DNA of 64,000 nt from positions 310,001-374,000 of the forward strand of contig CANTAL010000095.1 of NCBI GenBank assembly GCA_947650365.1, read 5' to 3'. The notes under the pieces were generated by a model. That model made no database searches, was not told the DNA's origin, and saw only the letters and a program-made list of their open reading frames with translations. Positions within the stretch are counted from its first letter, which is position 1, and each line of letters starts with the position of its first letter. Below are positions 1 to 64,000 of the stretch, piece after piece. A program made the translations under genes and the position numbers. This stretch comes from Chamaelirium japonicum (lineage: Eukaryota > Streptophyta > Magnoliopsida > Liliales > Melanthiaceae).

Positions 1-868
1 GCGGCTCCATTTATAAGCAATGAGAATTTGACCGTAGAGATACAACAATTAATCCATTGTATCCATTTTGCTGGAAAATTCATAGCCTTCAAAGTTTGAA
101 GTATGAAGGAATGGCTGACAGAATCAAAAGCTTTACGTAGATCAACTTTAAGACACATTCTGGGAGTTCCTATCGAAAGATGGAATTTATTTAGAAGCTC
201 ATGGGCAATCATCACTGCATCTTGTATATGTCTGCCACTAAGGAAAGCTAGTTGATTTTCAGATATCAACTGCGGAAGGACTGTCTTCATTCTGCTTGCA
301 AGAATAGAAATGATAATTTTATAGGAAAAATTGCAGAGCGAGATAGGCCGGCAATTCGCAAAGCTTGTAATTCGATCCTCTTTTGGTATAAGAGCTATGA
401 AAGAATGATTGAGGGAAGATATCTTCTCAGGATGTATACAGAAATAGTGTATCATATCTATGAAGTCATTTTTGATGACCATCCAGTTCTTTATAAAGAA
501 GGAAGCAATATATCCATCCGGACCTGGGGCTTTATCAGGGGGGGAGCTGTGGATAGCAGAATATATCTCATCTTCAGAGAAAGATTGACTAATCTCTTCA
601 CTTTGTTCTTGATTGAGCTGCGTTAGACCCCTGCAGTTTACATCTTTGGTGTTGATCTGTCTAAAGAGGTTTGTAAAATATTGAACACCTTCAACTTTGA
701 TGTTTTCAGGTTCATCCAACATGTCCCCAGTAGAAGATAGAATAGAAAGAATTTTGGTTTTGGACCTTCTTCCTCTGATAGCGGCATGATAGAATTTGGA
801 GTTCGTGTCACCTTTAGATAACCATTGCACTTTAGACTTAAGCCTAAGCAGTTCTGTATGAATATTTC
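1..868 (-). mobile_element. Plant-type LINE (non-LTR retrotransposon) fragment
   Basis: This is the only non-satellite DNA in the window. It carries the reverse-transcriptase part of a LINE ORF2 on the minus strand, so the 5' side of the element faces the satellite at base ~869 and the 3' side runs off the left edge. The upstream endonuclease region is absent, which fits the 5' truncation common for LINE insertions. The 3' UTR, poly(A) and target-site duplication lie outside the window if present. The reading frame has no stop over its whole visible length, so this copy looks fairly young. The motif wording (GPDGY, RPISLCN, VDLRKAFDSV) is that of plant LINEs; I do not assign a subfamily. Confidence 0.93.
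3..868 (-). CDS. Partial LINE ORF2: reverse transcriptase, fingers and palm N-terminal part
   Basis: The encoded enzyme copies LINE RNA into DNA at a nicked target site. The frame is read from high to low coordinates. In order it shows KVQWLSKGDTNSKFYH (833-786), the W..GD.N.KF.H stretch that precedes the RT domain in plant LINEs; DKAPGPDG (536-513); FIALIPKE (401-378); NCRPISLCN (356-330); ISENQLAFLSGR (266-231); KVDLRKAFDSV (149-117), whose first Asp (143-141) is the motif A metal ligand; and WINCCISTVKFSLLINGA (56-3), the motif B neighbourhood. The catalytic YADD box, thumb, RNase H (if any) and Cys-rich tail would lie beyond base 1. No stop or frameshift is visible. The N-terminal endonuclease is missing. 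The frame stays open past the satellite boundary to base 899, with a stop at 902-900. No start codon is assigned because the copy is 5'-truncated. Confidence 0.93.
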
Positions 869-1185
869 GTTCTAATTCACTCATACGATCCATTCTAATT
901 CACTCATACGATCCATTCTAATACATTCATACGATCCATTCTAATTCATTTGCATGAATATCCATTCTAATTCATTCGTACGATCCATTCTAATTCATTC
1001 GTACGATCCATTCTAATTCCTTCGTACGATCCATTCTAATTCATTCGTACGATCTATTCTAATTCATTCGTACGATCCATTCTAATTCATTCGTACGATC
1101 CATTCTAATTCCTTCGTACGATCCATTCTAATTCATTCGTACGATCCATTCTAATTCATTCGTACAATCTATTCTAATTCATTCG
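869..1185 (-). repeat. Satellite block 1 (-), LINE-proximal
   Basis: This first block touches the LINE. Its first units are of the rarer CACTCATACG and ATACATTCATACG classes, a marker group that recurs deep in the array (about 2330, 5485, 13015, 23030, 39958, 53137, 53544, 56461, 61137). Later units are close to consensus. It ends at the CATTCGTACGAATG palindrome. Confidence 0.93.
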
Positions 1186-1692
1186 TACGAATGGATACAT
1201 TCGTGTGAATGAATTAGAATGGATCGTACGAATGAGTAAGAATGGATCGTACGAATGAAATAGAATGGATTGCACGAATGAATTAGAATGGATCGTACGA
1301 ATGAATTAGAATGGATCGTGTGAAAGAATTAGAATGGATTGTATCAATGAATTAGAATGGATCGTACGAAGGAATTAGAATAGATCGTACGAATGAATTA
1401 GAATGGATCGTACGAATGAATTAGAATAGATCGTACGAATGAATTAGAATGGATCGTACAAATGAATTAGATTAGATCGTACGAATGAATTAGAATGGAT
1501 CGTACGAATGAATTAGAATGGATCATGTGAACGAATTAGAATGGATCGTACGAATGAATTAGAATGGATCATGTGAAAGAATTAGAATGGATCGTACGAA
1601 TGAATTAGAATGGATCGTGCGAATGAATTAGAATGGATCGTACGAATGAATTAGAATGGATCGTGCTAATGAATTAGAATTGATCGAACGAA
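1186..1692 (+). repeat. Satellite block 2 (+)
   Basis: The block opens with ATGGATACATTCGTGTG, the signature of a switch found six times in the window. It holds GAGTAAG and GAAATAG marker monomers and several GATCATGTG or GTGTGAAAG variants. It closes at GAATTC, the palindromic switch near 1692. Confidence 0.92.
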
Positions 1693-2590
1693 TTCATTCT
1701 AATTCATTCATACAATCCATTCTAATTCTTTCACACGATCCATTCTAATTCATTCGTACGTTCTATTCTAATTCATTAGCACGATCCATGCTAATTCATT
1801 CTTATTCATTTGTATCGATTCTAATCCATTCGCACGATCCATTCTAATTCATTCGTAGGATCCATTCTAATTCATTAATATGATCCATTCTAATTCATTC
1901 GTACGATCCATTCTAATTCATATGCACAAAGGTATCCATTCTAATCCATTCATAGGATCCATTCTAATCCATTTGTACGATCCATTCTAATTCATTCGTA
2001 CGATCCATTCTAATTCATTCGCTCGAATGTATCCATTCTAATCCATTCGTACGATCCATTCTAATCCATTCGTAAGATCCATTCTAATTCATTCGCATTA
2101 ATGTAACCATTCTAATTCATTCATTTGATCCATTCTAATTCATTCGTACGATCCATTCTAATTCATTCGCACGATCCATTCTAATTCATTCATAGGATCC
2201 ATTCTAATTCATTCGTACAATCCATTCTAATTCTTTCACACGATCCATTCTAATTCATTCATACGATCCATTCTAATTCATTCATACAATCCATTCTAAT
2301 TCATTCGTACGACCCATTCTAATTCACTCATACAATCCATTCTAATACATTCATACGATCCATTCTAATTCATTTGCACGAATATATCCATTCTAATTCA
2401 TTCGAATGATCCATTCTAATTCCTTCGTACGATCTATTCTAATTCATTTGTACGATCTATTCTAATTCATTTGTACGATCCATTCTAATTCATTCGTACG
2501 ATCCATTCTAATTCCTTCGTACGATCCATTCTAATTCATTCGTACGATCCATTCTAATTCATTCGTACAATCTATTCTAATTCATTTGTA
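1693..2590 (-). repeat. Satellite block 3 (-)
   Basis: The block begins with the CATACAATCC / TTTCACACG marker pair, then CATTAGCACGATCCATGC near 1770, and an ACAAAGGTATCC 28-bp variant near 1925. It repeats the LINE-proximal CACTCATAC/ATACATTC group near 2325-2390. It ends in the same kind of switch as block 1. Confidence 0.92.
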
Positions 2591-2700
2591 CGAATGGATA
2601 CATTCGTGTGAATGAATTAGAATGGATCGTACGAATGAGTAAGAATGGATCGTACGAATGAAATAGAATGGATTGCACGAATGAATTAGAATGGATCGTA
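2591..2700 (+). repeat. Satellite block 4 (+), short
   Basis: Four to five monomers starting with the GATACATTCGTGTG unit and carrying GAGTAAG, GAAATAG and ATTGCACG markers in the same order as the start of block 2. The block ends at GGATCGTACGATCC, a perfect palindrome. Confidence 0.9.
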
Positions 2701-2769
2701 CGATCCATTCTAATTCATTCGTACGATCCATTCTTACTCATTCGTACAATCTATTCTAATTCATTTGTA
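2701..2769 (-). repeat. Satellite block 5 (-), three monomers
   Basis: Exactly about three 23-bp units (69 bp), including CTTACTCATTCG and ACAATCTATTC variants, between two palindromic switches. The neighbouring + blocks 4 and 6 begin with the same units, so a strand switch followed by local duplication is likely. Confidence 0.9.
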
Positions 2770-3458
2770 CGAATGGATACATTCGTGTGAATGAATTAGA
2801 ATGGATCGTACGAATGAGTAAGAATGGATCGTACGAATGAAATAGAATGGATTGCACGAATGAATTAGAATGGATCGTACGAATGAATTAGAATGGATCG
2901 TGTGAAAGAATTAGAATGGATTGTATGAATGAATTAGAATGGATCGTATGAAGGAATTAGAATGGATCGTACGTGAGTAAGAATGGATCGTACGAATGAA
3001 ATAGAATGGATTGTGCGAATGAATTAGAATGGATCGTACGAATGAATTAGAATGGATCGTGTGAAAGAATTAGAATGGATTGTATGAATGAATTAGAATA
3101 GATCGTATGAATGAATTAGAATGGATCGTACGAACGAATTAGAATGGATCGTACGAATGAATTAGAATGGATACATTCGTGCGAATGAATTAGAATGGAT
3201 ACATTCGTGCGATAGAATTAGAATAGATCGTATGAATGAATTAGAATGGATCCTATGAATGAATTAGAATGGATCGTGCGAATGAATTAGAATTGATCGT
3301 ACGAATGAATTAGAATGGATCGTACGAATAAATTAGAATGGATCGTGCTAATGAATTAGAATTGATCGAACGAATGAATTAGCACAGATTGTGCTAATGA
3401 ATTAGAATGGAACGTACGAATGAATTAGAATGGATTGTATGAATGAATTAGAATGAAT
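2770..3458 (+). repeat. Satellite block 6 (+)
   Basis: Starts as a copy of block 4. A monomer is truncated near 2970 (CGTACGTGAGTAAG). Near 3345-3400 it contains the GTGCTAATG / GATCGAACG / TAGCAC series, the + version of the TTAGCAC marker set seen in - blocks. Closes at GAATTCGTACGATCC. Confidence 0.92.
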
Positions 3459-3885
3459 TCGTACGATCCATTCGAATTCATTCGCACGATCCATTCTAAT
3501 TCATTCATATGATCCATTCTAATTCATTCATACAATCCATTCTAATTCTTTCACACGATCCATTCTAATTCATTCATAGGATCCATTCTAATTCATTCGT
3601 ACAATCTATTCTATTTTATTTGTACGATCCATTCTTACTCATTCGTATGATCCATTCTAATTTATTCGGACGAATGTATACATTCTAATTTATTCGTACG
3701 ATCCATTCAAATTCATTCGTACGATCCATTCTAATTCATTCGTACGATCCATTCTTACTCATTCGTATGATCCATTCTAATTCATTCGTACGATCCATTC
3801 TAATTCATTCATACGATCCATTCTAATTCATTCGCACAATCTATTCTAATTCATTCGTACGATCCATTCTAATTCATTCGTACGA
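3459..3885 (-). repeat. Satellite block 7 (-)
   Basis: Opens CGATCCATTCGAATTC, a start shared with the blocks at 33238, 55761 and 59391. It continues with the CATACAATCC/TTTCACACG pair and the ACAATCTATTC, TTACTCATTCG and TTCGGACG series in the order seen at 33.3 and 55.8 kb. Ends at CGTACGATCGTACG. Confidence 0.92.
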
Positions 3886-4640
3886 TCGTACGAATGAATT
3901 AGAATGGATCGTACGGAATGAATTAGAATGGATTGTATGAATGAATTAGAATGGATACATTCGTGCGAATGAATTAGAATGGATCATACGAATGAGTAAG
4001 AATGGATCGTACGAATGAAATAGAATGGATTGTATGAATGAATTAGAATGGATCGTACAAATGAATTAGAATGGATCGTACGAATGAATTAGAATGGATC
4101 ATACGAATGAGTAAGAATGGATCGTACAAATGAAATAGAATGGATTGTACGAATGAATTAGAATGGATCGTACGAATGAATTAGAATGGATCGTGTGAAA
4201 GAATTAGAATGCATTATATGAATGAATTAGAATGGATCGTATGCATGAATTAGAATGGATCATGCGAATGAATTCGAATAGATCGTATGATCCATTCGAT
4301 TAGAATGGATCGTATGAATGAATTAGAATGGTTCAGGCGAATGAATTAGAACGGATTGTAGGATTGAATTAGAATGGACCGTATGAATGAATTAGAATGG
4401 ATCGTATGAATGAATTACAATGGATCGTGCGAATAAATTAGAATGGATCGTACGAATGAATTTAAATGGATCGTACGAATGACTTAGAATGGATCATACG
4501 AATGAATTAGAATGGATCATACGAATGAGTAAGAATGGATCATACGAATGAAATAGAATGGATTGTACGAATGAATTAGAATGGATACATTCATGCGAAT
4601 GCATTAGAATGGATCGGACGATTGAATTAGAATGGATCGT
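3886..4640 (+). repeat. Satellite block 8 (+) with a ~15-bp inverted island
   Basis: Starts at a long perfect palindrome and carries an extra G (CGTACGGAATG) near 3915. A short opposite-strand island, TGATCCATTCGA, lies at about 4288-4299. The block's right half, including the island, is repeated near 21.95-22.38 kb. Confidence 0.9.
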
Positions 4641-6580
4641 ACGATTCATTCTAATTCATTCGTACGATCCATTCTAATACATTCGTACGATTCATGCTAA
4701 TTCATTCGCACGATCCATTCTAATTCATTCGTACGATCCATTCTTATTCATTCATACGATCCATTCTAATTCATTCACACAATCCATTCTAATTCATTCG
4801 TACAATCCATTCTAATTCATAAGTATGATCCATTCTAACTTATTCGGTGGAACCATTCTAATTCATTCGTACGATCCATTCTAATTCATTCCCACGATCC
4901 ATTCTATTTTATTCGTACGATCCATTCTAATTCATTCGTACGATCTATTCTAATTCATTCGCACGAATGTAACCATTCTAATTCATTCATACGATTCATT
5001 CTAATTCATTCGTATGAGCCATTCTAATTCATTCGTACGATCCATTCTAATTCATTCGTACGATCAATTGTAATTCATTCATACAATCCATTTAGATTCA
5101 TTCGCACAAATGTATCCATTCAAATTCATTCGTACGATCCAGTCTAATTCATTCGTACGATCCATTCTAATTCCTTCGTACGATCCATTCTAATTCATTC
5201 GTACGATCTATTCTAATTCATTCGTACGATCTATTCTAATTCATTCATACAATCCATTCTAATTCTTTCACACGATCCATTCTAATTCATTCGTACGATC
5301 TATTCTAATTCATTCGCACGAATGTAACTATTCTAATTCATTCATACGATTCATTCTAATTCATTCGTATGAGCTATTCTAATTCATTCGTACGATCCAT
5401 TCTAATTCATTCACACGAAGGTATCCATTCTAATTCATTCATACGATCCATTCTAATTCATTCGTACGATCCATTCTAATTCACTCATACGATCCATTCT
5501 AATACATTCATACGATCCATTCTAATTCATTTGCACGAATATATCCATTCTAATTCATTCGTACGATCCATTCTAATTCATTCGTACGATCCATTCTAAT
5601 TCATTTGTACGATCTATTCTATTTCATTCGTACGATCCATTCTTACTCATTCGTATGATCCATTCTTACTCATTCGTACGATCCATTCTAATTCATTCGT
5701 CCGATCCATTCTAATTCATTCGCACGAATGTATCCATTCTAATTCATTCGTTCGATCAATTCTAATTCATTAGCACGATCCATTCTAATTCATTCATACG
5801 ATCCATTCTAATTCATTCGCACGATCCATTCTAATTCATTCATAGGATCCATTCTAATTCATTCATACGATCTATTCTAATTCCTTCGCACGAATGTATC
5901 CATTCTAATTCATTCGCACGAATGTATCCATTCTAATTCATTCGTACGATCCATTCCAATTCATTCGTACGATCCATTCTAATTCATTAATATGATCCAT
6001 TCTAATTCATTCGTACGATCCATTCTAATTCATATGCACAAAGGTATCCATTCTAATCCATTCGTAGTATCCATTCTACTCTATTCGTACGATCCATTCT
6101 AATCCATTCGTACGATCCATTCTAATTCATTCGCATGAATGTAACCATTCTAATTCATTCATTTGATCCATTCTAATTCATTCGTACGATCCATTCTAAT
6201 TCATTCGTCTATCCATTCTAATTCATTAGCACGAATGTATCCATTCTAATTCATTTGTATGATCCATTCTAATTCATTCGTACGATCTATTCTAATTCAT
6301 TCGTAAGATCCATTCTAATTCATTCGTACGATCTATTCTAATTCATTCGTACGATCCATTCTAATTCATTCGCACGAATGTATCTATTCTAGTTCTTTCG
6401 TACGATCCATTCTAATTTATTCGTATGATCCATTCTAATTCATTCGCACGATCCATTCTAATTCATTCGTACAATCAATTCTAATTCATTCGTGCAATCC
6501 ATTCTATTTCATTCGTACGATCCATTCTTACACATTCGTACGATCCATTCTAATTCATTCACACGAATGTATCCATTCGT
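4641..6580 (-). repeat. Satellite block 9 (-), 1.9 kb
   Basis: Carries many variant monomers: TTCGGTGG near 4845, CCATTTAGATTC near 5090, ATGAGCTATTC near 5370, and the CACTCATAC/ATACATTC group near 5485. Its left 0.9 kb matches the block at 22382. It ends at CATTCGTACGAATG. Confidence 0.92.
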
Positions 6581-6810
6581 ACGAATGAATTAGAAAAGAT
6601 TGTACGAATGAATTAGAATGGATCGTACGAAGGAATTAGAATGGATCGTACGAATGAATTAGAATGGATCGTACGAATGAATTAGAATGGATCGTACGAA
6701 GGAATTAGAATGGATCGTACGAATGAATTAGAATGGATCGTACGATTGAATTAGAATGGATCATACGAATGAGTAAGAATGGATCGTATGAATGAATTAG
6801 ATTGGATCGT
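6581..6810 (+). repeat. Satellite block 10 (+)
   Basis: About ten near-consensus monomers, several with GAAGGAATT. The last part (TACGATTG, GAGTAAG, TAGATTGGATCG) is the left flank of a single-monomer inversion that recurs with the same flanks at 12.3 and 49.0 kb. Confidence 0.9.
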
Positions 6811-6833
6811 ACGATCCAATCTAATTTATTAGC
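6811..6833 (-). repeat. Satellite block 11 (-), one inverted monomer
   Basis: A single 23-bp unit in reverse direction, bounded left by GGATCGTACGATCC and right by ATTAGCATGGATC. Two further copies of this arrangement lie at 12330 and 49014. Confidence 0.88.
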
Positions 6834-7519
6834 ATGGATCATGCCAATGAATTAGAATGGAATATACGAATGAATTAGAATGGATCGTAGAATGGATCGT
6901 ACGAATGAATGAGAATGGATCGTACGAATGAATTAGAATAGATCATAGGAATGAATTAGAATGGATCGTGCAAATGAATTAGAATGGATACATTCGTGCG
7001 AATAAATTAGAATGGATCGTGCGAATGAATTAGAATGATTCGTACGAATGAATTAGAATGGATATATTTGAACGAATAAATTAGAATGGATCATACGAAT
7101 GAATTAGATTGGATCGTACGAATGAATTAGAATGGATAGTGCGAATGAATTAGAATCGATCGTACGAATGAATTAGAATGGATCATACGAATAAATTAGA
7201 ATGGATCATACGAATGAGTAAGAATGGATCGTACGAATGAATTAGAATGGATCGTACGAATGAATTAGAATGGGTCGTACGAATAAATTAGAATGGATAC
7301 ATTCGTCCGAACGAATTAGAATGGATCATACGAATGAGTAAGAATGGATCATACGAATGAAATAGAATAGATTGTACGAATGAATTAGAATGGATCCTAC
7401 GAATGAATTAGAATGGATCGTGTGAAAGAATTAGAATGGATTGTATGAATGAATTAGAATGGATCGTATGAATGAATTAGAATGGATCGTACGAATAAAT
7501 TCGAATGGATCGTACGAAT
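6834..7519 (+). repeat. Satellite block 12 (+)
   Basis: Starts with GAATATACG and GATCGTAGAATGG irregular units shared with 12.4 and 49.1 kb, then GATATATTTGAACG near 7060, GAGTAAG markers and the GTGTGAAAG/ATTGTATG pair. Ends at GAATTC. Confidence 0.92.
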
Positions 7520-8044
7520 TCATTCTAATTCATTGATACAATCCATTCTAATTCTTTCACACGATCCATTCTAATGCATTCGTACGTTCCATTCTAATTC
7601 ATTAGCACTATCCATGCTAATTCATTCGTTCGATCAATTCTAATTCATTAGCACGATCCATTCTAATTCATTCGTACGATCCATTCTAATTCATTCGCAC
7701 GATCCATTCTAATTCATTCATAGGATCCATTCTAATTCATTCATACGATCTATTCTAATTCTTTCGCACGAATGTATCCATTCTAATTCATTCGCACGAA
7801 TGTATCCATTGTAATTCATTCGTACGATCCATTCTAATTCATTCGTACGATCCATTCTAATTCATTCATATGATCCATTCTAATTCATTCATACAATCCA
7901 TTCTAATTCTTTCACACGATCCATTCTAATTCATTCGTACGATTCATTCTAATTCATTCGCACAATCCATTCTATTTCATTCGTACGATCCATTCTTACT
8001 CATTCGTATGATCCATTCTAATTCATTCGCACGAAGGTATCCAT
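7520..8044 (-). repeat. Satellite block 13 (-)
   Basis: Carries the TTAGCAC/ATGC/GTTCGATC marker set at about 7595-7660 and the CATAGG, TTTCGCACG and TTTCACACG series. It ends at GTATCCATAATGGATC. The block matches 29.5-29.8 kb. Confidence 0.92.
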
Positions 8045-8214
8045 AATGGATCATACGAATGAGTAAGAATGGATCGTACGAATGAAATAGAATGGATTGT
8101 GCGAATGAATTAGAATGGACCGTACGAATGAATTAGACGTACGAATGAATTAGAATGGATACATTCGTGCGAATAAGTTATAATGGATCATACGAATGAG
8201 TAAGAATGGATCGT
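8045..8214 (+). repeat. Satellite block 14 (+), 170 bp
   Basis: A short + block with a truncated monomer TTAGACGTACG at 8134-8144. The same truncation and both switch points recur 21,738 bp downstream at 29784-29952. It ends at GGATCGTCATTC. Confidence 0.92.
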
Positions 8215-9231
8215 CATTCTAATTCATTCGTATGATCCATTCTAATTCATTTGTATCCATTCTATTTCATTCGCACGAACCATTCTAATTCATTCGCACA
8301 ATCTATTCTAATTCATTCGTACGATCCATTCTAATTCATTCGTACGATCTATTCTAATTCATTCATACATTCCTTTCTAATTTATTCGCACGAATGTATC
8401 CATTCTAATTCATTCGTACGATCCATTCTAATTCATTCGCACAATCTATTCTAATTCATTCATACGATCCATTCTAATTCATTCGCACGAATGTATCCAT
8501 TCTAATTCATTGATATGATCCATTCTACTTCATTCATACTATCCGTTCTAATTCACTCATACGATCCATTCTAATTCATTCATACGATCCATTCTAATTT
8601 ATTCGCACGAATATATCCATTCTAATTCTTTCGTTCGATGCATTCTAATTCATTCGTACGATCCATTCTAATTCATTCATTTGATCCATTCTATTTCATT
8701 CGTACGATCCATTCTAATTCATTCGTCCGATCCATTCTAATTCATTCGCACGAATGTATCCATTCTAATTCATTCGTACGATCCATTCTAATTCATTCGC
8801 ACGATCCATTCTAATTCATTCGTACGATCCATTCTAATTCATTCATACGATCCATTCTAATTCATTCATACAATCCATTCTAATGCTTTCACACGATCCA
8901 TTCTAATTCATTCGTAGGATCCATTCTATTTCATTCGTACGATCCATTCTTACTCATTGGTACGATCCATTCTAATTCATTCGCACGAATGTATCCATTC
9001 TAATTCATTCGTACGAATCCATTCTAATTCATTCGTACAATCTATTCTATTTCATTCGTACGATCCATTCTAATCCATTCTAATCCATTCTAATTCATTC
9101 GTACGATCCATTCGTACTCATTCGTATGATCCATTCTAATTCATTCGTACGATCTATTCTAATTCATTTGTAAGATCCATTCTAATTCATTAATATGATC
9201 CATTCTAATTCATTCGTACGATCCATTCTAA
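8215..9231 (-). repeat. Satellite block 15 (-)
   Basis: Its first ~400 bp match the block at 29953, including the short ATTTGTATCCATTC unit. Near 9070-9100 there are truncated units (CCATTCTAATCC repeated). It ends at TTCTAATGAATTAGAA, a switch shared with 23311. Confidence 0.92.
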
Positions 9232-11018
9232 TGAATTAGAATTGATCGTACGAATGAAATAGAATGGATTGCACAAATGATTTAGAATGGATCGTACGAA
9301 TGAATTAGAATGGATCGTGTGAAAGAATTAGAATGGATTGTATGAATGAATTAGAATGGATCATACGAATGAATTAGAATGGATCGTACGAAGGAATTAG
9401 AATGGATCGTACGAATGAATTAGAATGGATCGAACGAATGAATTAGAATGGATATATTCGTGCAAATGAATTAGAATGGATCGTATGAATGTATTAGAAT
9501 GGATCATATGAGTGAATTAGAATGGTTTGTATGAATGAATTAGAATGGATCGTACGAATGAATTAGAATGGATCGTACGAATGAATTAGAATGGATCGTA
9601 CGAAGGAATTAGAATGGATCGTACGAATGAATTAGAATGGATCGTACGAATGAATTAGAATAGATCGTACGAATGAATTAGAATGGATCGTACGAAGGAA
9701 TTAGAATGGATCGTACGAATGAATTAGAATGGATATATTCGTGCAAATGAATTAGAATGGATCGTATGAATGTATTAGAATGGATCGTATGAGTGAATTA
9801 GAATGGATCGTACGAATGAATTAGAATGGATCGTACGAATGAATTAGAATGGATTGTATGAATGAATTAGAATGGATCGTGCGAATGAATTAGAATGGAT
9901 CGTACGAATGAATTAGAATGGATCCTTTGAATGAATTAGAATGGATCGTGCCAATGAATTAGAATGGATAGTACGAATGAATTAGAATGGATCGTGCTAA
10001 TGAATTAGAATGGAATAGAATAGATTGTACGAATGAATTAGTATGGATTCATACGAATGAATTAGAATGGATACATTCGTGCGAATGAATTAGAATGGAT
10101 CGTACCAATGAGTAAGAATGGATCGTACGAATGAAATAGAATGGATTGTGCGAATGAATTAGAATGGATCATACGAATGAATTAGAATGGATCGTGTAAA
10201 AGAATTAGAATGGATTGTATGAATGAATTAGAATAGATCGTATGAATGAATTAGAATGGCTCGTATGAGTGAATTAGAATGGATACGAAGGAATTAGAAT
10301 GGATCGTACAAAAAAATTAGAATGGATCATACGAATGAAATAGAATGGATCGTACGAAGGAATTAGAATGGATCGTACGAAGGAATTAGAATGGATCGTA
10401 CGAATGAATTAGAATGGATATATTCGTGCAAATGAATTAGAATGGACCGTATGAATGAATTAGAATGGATTGTATGAATGAAATTGAATGGATTGTACGA
10501 ATGATTTAGAATGGGTCATACGAATGAATTTGAATGGATCGTATGAATGATTTAGAATGGATACATTCGTGCGAATGAATTAGAATGGATCATACGAATG
10601 AGTAAGAATGGATCGTACGAATGAAATATAATGAATTGTACGAATGAATTAGAATGGATTCGTACGAATGAATTAGAATGGATACATTCGTGCGAATGAA
10701 TTAGAATGGATCGTACCAATGTGTAAGAATGGATCGTACGAATGAAATAGAATGGATTGTGCGAATGAATTAGAATGGATCGTATGAATGAATTAGAATG
10801 GATCGTACGAATGAATTAGAATGGATCGTACGAATGAATTAGAATGGATCGTACGAATGAATTAGAATGGATCGTACGAATGAATTAGAATGGATTGTAC
10901 GAATGAATTAGATTGGATCATACGAATGAATTAGAATGGATCGTACGAATGAATTAGAATGGATCGTACGAATGAATTAGAATGGATACATTTGTGCGAA
11001 TGAATTAGAATGGATCGT
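9232..11018 (+). repeat. Satellite block 16 (+), 1.8 kb
   Basis: Contains two nearby copies of a series with GATATATTCGTGC, GAATGTATTAG and GTATGAGTG, about 280 bp apart (9450 and 9730). An irregular GATACGAAGG unit lies near 10280. Ends at GGATCGTACGATCC. Confidence 0.92.
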
Positions 11019-11452
11019 ACGATCCATTCGAATTCATTTGCACGATCCATTCTTATTCATTCGTACGATCCATTCTAATTCATTCATACGATCCATTCTA
11101 ATTCATTCGTACGGTCCATTCTAATTCATTCGTATATTCCATTCTAATTCATTCGTACGATCAATTCTATTTCATTCGTACGATCCATTCTTACTCATTC
11201 GTATGATCCATTCTAATTCATTCGGACGAATGTATCCATTCTAATTTATTCATACGATCCATTCTAATTTATTCGTATGATCCATTCTAATTCATTCGTA
11301 CGATCTATTCTAATTCTTTCACACGATCCATTATAATTCATTCGTACGATCCATTCTAATTTATTCGCACAATCCATTCTATTTCATTCGAACGATCCAT
11401 TCTTACTCATTCGTCTGATCCATTCTAATTCATTCGCACGAATGTATCCATA
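11019..11452 (-). repeat. Satellite block 17 (-)
   Basis: Opens CGATCCATTCGAATTC and includes GTATATTCC near 11130, a rare variant also seen at 24.68, 37.71 and 41.23 kb. Its right end, CCATAATTAATTATACG, is a decayed form of the CCATAATGG switch. Confidence 0.9.
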
Positions 11453-12329
11453 ATTAATTATACGAATGAGTAAGAATGGATCGTACGAATGAAATAGAAT
11501 GGATTGTGCGAATGAATTAGAATGGACCGTACGAATGAATTAGAATGGATCGTACGAATGAATTAGAATGGATATATTTGAACGAATAAATTAGAATGGA
11601 TCATACGAATCAATTAGAATGGATCGTACGAATGAATTAGAATGGATAGTGCGAATGAATTAGAATCGATCGTATGAATGAATTAGAATGGATCGTACGA
11701 ATGAATTAGAATGGATCATACGAATGAGTAAGAATGGATCGTACGAATGAATTAGAATGGATCATACGAATGAATTAGAATGGATCATACGAATAAATTA
11801 GAATGGATACATTCGTCCGAATGAATTAGAATGGATCATACGAATAAGTAAGAATGGATCGTACGAATGAAATAGAATAGATTGTATGAATGAATTAGAA
11901 TGGATCCTACGAATGAATTAGAATGGATCGTACGAATGAATTAAAATGGATCATATTAACGAATTAGAATGGATCGTACGAATGAATTAGAATGGATACA
12001 TTCGTGCGAATAAAATAGAATGGATTGTATGAATGAATTATAGAATGGATCGTACGAATGAATTAGAATGGATCGTACGAATGAATTAGAATAGATTGCG
12101 CGAATGAATTAGAATGGATCGTACGAATGAATTAGAATGGATCGTACGAAGGAATTAGAATGGATCGTACGAATGAATTAGAATGGATCGTACGAATGAA
12201 TTAGAATGGATCGTACGAAGGAATTAGAATGGATCGTACGAATGAATTAGAATGGATCGTACGATTGAATTAGAATGGATCATACGAATGAGTAAGAATG
12301 GATCGTATGAATGAATTAGATTGGATCGT
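11453..12329 (+). repeat. Satellite block 18 (+)
   Basis: Carries GATATATTTGAACG near 11570 and GATCATATTAACG near 11950. The right end repeats the flank of block 10, with offset 5,519 bp, up to the single-monomer inversion. Confidence 0.92.
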
Positions 12330-12352
12330 ACGATCCATTCTAATTCATTAGC
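12330..12352 (-). repeat. Satellite block 19 (-), one inverted monomer
   Basis: Second copy of the single-monomer inversion. Its left palindrome and the GAATATACG unit on its right sit at exactly the same spacing as at 6.8 kb. Confidence 0.88.
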
Positions 12353-12713
12353 ATGGATCGTGCTAATGAATTAGAATGGAATATACGAATGAATTAGAAT
12401 GGATCGTAGAATGGATCGGAGAATGGATCGTACGAATGAATTAGAATAAATTAGAATGGATCGTACGAATGAATTAGAATAGATCATAGGAATGAATTAG
12501 AATGGATCGTGCAAATGAATTAGAATCGATACATTCATGCGAATAAATTAGAATGAATTGTTTAAATGAATTAGAATGGATCGTACGAATGAATTAGAAT
12601 GGATTGTACGAATGAATTAGAATAGATTGCGCGAATGAATTAGAATGGATCGTGCGAATGAAATAGAATGGATACAAATGAATTAGAATGGATCATACGA
12701 ATGAATTAGAATG
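12353..12713 (+). repeat. Satellite block 20 (+)
   Basis: Contains irregular GATCGTAGAATGG and GATCGGAGAATGG units near 12400 and a GATACAAATG unit near 12670. It ends at GAATGACGATCC, a switch shared with 30.8 kb. Confidence 0.9.
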
Positions 12714-13284
12714 ACGATCCATTCTTACTCATTCGTATGATCCATTCTATTTCATTCGCACGAATGCATCCATTCTAATTCATTCGTACGATCCATTCTA
12801 ATTCATTCATAGGATCCATCTAATTTATTCCTACAATCCATTCTAATTCATTCGCACAAATGTATCCATTCTAATTCATTCGTACGATCAGTTCTAATTC
12901 ATTCACAAAATCTATTCTAATTCATTCATACGATCCATTCTAATTCATTCACACGAATGTATCCATTCTAATTCATTCATATGATCCATCCTAATTCATT
13001 CGTACGATCCATTCTAATTCACTCATACGATCCATTCTAATACATTCATACGATCCATTCTAATTCATTTGCACGAATATATCCATTCTAATTCATTAGT
13101 ACGATCCATTCTAATTCCTTCGTACGATCCATTCTAATTCATTTGTACGATCTATTCTAATTCATTCGTACGATCCATTCTATTTCATTCGTACGATCCA
13201 TTCTAATTCCTTCGAACGATCCATTCTATTTCATTCGTACGATCCATTCTAATTCATTCGTACAATCTATTCTAATTCATTCGT
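12714..13284 (-). repeat. Satellite block 21 (-)
   Basis: Carries the CACTCATAC/ATACATTC/TTTGCACGAATATATCC group near 13015-13085 and CCTTCG variants. Ends at CATTCGTACGAATGG. Confidence 0.91.
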
Positions 13285-14854
13285 ACGAATGGATCGTACG
13301 AATGAATTAGAATGGATCGTACGAAGGAATTAGAATGGATCGTACGAATGAATTAGAATGGATCGTACGAATAAATTAGAATGGATCATACGAAGGAATT
13401 AGAATGGATCGTACGAATGAATTAGAATGGATCGTATGAATGAAATAGAATGGATACATTCGTGTGAATGAATTAGAATGGATCATATGAATGAATTAGA
13501 ATAGATTTTGTGAATGAATTAGAACTGATCCTACGAATGAATTAGAATGGATACATTCGTGCGAATGAATTAGAATGGATTGTATGAATGAATTAGAATG
13601 GATCCTTTTAATGAATTAGAATGGATCGTACGAATGAATTAGAATGGATCGTACGAATGAATTAGAATGGATATATTCGTGCAAATGAATTAGAATGGAT
13701 CGTATGAATGTATTAGAATGGATCGTATGAGTGAATTAGAATGGATCGTGCGAATGAATTAGAATGGATTTTATGAATGAATTAGAATGGATCGTACGAA
13801 TGAATTAGAATGGATCATACGAATTAATTAGAATGGATCATACGAATGAATTAGAATGGATCGTACGAATGAATTAGAATTAGAATGGATATATTCGTGC
13901 GAATGAATTAGAATGGATACATTCATGCGAAAGAATTAGAATAGATCGTATGAATGAATTAGAATGGATCCTATGAATGAATTAGAATGGATCGTGCGAA
14001 TGAATTAGAATGGATCGTACGAATGAATTAGAATGGATACATTCATGCGAATGAAATAGAATGGATCGGACGAATGAATTAGAATGGATCGTACGAATGA
14101 ATTAGAATGGATCAAATGAATGAATTAGAATGGTTACATTCATGCGAATGAATTAGAATGGATCGTATGAATGAATTAGAATGGATCGTACGAATGAATT
14201 AGAATGGATCGTACGAATGAATTAGAATTGCTCGTACGAATGAATTAGAATGAATCGTATGAATGAATTAGAATGGTTACATTCGTGCGAATGAATTAGA
14301 ATAGATCGTACGAATGAATTAGAATGGATCGTACGAATAAATTAGTATGGATCGTGGGAATGAATTAGAATGGATCGTACGAATGAATTAGAATGGATCC
14401 ACCGAATGAGTTAGAATGGATCATACGAATGAATTAGTATGGATTGTACGAATGAATTAGAATGGATTGTGCGAATGAATTAGAATGGATCGTACGGATG
14501 AATTAGAATGGATCGTGTGAAAGAATTAGAATGGATTGTTTGAATGAATTAGAATGGATATATTCGTGCAAATGAATTAGAATGGATCGTATGAATGTAT
14601 TAGAATGGATCGTATGAGTGAATTAGAATGGATCGTACGAATGAATTAGAATGGATTGTATGAATGAATTAGAATGGATCGTACGAATGAATTAGAATGG
14701 ATCGTATGAATGAATTAGAATGGATCGTATGAATGAATTAGAATGGATCAAATGAATGAATTAGAATGGTTACATTCATGCGAATGAATTAGAATGGATC
14801 CTACGAATGGATTAGAATGGATCGTACGAATGGATTAGAATGGATACATTCGAG
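13285..14854 (+). repeat. Satellite block 22 (+)
   Basis: The part from about 13.64 to 14.17 kb is repeated at 31.50-32.01 kb (offset 17,840-17,863). Both copies share a 6-bp duplication, GAATTAGAATTAGAATGG. A GGTTACATTCATGCG unit lies at 14132 and again near 14766. It ends at CGAGCGTACGATCC. Confidence 0.92.
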
Positions 14855-17391
14855 CGTACGATCCATTCTAATTCATTCGTCCGATCCATTCTAATTCATT
14901 CGCACGAATGTATCCATTCTAATTCATTCGTATGTACGATCCATTATAATTCATTCATTTGATCCATTCTAATTCATTCGTATGATCCATTCTAATTCAT
15001 TCGTCCGATCCATTCTAATTCATTCGCACGAATGTATCCATTCTAATTCATTCGTACGGTCCATTCTAATTCATTCGCACGATCCATTCTAATTCATTCG
15101 TACGATCCATTCAAATTCATTCATACGATCTATTCTAATTCATTCATACAATCCATTCCAATTCTTTCACACGATCCATTCTAATTCATTCGTGCGATCA
15201 ATTCTAATTCATTCGTACGATCCATTCTATTCTAGTTCATTCGTACGATCCATTCTAATTTATTCGTACGATCCATTCTAATTCATTCGTAGGATCCATT
15301 CTAATTCATTCGTAAGATCCATTCTAATTCATTCGTACGATCCATTCTAATTCATTCGTACGATCCATTCTAATTCATTCGTATGATCCATTCTAATTCA
15401 TTCGTATGATCCATTCTAATTCATTCATACGATCTATTCTAATTCATTCATTCGTACGATCCATTCTAATACATTCGCACGATTCATGCTAATTCATTCG
15501 CACGATCCATTCTAATTCATTCGTACGATCCATTCTTATTCATTCATACGATCCATTCTAATTCTTTCACACGATCCATTCTAATTCATTCGTACGATCC
15601 ATTCTAATTCATTCGTACGATCTATTCTAATTCATTCGTACGATCCATTCTAATTCCTTCGTACGATCCATTCTAATTCCTTCGTACGATCCATTCTAAT
15701 TCATTCATACAATCCATTCTAATTCTTTCACACGATCCATTCTAATTCATTTGTACGTTCCATTCTAATTCATTAGCACAATCCATGCTAATTCATTCGT
15801 ACGATCAATTCTAATTCATTAGCACGATCCATTCTAATTCATTCGCACGATCCATTCTAATTCATTCATATGATTCATACTAATTCATTCATACGATCTA
15901 TTCTAATTCTTTCGCACGAATATATCCATTCTAATTCATTTGTACGATCCATTCTAATTCCTTCGAACGATCCATTCTAATTCATGCGTACGATCTATTC
16001 TATTTCATTCGTACGATCCATTCTTACTCATTCGTACGATCCATTCTAATTCATTCGTCTGATCCATTCTAATTCATTCGCACAAATGTATACATTCTAA
16101 TTCATTCGTTCGATCAATTCTAATTCATTAGCACGATCCATTCTAATTCATTCGTACGATCCATTCTAATTCATTCGCACGATCCATTCTAATTCATTCA
16201 TAGGATCCATTCTAATTCATTCGTACGATCCATTCTAATTCATTCGTACAATCCATTCTAATTCATTCGCACAATCCATTCTATTTCATTCGTACGATCC
16301 ATTCTTACTCATTGGTACGATCCATTCTAATTCATTCGCACGAATGTATCCATACTAATTCATTCGTACGAATCCATTCTAATTCATTCGTACAATCTAT
16401 TCTATTTCATTCGTACGATCCATTCTTACTCATTCGTATGATCCATTCTAATTCATTCGGATGAATGTATCCATTCTAATTTATTCGTACGATCCATTCT
16501 AATTCATTCGTACGATCCATTATAATTCATTCGTCCGATACATTCTAATTCATTCGCACGAATGTATCCATTCTAATTCATTCGTACGAATGTATCCATT
16601 CTAATTCATTCGTACGATCCATTCTAATTCATTCGTACGATCCATTCTAATTCATTCGTACGATCCATTCTAATTCATTCGTACGATCCATTCTAATTTA
16701 TTTGCATGAATGTATCCATTCTAATTCATTAGTACAATCCATTCTATTTCATTCGTACGATCCATTCTTACTCATTCGTATGATCCATTCTAATTCATTC
16801 GTACGATCCATTCTAATTCATTCGTACGATCCATTCTAATTCATTCGCACGATCCATTCTAATTCATTCATACGATCCATTCTAATTCATTCATACGATC
16901 CATTCTAATTCATTCCTACAATCCATTCTAATTCATTCGCCCGATCCATTCTAATTCATTCATACGATCCATTCTATTCGAATGGATCATGCGATCCATT
17001 CGAATTCATTTGCACGATCCATTCTAATTCATTCATACGATCGATTCTAATTCATTCATACAATGCATTCTAATTCTTTCACACGATCCATTCTAATTCA
17101 TTCGTACGATCCATTCTAATTCATTCGTACAATCCATTCTATTTCATTTGTACGATCCATTCTTACTCATTCGTATGATCCATTCTAATTCATTCGTACG
17201 ATCCATTCTAATTCATTTGTTCGATCCATTCTAATTCATTCATACAATCCATTCTATTTCATTCGTACGATCCATTCTTACTCATTCGTATGATCCATTC
17301 TAATTCATTCGCACGAATGTATCGATTCTAATTCATTCATACAATCCATTCTAATTCATTCCGTACGATCCATTCTAATTCATTCGTACGA
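14855..17391 (-). repeat. Satellite block 23 (-), 2.5 kb, with a 13-bp island
   Basis: One of the longest - blocks. A 13-bp + island, GAATGGATCATGC, lies at 16979-16991, flanked by CTATTC and GATCCATTCGAATTC. Marker groups TTAGCAC (15770) and TTTCACACG (several) are present. It ends at CGTACGATCATACG. Confidence 0.9.
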
Positions 17392-17796
17392 TCATACGAA
17401 TGAATTAGAATGGATCGTACGAATGAATTAGAATAGATTGTGTGAATGAATTAGAATGGATCGTACGAATGAATTAGAATGGATCGTACGAATGAATTAG
17501 AATGGATCATACGAATGAGTAAGAATGGATCGTACGAATGAATTAGAATGGATCGTACGAATGAATTAGAATGGATACATTCGTCCGAATGAATTATAAT
17601 GGATCATACGAATGAGTAAGAATGGATCGTACGAATGAAATAGAATAGATTGTACGAATGAATTAGAATGGATCCTACGAATGAATTAGAATGGATCGTG
17701 TGAAAGAATTAGAATGGATTGTATGAATGAATTAGAATGGATCGTATGAATGAATTAGAATGGATCGTGCGAATGAATTCGAATGGATCGTACAAA
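17392..17796 (+). repeat. Satellite block 24 (+)
   Basis: Carries GATACATTCGTCCG, GAGTAAG, GAAATAG, GATCCTACG and GTGTGAAAG in the order also seen at 7.3, 26.5, 46.4 and 63.5 kb. It ends just after GAATTCGAATGG, at AATTCATTC. Confidence 0.91.
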
Positions 17797-18921
17797 TTCA
17801 TTCTAATTCATTCATACAATCCATTCTAATTCTTTCACATGATCCTTTCTAATTCATTCGTACGTTCCATTCTAATTCATTAGCACGATCCATTCTAATT
17901 CATTCGTACGATCCATTCTAATTCATTCGCACGATCCATTCTAATTCATTCATAGGATCCATTCTAATTCATTCATACGATCTATTCTAATTCTTTCGCA
18001 CGAATGTATCCATTCTAATTCATTCGCATGAATGTATCCATTGTAATACATTCGTACGATCCATTCTAATTCATTCGTACGATCCATTCGAATTCATTCG
18101 CACGATCCATTCAAATTCATTCATATGATCCATTCTAATTCATTCATACAATCCATTCTAATTCTTTCACACGATCCATTCTAATTCATTAGTACGATCC
18201 ATTCTAATTCATTCGTACAATCTATTCTATTTCATTCGTACGATCCATTCTTACTCATTCGTATGATCCATTCTAATTCATTTGTACGATCCATTCTAAT
18301 TCATTCGTACGATCCATTCTAATTCATTCGTACGATCCATTCTAATTCATTCGTATGAATGTATCCATTGTAATTCATTTGCACGATCCATTCTAATTCA
18401 TTCCTATGATCTATTCTAATTCATTCGTACGATCCATTCTAATTCATTCTAATTCATTCGTACGATCCATTCTACGATCCATTCTAATTCATTCATACGA
18501 TCCATTCTAATTCATATGCACAAAGGTATCCATTCTAATCCATTCGTAGGATCCATTCTAATCCATTCGTACGATCCATTCTAATTCATTCGTACGATCC
18601 ATTCTAATTCATTCGCTCGAATGTATCCATTCTAATCCATTCGTACAATCCATTCTAATCCATTCATACGATCCATTCTAATTCATTCACATGAATGTAA
18701 CCATTCTAATGAATTCATATGATCTATTCTAATTCATTCGTACGATCCATTCTAATTCATTCGTCTGATCCATTCTAATTTATTCGCACGAATGTATCCA
18801 TTCTAATTCATTCGTACGATCCATTCTAATTCATTCGTATGATCCATTCTAATTCATTCGTAAGATCCATTCTACTTCATTCGTACGATCCATTCTAATT
18901 CATTCTAATTCATTCGTACGA
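17797..18921 (-). repeat. Satellite block 25 (-)
   Basis: Includes two truncated monomers near 18436-18480 (CATTCTAATTCATTC, and CCATTCTACGATCC) and an ACAAAGGTATCC unit near 18512. Ends at CGTACGATCGTACG. Confidence 0.92.
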
Positions 18922-19848
18922 TCGTACGAATGAATTAGAATGGATCGTACGGAATGAATTAGAATGGATCGTACGAATAAATTAGAATAGATCGTACGGA
19001 TGAACTAGAATTAATATATTCGTGCGAATGAATTAGAATGGATCGTACGAATGAATTAGAATGGATCGTACGAATGAAATAGAATGGATTTTACGAATGA
19101 ATTAGAATGGATCGTACGAATGAATTAGAATGGATCGTATGAATGAATTAGAATGGATACATTTGTGCGAATGAATTAGAATGGATCGGACGAATGAATT
19201 AGAATGGATCGTACGAATGAATTAGAATGGATCAAATAAATGAATTAGAATGGATCGTACAAATGAATTAGAATGCATCGTACGAAAGAATTAGAATGGA
19301 TATATTCGTGCGAATGAATTAGAATGGATCGTACGAATGAATTAGACTCGATCGTACGAATGAATTTGAATGGATACATTTGTGCGAATGAATCTAAATG
19401 GATTGTATGAATGAATTACAATGGATCGTACGAATGAATTAGAATGGATCGTACGAATGAATTAGAATAGCTCATACGAATGAATTAGAATAAATCGTAT
19501 GAATGAGTTAGAATGGTTACATTCGTGCGAATGAATTAGAATAGATCGTACGAATGAATTAGAATGGATCGTACGAATAAATTAGAATGGATCGTGGGAA
19601 TGAATTAGAATGGATCGAACGAATGAATTAGAATGGATCCACCAAATGAGTTAGAATGGATCATACGAATGAATTAGAATGGATTGTACGAATGAATTAG
19701 AATGGATTGTGCGAATGAATTAGAATGGATCGTATGAATGAATAAGAATGGATCGTACGAATGAATTAGAATGGATCGTGCGAATGAATTAGCATGAATC
19801 GTACGAATGTATTAGAATGGATCGTACGAATGAATTAGAATGAATCGT
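18922..19848 (+). repeat. Satellite block 26 (+)
   Basis: Begins with the same palindrome and extra-G unit (CGTACGGAATG) as block 8. Variants include GAATCTAAATGG near 19392 and GATCCACC near 19627. It closes at GAATCGTACGATCC. Confidence 0.91.
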
Positions 19849-20146
19849 ACGATCCATTCTAATTCATTCGTACGATCCATTCTAATTCATTCGCACGAAT
19901 GTATCCATTCTAGTTCATTCGTACGATCCATTCTAATTCACTCGTACGATCCATTCTAATTCATTCGTACGATCCATTCTAATTCATTCATTTGATCCAT
20001 TCTAATTCATTCGTACGATCCATTCTAATTCATTCGTATGATCCATTCTAATTCATTCGTAAGATCCATTCTAATTCATTCGTACGATCCATTCTAATTC
20101 ATTCGTACGATCCATTCTAATTCATTTGCGCGAATGTATCCATTCT
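19849..20146 (-). repeat. Satellite block 27 (-)
   Basis: Thirteen or so units close to consensus with two 28-bp forms. The right boundary is the TCTAGA palindrome in CATTCTAGAATG, one of the few switches centred inside the A/T-rich half-unit. Confidence 0.9.
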
Positions 20147-20352
20147 AGAATGAATTAGAATGGATCGTATGAATGAATTAGAATGGATCGTACGAATGAA
20201 TTAGAATGGATCGTGCGAATGAATTAGAATGGATTGTACGAATGAATTAGAATGGATCGTACGAATAAACATTATGGATACATTCGTGCGAATGAATTAG
20301 AATGGATCGTACGAATGAATTAGAATGGATCGTACGAATGAATTAGAATGGA
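20147..20352 (+). repeat. Satellite block 28 (+)
   Basis: Short block bounded by TCTAGA on the left and GGATCC on the right, both perfect 6-bp palindromes. It contains an A-rich irregular unit, ATAAACATTATGG, near 20266. Confidence 0.9.
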
Positions 20353-20785
20353 TCCATTCTAATTCATTTGTACGATCCATTCTAATTCATTCCCACGATC
20401 CATTCTAATTTATTCGTACGATCCATTCTAATTCATTCGTACGATCTATTCTAATTCATTCGCACGAATGTAACCATTCTAATTCATTCATACGATTTAT
20501 TCTGATTCATTCGTATGAGCTATTCTAATTCATTCGTACGATCCATTCTAATTCATTCGTATGATCCATTGTAATTCATTCATACAATCCATTTAGATTC
20601 ATTCGCACAAATTTATCCATTCAAATTCATTCGTACGATCCAGTCTAATTCATTCGTACGATCCATTCTAATTCATTCGTACGATCCAGTCTAATTCATT
20701 CGTACAATCCATTCTAATTCATTCGTACGATCCATTCTAATTCATTCGTACAATCCATTCTAATTCATTCGCACGAATGTATCCA
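20353..20785 (-). repeat. Satellite block 29 (-)
   Basis: Carries CCCACG, ATGAGCTATTC and CCATTTAGATTC variants in the order of blocks 9 and 33, so it is a third partial copy of that series. Ends at GTATCCATAATGGATC. Confidence 0.91.
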
Positions 20786-21400
20786 TAATGGATCATACGA
20801 ATGAGTAAGAATGGATCGTACGAATGAAATAGAATGGATTGTGCGAATGAATTAGAATGGACCGTACGAATGAATTAGAATGGATCGTACGAATGAATTA
20901 GAATGGATATATTTGAACGTATAAATTAGAATGGATCATACGACTAAATTAGAATGGATCGTACGAATGAATTAGAATGGATAGTACGAATTAATTAGAA
21001 TCGATCGTACGAATGAATTAGAATGGATCGTATGAATGAATTAGAATGGATCATACGAATGACTAAGAATGGATCGTACGAATGAATTTGAATGGATACA
21101 TTTGTGCGAATGAATCTAAATGGATTATATGAATGAATTACAATGGATCGTACGAATGAATTAGAATGGATCGTACGAATGAATTAGAATGGATCAAATG
21201 AATGAATTAGAATGGTTACATTCATGCGAATGAATTAGAATGGATCGTACGAATGGATAAGAAGGGATCGTATGAGTGAATTAGAATGGATACGAAGGAA
21301 TTAGAATGGATCGTACGAAGGAATTAGAATGGATCATACGAATGAAATAGAATGGATCGTACGAAGGAATTAGAATGGATCGTACGAAGGAATTAGAATG
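20786..21400 (+). repeat. Satellite block 30 (+)
   Basis: Starts like blocks 14, 40 and 58. The right ~215 bp (GATCAAATG, GGTTACATTCATG, GTATGAGTG, GATACGAAGG) are repeated about 4.04 kb further on at 25.22-25.44 kb. Ends at GAATGCATTC. Confidence 0.91.
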
Positions 21401-21614
21401 CATTCGTACGATCCATTCTAATCCATTCGTACAATCCATTCTAATTCATTCATACGATCCATTCTATTTCATTCGCACGATCCATTCTAATTCTTTCGTA
21501 CGATGCGTTCTAATTCATTCATACGATCCATTCTAATTCATTCATTTGATCCATTCTAATTCATTCGTACGATCCATTCTAATTCATTCGTCCGATCCAT
21601 TCTAATTCATTCGC
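21401..21614 (-). repeat. Satellite block 31 (-)
   Basis: About nine units. The whole block, with both its boundaries, is copied at 25438-25653 and differs at only a few bases. It ends at CATTCGCTTGAATTAG. Confidence 0.92.
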
Positions 21615-22381
21615 TTGAATTAGAATGAATTGTATGAATGAATTAGAATGGATCGTACGAATGAATTAGAATGGATCGTACGAATGAATTAGAATGGATC
21701 GTACGAATGAATTAGAATGGATCGTACGAATGAATTAGAATAGATCGTACGAATGAATTAGAATGGATCGTACGAAGGAGAATGGATCGTACGAATGAAT
21801 TAGAATAGATATCTTCGTGCAAATGAATTAGAATGGATCGTATGAATGTATTAGAATGGATCGTATGAGTGAATTAGAATGGATCGTACGAATGAATTAG
21901 AATGGATCGTATGAATGAATTAGAATGGATCGTGCGAAAGAATTAGAATGCATTGTATGAATGAATTAGAATGGATCGTATGAATGAATTAGAATGGATC
22001 GTGCGAATGAATTCGAATGGATTGCATGATCTGTTCGAATAGAATGGATCGTATGAATGAATTAGAATGGATCGGGCGAATGAATTAGAATGGATTGTAG
22101 GAATGATTTTGAATGGATCGTATGAATGAATTAGAATGGATCGTATGAATGAATTAGAATGGATCGTGCGAATGAATTAGAATGGATCATACGAATGAAT
22201 TAGAATGGATCGTCCAAATGAATTAGAATGGATCATACGAATTAATTAGAATGGATCATACGAATGAGTAAGAATGGATCGTACGAATGAAATAGAATGG
22301 ATTGTACGAATGAATTAGAATGGATACATTCATGCGAATGAATTAGAATGGATCGGACGATTGAATTAGAATGGATCGTAT
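21615..22381 (+). repeat. Satellite block 32 (+) with a ~12-bp inverted island
   Basis: Includes a truncated unit near 21776 (GAAGGAGAATGG). A reverse island, TGATCTGTTCGA, lies at about 22027-22038, the counterpart of the island at 4.29 kb. The right end matches block 8 up to its switch. Confidence 0.89.
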
Positions 22382-23311
22382 GATTCATTCTAATTCATTC
22401 GTACGATCCATTCTAATACATTCGTACGATTCATGCTAATTCATTCGCACGATCCATTCTAATTCATTCGTACGATCCATTCTTATTCATTCATACGATC
22501 CATTCTAATTCATTCGCACAATCCATTCTAATTCATTCGTACAATCCATTCTAATTCATTCGTATGATCCATTCTAACTCATTCGGTGGGTCCATTCTAA
22601 TTCATTCGTACGATCCATTCTAATTCATTCCCACGATCCATTCTAATTTATTCGTACGATCCATTCTAATTCATTCGTACGATCTATTCTAATTCATTCG
22701 CACGAATGTAACCATTCTAATTCATTCATACGATTCATTCTAATTCATTCGTATGAGCTATTCTAATTCATTCGTACGATCCATTCTAATTCATTCGTAC
22801 GATCCATTGTAATTCATTCATACAATCCATTTAGATTTATTCGCACAAATGTATCCATTCAAATTCATTCGTATGATCCATTCTAATTCATTCGTACGAT
22901 TCATTCTAATTCATTCATACGATCTATTCTAATTCATTCATACAATCCATTCTAATTCTTTCACACGATCCATTCTAATTCATTCGTACGATCCATTCTA
23001 ATTCATTCGTATGATCCATTCTAATTCACTCATACGATCCGTTCTAATACATTCATACGATCCATTCTAATTCATTTGCACGAATATATCCATTCTAATT
23101 CATTCGTATGATCCATTCTAATTCATTCATACGATCCATTCTAATTCATTTGCACGAATATATCCATTCTAATTCATTCGTACGATCCATTCTAATTCCT
23201 TCGTACGATCCATTCTAATTCGTTCGTACGATCCATTCTAATTCATTCATACGATCTATTCTAATTCATTAATATGATCCATTCTAATTCATTCGTACGA
23301 TCCATTCTAAT
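22382..23311 (-). repeat. Satellite block 33 (-)
   Basis: A second copy of the left half of block 9, offset ~17.74 kb, including TTCGGTGG, ATGAGCTATTC and CCATTTAGATT. It also carries the CACTCATAC/ATACATTC group near 23025. Ends at TTCTAATGAATTAGAA. Confidence 0.92.
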
Positions 23312-24562
23312 GAATTAGAATTGATCGTACGAATGAAATAGAATAGATTGCACGAATGATTTAGAAAGGATCGTACGAATGAATTAGAATGGATCGTGTG
23401 AAAGAATTAGAATGGATTGCACGAATGAATTAGAATGGATACATTCGTGCGAATGAATTAGATTGGATCGTACCAATGAGTAAGAATGGATCGTACGAAT
23501 GAAATAGAATGGATTGTGCGAATGAATTAGAATGGATCGTACGAATGAATTAGAATGGATCGTGTGAAAGAATTAGAATGGATTGTATAAATGAATTAGA
23601 ATAGATCGTATGAATGAATTAGAATAGATCGTATGAGTGAAATAGAATGGATACGAAGGAATTAGAATGGATCGTACGAAGGAATTAGAATGGATCATAC
23701 GAATGAAATAGAATGGATCGTACGAAGGAATTAGAATGGATCGTACGAAGGAATTAGAATGGAACGTACAAATGAATTAGAATGGATATATTCGTGCAAA
23801 TGAATTAGAATGGATCGTATGAATGAATTAGAATGGATCGTATGAGTGAATTAGAACGGATCGTACGAATGAATTAGAATGAATTAGAATTGATCGTACG
23901 AATGAAATAGAATGGATTGCACGAATGATTTAGAATGGATCGTACGAATGAATTAGAATGGATCGTACGAATGATTTAGAATGGATACATTCGTGCGAAT
24001 GAATTAGAATGGATCATACGAATGAGTAAGAATAGATCGTACGAATGAAATAGAATGGATTGTACGAATGAATTAAAATGGATTCGTACGATTGAATTAA
24101 AATGGATACATTCATGCGAATGAATTAGAATGGATCGTACCAATGAGTAAGAATGGATCGTACGAATGAAATAGAATGGATGGTGCGAATGAATTAGAAT
24201 GGATCGTACGAATGAATGAGAATGGATCGTACGAATGAATTAGAATGGATCATACGAATTAATTAGAATGGATCATACGAATGAATTAGAATGGATCGTT
24301 CAAATGAATTAGAATGGATCGTACGAATGATTTAGAATGGATCGTACGAATGAATTAGAATGGATCATACGAATGAATTAGAATGGATCGTAGGAATGAA
24401 TTAGAATGGATCGTACGAATGAATTAGAATGGATACATTTATGTGAATGAATTAGAATGGATCGTACAAATGGATTAGAATGGATCATACGACTGGATTA
24501 GAATGGATACATTCGTGCGAATGAATTAGAATGGATTGTATGAATGAATTAGAATGGATCGT
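23312..24562 (+). repeat. Satellite block 34 (+)
   Basis: Starts like block 16 (GAATTGATCG, GAAATAG, ATTGCACG). GATACGAAGG near 23650 and repeated GAAGG variants link it to 10.3 and 25.3 kb. Ends at GGATCGTACGATCC. Confidence 0.92.
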
Positions 24563-25068
24563 ACGATCCATTCGAATTCATTCGCATGATCCATTCTAAT
24601 TCATTCGTACGATTCATTCTAATTCATTCATACGATCCATTCTAAATCATTCGTACGATCCATTCTAATTCATTCGTATATTCCATTCTAATTCATTCGT
24701 ACGATCTATTCTATTTCATTCGTACGATCATTTCTTACTCATTTGTATGATCCATCCTAATTCATTTGGACGAATGTATCCATTCTAATTTATTCGTACG
24801 ATCCATTCTAATTCATTCGTACGATCCAGTCTAATTCATTCGTACGATCCATTCTTACTCATTCGTATGATCCATTCTAATTCATTCGTACGATCCATTC
24901 TAATTCATTCGCTCGAATGTATCCATTCTAATCCATTCGTACGATCCATTCTAATTCATTAGCACGATCCATTCTAATTCTTTCACACGATCCATTCTAA
25001 TTCATTCGTACGATCCATTCTAATTCATTCGCACAATCCATTCTATTTCATTCGTACGATCCATTCTT
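24563..25068 (-). repeat. Satellite block 35 (-)
   Basis: Opens CGATCCATTCGAATTC and contains the GTATATTCC variant and TTCGGACG-like units in the same order as block 17. It ends at CATTCTTACGAATG, where a CTTACTCATTCG unit was cut by the switch. Confidence 0.9.
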
Positions 25069-25437
25069 ACGAATGAATTAGAATGGATCGTACGAATGAA
25101 TTAGAATGGATCGTACGAATGAATTAGAATGGATCAAATGAATGAATTAGAATGGTTACATTCATGCGAATGAATTAGAATGGATCGTACGAATGGATTA
25201 GAATGGATCGTACGAATAAATTAGAATGGATCAAATGAATGAATTAGAATGGTTACATTCATGCGAATGAATTAGAATGGATCGTACGAATGGATTAGAA
25301 TGGATCGTATGAGTGAATTAGAATGGATACGAAGGAATTAGAATGGATCGTACGAAGGAATTAGAATGGATCATACGAATGAAATAGAATGGATCGTACG
25401 AAGGAATTAGAATGGATCGTACGAAGGAATTAGAATG
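25069..25437 (+). repeat. Satellite block 36 (+)
   Basis: Holds two GATCAAATG / GGTTACATTCATG groups about 115 bp apart. The second one and everything to the right is the 4.04-kb-spaced copy of block 30. Ends at GAATGCATTC. Confidence 0.91.
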
Positions 25438-25653
25438 CATTCGTACGATCCATTCTAATCCATTCGTACAATCCATTCTAATTCATTCATGCGATCCATT
25501 CTATTTCATTCGCACGATCCATTCTAATTCTTTCGTACGATGCATTCTAATTCATTCATACGATCCATTCTAATTCATTCATTTGATCCATTCTAATTCA
25601 TTCGTACGATCCATTCTAATTCATTCGTCCGATCCATTCTAATTCATTCGCAT
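25438..25653 (-). repeat. Satellite block 37 (-)
   Basis: A near-identical copy of block 31. Its switch to + retains the same irregular GAATTAGAATGAATTG unit on the right. Confidence 0.92.
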
Positions 25654-27370
25654 GAATTAGAATGAATTGTATGAATGAATTAGAATGGATAGTACGAATG
25701 AAGTAGAATGGATCGTATGAATGAATTAGAATGGATACATTCGTGCGAATGAATTAGAATGGATCGTACGAATGAATTAGAATGGATCCTACGAATGAAT
25801 TAGAATGGATTGTGTGAAAGAATTAGAATGGATTGTATGAATGAAGTAGAATAGATCGTGCGAATGAACTAGAATAGATACATTCGTGCGAATGAATTAG
25901 AATGGATCGTACAAATGAATTAGAATAGATCGTACGAATGAATTAGAATGGATCTTACGAATGAATTAGAATGGATCGTACGAATGAATTAGAATGGATC
26001 GTACGAATGAATTAGAATGGATACATTCGTGCGAATGAATTAGAATTGATCGGACGAATGAATTAGAATGGATCGTACGAATGAATTAGAATGGATCAAA
26101 TGAATGAATTTGAATGGATCGTACGGATAAATTAGAATGGATACATTCGTCTAAATGAATTAGAATGGATCGTACGAATGAATTAGAATGGATCGTACGA
26201 ATGAATTAGAATGGATACATTCGTACGAATGAATTAGAATGGATCGTACGAATGAATTAGAATGGATCGTACGGAATGAATTAGAATGGATATATTTGAA
26301 TGAATAAATTAGAATGGATCATACGAATGAATTAGAATGGATCGTACGAATGAATTAGAATGGATAGTGCGAATGAATTAGAATCGATCATACGAATGAA
26401 TTAGAATGGATCGTACGATTGAATTAGAATGGATCATACGAATGAGTAAGAATGGATCGTACGAATGAATTAGAATGGATCGTACGAATGAATTAGAATG
26501 GATCGTACGAATAAATTAGAATGGATACATTCGTCCGAATGAATTAGAATGGATCATACGAATGAGTAAGAATGGATCGTACGAATGAAATAGAATAGAT
26601 TGTACGAATGAATTAGAATGGATCCTACGAATGAATTAGAATGGATCGTGTGAAAGAATTAGAATGGATTGTATGAATGAATTAGAATGGATCGAATGAA
26701 TGAATTAGAATGGATCGTACGAATGGATTAGAATGGATCGTACGAATGAATTAGAATGGATCGTACGAATGAACTAGAATGGATACATTCGTGCGAATGA
26801 ATTAGAATGGATCATACGAATGAATTAGAATGGATCGTACGAATGAATTAGAATGGATCTTACGAATGAATTAGAATGGATCGTACGAATGAATTAGAAT
26901 GGATCGTACGAATGTACTAGAATAGATCGTATGAATGAATTATAATGGATCGTACGAAGGAATTAGAATGGATCGCACGAATGAATTAGAATGGATCGTA
27001 TGAATGAATTAGAATGGATACATTCGTGCGAATGAAATAGAATGGATTGTACGAATGAATTAGAATGGATCGTACAAATCAATTAGAATGGATCGTACGA
27101 ATGAATTAGAATGGATACATTCGTGCGAATGAATTAGAATAGATAGTACGAATGAATTAGAATGGATCGTACGAATGAATTAGAATGGATCGTGTGAAAG
27201 AATTAGAATGGATTGTATGAATGAATTAGAATGGATCATATGAATGAATTAGAATGGATACATTCGTGCGAATGAATTAGAATGGATCGTACGAATGAAT
27301 TAGAATGGATCGTACGAATGAATTAGAATGGTTTCATTCATGCGAATGAATTAGAATGTATCGTACGAAT

Positions 27371-27414
27371 GGATTAGAATGGATTAGAATGGATTAGAAT
27401 GGATTAGAATGGAT
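27371..27414 (+). repeat. Nested 10-bp tandem repeat
   Basis: The unit GGATTAGAAT is repeated a little over four times in perfect register. It looks like slippage or unequal exchange of the half-monomer GAATGGATTA, and it interrupts the 23-bp register just before the first GATACCTTTGTGC unit. Confidence 0.95.
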
Positions 27415-28312
27415 ACCTTTGTGCATATGAATTAGAATGGATCGTACAAATGAAATAGAATGGATCATATGAATGAATTAGAATGGATCGTGTGAAAGAA
27501 TTAGAATGGATTGTATGAATGAATTAGAATAGATCGTATGAATGAATTAGAATGGATCATACGAATGAATTAGAATGGATCGTACGAATGAATTAGAATG
27601 GATCGTACGAATGAATTAGAATGGATACATTCGTGCGAATGAATTAGAAATGATACATTCGTGCGAAAGAATTAGAATAGATCGTATGAATGAATTAGAA
27701 TGGATCCTAGGAATGAATTAGAATGGATCGTGTGAATGAATTAGAATGGATCGTACGAATGAATTAGAATAGATCGTACGAATGAATTAGAATGGATCGT
27801 ACGAATGGATTAGAATGGATCGTACGAATGGATTAGAATGGATACCTTTGTGCATATGAATTAGAATGGATCGTACAAATGAATTAGAATAGATCCTACG
27901 AATGGATTAGAATGGATCGTACGAATGAATTAGAATGGATCGTACGAATGAATTAGAATAGATCCTACGAATGGATTAGAATGGATACCTTTGTGCATAT
28001 GAATTAGAATGGATCGTACAAATGAAATAGAATGGATCATATGAATGAATTAGAATGGATCGTGTGAAAGAATTAGAATGGATTGTATGAATGAATTAGA
28101 ATAGATCGTATGAATGAATTAGAATGGATCGTACGAATGAATTAGAATGGATCGTACGAATGAATTAGAATGGATCGTACGAATGAATTAGAATGGATAC
28201 ATTCGTGCGAATGAATTAGAAATGATACATTCGTGCGAAAGAATTAGAATAGATCGTATGAATGAATTAGAATGGATCCTAGGAATGAATTAGAATGGAT
28301 CGTGTGAATGGA
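27411..28312 (+). repeat. 572-bp direct higher-order period
   Basis: About 330 bp starting at GGATACCTTTGTGC (27411) recur at 27983. Both the start and the rare unit GAATTAGAAATG (27641 and 28213) are exactly 572 bp apart, so there is no net indel between the copies. A partial third GATACCTTTGTGC unit lies in the spacer near 27840. Confidence 0.92.
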
Positions 28313-28640
28313 TTAGAATGGATCGTACGAATGGATTAGAATGGATCAATTCGAGCGAATGAAATAGAATGGATCGTACGATTGAATTAGAATGGATCGT
28401 GCGAATAAATTAGAATGGATACATTCGTCCGAATGAATTAGAATAGATCATACGAATGAGTAAGAATGGATCGTACGAATGAAATAGAATAGATTGTACG
28501 AATGAATTAGAATGGATCCTACGAATGAATTAGAATGGATCGTGTGAAAGAATTAGAATGGATTGTATGAATGAATTAGAATGGATCGTATGAATGAATT
28601 AGAATGGATCGTGCGAATGAATACGAATGGATCATACGAA

Positions 28641-29783
28641 TTCATTCTAATTCATTCATACAATCCATTCTAATTCATTCGTACGTTCCATTCTAATTCA
28701 TTAGCACGATCCATGCTAATTCATTCGTTCGATCAATTCTAATTCATTAGCACGATCCATTCTAATTCATACGTACGATCCATTCTAATTCATTCGCACG
28801 ATCCATTCTAATTCATTCATAGGATCCATTCTAATTCATTCATACGATCTATTCTAATTCTTTCACACGAATGTATCCATTCTAATTCATTCGCATGAAT
28901 GTATCCATTCTAATTCATTCGTACGATCCATTCTAATTCATTCGCACAAATATATCCATTCTAATTCATTCGTACGATCCATTCTAATTCATTCGCACGA
29001 TCCATTCTAATTCATTCGTACAATCCATTCTTATTTTTTCACACGATCTATTCTAATCCATTCTAATTCATTCATACGAATCCATTCTAATTCATTCGTA
29101 CAATCTATTCTATTTCATTCGTACGATCCATTTTTACTCATTCGTATGATCCATTCTAATTCATTCGGACGAATGTATCCATCCTAATTTATTCGTACGA
29201 TCCATTCTAATTCATTCGTACGATCCTTTCTAATTCATTCGCTCGAATGTATCCATTCTAATCCATTCGTATGATCCATTCTAATCCATTCGTACGATCC
29301 ATTCTAATTCATTCGCATGAATGTATCCATTCTAATTCATTCATTTGATCCATTCTAATTCATTCGTACGATCCATTCTAATTCATTAGCATGATCCATG
29401 CTAATTCATTTGTTCGATCAATTCTAATTCATTAGCACGATCCATTCTAATTCATTCGTACGATCCATTCTAATTCATTCGCACGATCCATTCTAATTCT
29501 TTCATAGGATCCATTCTAATTCATTCATACGATCTATTCTAATTCTTTCGCACGAATGTATCCATTCTAATTCATTCGCACGAATGTATCCATTCTAATT
29601 CATTCGTACGATCCATTCTAATTCATTCATACAATCCATTCTAATTCTTTCACACGATCCATTCTAATTCATTTGTACGATCCATTCTAATTCATTCGCA
29701 CAATCCATTCTATTTCATTCGTACGATCCATTCTTACTCATTCGTATGATCCATTCTAATTCATTCGCACGAATGTATCCATA
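28641..29783 (-). repeat. Satellite block 39 (-)
   Basis: Two TTAGCAC/ATGC/GTTCGATC sets (near 28700 and 29385) show an internal duplication of ~0.7 kb. The right half matches block 13. Ends at GTATCCATAATGGATC. Confidence 0.92.
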
Positions 29784-29952
29784 ATGGATCATACGAATGA
29801 GTAAGAATGGATCGTACGAATGAAATAGAATGGATTGTGAGAATGAATTAGAATGGACCGTACGAATGAATTAGACGTACGAATGAATTAGAATGGATAC
29901 ATTCGTGCGAATAAATTAGAATGGATCATACGAATGAGTAAGAATGGATCGT
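29784..29952 (+). repeat. Satellite block 40 (+), 170 bp
   Basis: Copy of block 14 with identical length and the same truncated TTAGACGTACG monomer (at 29872-29882). Confidence 0.92.
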
Positions 29953-30379
29953 CATTCTAATTCATTCGTATGATCCATTCTAATTCATTTGTATCCATTC
30001 TATTTCATTCGCACGATCCATTCTAATTCATTCGCGCAATCTATTCTAATTCATTCGTACGATCCATTCTAATTCATTCGTACGATCCATTCTAATTCAT
30101 TCATACAATCCATTTTAATTTATTCGCACGAATATATCCATTCTAATTCATTCGTACGATCCATTCTAATTCATTCACACAATCTATTCTAATTCATTCA
30201 TACGATCCATTCTAATTCATTCGCACGAATGTATCCATTCTAATTCATTCATACGATCCATTCTACTTCAATCGTACTATCCATTCTAATTCACTCATAC
30301 GATCCATTCTAATTCATTCATACGACCCATTCTAATTCATTTGCACGAATATATACATTCTAATTCATTCGTACGATCC
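29953..30379 (-). repeat. Satellite block 41 (-)
   Basis: Copy of the left part of block 15, beginning CATTCTAATTCATTCG and including the short ATTTGTATCC unit. It breaks off at GTACGATCCTGAATTAG without a clean palindrome. Confidence 0.9.
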
Positions 30380-30817
30380 TGAATTAGAATGGATCGTACG
30401 AATGAATTAGAATGGATACCTTTGTGCATATGAATTAGAATGGATCGTACGAATGAATTAGAATGGATCATATTAATGAATTAAAATGGATCGTACGAAT
30501 GAATTAGAATGGATACATTCGTGCGAATGAATTAGAATGGATTGTATGAATGAATTAGAATAGATTTTATGAATGAATTAGAACTGATCGTACGAATGAA
30601 TTAGAATGGATACATTCGTGCGAATGAATTAGAATGGATTGTATGAATGAATTAGAATGTATCCTATGAATGAATTAGAATGGATCGTACGAATGAGTAA
30701 GAATGGATTGTACGAATGAATTAGAATAGATTGCGCGAATGAATTAGAATGGATCGTGCGAATGAAATAGAATGGATACAAATGAATTAGAATGGATCAT
30801 ACGAATGAATTAGAATG
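30380..30817 (+). repeat. Satellite block 42 (+)
   Basis: Carries a GATACCTTTGTGC unit near 30416 and a GATACAAATG unit near 30775. The right end and its GAATGACGATCC switch copy the end of block 20. Confidence 0.9.
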
Positions 30818-30987
30818 ACGATCCATTCTTACTTATTCGTATGATCCATTCTAATTTATTCGCACAAATGTATCCATTCTAATTCATTCGTACGTCTAAT
30901 TCATTCGTACGGTCCATTCTAATTCATTCGCACAATCCATTCTATTTCATTCGTACGATCCATTCTTACTCATTCGTATGATCCATT
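30818..30987 (-). repeat. Satellite block 43 (-)
   Basis: Seven or so monomers with one truncated join (TTCGTACGTCTAATTC near 30888). It ends at GATCCATTATGGATAC, related to but distinct from the CCATAATGG switch. Confidence 0.9.
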
Positions 30988-33237
30988 ATGGATACATTCG
31001 TGCGAATGAATTAGAATGGATCATATGAATGAGTAAGAATGGATCGTACAAATGAAATAGAATGGATTGTGCGAATAAATTAGAATGGATCGTACGAATG
31101 AATTAGAATGGATCGTGTGAAAGAATTAGAATGGATTGTATGAATGAATTAGAATAGATCGTATGAATGAATTAGAATGGATCGTACGAATGAATTAGAA
31201 TGGATCGTATGAATGAATTAGAATGGATCGTACGAATGAATTAGAATGGATACATTCACGAACGAATTAGAATGGATCGTACGAATGAATTAGAATGGAT
31301 CGTACGAATGAATTAGAATGGATCTGACGAATGAATTAAAATGGATCGTATGAATGAATTAGAATGGATCGTACGAATGAATTAGAATGGATACATTTGT
31401 GCGAATGAATTAGAATGGATCATATGAATTAATTAGAATGAATCGTATGAATGAATTAGAATGGATCGTACGAATGAATTAGAATGGTTCGTACGAAGGA
31501 ATTAGAATGGATCGTACGAATGAATTAGAATGGATATATTCGTGCAAATGAATTAGAATGGATCGTATGAATGTATTAGAATGGATCGTATGAGTGAATT
31601 AGAATGGATCGTGCAAATGAATTAGAATGGATTGTATGAATGAATTAGAATGGATCGTACGAATGAATTAGAATGGATATTACGAATGAATTAGAATGGA
31701 TCATACGAATGAATTAGAATTAGAATGGATATATTTGTGCGAATGAATTAGAATGGATACATTCGTGCGAAAGAATTAAAATAGATCGTATGAATGAATT
31801 AGAATGGATCCTATGAATGAATTAGAATGGATCGTGCGAATGAATTAGAATGGATCGTACGAATGAATTAGAATGGATACATTCGTGCGAATGAATTAAA
31901 ATGGATCGGACGAATGAATTAGAATGGATCGTACGAATGAATTAGAATGGATCAAATGAATGAATTAGAATGGTTACATTCATGCGAATGAATTAGAATG
32001 GATCGTACGAATGGATTAGAATGGATCGTACGAATGGATTAGAATGGATACATTCGAGCGAATGAATTAGAATGGATCGTACGAATGAATTAGAATGGAC
32101 CGTACGAATGAATTAGAATGGATCGTACGAATGAATTAGAATGGATCGTGTGAAAGAATTAGAATGGATTGTATGAATGAATTAGAATAGATCGTATGAA
32201 TGAATTAGAATGGATCGTACGAATGAATTAGAATGGATCGTACGAATGAATTAGAATGGATACATTCGTGCGAATGAATTAGAATGGATACATTCGTGCG
32301 AAAGAATTAGAATAGATCGTATGATTGAATTAGACTGGATCCTATGAATGAATTAGAATGGATCGTGCGAATGAATTAGAATGGATCGTACGAATGAATT
32401 AGAATGGATCACGTGAAAGAATTAGAACGGATTGTACGAATGAATTAGAATGGATCGTGCGAATGAATTAGAATGGATCGTACGAATGAATTAGAATGGA
32501 TACATTTGTGCGAATGAATTAGAATGGATCGTACGAATGAATTAAAATGGATCGTGCTTATGAATTAGAATTGATCGAACGAATGAATTAGCATGGGTCG
32601 TGCTAATGAATTAGAATGGATCGTACGAATGAATTAGAATGGATCGTGCGAATGAATTAGAATGGATCGTACGAATGAATTAGAATGGATCGTGCTAATG
32701 AATTAGAATTGATCGAACGAATGAATTAGCATGGATCGTGCTAATGAATTAGCATGGATCGTGCTAATGAATTAGAATGGATTCGTACGAATGAATTAGA
32801 ATAGATCGTGTGAAAGAATTAGAATGGATCGTACGAATGAATTAGAATGGATCATGCGAATGAATTAGAATGGATCGTACGAATGAATTAGAATGGATAC
32901 ATTTGTGCGAATGAATTAGAATGGATCGTACGGATGAATTAGAATGGATACATTCGTGCGAATGAATTAGAATGGATACATTCGTGCGAAAGAATTAAAA
33001 TAGATCGTATGAATGAATTAGAATGGATCCTATGATTGAATTAGAATGGATCGTGCGAATGAATTAGAATGGATCATACGAATGAATTAGAATGGATCAT
33101 GCTAATGAATTAGAATTGATCGAACGAATGAATTAGCAAGGATCGTGCTAATGAATTAGAAAGGAACATACGAATGAATTAGAATGGATCGTGTGAAAGA
33201 ATTAGAATGGATTATATGAATGAATTAGAATGAATTC
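30988..33237 (+). repeat. Satellite block 44 (+), 2.3 kb
   Basis: Contains the second copy of the 13.6-14.2 kb series (31.50-32.01 kb). It also has three GTGCTAATG/GATCGAACG/TTAGCA sets near 32550, 32690 and 33105, the + form of a set abundant in - blocks. Ends at GAATTCGTACGATCC. Confidence 0.92.
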
Positions 33238-35692
33238 GTACGATCCATTCGAATTCATTCGCACGATCCATTCTAATTCATTCATACGATCCATTCTAAT
33301 TCATTCATACAATCCATTCTAATTCTTTCACACGATCCATTCTAATTCATTCGTAGGATCCATTCTAATTCATTCGTACAATCTATTCTTTTTCATTCGT
33401 ACGATCCATTCTTACTCATTCGTATGATCCATTCTAATTCATTCGGATGAATGTATCCATTCTAATTTATTCGTACGATCCATTCTAATTCATTCGTACG
33501 ATCCATTCTAATTCATTCGCTCGAATGTATCCATTCTAATTCATTCGCACGAATGTATCCATTCTAATTCATTCGCACGAATGTATCCATTCTAATTCAT
33601 TCGTACAATCCATTCTAATTCATTCGTACGATCCATTCTAATTCATTCGTACGATCCATTCTAATTCCTTCGTACGATCCATTCTAATTCATTCGTATGA
33701 TCCATTCTAATTCATTCGTACGATCCATTCTAATTCATTCACTCGAATGTATCCATTCTAATCCATTCATACGATCCATTCTAATCCATTCGTACAATCC
33801 CTTCGGACGATCCATTCTAATTCATTCATACGATCTATTCTAATTCATTCGTACGATCCATTCTAATTCATTCGCACGATCCATTCTAATTCATTCATAG
33901 GATCCATTCTAATTCATTCATACGATCTATTCTAATTCTTTCGCACAAATGTATCCATTCCAATTCATTCGCACGAATGTATCCATTCTAATTCATTCGT
34001 ACGATCCATTCTAATTCATTCGTACGATCCATTCTAATTCATTCGTACGCATTCTAATTCATTCATACGATCTATTCTAATTCATTCATACAATCCATTC
34101 TAATTCTTTCACACGATCCATTCTAATTCATTCATATGATCCATTCCAATTCATTCGTACGATCCATTCTAATTCATATGCACAAAGGTATCCATTCTAA
34201 TCCATTCGTAGGATCCATTCTAATCCATTCGTACGATCCATTCTAATTCATTCGTACGATCCATTCTAATTCATTCGGTCGAATGTATCCATTCTAATCC
34301 ATTCGTACGATCCATTCTAATCCATTCGTACGATCCATTCTAATTCATTTGCATGAATGTAACCATTCTAATTCATTCATACGATCCATTCTAATTCATT
34401 CGTACGATCCATTCTAATTCATTCGTACGATCCATTCTAATTCATTCGTATGATCCATTCTAATTCATTCACACGAATGTATCCATTCTAGTTCATTCGT
34501 ACGATCCATTCTAATTCATTCGTACGATCTATTCTAATTCATTAATACAATCCATTCTAATTCTTTCACACGATCCATTCTAATTCATTCGTAGGATCCA
34601 TTCTAATTCATTCGTATGAATGTAACCATTCTAATTCATTCATACGATCCATTCTAATTCATTCGTACGATCTATTCTAATTCATTCGTACGATCCATTC
34701 TAATTCATTCGCACGAATGTATCTATTCTAGTTCATTTGTACGATCCATTCTAATTCATTCGTACGATCCATTCTAATTCATTCATACAATCCATTCTAT
34801 TTCTTTCACACGATCCATTCTAATCCATTCGTATGATCCATTCTAATTCATTCGGACGAATGTATCTATTCTAATTTATTCGTACGATCCATTCTAATTC
34901 ATTCGTACGATCCATTCTAATTCATTCGTACGATCCATTCTTACTTATTCGTATGATCCATTCTAATTCATTCGTACGATCCATTCTAATTCATTCGTAC
35001 GATCGATTCTAATTCATTCGCACTATCCATTCTAATTCATTCGTACGATCTATTCTAATTCATTCGTATGATCCATTCTAATTTATTCGTTCAAATATAT
35101 CCATTCTAATTCATTTGTACGATCCATTCTAATTCATTCGTACAATCCATTCTAATTCATTCGCACGAATGTATCCATTCTAGTTCATTCATACGATCCA
35201 TTCTATTTTATTCGTACGATCCATTCTTACTCATTCGTATGATCCATTCTAATTCATTCGGACGAATGTATCCATTCTAATTTATTCGTACGATCCATTC
35301 TAATTCATTCGTACGATCCATTCTAATTCATTCGTCCGATCCATTCTAATTCATTCGCACGAATGTATCCATTCTAATTCATTCGTACGATCCATTCTAA
35401 TTCATTCGTACGATCCATTCTAATTCATTCGTAAGATCCATTCTAATTCATTCGTACGATCCATTCTAATTCATTCGTACGATCCATTCTAATTCATTCG
35501 CATGAATGTATCCATTCTAGTTCATTCGCACGATCTATTCTAATTCATTTATACAATCCATTCTAATTCTTTCACACGATCCATTCTAATTCATTCGTAC
35601 GATCCATTGTAATTCATTCGCACAATCCATTCTATTTCATTCGTACGATCCATTCTTACTCATTCGTATGATCCATTCTAATTCATTCACAC
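33238..35692 (-). repeat. Satellite block 45 (-), 2.5 kb
   Basis: Starts with the series of blocks 7 and 69. An ACAAAGGTATCC unit lies near 34181. Several TTTCACACG markers (about 33316, 34103, 34562, 34804, 35570) show internal higher-order repetition. It ends in a cut CACACGATACGAATG. Confidence 0.92.
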
Positions 35693-36658
35693 GATACGAA
35701 TGAATTAGAATGGATCGTGCGAATGAATTAGAATGGATCGTACGAATGAGTTAGAATGGATCGTACGAATGAACTAGAATGGATACATTCGTGCGAATGA
35801 ATTAGAATGGATCGTACGAATGAATTAGAATGGATCGTACGAATGAATTAGAATGGATCTTACGAATGAATTAGAATGGATCGTATGAATGAATTTGAAT
35901 GGATCGTACGAATGAATTAGAATGGATACATTCGTGCGAATGAATTAGAATGGATCGGATGAATGAATTAGAATGGATCGTACGAATGAATTAGAATGGA
36001 TCGTACGAATGAATTAGAATGGATCGTACGAATAAATTAGAATGGATACATTCGTCCGAATGAATTAGAATGGATCATACGAATGAGTAAGAATGGATCG
36101 TACGAATGAAATAGAATGGATCGTATGAATGAACTAGAATGGATACATTTGTGCGAATGAATTAGAATGGATTGTACGAATGAATTAGAATGGATCGTAC
36201 AAATGAATTAGAATGGATCTTACGAATGAATTAAAATGGATCGTACGAATGAATTAGAATGGATCGTACGAATGAATTAGAATGGATACATTCGTGCGAA
36301 TGAATTAGAATGGATCGGACGAATGAATTAGAATGGATCGTACGAATGAATTAGAATGGATCGTACGAATAAATTAGAATGGATACATTCGTCCGAATGA
36401 ATTAGAATGGATTATACGAATGAATTAGAATGGATCGTACGAATGAATTAGAATGGATACATTCGTGCGAATGAATTAGAATGGATCGGACGAATGAATT
36501 AGAATGGATCGTACGAATGAATTAGAATGGATCGTACGAATAAATTAGAATGGATACATTCGTCCGAATGAATTAGAATGGATCATACGAATGAATTAGA
36601 ATGGATCGTACGAATGAATTAGAATGGATCGTACGAATGAATTAGAATGAATTAGAAT
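35693..36658 (+). repeat. Satellite block 46 (+)
   Basis: Four GATACATTCGTGC / GATCGGAC or GATCTTACG series in succession (about 35785-36570), many ending in a GATACATTCGTCCG unit. This gives a local higher-order period of a few hundred bp. Ends at GAATTAGAATCCATTCG. Confidence 0.91.
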
Positions 36659-37323
36659 CCATTCGTAGAATCCATTCTAATCCATTCGTACGATCCATTC
36701 TCATTCATTCGTACGATCCATTCTAATTCATTCGCTCGAATGTATCCATTCTAATCCATTCGTACGATCCATTCTAATCCATTCGTACGATCCATTCTAA
36801 TTCATTCGCATGAATGTAACCATTATAATTCATTCATTTGATCCATTCTAATTCATTCGTACGATCCATTCTAATTCATTCGTCCGATCCATTCTAATTC
36901 ATTCGCACGAATAGATCCATTCTAATTCATTCGTACGATCCATTCTAATTCATTTGTACGATCCATTTTAATTCATTCGTAAGATCTATTCTAATTCATT
37001 CGTACGATCTATTCTAATTCATTCGTACGATCCATTCTAATTCATTCGCACGAATGTATCCATTCTAGTTCATTCGTACGATCCATTCTAATCCATTCGT
37101 ACAATCCATTCTAATTCATTCGCATGAATGTAACCATTCTAATTCATTCATTTGATCCATTCTAATTCATTTGTATGATCCATTCTAATTCATTCATCCG
37201 ATCCATTCTAATTCATTCGCACGAATGTATCCATTCTAATTCATTCGCACGATCCATTCTAATTCATTCGTACGATCCATTCCAATTCATTCGTACGATC
37301 CATTCTAATTCATTCGTAGGATC
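36659..37323 (-). repeat. Satellite block 47 (-)
   Basis: Rich in CTAATCCATTCG units (GAATGGATTAG class) and CATGAATGTAACC units. It stops at TTCGTAGGATCTTAGAATGG, a non-palindromic switch. Confidence 0.9.
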
Positions 37324-37452
37324 TTAGAATGGAATATACGAATGAATTAGAATGGATCATACGAATGAATTAGAATGGATCGTATGAATGAATTAGAATG
37401 GATCGTACGAATGAATTAGAATGGATCGTGCGAATGAATTCGAATGGATCGT
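37324..37452 (+). repeat. Satellite block 48 (+), short
   Basis: Five to six monomers opening with GAATATACG and ending in GAATTCGAATGGATCG before the GGATCGTACGATCC palindrome. Confidence 0.9.
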
Positions 37453-37750
37453 ACGATCCATTCTAATTCATTCATACAATCCATTCTAATTCATTCGCAC
37501 GAATGTATCCATTCTAATCCATTCGTACGATCCATTCTAATCCATTCGTACGATCCATTCTAATTCATTCGCACAAATGTATCCATTCTAATTCATTCGT
37601 ACGATCCGTTCTAATTAATTCGTACGATCCATTCTAATTCATTCGTACGATCCATTCTAATTCATTCTAATTCATTCGTACGATCCATTCTATGATCCAT
37701 TCTAATTCATTCGTATATTCCATTCTAATTCATTAGCACGATCCATGCTA
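37453..37750 (-). repeat. Satellite block 49 (-)
   Basis: Includes truncated joins near 37665-37695, the GTATATTCC variant, and a final CATTAGCACGATCCATGC. The switch at CTAATGAATTAG follows directly. Confidence 0.9.
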
Positions 37751-39353
37751 ATGAATTAGAATGGATCGTACGAATGAATTAGAATGGATCGTGTGAAAGA
37801 ATTAGAATGGATTGTATGAATGAATTAGAATGGATCGTATGAATGGATTAGAATGGATACATTCGTGCGAATGAATTAGAATGGATCGTGCGAATCAATT
37901 AGACTGGATCGTGCGAATGAATAAGAATAGATCATACGAATGAATTAGAATGGATCGTACGAATGAATTAGAATGAATTAGAATGGATCGTACGAATGAA
38001 TTAGAATGGATCGTACGAATGAATTAGAATGGATCGTACGAATGAATTAGAATGAATTAGACTGGATCGTGCGAATCAATTAGACTGGATCGTGCGAATG
38101 AATAAGAATAGATCATACGAATGAATTAGAATGGATCTTACGAATTAATTAGAATGGATACGTTCGTGCGAATGAATTAGAATGGATTGTATGAATGAAT
38201 TAGAATGGATCATACGAATGAATTAGAATGGATCATACGAATTAATTAGAATGGATCGTACGAATGAATTAGAATGGATCGTACGAATGAATTAGAATGG
38301 ATCGTACGAATGAATTAGAATGGATCATGCGAATGAATTAGAATGGATCGTATGAATGAATTAGAATGGATACATTTGTGCGAATGAATTAGAATGGATC
38401 GTACGAATGAATTAGAATGGATCATATGAATGAATTAGAATGGATCGTATGAATGAATTAGAATGGATCGTGCGAATGAATTAGAATGGATCGTACGAAT
38501 GAATTAGAATGGATCGTGTGAAAGAATTAGAATGGATCGTACGAATGAATTTGAATGGATCGTGCGAATGAATTAGAATGGATCGTATGAATGAATTAGA
38601 ATAGATTTTGTGAATGAATTAGAACTGATCGTACGAATGAATTAGAATGGATCGTACGAATGAATTAGAATGGATACATTTGTGCGAATGAATTAGAATG
38701 GATCGTACAAATGAATTAGAATGGATCGTATGAATGAATTAGAATGGATACATTCGTGCGAATGAATTAGAATGGATCGTGCGAATCCATTAGACTGGAT
38801 CGTGTGAATGAATAAGAATGGATCATACAAATGAATTAGAATGGATTGTACGAATTAATTAGAATGGATACATTCGTGCGAATGAATTAGAATGGATTGT
38901 ATGAATGAATTAGAATGGATCATATGAATGAATTAGAATGGATCATACGAATTAATTAGAATGGATCATACGAATGAATTAGAATGGATCGTACGAATGA
39001 ATTAGAATGGATCGTACGAATGAACTAGAATGGATCGTACGAATGAAATAGAATAGATTGTACGAATGAATAAGAATGGATTCGTACGAATGAATTAGAA
39101 TAGATACATTCGTGCGAATGAATTAGAATGGATACATTCGTGCGAAAGAATTAGAATAGATCGTATGAATGAATTAGAATGGATCCTATGAATGAATTAG
39201 AATGGATCGTGCGAATGAATTAGAATGGATCGTATGAATGAATTAGAATGGATCGTGCTAATGAATTAGAATTGATCGAACGAATGAATTAGAATGCATC
39301 GTACGAAAGAATTAGAATGGATATATTCGTGCGAATGAATTAGAATGAATCGC
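37751..39353 (+). repeat. Satellite block 50 (+)
   Basis: Two copies of a unit with GAATCAATTAGACTGG and GAATAAGAATAGATC occur about 175 bp apart (37895 and 38072). A related GAATCCATTAGACTGG follows near 38783. Ends at GAATCGCATGATCC. Confidence 0.91.
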
Positions 39354-40012
39354 ATGATCCATTCTAATTCATTCATATGATCCATTCTAATTCATTCATA
39401 CAATGCATTCTAATTCTTTCACACGATCCATTCTAATTCATTCGTACGATCCATTCTAATTCATTCACACAATACATTCTATTTCATTTGTACGATCCAT
39501 TCTTACTCATTCGTATGCTCCATTCTAATTCATTTGTACGATCCATTCTAATTCATATGCACAAAGGTATCCATTCTAATCCATTCGTCGGATCCATTCT
39601 AATCCATTCGTACGATCCATTCTTATTCATTCGTACGATCCATTCTAATTCATTCGCTCGAATGTATCTATTATAATCCATTCGTACGATCCATTCTAAT
39701 CCATTCGATGATCCATTCTAATTCATTCGCATGAATGTAACCATTCTAATTCATTTATTTGATCCATTCTAATTCATTTGTACGATCCATTCTAATTCAT
39801 TCGCACGATCCATTCTAATTCATTCATAGGATCCATTCTAATTCATTCGTATAATCCATTCTAATTCTTTCACACGATCCATTCTAAATCATTCGTACGA
39901 TCTATTCTAATTCATTCATACAATCCATTCTAATTCATTCGTACGATCCATTCTAATTCACTCATACGATCCATTCTAATACATTCATACGATCCATTCT
40001 AATTCATTTGCA
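39354..40012 (-). repeat. Satellite block 51 (-)
   Basis: Carries ACAAAGGTATCC near 39562 and the CACTCATAC/ATACATTC/TTTGCACG group at its right end. The switch falls inside that group, at GCACGAATAGATCG. Confidence 0.91.
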
Positions 40013-41112
40013 CGAATAGATCGTATGAATGTATTAGAATGGATCGTACGAATGAATTAGAATGGATCGTACGAATGAATTAGAATGGATACATTCGTGC
40101 GAATGAATTAGAATGGATCGGACGAATGAATTAGAATGGATCGTACGAATGAATTAGAATGGATCATACGAATGAATTAGAATGGATCATACGAATGAGT
40201 AAGAATGGATTGTACGAATGAAATAGAATGGATTGTACGAATGAATTAGAATGGATACATTCGTGCGAATGAATTAGAATGGATCGTACGAATGAATTAG
40301 AATGGATCGTACGAATGAATTAGAATGCATCGTACGAAAGAATTAGAATGGATCGTACGAATGAATTAGACTGGATCGTACGAATGAATTTGAATAGATA
40401 CATTTGTGCGAATGAATCTAAATGGATTGTATGAATGAATTACAATGGGTCGTACGAATGAATTAGAATGGATCGTACGAATGAATTAGAATAGCTCATA
40501 CGAATGAATTAGAATAAATCATATGAATGAATTAGAATGGTTACATTCGTGCGTATGAATTAGAATAGATCGTACGAATGAATTAGAATGGATCGTACGA
40601 ATGAATTATAATGGATCGTACGAATGAATTAGAATGGATCTTACGAATGAATTAGAATGGATCGTATGAATGAATTAGAATCGCTCATACGAATGAATTA
40701 GAATGAATCGTATGAATGAATTAGAATGGTTACATTCGTACGAATGAATTAGAATGGATCGTACGAAGGAATTAGAATGGATCGTACGAATGAATTAGAA
40801 TAGATCGTATGAATGAATTAGAATGGATCGTACGAATGAATTAGAATGGATCGTGCGAATGAATTAGAATGGATCGTACGAATGAATTAGAATGGATCGT
40901 ACGAATGAATTAGAATGGATCATATTAATGAATTAGAATGGATCGTACGAATGAATTAGAATGGATCGTACGAATAAATTAGAATGGATACATTCGTCCG
41001 AATGAATTAGAATGGATCATACGAATGAGTAAGAATGGATCGTACGAATGAAATAGAATAGATTGTACGAATGAATTAGAATGGATCCTATGAATGAATT
41101 AGAATGGATCGT
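40013..41112 (+). repeat. Satellite block 52 (+)
   Basis: Contains GAATCTAAATGG near 40424 and two GGTTACATTCG units in a series shared with 19.4-19.6 kb. It ends at GGATCGTACGATCC. Confidence 0.91.
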
Positions 41113-41240
41113 ACGATCCATTCGAAAACATTCGCACGATCCATTCTAATTCATTCGTACGATCCATTCTAATTCATTCATACGATCCATTCTAATTCAT
41201 TCGTACGATCCATTCTAATTCATTCGTATATTCCATTCTA
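41113..41240 (-). repeat. Satellite block 53 (-), short
   Basis: Five to six units opening CGATCCATTCGAAAAC and ending with the GTATATTCC variant. The order resembles the start of blocks 17 and 35. The right boundary, CATTCTAAGATCCTACG, is not palindromic. Confidence 0.9.
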
Positions 41241-41946
41241 AGATCCTACGAATGAATTAGAATGGATCGTACGAATGAATTAGAATCGATCGTACGAATG
41301 AATTAGAATGGATAGTGCGAAGGAATTAGAATGGATACATTCGTGCGAATGAATTAGAATGGATCGGACGAATGAATTAGAATGGATCGTACGAATGAAT
41401 TAGAATGGATCAAATGAATGAATTAGAATGGTTACATTCATGCGAATGAATTAGAATGGATCGTACGAATGGATTAGAATGGATCGTACGAATGAACTAG
41501 AATGGATACATTCGTGCGAATGAAATAGAATGGATCGTACGAATGAATTAGAATGGATCGTACAAATGAATTAGAATGGATCTTACGAATGAATTAGAAT
41601 GGATCGTACGAATGAATTAGAATGGATCGTACAAATGAATTAGAATGGATACATTCGTGCGAATGAATTAGAATGGATCGGATGAATGAATTAGAATGGA
41701 TCGTACGAATGAATTAGAATGGATCAAATGAATGAATTAGAATGGTTACATTCATGCAAATGAATTAGAATGGATCGTACGAATGGATTAGAATGGAAAC
41801 ATTCGAGCGAATGAATTAGAATGGATCGTACGAATGAATTAGAATGGATCGTACGAATGGATTAGAATGGATCCTACGAATGGATTAGAATGGATACCTT
41901 TGTGCAGAATGGATCGTACGAATGAATTAGAATGGATACATTCGTG
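41241..41946 (+). repeat. Satellite block 54 (+)
   Basis: Two GATCAAATG / GGTTACATTCATG groups (about 41409 and 41731) and a truncated GATACCTTTGTGC unit near 41893. It ends at GTGCAC in CATTCGTGCACGATCC. Confidence 0.91.
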
Positions 41947-43212
41947 CACGATCCATTCTAATTCATTCGCACGAATGTATCCATTCTAATTCATTCGTAC
42001 GATCCATTCTAATTCATTAATATGATCCATTCTAATTCATTCGTATGATCCATTCTAATTCTTTCGTATGATCCATTTTATTCGGACGAATGTATCCATT
42101 CTAATTTATTCGTACGATCCATTCTAATTCATTCGTACGATCCATTCTAATTCATTCGTACGATCCATTCTAATTCATTCGTCCGATCCTTTCTAATTCA
42201 TTCGCACGAATGTATCCATTCTAATTCATTCGTACGATCCATTCTAATTCATTCGTACGATCCATTCTAATTCATTCGTACGATCCATTCTAATTTATTC
42301 GTACGATCCATTCTAGTTCATTCGTACGATCCATTCTAATTCATTCGCACGAATGTATCCATTCTAGTTCATTCGTACGATCCATTCTATTTCATTCGTA
42401 CGATCCATTCTTACTCATTCGTATGATCCATTCTAATTCATTCGGACGAATATATCCATTCTAATTTATTCGTTCGATCCATTCTAATTCATTCGTACGA
42501 TCCATTCTAATTCATTCGTCCGATCCATTCTAATTCATTCGCACGAATGTATCCATTCTAATTCATTCGTACGATCCATTCTAATTCATTCGTACGATCC
42601 ATTCTAATTCATTCGTAAGATCCATTCTAATTCGTTCGTACGATCCATTCTAATTCATTCGTACGATCCATTCTAATTCATTTGCACGAATGTATCCATT
42701 CTAGTTCATTCGTACGATCCATTCTAATTCATTCGTACGATCCATTCTAATTCATTCGCACGATCCATTCTAATTCATTCGTACGATCATTTCTAATTCA
42801 TTTGCACGAATGTATCCATTCTAATTCATTCGTACGATCCATTCTAATTCATTCGTACGATCCATTCTAATTCATTCATACAATCCATTCTAATTCTTTC
42901 ACACGATCCATTCTAATTCATTCGTAGGATCCATTCTAATTCATTCGTACAATCTATTCTATTTCATTCGTACGATCCATTCTTACTCATTCGTATGATC
43001 CATTCTAATTCATTCGGACGAATGTATCCATTCTAATTTATTCGTACGATCCATTCTAATTCATTCGTACGATCCATTCTAATTCATTAATATGATCCAT
43101 TCTAATTCATTCGTACGATCCATTCTAATTCATTCGTAAGATCCTTTCTAATTCATTCGCACGATCTATTCTAATTCATTCGTACGATCCATTACAATTC
43201 ATTCATACGATC
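41947..43212 (-). repeat. Satellite block 55 (-)
   Basis: Several TTCGGACGAATGTATCC and TTATTCG series (42.08, 42.44, 43.01 kb) give a visible ~0.4-0.6 kb internal periodicity. It ends abruptly at CGATCTGTGAAAG. Confidence 0.92.
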
Positions 43213-43291
43213 TGTGAAAGAATTAGAATGGATTGTATGAATGAATTAGAATGGATCGTACGAATGAATTAGAATGAATCGTACGAAGGAA
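43213..43291 (+). repeat. Satellite block 56 (+), short
   Basis: Three to four monomers beginning inside a GTGTGAAAG unit, followed by ATTGTATG as elsewhere. Ends at GGAATTCTAATTC. Confidence 0.9.
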
Positions 43292-43727
43292 TTCTAATTC
43301 ATTCGCAAGAATGTATCCATTCTAATTCAGTCGTACGATCCATTCTAATTCATTCGTATGATCTATTCTAATTCATTCATAGGATCCATTCTAATTCATT
43401 CATACGATCTATTCTAATTCTTTCGCACGAATGTATCCATTCTAATTCATTCGCACGAATGTATCCATTCTAATTCATTCGTACGAGCCATACTAATTCA
43501 TTCGTACGATCCATTCTAATTAATTCGTACGATCCATTCTAATTCATTCATACGATCTATTCTAATTCATTCATACAATCCATTCTAATTCTTTCACACG
43601 ATCCATTGTAATTCATTCGTATGATCCATTCTAATTCATTCGCACAATCCATTCTATTTCATTCGTACGATCCATTCTTACTCATTCGTATGATCCATTC
43701 TAATTCATTCGCACGAATGTATCCATA
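43292..43727 (-). repeat. Satellite block 57 (-)
   Basis: CATAGG, TTTCGCACG, TTTCACACG and TTACTCATTCG series leading to GTATCCATAATGGATC: the third copy of the block 13/39 right half. Confidence 0.92.
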
Positions 43728-43878
43728 ATGGATCATACGAATGAGTAAGAATGGATCGTACGAATGAAATAGAATGGATTGTGCGAATGAATTAGAATGG
43801 ACCGTACGAATGAATTAGAATGGATACATTCGTGCGAATAATTTTGAATGGATCATACGAATGAGTAAGAATGGATCG
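43728..43878 (+). repeat. Satellite block 58 (+)
   Basis: Third copy of blocks 14/40. It lacks the truncated TTAGACGTACG monomer and is therefore about 20 bp shorter. The GGATCGTCATTC switch is retained. Confidence 0.92.
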
Positions 43879-44105
43879 TCATTCTAATTCATTTGTATCC
43901 ATTATATTTCATTCGCACGATCCATTCTAACTCATTCGCGCAATCTATTCTAATTCATTCGTACGATCCATTCTAATTCATTCGTACGATCCATTCTCAT
44001 TCATTCATACAATCCATTCTAATTTATTCGCACGAATGTATCCATTCTAATTCATTCGTACGATCCATTCTAATTCATTCGCACAATCCATTCTAATTAA
44101 TTCGT
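43879..44105 (-). repeat. Satellite block 59 (-)
   Basis: Third copy of the left part of block 15, without one unit. It breaks at AATTCGTACGAATG after ~225 bp. Confidence 0.91.
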
Positions 44106-46570
44106 ACGAATGAAATAGAATAGATTGTACGAATGAATTAGAATGGATTCGTACGAATGAATTAGAATGGATACATTCGTGCGAATGAATTAGAATGGAT
44201 ACATTCGTGCGAAAGATTTAGAATAGATCGTATGAATGAATTAGAATGGATCCTATGAATGAATTAGAATGGATCGTGCGAATGAATTAGAATGGATCGT
44301 ACGAATGAATTAGAATGGATCGTGCTAATGAATTAGAATTGATCGAACGAATGAATTAGCATGGATCGTGCTAATGAATTAGAATGGATCATACGAATGA
44401 ATTAGAATGGATCAAATGAATGAATTAGAATGGTTACATTCATGCGAATGAATTAGAATGGATCGTACGAATGGATTAGAATGGATATATTCGAGCGAAT
44501 GAATTAGAATGGATCGTACGGAATGAATTAGAATGGATTGTATGAATGAATTAGAATGGATACATTCGTGCGAATGAATTAGAATGGATCGTGCGAATGA
44601 ATTAGAATGGATTCGTACGAATGAATTAGAATGGATACATTCGTGCGAATGAACTAGAATGGATCGTACCAATGAGTAAGAATGGATCGTACGAATGAAA
44701 TAGAATGGATCATACGGAATGAATTAGAATGGATCGTACGAATGAATTAGAATGGATCGTACGAATGAATTAGAATGGATCGTACGAATGAATTAGAATG
44801 GATCGTGCGAATGAATTAGAATGGATCGTGCGAATGAATTAGAATGGATAGTATGAATGAATTAGAATGGATCGTACGAATGAATTAGAATGGATCGGAC
44901 GAATGAATTAGAATGGATCGTACGAATGAATTAGAATGGATCAAATGAATGAATTAGAATGGATCGTACGAATGAATTAAAATGCATCGTACGAAAGAAT
45001 TAGAATGGATATATTCGTGCGAATGAATTAGAATGGATCGTATGAATGAATTACACTAGATCGTACATATGAATTTGAATGGATACATTTGTGCGAATGA
45101 ATCTAAATGGATTGTATGAATGAATTAGAATGGATCGTACGAATGAATTAGAATGGATCATACGAATTAATTAGAATGGATCGTACGAATGAATTAGAAT
45201 GGTTACATTCGTGCGAATGAAATAGAATGGATCGTACGAATGAATTAGAATGGATATATTCGTGCAAATGAATTAGAATGGATCGTATGAATGAATTAGA
45301 ATGGATCATACGAATTAATTAGAATGGATCATACGAATGAATTAGAATGGATCGTACGAATGAATTAGAATGGATCGTACGAATGAATTAGAATGGATCG
45401 TGCGAATGAATTAGAATGGATCATACGAATGAATTAGAATGGATACATTTGTGCGAATGAATTAGAATGGATCGTACGAATGAATTAGAATGGATCGTAT
45501 GAATGAATTAGAATGGATCGTATGAATGAATTAGAATGGATCGTGCGAATGAATTAGAATGGATCGTACGAATGAATTAGAATGGACCGTGTGAAAGAAT
45601 TAGAATGGATCATACGAATGAATTAGAATGGATCGTGCGAATGAATTAGAATGGATCGTACGAATGAATTAGAATGGATACATTCGTGCGAATGAATTAG
45701 AATGGATCGTGCGAATCCATTAGACTGGATCGTGCGAATGAATAAGAATGGATTATACGAATGAATTAGAATGAATCGTACAAATTAATTAGAATGGATA
45801 CATTCGTGCGAATGAATTAGAATGGATTGTATGAATGAATTAGAATGGATCGTACGAATGAATTAGAATGGATCATACGAATGAATTAGAATAAATCGTA
45901 CGAATGAATTAGAATGGATCGTACGAATGAATTAGAATGGATCGTACGAATGAACTAGAATGGATCGTAGGAATGAAATAGAATAGATTATACGAATGAA
46001 TTAGAATGGATTCGTACGAATGAATTAGAATGGATACATTCGTGCGAATGAATTAGAATGGATACATTCGTGCGAAAGAATTAGAATAGATCGTTTGAAT
46101 GAATTAGAATGGATCCTATGAATGAATTAGAATGGATCGTGCGAATGAATTAGAATGGATTCCTACGAATGAATTAGAATGGATACATTCGTGCGAATGA
46201 ATTAGAATGGATCGTACCAATGAGTAAGAATGGATCGTACGAATGAAATAGAATGGATCGTACGAATGAATTAGAATGGATCGTACGAAGGAATTAGAAT
46301 GGATCGTACGAATGAATTAGAATGGATCGTACGAATAAATTAGAATGGATACATTCGTCCGAATGAAATAGAATGGATCATACGAATGAGTAAGAATGGA
46401 TCGTATGAATGAAATAGAATAGATTGTACGAATGAATTAGAATGGATCCTACGAATGAATTAGAATGGATCGTGTGAAAGAATTAGAATGGATTGTATGA
46501 ATGAATTAGAATGGATCGTATGAATGAATTAGAATGGATCGTGTGAATGAATTCGAATGGATCGTACGAA
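44106..46570 (+). repeat. Satellite block 60 (+), 2.5 kb
   Basis: Includes a GTGCTAATG/GATCGAACG/TTAGCATGG set near 44325-44375 and an extra-G CGTACGGAATG unit at 44515. GAATCTAAATGG lies near 45099. Ends with GAATTCGAATGG, then CGTACGAATTCATTC. Confidence 0.92.
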
Positions 46571-47015
46571 TTCATTCTAATTCATTCATACAATCCATTC
46601 TAATTCTTTCACACGATCCATTCTAATTCATTCGTACGTTCCATTCTAATTCATTAGCATGATCCATGCTAATTCATTCGTTCGATCAATTCTAATTCAT
46701 TAGCACGATCCATTCTAATTCATTCGTACGATCCATTCTAATTCATTCGCACGATCCATTCTAATTCATTCATAGGATCCATTCTAATTCATTCATACGA
46801 TCTATTCTAATTCTTTCGCACGAATGTATCTATTCTAATTCATTCGCACGAATGTATCCATTCTAATTCATTCGTATGATCCATTCTAATTCATTCGTAC
46901 GATCCATTATAATTCATTCGTACGATCCATTTTAATTCAATCATACGATCTATTCTAATTCATTCATACAATCCATTCTAATTCTTTCACACGATCCATT
47001 CTAATTCATTCGTAC
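46571..47015 (-). repeat. Satellite block 61 (-)
   Basis: Same opening series as blocks 13, 25 and 39: CATACAATCC, TTTCACACG, TTAGCATGATCCATGC, GTTCGATC, CATAGG, TTTCGCACG. It ends at CGTACGGAATAGATCG. Confidence 0.92.
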
Positions 47016-49013
47016 GGAATAGATCGTATGAATGAATTAGAATGGATCCTATGAATGAATTAGAATGGATCGTGCGAATGAATTAGAATGGATCGTACGA
47101 ATGAATTAGAATGGATCTTACGAATGAATTAGAATGGATCGTACGAATGAATTAGAATGGATCGTACGAATGAACTAGAATGGATACATTCGTGCGAATG
47201 AATTAGAATGATCGTACGAATGAATTAGAATGGATCGTACGAATGAATTAGAATGGATCTTACGAATGAATTAGAATGAATCGTACGAATGAATTAGAAT
47301 GGATCGTACAAATGAATTAGAATGGATACATTCGTGCGAATGAATTAGAATGGATCGGACGAATGAATTAGAATGGATCGTACGAATGAATTAGAATGGA
47401 TCGTACGAAGGAATTAGAATGGATCGTACGAATGAGTAAGAATGGATCGTACGAATGAATTAGAATGGATTGTATGAATAAATTAGAATGGATACATTCG
47501 TCCGAATAAAATAGAATGGATCATACGAATGAGTAAGAATGGATCGTACGAATGAAATAGAATAGATTGTACGAATGAATTAGAATGGATCCTACGAATG
47601 AATTAGAATAGATCATACGAATGAATTAGAATGGATCGTACGAATGAATTAGAATGGATCGTGCGAATGAATTAGAATGGATACATTCGTGCGAATTAAT
47701 TAGAATGAATCGTACGAATTAATTAGAATGGATACATTCGTAGGAATGAATTAGAATGGATTGTATGAATGAATTAGAATGGATCGTACGAATGAATTAG
47801 AATGGATCATACGAATTAATTAGAATGGATCATACGAATGAATTAGAATGGATCATACGAATGAATTAGAATGGATCGTACGAATGAATTAGAATGGATA
47901 CATTCGTGCGAATGAATTAGAATGGATTGTGCGAATGAATAAGAACAGATCGTGCGAATGAATTAGAATAGATCGTACGAATGAATTAGAATGGATCGTG
48001 CGAATGAATTAGAATGGATCGTACGAATGAATTAGAATGGATACATTTGTGCGAATGAATTAGAATGGATCGTACGAATGAATTAGAATGGATGATATGA
48101 ATGAATTAGAATGGATCGTACGAATGAATTAGAATGGATCATGCGAATGAATTAGAATGGATCGTACGAATGAATTAGAATGGATCGTACGAATGAACTA
48201 GAATGGATACATTCGTGCGAATGAATTAGAATGGATCGTACGATTGAATTAGAATGGATCTTACGAATGAATTAGAATGGTTCGTACGAATGAATTAGAA
48301 TGGATACATTCGTGCGAATGAATTAGAATGGATCGGACGAATGAATTAGAATGGATCGTAGGAATGAATTAAAATGGATCGTACGAATGAATTAGAATGG
48401 ATCGTACGAATAAATTAGAATGGATACATTCGTCCGAATGAATTAGAATGGATCATACGAATGAGTAAGAATGGATCGTACGAATGAAATAGAATAGATT
48501 GTACGAATGAATTATAATGGATCCTACGAATGAATTAGAATGGGTCGTGTGAAAGAATTAGAATGGATTGTATGAATGAATTAGAATGGATCGTATGAAT
48601 GAATTAGAATGGATCGTATGAATGAATTAGAATGGATCGTACGAATGAATTAGAATGGATTGTACGAAAGAATTAGAATGGATACATTCGTGCGAATAAA
48701 TTAGAATGGATTGTATGAATGAATTAGAATGGATCGTACGAATGAATTAGAATGGATCGTACGAATGAATTAGAATAGATTGCGCGAATGAATTAGAATG
48801 GAACGTGCGAATGAATTAGAATGGATCGTACGAAGGAATTAGAATGGATCGTACGAATGAATTAGAATGGATCGTACGAATGTATTAGAATGGATCGTAC
48901 GAAGGAATTAGAATGGATCGTACAAATGAATTAGAATGGATCGTACGATTGAATTAGAATGGATCATACGAATGAGTAAGAATTGATCGTATGAATGAAT
49001 TAGATTGGATCGT
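47016..49013 (+). repeat. Satellite block 62 (+), 2.0 kb
   Basis: Contains GAATAAGAACAGATCG at 47935-47950, a rare unit shared with 54.56 and 57.58 kb. Its right ~180 bp copies the left flank of the single-monomer inversion. Confidence 0.92.
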
Positions 49014-49036
49014 ACGATCCATTCTAATTCATTAGC
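49014..49036 (-). repeat. Satellite block 63 (-), one inverted monomer
   Basis: Third copy of the single-monomer inversion, exactly 42,203 bp from the first as measured at both the left palindrome and the GGAATATAC unit. Confidence 0.88.
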
Positions 49037-51283
49037 ATGGATCGTGCTAATGAATTAGAATGGAATATACGAATGAATTAGAATGGATCGTAGAATGGAT
49101 CGTACGAATGAATTAGAATGAATTAGAATGGATCATACGAATGAATTAGAATAGATCATAGGAATAAATTAGAATGGATCCTGCAAATGAATTAGAATGG
49201 ATACATTTGTGTGAATGAATTAGAATGGATCGTGCGAATGAATTAGAATGGATCGTACGAATGAATTAGAATGGATATATTTGAACGAATAAATTAGAAT
49301 GGATCATACGAATGAATTAGAATGGATCGTACGAATGAATTAGAATGGATAGTGTGAATGAATTAGAATCGATCGTACGAATGAATTAGAATGGATCGTA
49401 CGAATGAATTAGAATGGATCATACGAATGAGTAAAAATGGATCGTACGAATGAATTAGAATGGATCGTACGAATGAATTTGAATGGATCGTACGAATAAA
49501 TTAGAATGGATACATTCATCCGAATGAATTAGAATGGATCATACGAATGAGTAAGAATGGATCATACGAATGAAATAGAATAGATTGTACGAATGAATTA
49601 GAATGGATCCTACGAATGAATTAGAATGGATCGTGTGAAAGAATTAGAATGGATTGTATGAATGAATTAGAATGGATTGTATGAATGAATTAGAATGGAT
49701 CGTGCGAATGAATTCGAATGGATCGTATGTACGAATGAATTAGAATGGATACATTCGTGCGAATGAATTAGAATGCATCGTACGAATGAATTAGAATGGA
49801 TCGTGCGAATAAATTAGAATGGAGCGTACGAATGAATTAGAATGGATCGTACGAATGAACTAGAATGGATACATTCGTGCAAATGAATTAGAATGGATCG
49901 TACGAAGGAATTAGAATGGATCTTACGAATGAATTCGAATGGATCGTACGAATAAATTAGAATGGATCGTATGAATGGTTTAGAATGGATACATTCGTGC
50001 GAATGAATTAGAATGGATTGGACGAATGAATTAGAATGGATCGCACGAATGAATTAGAATGGATCAAATGAATGAATTAGAATGGTTACATTCATGCGAA
50101 TGAATTAGAATGGATCGTACGAATGGATTAGAATGGATCGTACGAATGGATTAGAATGGATACATTCGTGCAAATAAATTAGAACGGATTATACGAATGA
50201 GTAAGAATGGATTGTACGAATGAAATAGAATGGATTGTACGAATGAATTAGAATGGATCGTGCGAATGAATTTGAATGGATCGTACGAATGAATTAGAAT
50301 GGATCATGCTAATGAATTAGAATTGATCGTACGAATGAAATAGAATGGATTGTACGAATGAATTAGAATAGATCATACGAATGAATTAGAATGGATCGTA
50401 CGAATGAACTAGAATGGATACATTCGTGCGAATGAATTAGAATTGATCGTACGAATGAATTAGAATGGATCGTACGAATGAATTAGAATGGATCGGACGA
50501 ATGAATTAGAATAGATCGTACGAATGAATTAGAATGGATCAAATGAATGAATTTGAATGGATCGTACGAATGAATTAGAATGCACCGTACGAAAGAATTA
50601 GAATGGATATATTCGTGCGAATGAATTAGAATGGATCGTACGAATGAATTAGACTGGATCGTACGAATGAATTTGATTGGATACATTTGTGCGAATGAAT
50701 CTAAATGGATTGTATGAATGAATTAGAATGGATCGTACGAATGAATTAGAATGGATCATACGAATTAATTAGAATGGATCGTACCAATGAGTAAGAATGG
50801 ATCGTACGAATGAAATAGAATGGATCGTACGAATGAATTAGAATGGATTGTACGGAATGAATTAGAATGGATTGTATGAATGAATTAGAATGGATACATT
50901 CATGCGAATGAATTAGAATGGATCATACGAATGAGTAAGAATGGATCGTACGAATGAAATAGAATGGATTGTACGAATGAATTATAATGGATCGTACAAA
51001 TGAATTAGAATGGATCGTACGAATGAATTAGAATGGATCATACGAATGAATTAGAATGGATCGTGTGAAAGAATTAGAATGGATTGTATGAATGAATTAG
51101 AATAGATCGTATGAATGAATTAGAATGGATCGTACGAATGAATTAGAATGGATCGTACGAATGAACTAGAATGGATACATTCGTGCGAATGAATAAGAAT
51201 GGATCGTACGAATGAATTAGAATGGATCGTACGAATGAATTAGAATGGATCTTACCAATTAATTAGAATGGATCGTACGAATG
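49037..51283 (+). repeat. Satellite block 64 (+), 2.2 kb
   Basis: The left part copies blocks 12 and 20 (GAATATACG, GATCGTAGAATGG, GATATATTTGAACG). It has an irregular join at 49727 (GATCGTATGTACG) and extra-G ATTGTACGGAATG near 50848. It ends at GAATGCACGATCC. Confidence 0.92.
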
Positions 51284-53359
51284 CACGATCCATGCTAATT
51301 CATTCGTTCGATCAATTCTAATTCATTAGCACGATCCATTCTAATTCATTCGTACGATCCATTCTAATTCATTCGCACGATCCATTCTAATTCATTCGTA
51401 CGATCCATTCTAATTCTTTCACACGATCCATTCTAATTCATTCGTATGATCCATTCTAATTCATTCGTACGATCTATTCTAATTCATTCGTACGATCCAT
51501 TCTAATTCATTCGTACGATCCATTCTAATTCCTTCGTACGATCCATTCTAATTCATTCATACAATCTATTCTAATTCATTCATACAGTCCATTCTAATTT
51601 TTTCACACGATCCATTCTAATTCATTCGTACGATCCATTCTAATTCATTCATACAATCCATTCTAATTCTTTAACAAGATCCATTCTAATTCATTCGTAC
51701 GTTCCATTCTAATTCATTAGCATGATCCATGCTAATTCATTCGTTCGATCAATTCTAATTCATTAGCACGATCCATTCTAATTCATTCGTACGATCCATT
51801 CTAATTCATTCGCACGATCCATTCTAATTCATTCATAGGATCCATTCTAATTCATTCATACGATCTATTCTAATTCTTTCGCACGAATGTATCTATTCTA
51901 ATTCATTCGCACGAATGTATCCATTCTAATTCATTCGTACGATCCATTCTAATTCATTCGTACGATCCATTCTAATTCATTCATTCGATCTATTCTAATT
52001 CATTCATACAATCCATTCTAATTCTTTCACACGATCTATTCTAATTCATTGGTACGATCCATTCTAATTCATTCGCACAATCTATTCTATTTCACTCGTA
52101 CTATCCATTCTTACTCATTAGTACGATCCATTCTAATTCATTCGCACGAATGTATCCATTCTAATTCATTCGTACGAATCTATTGTAATTCATTCGTACA
52201 ATCTATTCTATTTCATTCGTACGATCCATTCTTACTCATTCGTATGATCCATTCTAATTCATTCGCACGAATGTATCCATTCTAAATCATTCGTACGATC
52301 CATTCTAATTCATTCGTACGATCCATTCTAAATCATTCGTACAAACCATTCTATTTCATTCGTATGATCAATTCTAATTCATTAGCACGATCCATTCTAA
52401 TTCATTCATACGATCCATTCAAATTCATTCGCACGATCCATTCTAATTCATTCGTACAATCCATTCTATTTCATTCGTACAATCCATTCTTACTCATTCG
52501 TATGATCCATTCTAATTCATTCGCACGAATGTATCCATTCTAATCCATTCGTACGATCCATTCTAATCCATTCGTACGATCCATTCTAATTCATTCGCAT
52601 GAATGTAACCATTCTAATTCATTCATTTGATCCATTCTAATTCATCCGTACGATCCATTCTAATTCATTCGTCCGATCCATTCTAATTCATTCGCACGAA
52701 TGTATCCATTCTAAACCATTCATACGATCCATTCTAATTTATTCGTACGATCCATTCTAATTCATTCGTAAGATCTATTCTAAATCATTCGTATGATCCA
52801 TTCTAATTCATTCGTACGATCTATTCTAATTCATTCGCACGAATGTATCCATTCTAGTTCATTCGTTCGATCCATTATAATTCATTCGTACGATCCATTC
52901 TAATTCATTTGTACGATCCATTATAATTCATTCGCACAATCCATTCTAATTCATTCGCATGAATGTATCCATTCTAATTCATTCGTACGATCCATTCTAA
53001 TTCATTCATACGATCCATTCTAATTCATTCGTATGATCCATTCTAATTAATTCGTATGATCCATTCTAATTCATTCGTACGATCCATTCTAATTCATTCA
53101 TACAATCCATTCTAATTCATTCGTACGATCCATTCTAATTCACTCATACAATCCATTCTAATACATTCATACGATCCATTCTAATTCATTTGCACGAATA
53201 TAACCATTCTAATTCATTCGTACGATCCATTCTAATTCCTTCGTACGATCCATTCTAATTCATTCGTACGATCTATTCTAATTCATTCGTACGATCCATT
53301 CTAATTCATTCGTACGATCCATTCTAATTCATTCGTACAATCTATTCTAATTCATTCGT
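51284..53359 (-). repeat. Satellite block 65 (-), 2.1 kb
   Basis: TTAGCAC/ATGC/GTTCGATC sets lie at about 51285 and 51715, ~430 bp apart. The last ~330 bp are duplicated in block 67. Ends at CATTCGTACGAATGG. Confidence 0.92.
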
Positions 53360-53428
53360 ACGAATGGATACATTCGTGTGAATGAATTAGAATGGATCGT
53401 ATGAATGAGTAAGAATGGATCGTTCGAA
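53360..53428 (+). repeat. Satellite block 66 (+), three monomers
   Basis: 69 bp opening with GATACATTCGTGTG and GAGTAAG and cut at TTCGAATTCATTCG. The uncut version (GATCGTTCGAATG) is present 428 bp downstream, so this is the join of a tandem duplication. Confidence 0.91.
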
Positions 53429-53787
53429 TTCATTCGTATGATCCATTCTAATTAATTCGTATGATCCATTCTAATTCATTCGTACGATCCATTCTAATTC
53501 ATTCATACAATCCATTCTAATTCATTCGTACGATCCATTCTAATTCACTCATACAATCCATTCTAATACATTCATACGATCCATTCTAATTCATTTGCAC
53601 GAATATAACCATTCTAATTCATTCGTACGATCCATTCTAATTCCTTCGTACGATCCATTCTAATTCATTCGTACGATCTATTCTAATTCATTCGTACGAT
53701 CCATTCTAATTCATTCGTACGATCCATTCTAATTCATTCGTACGATCCATTCTAATTCATTCGTACAATCTATTCTAATTCATTCGT
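53429..53787 (-). repeat. Satellite block 67 (-)
   Basis: Near-identical repeat of the end of block 65, with one more 23-bp monomer just before the switch. The rare pair TTCTAATTAATTCG and TTTGCACGAATATAACC marks both copies. Confidence 0.93.
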
Positions 53788-55760
53788 ACGAATGGATACA
53801 TTCGTGTGAATGAATTAGAATGGATCGTATGAATGAGTAAGAATGGATCGTTCGAATGAAATAGAATGGATTGCACGAATGAATTAGAATGGATCGTACG
53901 AATGAATTAGAATGGATCGTGTGAAAGAATTAGAATGGATCGTACAAATGAATTAGAATGGATCGTGCGAATGAATTAGAATAGATCGTACGAATGAATT
54001 AGAATGGATCGTACGAATGAATTAGAATGGATCGTACGAATGAATTAGAATGGATTGTATGAATGAATTAGAATGGATCGTACGAATGAATTAGAATGGA
54101 TCATATGAATTAATTAGAATGGATCATACGAATGAATTAGAATGGATCGTATGAATGAATTAGAATAGATCGTACGAATGAATTAGAATGAATACATTCG
54201 TGCGAATGAATTAGAATGGATTGTGCGAATGAATTAGAATGGATCGTACGAATGAATTAGAATGGATCGTACGAATGAATTAGAATGGATATTTTCTTGC
54301 AAATGAATTAGAATGGATCGTATGAATGTATTAGAATGGATCGTATGAGTGAATTAGAATGGATCGAACGAATAAATTAGAATGGATTGTATGAATGAAT
54401 TAGAATGGATCGTACGAATGAATTAGAATGGATCATACGAATTAATTCGAATGGATCGTACGAATGAATTAGAATGGATCGTACGAATGAATTAGAATGG
54501 ATCGTACGAATGAATTAGAATGGATACATTCGTGCGAATGAATTAGAATGGATTGTGCGAATGAATAAGAACAGATCGTGCGAATGAATTAGAATGGATC
54601 GTACGAATGAATTAGAATGGATCATGCGAATGAATTAGAATGGATCGTACGAATGAATTAGAATGGATACATTTGTGCGAATGAATTAGAATGGATCGTA
54701 CGAATGAATTAGAATGGATCGTATGAATGAATTAGAATGGATCGTACGAATGAATTAGAATGGATCGTGCGAATGAATTAGAATGGATCGTACGAATGAA
54801 TTAGAATGGACCGTGTGAAAGAATTAGAATGGATCATACGAATGAATTAGAATGGATCGTGCGAATGAATTAGAATGGATCATACGAATGAATTAGAATG
54901 GATACATTTGTGCGAATGAATTAGAATGGATCGTATGAATGAATTAGAATGGATCGTACGAATGAATTAGAATGTATCGTGCGAATGAATTAGAATGGAT
55001 CGTACGAATGAATTAGAATGGATCGTACGAATGAACTAGAATGGATACATTCGTGCGAATGAATTAGAATGGATCGTACGAATGAATTAGAATGGATCGT
55101 ACGAATGAATTAGAATGGATCTTACGAATGAATTAGAATGGATCGTACGAATGAATTAATATGGATCGTACGAATGAATTAGAATGGATACATTCGTGCG
55201 AATGAATTAGAATGGATCGTACGAATGAATTAGAATGGATCGTACGAATGAATTAGAATGGATCATACGAATAAATTAGAATGGATACATTCGTCCGAAT
55301 GAATTAGAATGGATCATACGAATAAGTAAGAATGGATCGTACGAATGAAATAGAATAGATTGTACGAATGAATTAGAATGGATCCTACGAATGAATTAGA
55401 ATGGATCGTGTGAAAGAATTAGAATGGATTGTATGAATGAATTAGAATGGATCGTATGAAAGAATTAGAATGGATCGTACGAATGAATTAGAATGGATCG
55501 TACGAATAAATTAGAATGGATACATTCGTCCGAATGAATTAGAATGGATCATACGAATGAGTAAGAATGGATCGTACGAATGAAATAGAATAGATTGTAC
55601 AAATGAATTAGAATGGATCATATGAATGAGTAAGAATGGATCATACGGATGAAATAGAATAGATTGTACGAATGAATTAGAATGGATCCTATGAATGAAT
55701 TAGAATAAATCGTGTGAAAGAATTAGAATGGATTGTATGAATGAATTAGAATGAATTCGT
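53788..55760 (+). repeat. Satellite block 68 (+), 2.0 kb
   Basis: First copy of the + arm of the ~3.0-kb composite. Diagnostic units: GATATTTTCTTGC (attttcttgc at 54291), GAATAAGAACAG (aagaacag at 54567), GATACATTCGTCCG near 55290 and near 55530. Ends at GAATTCGTACGATCC. Confidence 0.93.
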
Positions 55761-56728
55761 ACGATCCATTCGAATTCATTCGCACGATCCATTCTAATTC
55801 ATTCATACGATCCATTCTAATTCATTCATACAATCCATTCTAATTCTTTCACACGATCCATTCTAATTCGTTCGTAGGATCCATTCTAATTCATTCGTAC
55901 AATCTATTCTATTTCATTCGTACGATCCATTCTTACTCATTCGTATGATCCATTCTAATTCATTCGGACGAATGTATCCATTCTAATTTATTCGTACGAT
56001 CCATTCTAATTCATTCGTACGATCCATTCTAATTCATTCGTCCGATCCATTCTAATTCATTCGCACGAATGTATCCATTCTAATTCATTCGTACGATCCA
56101 TTCTAATCCATTCGTACGATCCATTCTAATTCATTCGTAAGATCCATTCTAATTCATTCGTACGATCCATTCTAATCTATTCGTGCGATCCATTCTAATT
56201 CATTCGCACGAATGTATCCATTCTAATTCATTCGTACGATCCATTCTAATTCATTCGCACAATCCATTCTAATTCATTCGCATGAATATATCCATTCTAA
56301 TTCATTCGTACGATCCATTCTAATTCATTCATACGATCCATTCTAATTCATTCGTATGATCCATTCTAAATAATTCGTATGATCCATTCTAATTCATTCG
56401 TACGATCCATTCTAATTCATTCATATAATCCATTCTAATTCATTCGTACGATCCATTCTAATTCACTCATACAATCCATTCTAATACATTCATACGATCC
56501 ATTCCAATTCATTTGCACGAATATATCCATTCTAATTCATTCGTACGATCCATTCTAATTCCTTCGTACGATCCATTCTAATTCATTCGTACGATCTATT
56601 CTAATTCATTCGTACGATCCATTCTAATTCATTCGTACGATCCATTCTAATTCCTTCGTACGATCCATTCTAATTCATTCGTACGATCCATTCTAATTCA
56701 TTCGTACAATCTATTCTAATTCATTTGT
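55761..56728 (-). repeat. Satellite block 69 (-)
   Basis: The - arm of the ~3.0-kb composite. Starts with the block 7/45 series and ends with the CACTCATAC/ATACATTC/TTTGCACG and CCTTCG series, then TTTGTACGAATGGATAC. Confidence 0.93.
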
Positions 56729-58725
56729 ACGAATGGATACATTCGTGTGAATGAGTTAGAATGGATCGTACGAATGAGTAAGAATGGATCGTACGAATGA
56801 AATAGAATGGATTGCACTAATGAATTAGAATGGATCGTACGAATGAATTAGAATGGATCGTGTGAAAGAATTAGAATGGATCGTACGAATGAATTAGAAT
56901 AGATCGTGCGAATGAATTAGAATAGATCGTGCGAATGAATTAGAATGGATCGTACGAAGGAATTAGAATGGATCGTACGAAGGAATTAGAATGGATATAT
57001 TCGTGCAAATGAATTAGAATGGATCGTATGAATGTAATAGAATGGATCGTATGAGTGAATTAGAATGGATCGTACGAATGAATTAGAATGGATTGTATGA
57101 ATGAATTAGAATGGATCGTACGAATGAATTAGAATGGATCATACGAATTAATTAGAATGGGTCATACGAATGAATTAGAATGGATCGTACGAATGAATTA
57201 GAATGGATCGTACGAATGAATTAGAATGGATACATTCGTGCGAATGAATTAGAATGGATCGTACGAATGAATTAGAATGGATCGTACGAATGAATTAGAA
57301 TGGATATTTTCTTGCAAATGAATTAGAATGGATCGTATGAATGTATTAGAATGGATCGTATGAGTGAATTAGAATGGATCGTACGAATGAATTAGAATGG
57401 ATTTTATGAATGAATTAGAATGGATCGTACGAATGAATTAGAATGGATCATACGAATTAATTAGAATGGATCATACGAATGAATTAGAATGGATCGTACG
57501 AATGAATTAGAATGGATCATATGAATGAATTAGAATGGATACATTCGTGCGAATGAATTAGAATGGATTGTGCGAATGAATAAGAACAGATCGTGCGAAT
57601 GAATTAGAATGGATCGTACGAATGAATAAGAATGGATCATGCGAATGAATTAGAATGGATCGTACGAATGAATTAGAATGGATACATTTGTGCGAATGAA
57701 TTAGAATGGATCGTACGAATGAATTAGAATGGATCGTATGAATGAATTAGAATGGATCGTACGAATGAATTAGAATGGATCGTGCGAATGAATTAGAATG
57801 GATCGTACGAGTGAATTAGAATGGATCGTGTGAATGAATTAGAATGGATCGTACGAATGAATTAGAATGGATCGTGCGAATGAATTAGAATGGATCGTAC
57901 GAATGAATTAGAATGGATACATTTGTGCGAATGAATTAGAATGGATCGTATGAATGAATTAGAATGGATCGTACGAATGAATTAGAATGGATCGTGCGAA
58001 TGAATTAGAATGGATCGTACGAATGAATTAGAATGGATCGTACGAATGAACTAGAATGGATACATTCGTGCGAATGAATTAGAATGGATCGTACGAATGA
58101 ATTAGAATGGATCTTACGAATGAATTAGAATGGATCGTACGAATGAATTAGAATGGATCATACGAATGAATTAGAATGGATACATTCGTGCGAATGAATT
58201 AGAATGGATCGTATGAATGAATTAGAATGGATCGTACGAATAAATTAGAATGGATACATTTGTCCGAATAAATTAGAATGGATCATACGAATGAGTAAGA
58301 ATGGATCGTACGAATGAAATAGAATAAATTGTACGAATGAATTAGGATGGATCCTACGAATGAATTAGAATGGATCGTGTGAAAGAATTAGAATGGATTG
58401 TATGAATGAATTAGAATGGATCGTATGAAAGAATTAGAATGGATCGTACGAATGAATTAGAATGGATCATACGAATAAATTAGAATGGATATATTCGTCC
58501 GAATGAATTAGAATGGATCATACGAATGAGTAAGAATGGATCGTACGAATGAAATAGAATAGATTGTACAAATGAATTAGAATGGATCATACGAATGAGT
58601 AAGAATGGATCATACGAATGAAATAGAATAGATTGTACGAATGAATTAGAATGGATCCTACGAATGAATTAGAATAGATCGTGTGAAAGAATTAGAATGG
58701 ATTGTATGAATGAATTAGAATGCGT
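56729..58725 (+). repeat. Satellite block 70 (+), 2.0 kb
   Basis: Second copy of the + arm. The two diagnostic units of block 68 recur here at exactly +3,015 bp (57306 and 57582). The end is shifted by 50 bp relative to that offset. Ends at GAATGCGTACGATCC. Confidence 0.93.
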
Positions 58726-59324
58726 ACGATCCATTCGAATTCATTCGCACGATCCATTCTAATTCATTCATACGATCCATTTGAATTCATTCATACAATC
58801 CATTCTAATTCTTTCACACGATCCATTCTAATTCGTTCGTAGGATCCATCCTAATTCATTCGTACAATCTATTCTATTTCATTCGTACGATCCATTCTTA
58901 CTCATTCGTATGATTCATTCTAATTCATTCGGACGAATGTATCCATTCTAATTTATTCGTACGATCCATTCTAATTCATTCGTACGATCCATTCTAATTC
59001 ATTCGTTCGATCCATTCTAATTCATTCGTCCGATCCATTCTAATTCATTCGTACGATCCATTCTAATTCATTCGTAAGATCCATTCTAATTCATTCGTAC
59101 GATCCATTCTAATTCATTCGTACGATCCATTCTAATTCATTCGCACGAATGTATCCACTCTAGTTCATTCGTACGATCCATTCTAATTCATTCATACGAT
59201 CCATTCTAATTCATTCGTAAGATCCATTCTAATTCATTTGTACGATCCATTCTAATTCATTCGCACGATCCATTCTAATTCATTCATAGGATCCATTCTA
59301 ATTCATTCATACGATCTATTCCGT
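58726..59324 (-). repeat. Satellite block 71 (-)
   Basis: Begins as a copy of block 69, including the rarer TTCGTTCGTAGG unit, but leaves that series after ~400 bp for a CATAGG series. Ends at CTATTCCGTACGAATG. Confidence 0.91.
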
Positions 59325-59390
59325 ACGAATGAATTAGAATGGATCGTGTGAAAGAATTAGAATGGATTGTATCAATGAATTAGAATGAAT
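59325..59390 (+). repeat. Satellite block 72 (+), ~3 monomers
   Basis: Holds just the GTGTGAAAG / ATTGTATC pair and the GAATTCGTACGATCC switch. It therefore looks like the very end of a + arm pasted between two - blocks. Confidence 0.91.
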
Positions 59391-61413
59391 TCGTACGATC
59401 CATTCGAATTCATTCGCACGATCCATTCTAATTTATTCATACGATCCATTCTAATTCATTCATACAATCCATTCTAATTCTTTCACACGATCCATTCTAA
59501 TTCATTCGTAGGATCCATTCTAATTCATTCGTACAATCCATTCTAATCCATTCGTACGATCCATTCTAATTCATTCGTACGATCCATTCTAATTCATTCG
59601 CACGAATGTATCCATTCGATCTATTCTAATTCTTTTGCACGAATGTATCAATTCTAATTCATTCGCACGAATGTATCCATTCTAATTCATTCGTACGATC
59701 CATTCTAATTCATTCGCACGATCCACTCTAATTCATTCGTACGATCTATTCTAATTCATTCGCACGATCCATTCTAATTCATTCGTACGATCCATTCAAA
59801 TTCATTCATACGATCCATTCTAATTCATTCGTACGATCCATTCTAATTCATTCGCACAAATGTATCCATTCTAATTCATTCGTACGATCCATTCTAATTC
59901 ATTCGCACGATCCATTCTAATTCATTCGTACGATCCATTCTAATTATTTCACACGATCCATTCTAATTCATTCGTACGATCCATTCTAATTAATTCGCAC
60001 GATCCATTCTAATTCATTCATACGATCCATTCTAATTCATTCATACGATCCATTCTAATTCATTCGTACGATCCATTCTAATTCATTCGCACAAATGTAT
60101 CCATTCTAATTCATTCGTACGATCCATTCTAATTCATTCGCACGATCCATTCTAATTCATTCGTAGGATCCATTCTAATTCATTCGCACGATCTGTTCTT
60201 ATTCATTCGCACAATCCATTCTAATTCATTCGCACGAATGTATCGATTCTAATTCATTCGTACGATCCATTCTAATTCATTCGTACGATCCATTCTAATT
60301 CATTCGTATGATCCATTCTAATTAATTCGTATGATCCATTCTAATTCATTCGTACGATCCATTCTAATTCATTCGTCTGATCCATTCTAATTCATTCGCA
60401 CGAATGTATCCATTCTAATTCATTCGAATGATCCATTCTAATTCATTCGTATGATCCATTCTAATTCATTCGTATGATCCATTCTAATTAATTCGAATGA
60501 TCCATTCTAATTCATTCGTGTGATCCATTCTAATTCATTCTTACAAACCATTCTAATTCATTCGCACGAATATATCCATTCTAATTAATTCGTACGATCC
60601 ATTCTAATTCATTCGTATGATCTATTCTTATTCATTCGCATGATCCAGTCTAATTGATTCGCACGATCCATTCTAATTCATTCGTACGATCCATTCTAAT
60701 TCATTCGCATGAATGTAACCATTCTAATTCATTCATTTGATCCATTCTAATTCATTCGTACGATCCATTCTAATTCATTCATCCGATCCATTCTAATTCA
60801 TTCGCACGAATGTATCCATTCTAATTCATTCGTACGATCCATTTTAATTCATTCGTACGATCCATTCTAATTCATTCGTAAGATCCATTCTAATTCATTC
60901 GTACGATCCATTCTAATTCATTCGTACGATCCATTCTAATTCATTCGCACGAATGTATCCATTCTAGTTCATTCGTACGATCCATTCTAATTCATTCGTA
61001 CGATCCATTCAAATTCATTCGCACGATCCATTCTAATTCATTCGTACGATCAATTCTAATTTATTCGCACGAATGTATCCATTCTAATTCATTCATACGA
61101 TCCATTCTAATTCATTTGTACGATCCATTCTAATTCACTCATACGATCCATTCTAATACATTCATACGATTCATTCTAATTCATTTGCACGAATATATCC
61201 ATTCTAATTCATTCGTACGATCCATTCTAATTCCTTCGTATGATCCATTCTAATTCATTCGTACGATCCATTCTAATTCATTCGTACGATCCCTTCTAAT
61301 TCCTTCGTACGATCCATTCTAATTCATTCGTACGATCCATTCTAATTCATTCGTACGATCCATTCCAATTCCTTTGTACGATCCTTTCTAATTCCTTCGT
61401 ACGATCCATTCTA
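59391..61413 (-). repeat. Satellite block 73 (-), 2.0 kb
   Basis: Starts again with the block 7/45/69 series. A truncated join, CATTCGATCTATTC, lies near 59615. The CACTCATAC/ATACATTC group is at 61137. Ends at CATTCTAAATAGAATGG. Confidence 0.92.
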
Positions 61414-63730
61414 AATAGAATGGATTGTGCGAATGAATTAGAATGGATCGTGTGAAAGAATTAGAATGGATTATATGAATGAATTAGAATAGATCGTATG
61501 AATGAATTAGAATGGATCGTACGAATGAATTAGAATGGATCGTACGAATGAATTAGATTGGATACATTCGTGCGAATGAATTAGAATGGATACATTCGTG
61601 CGAATGAATTAGAATGGATCGTACGAATGAATTAGAATGGATCGTACGAATGAATTAGAATGGATCGTGCTAATGAATTAGAATTGATCGAACGAATGAA
61701 TTAGCATGGATCGTGCTAATGAATTAGAATGGAACGTACGAATGAATTAGAATGGATCGTGTGAAAGAATTAGAATGGATTGTAGGACGAATGAATTAGA
61801 ATGGATCGTGTGAAAGAATTAGAATGGATCGTACGAATGAATTAGAATGGATCGTGCGAATGAATTAGAATGGATCGTACGAATGAATTAGAATGGATAC
61901 ATTTCTGCGAATGAATTAGAATGGATCGTACGAATGAATCAGAATGGATCGTATGAATGAATTAGAATGGATCGTACGAATGAATTAGAATGGATCGTGC
62001 GAATGAATTAGAATGGATCGTACGAATGAATTAGAATGGATCGTACGAATGAACTAGAATGGAAACATTCGTGCGAATAAATTAGAATGGATCGTACGAA
62101 TGAATTAGAATGGATCTTACGAATGAATTAGAATGGATCTTACGAATGAATTAGAATGGATCGTATGAACGAATTAGAATGGATACATTCGTGCGAATGA
62201 ATTAGAATGGATCGGACAAATGAATTAGAATGGATCATACGAATGAATTAGAATGGATCGTACAAATGAATTAGAATGGATCGTACGAATAAATTAGAAT
62301 GGATACATTCGTCCGAATGAATTAGAGTGGATCATACGAATGAGTAAGAATGGATCGTACGAAAGAAATAGAATAGATTGTACGAATGAATTAGACTGGA
62401 TTCGTACGAATGAATTAGAATGGATACATTCGTGCGAATGAATTAGAATGGATCGTACCAATGAGTAAGAATGGATCGTACGAATGAAATAGAATGGATT
62501 GTGCGAATGAATTAGAATGGATCGTACGAATGAATTAGAATGGATCGTGTGAAAGAATTAGAATGGATTGTATGAATGAATTAGAATAGATCGTATGAAT
62601 GAATTAGAATGGATCGTACGAATGAATTAGAATGGATCGTACGAATGAATTAAAATAGATCGTACGAATGAATTAGAATGGATCGTACGAAGGAATTAGA
62701 ATGGATCGTACAAATAAATTAGAATGGATATATTCGTGCAAATGAATTAGAATGGATCGTATGAATGTAATAGAATGGATCGTATGAGTGAATTAAAATG
62801 GATCGTACGAATGAATTAGAATGGTTCGTATGAATGAATTAGAATGGATACATTCATGTGAATGAATTAGAATGGATCGTATGAATGAATTAGAATAGAT
62901 TTTGTGAATGAATTAGAACTGATCGTACGAATGAATTAGAATGGATACATTCGTGCGAATGAATTAGAATGGATTGTATGAATGAATTAGAATGGATCGT
63001 ACGAATGAATTAGAATGGATCATATCAGTGAATTAGAATGGATACGAAGGAATTAGAATGGATCGTACGAATGAATTAGAATGGATCGTACGAAGGAATT
63101 AGAATGGATCGTACGAATGAATTAGAATGGATTGTACGAATGAATTAGAATAGATCGTACGAATGAATTAGAATGGATTGTACGAAGGTATTAGAATGGA
63201 TCGTACGAATGAATTAGAATGGATCGTACGAATGAACTAGAATGGATACATTCGTGCGAATGAATTAGAATGGATCGATCGAATGAATTAGAATGGATCG
63301 TACGAATGAATTAGAATGGATCTTACGAATGAATTAGAATGGATCGTACGAATGAATTAGAATGGATCGTACAAATGAATTAGAATGGATACATTCGTGC
63401 GAATGAATTAGAATGGATCGGACGAATGAATTAGAATGGATCGTACGAATGAATTAGAATGGATCGTACGAATGAATTAGAATGGATCGTACGAATAAAT
63501 TAGAATGGATACATTCGTCCGAATGAATTAGAATGGATCATACGAATGAGTAAGAATGGATCGTACGAATGTATTAGAATAGATTGTACGAATGAATTAG
63601 AATGGATCCTACGAATGAATTAGAATGGATCGTGTGAAAGAATTAGAATGGATTTTATGAATGAATTTGAATGGATCGTATGAATGAATTAGAATGGATC
63701 GTGCGAATGAATTCGAAAGGATCGTACGAA
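61414..63730 (+). repeat. Satellite block 74 (+), 2.3 kb
   Basis: GTGCTAATG/GATCGAACG/TTAGCATGG set at 61667-61715, a truncated join ATTGTAGGACG near 61780, and many 28-bp units. It ends GAATTCGAAAGG, then CGTACGAATTCATTC. Confidence 0.92.
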
Positions 63731-64000
63731 TTCATTCTAATTCATTCATACAATCCATTCTAATTCTTTCACACCATCTATTCTAATTCATTCGTTGGAT
63801 GCATTCTAATTCATTCGTACAATCTATTCTATTTCATTCGTACGATCCATTCTTACTCATTCGTATGATCCATTCTAATTCATTCGGACGAATGTATCCA
63901 TTCTAATTTATTCGTACGATCCATTCTAATTCATTCGTACGATCCATTCTAATTCATTCGTAAGATCCATTCTAATTCATTCGTACGATCCATTCTAATT
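63731..64000 (-). repeat. Satellite block 75 (-), cut by the window edge
   Basis: Opens like blocks 25 and 61, then joins the ACAATCTATTC, TTACTCATTCG and TTCGGACG series. It is still in perfect 23-bp register at the last base, so the array continues to the right. Confidence 0.93.

Follow-up and report, generated by a model that had tools for sequence, protein, structure and literature searches.

Recurrent and copied direction switches in a tandem satellite array very probably of the Chio centromere type

The satellite array and its direction switches

The window, i.e., the whole stretch of 64,000 nucleotides that was analysed, consists of a fragment of a LINE reverse transcriptase, which we take to be of plant type, and a tandem satellite array (Table 1). 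The array is very probably the already described Chio repeat, a centromere satellite of a lily-like plant with chromosome-long centromeres, to which it was matched by described features. According to a hidden Markov model (HMM), it begins directly after the LINE fragment. The background state of the model was confined to positions 1-869, and no non-satellite insertion was called across the 63 kb of the array. The border at 860-900 can be read both ways, the LINE frame extending into Chio DNA as MDRMSELER, around GAATTAGAA. This overlap may reflect microhomology at the insertion site of a 5'-truncated LINE, or the Chio unit may descend from LINE coding sequence. Chio is described as having no similarity to annotated transposable elements in the excerpted text of the original publication (PMC10264360).

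The main period of the array is 23 bp (TRF), and the unit, TTCTAATTCATTCGTACGATCCA, is intermixed with a 28-bp form. The two are a 5-bp indel and one substitution apart. Across the whole array, the insert ATGTA is absent in 2280 unit passes and present in 367, and CGCACGA replaces CGTACGA in the 28-bp form, as seen by eye. The commonest spacings of the 28-bp unit are 143, 97, 120, 74, 28, and 235 bp (n x 23 + 28), which is a loose higher-order repeat with no single fixed length. The TCGTACGA dyad occurs 937 times in the array, and the + strand carries 409 copies of the 9-bp TTCGTACGA box and 531 copies of its complement. A hairpin is predicted to form between two adjacent units.

Variation within the unit is highest at four positions (indices 13, 14, 16, and 17), all of which lie within the TCGTACGA box. 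The consensus share is 78.5%, 74.0%, 81.9%, and 86.3% at these positions, respectively, and 90-99% at the others. Hence, in this array, it is not the box that is conserved within the unit. At three of the four positions, the changes are mainly G>A or C>T at CpG, which fits the decay of methylated CpG. Among the youngest-looking local duplications is a 300-bp stretch at 27401, repeated about 570 bp further on (27401-28272) with 99.7% identity. No match to Rfam was found at the gathering threshold, a 33-bp pattern of the array gave no hit in viral contigs, and six monomer strings searched as text in the literature gave no match.

Switches of direction were called with a strand-aware HMM that models the 23-bp unit together with its 28-bp variant. 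Depending on the switch probability, 76 (1e-2), 72 (1e-3 and 1e-4), or 68 (1e-5, 1e-6, and 1e-8) switches were obtained, and some of the shortest blocks vary with the setting. A simpler HMM of the 23-bp unit yielded 69 blocks. The set analysed here is that of the 1e-4 setting. Its 72 switches separate 73 blocks with lengths between 24 and 2987 bp and a median of 599 bp, which total 27,243 bp in the forward and 35,888 bp in the reverse direction. These figures bear out the preliminary description, made from the sequence alone, which had counted about 74 reversals in 63 kb and 75 blocks of 23 bp to 3 kb (36.0 and 27.1 kb in the two directions). When all reverse blocks were flipped, no switch was called at three HMM settings, and a simulated one-way array in which 10% of the bases had been redrawn likewise gave none (one setting tried). 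The block lengths fit an exponential distribution with a mean of 865 bp (KS p = 0.81), so that the switches appear to be randomly placed. No fixed or periodic block length was seen among the blocks of the array.

Table 1 Features of the window, with positions counted from its first nucleotide
Feature	Position	Strand	Details
LINE reverse-transcriptase fragment	1..869	-	297-aa ORF, frame 893 to 3; Pfam RVT_1 E = 3.9e-20; leaves the window at its left end
Satellite array, very probably Chio1/Chio2-type	870..64000	.	TRF, HMM, controls; 73 blocks of alternating direction; runs beyond the right window end
Junction tag 1 (R>F)	7507..7531	+	12 copies, up to 2 mismatches; others start at 1681, 17785, 28629, 46559, 63719 (+) and 3445, 21390, 25427, 33222, 55743, 59377 (-)
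Junction tag 2 (R>F)	8202..8225	+	5 identical copies; others start at 29940, 43867 (+) and 12703, 30807 (-)
Junction tag 3 (F>R)	1181..1205	+	7 copies; others start at 2584, 2763, 53354, 53782, 56723 (+) and 6562 (-)
Junction tag 4 (F>R)	20775..20800	+	5 copies; others start at 8033, 29771, 43715 (+) and 30974 (-)
Segment with junction 3885	3701..4528	.	Inverted copy 16749-17576, 828 bp, 96.7%, junction 17391
Segment with junctions 8044 and 8214	7850..8628	.	Direct copy 29588-30366, 779 bp, 96.8%, junctions 29782/29952
Segment with a one-monomer (24-bp) inverted block between junctions 12325 and 12349	11961..12418	.	Direct copy 48647-49102, 458 bp, 97.8%
Segment with junctions 21400 and 21615	21131..21699	.	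Direct copy 25168-25736, 569 bp, 98.1%
Inverted duplication centred on junction 30379	29588..31182	.	Arms 29588-30105 and 30665-31182, 518 bp, 97.7%; spacer 560 bp

Recurrent junctions and copied segments

Many junctions of the array are, to a large extent, copies of one another and not separate events. Four tags of 24-26 bp (at most 2 mismatches) account for 29 of the 72 junctions, with a strand distribution of 19 to 10. The shuffles used in the tag search are a weak null for satellite DNA, and long shared flanks are the stronger evidence. For instance, junctions 7517 and 33232 have a common flank of 612 bp (96.7% identity) in inverted orientation. Whole segments with their junctions were also found again elsewhere in the array (Table 1). 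The one carrying junctions 8044 and 8214 has, in addition to its direct copy, a partial inverted copy at 30665-31228 (564 bp, 96.6%) around junctions 30817 and 30987.

Junction types were defined over 200 bp by single-linkage clustering, in which each of the 72 junctions was compared within its own type. At identity thresholds of 0.88, 0.90, 0.92, and 0.94, this gave 20, 29, 37, and 44 clusters, and 43 of the 72 junctions have a sister at the 0.94 threshold. Phase-matched control pairs reach 0.90 at the 95th percentile and 0.938 at the 99th. Since 5% of the control pairs reach 0.90, some of the junction links are due to chance. Tags and clusters do not always coincide. Junctions 21400 and 25437 each differ from tag 1 by a single mismatch, yet they cluster apart at 0.90, and junction 43879 matches tag 2 exactly, yet it is unclustered.

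The recurrence of junctions in both orientations indicates that many of the direction switches were inherited and copied. In this respect, the picture of some 74 separate strand-switch events conveyed by the preliminary description is not supported. The alternation of direction in Chio arrays is already known and published; what is new about it is the junction evidence. The inheritance and copying of switches is testable over roughly 100 Chio units and against the one-way arrays of the sister genus.

Near-identical segments of at least 200 bp and at least 96% identity form 511 pairs, which cover 81% of the array. They comprise 272 direct pairs (up to 936 bp) and 239 inverted pairs (up to 828 bp), and 46 of the 511 contain a junction at least 30 bp inside. 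Direct and inverted pairs number 17 vs 18 within 1 kb and 98 vs 99 within 10 kb. The closest relative is inverted for 45.5% of 444 single-block chunks, with 48.5% expected if direction is ignored; these are the chunks, of 629 in all, that lie wholly in one block and have a full-length partner, and they overlap and are non-independent. Moreover, the per-position variant frequencies are almost equal between the two directions. Chunk relatives, pair ranges, and variant frequencies together indicate that the two directions behave nearly as one pool. At 97% identity or above, the closest relative is inverted for 38.8% of 103 chunks, with 48.3% expected, so recent copying leans to the direct orientation.

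For direct pairs, 7.5% of the segment ends are found no more than 10 bp from a junction, and for inverted pairs 9.0%, compared to 2.4% at random. This weak enrichment implies that the birth of junctions is mostly not caught, and segment ends were discarded as junction birth sites.

Possible origins of the switches

We consider it probable that the window comes from the interior or margin of a centromere unit in Chionographis japonica or a closely related species, and that fewer switches than the 72 now seen were seeded there and then spread by orientation-blind copying. A broken or stalled end would now and then join a copy on the opposite strand, giving a new switch. The seeding join would often involve a few bases of microhomology, partly at the self-complementary TCGTACGA box. 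As soon as the array contains both directions, homology-directed repair could take donors of either direction, and such repair would multiply and shuffle the existing switches. Gene conversion, break-induced replication, and crossover between inverted repeats are candidate routes. Conversion, break-induced replication, duplication, and inverted-repeat crossover look alike in one sequence, and the first switches may have been fold-backs. Hairpin-induced breaks, ectopic recombination, and non-allelic gene conversion were suggested for Chionographideae in an excerpted section of a later study (PMC12722358, section 12). As such routes are already suggested there, the mechanism considered for the window extends that idea with junction evidence.

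The sequence around the junctions is compatible with such seeding. When one value is taken for each of the 29 junction types, microhomology averages 2.24 bp vs 0.83 bp in random joins of real flanks (p = 0.00015). It reaches at least 3 bp in 12 of the 29 types, compared to 7-10% of the random joins, and is absent in 13. Regarding the dyad, 25 of the 36 R>F junctions lie at the TCGTACGA dyad phase or one step off, and 1 of the 36 F>R junctions lies exactly at it. As many R>F junctions are copies, this preference may be a founder effect. The preliminary description had pointed to a process of repeated strand switching, for example at palindromes; the use of palindromes and microhomology is indeed visible.

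It is tentatively suggested that the alternation in Chio is self-propagating. A limited number of switches, partly seeded at TCGTACGA, would lead to dense inverted repeats, in which repair from either strand would relocate and duplicate switches. If true, this may relate to the spread of Chio into about 100 centromere units, unlike the one-way Chama satellite of the sister genus. Junctions are, moreover, countable markers for the evolution of centromere satellites.

Fold-back synthesis, which the preliminary description had named as a possible source, assumes that a strand end folds over at a dyad and uses the stretch just before it as template, each switch being the centre of a palindrome. 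As the general explanation, it is improbable. Near inverted arms surround five junctions: 30379 (Table 1), 56732 (488 bp, 96.3%), 55753 (528 bp, 97.0%), 35694 (330 bp, 96.1%), and 63729 (262 bp, 96.6%). The 200-bp mirror arms of junctions 63729, 56732, and 1190 are 94-96% identical, and the TCGTACGA dyad phase is found at many R>F junctions, as fold-back would have it. By a hand count, 17 of the 20 inverted pairs within 1.5 kb lie around exactly one junction. These nearby pairs speak against the copying reading, since local fold-back or inverted duplication gives the same pattern. When the two 200-bp arms of each of the 72 junctions were searched for matches within a 60 bp offset, however, the mirror arm was the best match in none of the 144 cases. 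Nor is a junction's own mirror arm closer than the arms of other junctions. When each right arm was compared with 12 other junctions, the mean percentile was 0.51, and the own arm was best in 2 of 72 cases, with 5.5 expected. As the inverted pairs straddling 55753 and 56732 were listed at larger offsets, the comparison was repeated with 1-kb flanks for 69 of the 72 junctions, three being too near an end. The own arm was best in 2 of the 69, with 2.1 expected (mean percentile 0.55, p = 0.066). A general fold-back signal is absent, or at most a weak one. Furthermore, three of the five junctions with near arms (56732, 55753, and 63729) belong to the copies of tags 1 and 3. Their arms may therefore tell nothing about how the junction first arose.

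The mirror-arm counts of 0/144 and 2/69 thus do not support fold-back as a general origin of the junctions now seen, and it was kept for a few. It is possible for some junctions and for old founding ones. Junction 30379 is the best candidate, and it is possibly a single inverted-duplication event. The blocks around it are mirror-like, with lengths of 170 and 427 bp on one side and 438 and 170 bp on the other. In single-strand folding, five of six junction stretches beat their shuffles (z between -3.0 and -9.7, with energies as low as -20.8 kcal/mol), and the sixth, 44087-44132, folds no better than shuffles (z -1.17). Better folding would be expected of inverted junctions of the array unit whatever their origin.

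The copying reading was also weighed against accumulated inversions, including inverted-repeat crossovers, in an array otherwise growing by direct duplication. Crossovers between existing inverted blocks would flip the intervening DNA without new junctions and so produce copies of either orientation, and among the youngest copies the direct orientation is the commoner one; both points agree with this alternative. Nevertheless, we regard it as unlikely. The phase relation expected of a simple inversion was found exactly in none of the 71 pairs of consecutive junctions and within one step in 2 of the 71 (shuffled means 1.7 and 4.2), in a test that is blind to inversions later overwritten, as later copying could erase the phase relation. 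With no common dyad-centre phase at the block breakpoints, simple inversion was discarded. To this extent, the earlier judgement that the switches are too frequent for rare inversions is supported, the pattern being different from that of a few simple inversions. The re-insertion of extrachromosomal satellite circles in random orientation is one of the routes proposed for the spread of Chio in the excerpted section 14 of PMC10264360, and it would fit dispersed short segments in random orientation. Whole-unit circles inserted without loss would, however, resemble an inversion in the phase relation that they leave. This relation was not seen, and an origin from circles appears very unlikely. False switches from an assembly or read artefact are the least credible explanation and highly improbable. 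Satellite arrays are difficult to assemble, but the junction copies carry point differences and sit in diverged flanks, and the junction arms are not identical mirror images. In addition, alternation was reported from a HiFi assembly (PMC10264360), which also argues against an artefact if the window belongs to that assembly. According to the excerpted methods, the 2023 assembly was made with Hifiasm from PacBio HiFi libraries of 14-26 kb (PMC10264360).

Identity with Chio and comparison with other satellites

The identification of the array with Chio1/Chio2 relies on the combination of unit lengths, 5-bp indel, TCGTACGA dyad, TTCGTACGA box, and mixed orientation. Chio1 and Chio2 of Chionographis japonica, which is Chamaelirium japonicum in the NCBI taxonomy, are described in the excerpted text as intermingled units of 23 and 28 bp which differ by a 5-bp deletion and one substitution, contain an 8-bp dyad, and form mixed forward and reverse arrays (Kuo et al. 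2023, PMC10264360). The window has the same features. The 8-bp dyad of that paper is presumably TCGTACGA. No difference between Chio1/Chio2 and the window was seen in the features described in these excerpts, the comparison being one of features and not of consensus letters. Chio is the CENH3-bound satellite of the holocentric C. japonica, and its units span 0.24-4.46 Mb (PMC10264360, in excerpt). By analogy with this published work, the array of the window would bind CENH3 and carry the kinetochore.

As judged by titles and the beginnings of abstracts, no second satellite with frequent alternation was found among the papers listed in the literature searches. Large arrays with some strand reversals are found among human satellites 2 and 3 and in alpha satellite with local inversions. 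The reversals are far sparser there, and no common descent is claimed. Those orientation and inversion passages of PMC7004042 that were listed (12 of 13) make no mention of frequent alternation.

A further comparison is offered by Chama, the satellite of Chamaelirium luteum, for which the excerpts of the 2025 study were used (PMC12722358). The 9-bp TTCGTACGA box is common to Chio and Chama units, and Chama shares both this box and a predicted hairpin with the window. In contrast, the Chama unit is 60 bp long, and its arrays are reported to be homogeneous and to run in one consistent direction. The same study sets the "frequently alternating orientation" of Chio against the consistent orientation of Chama (PMC12722358).
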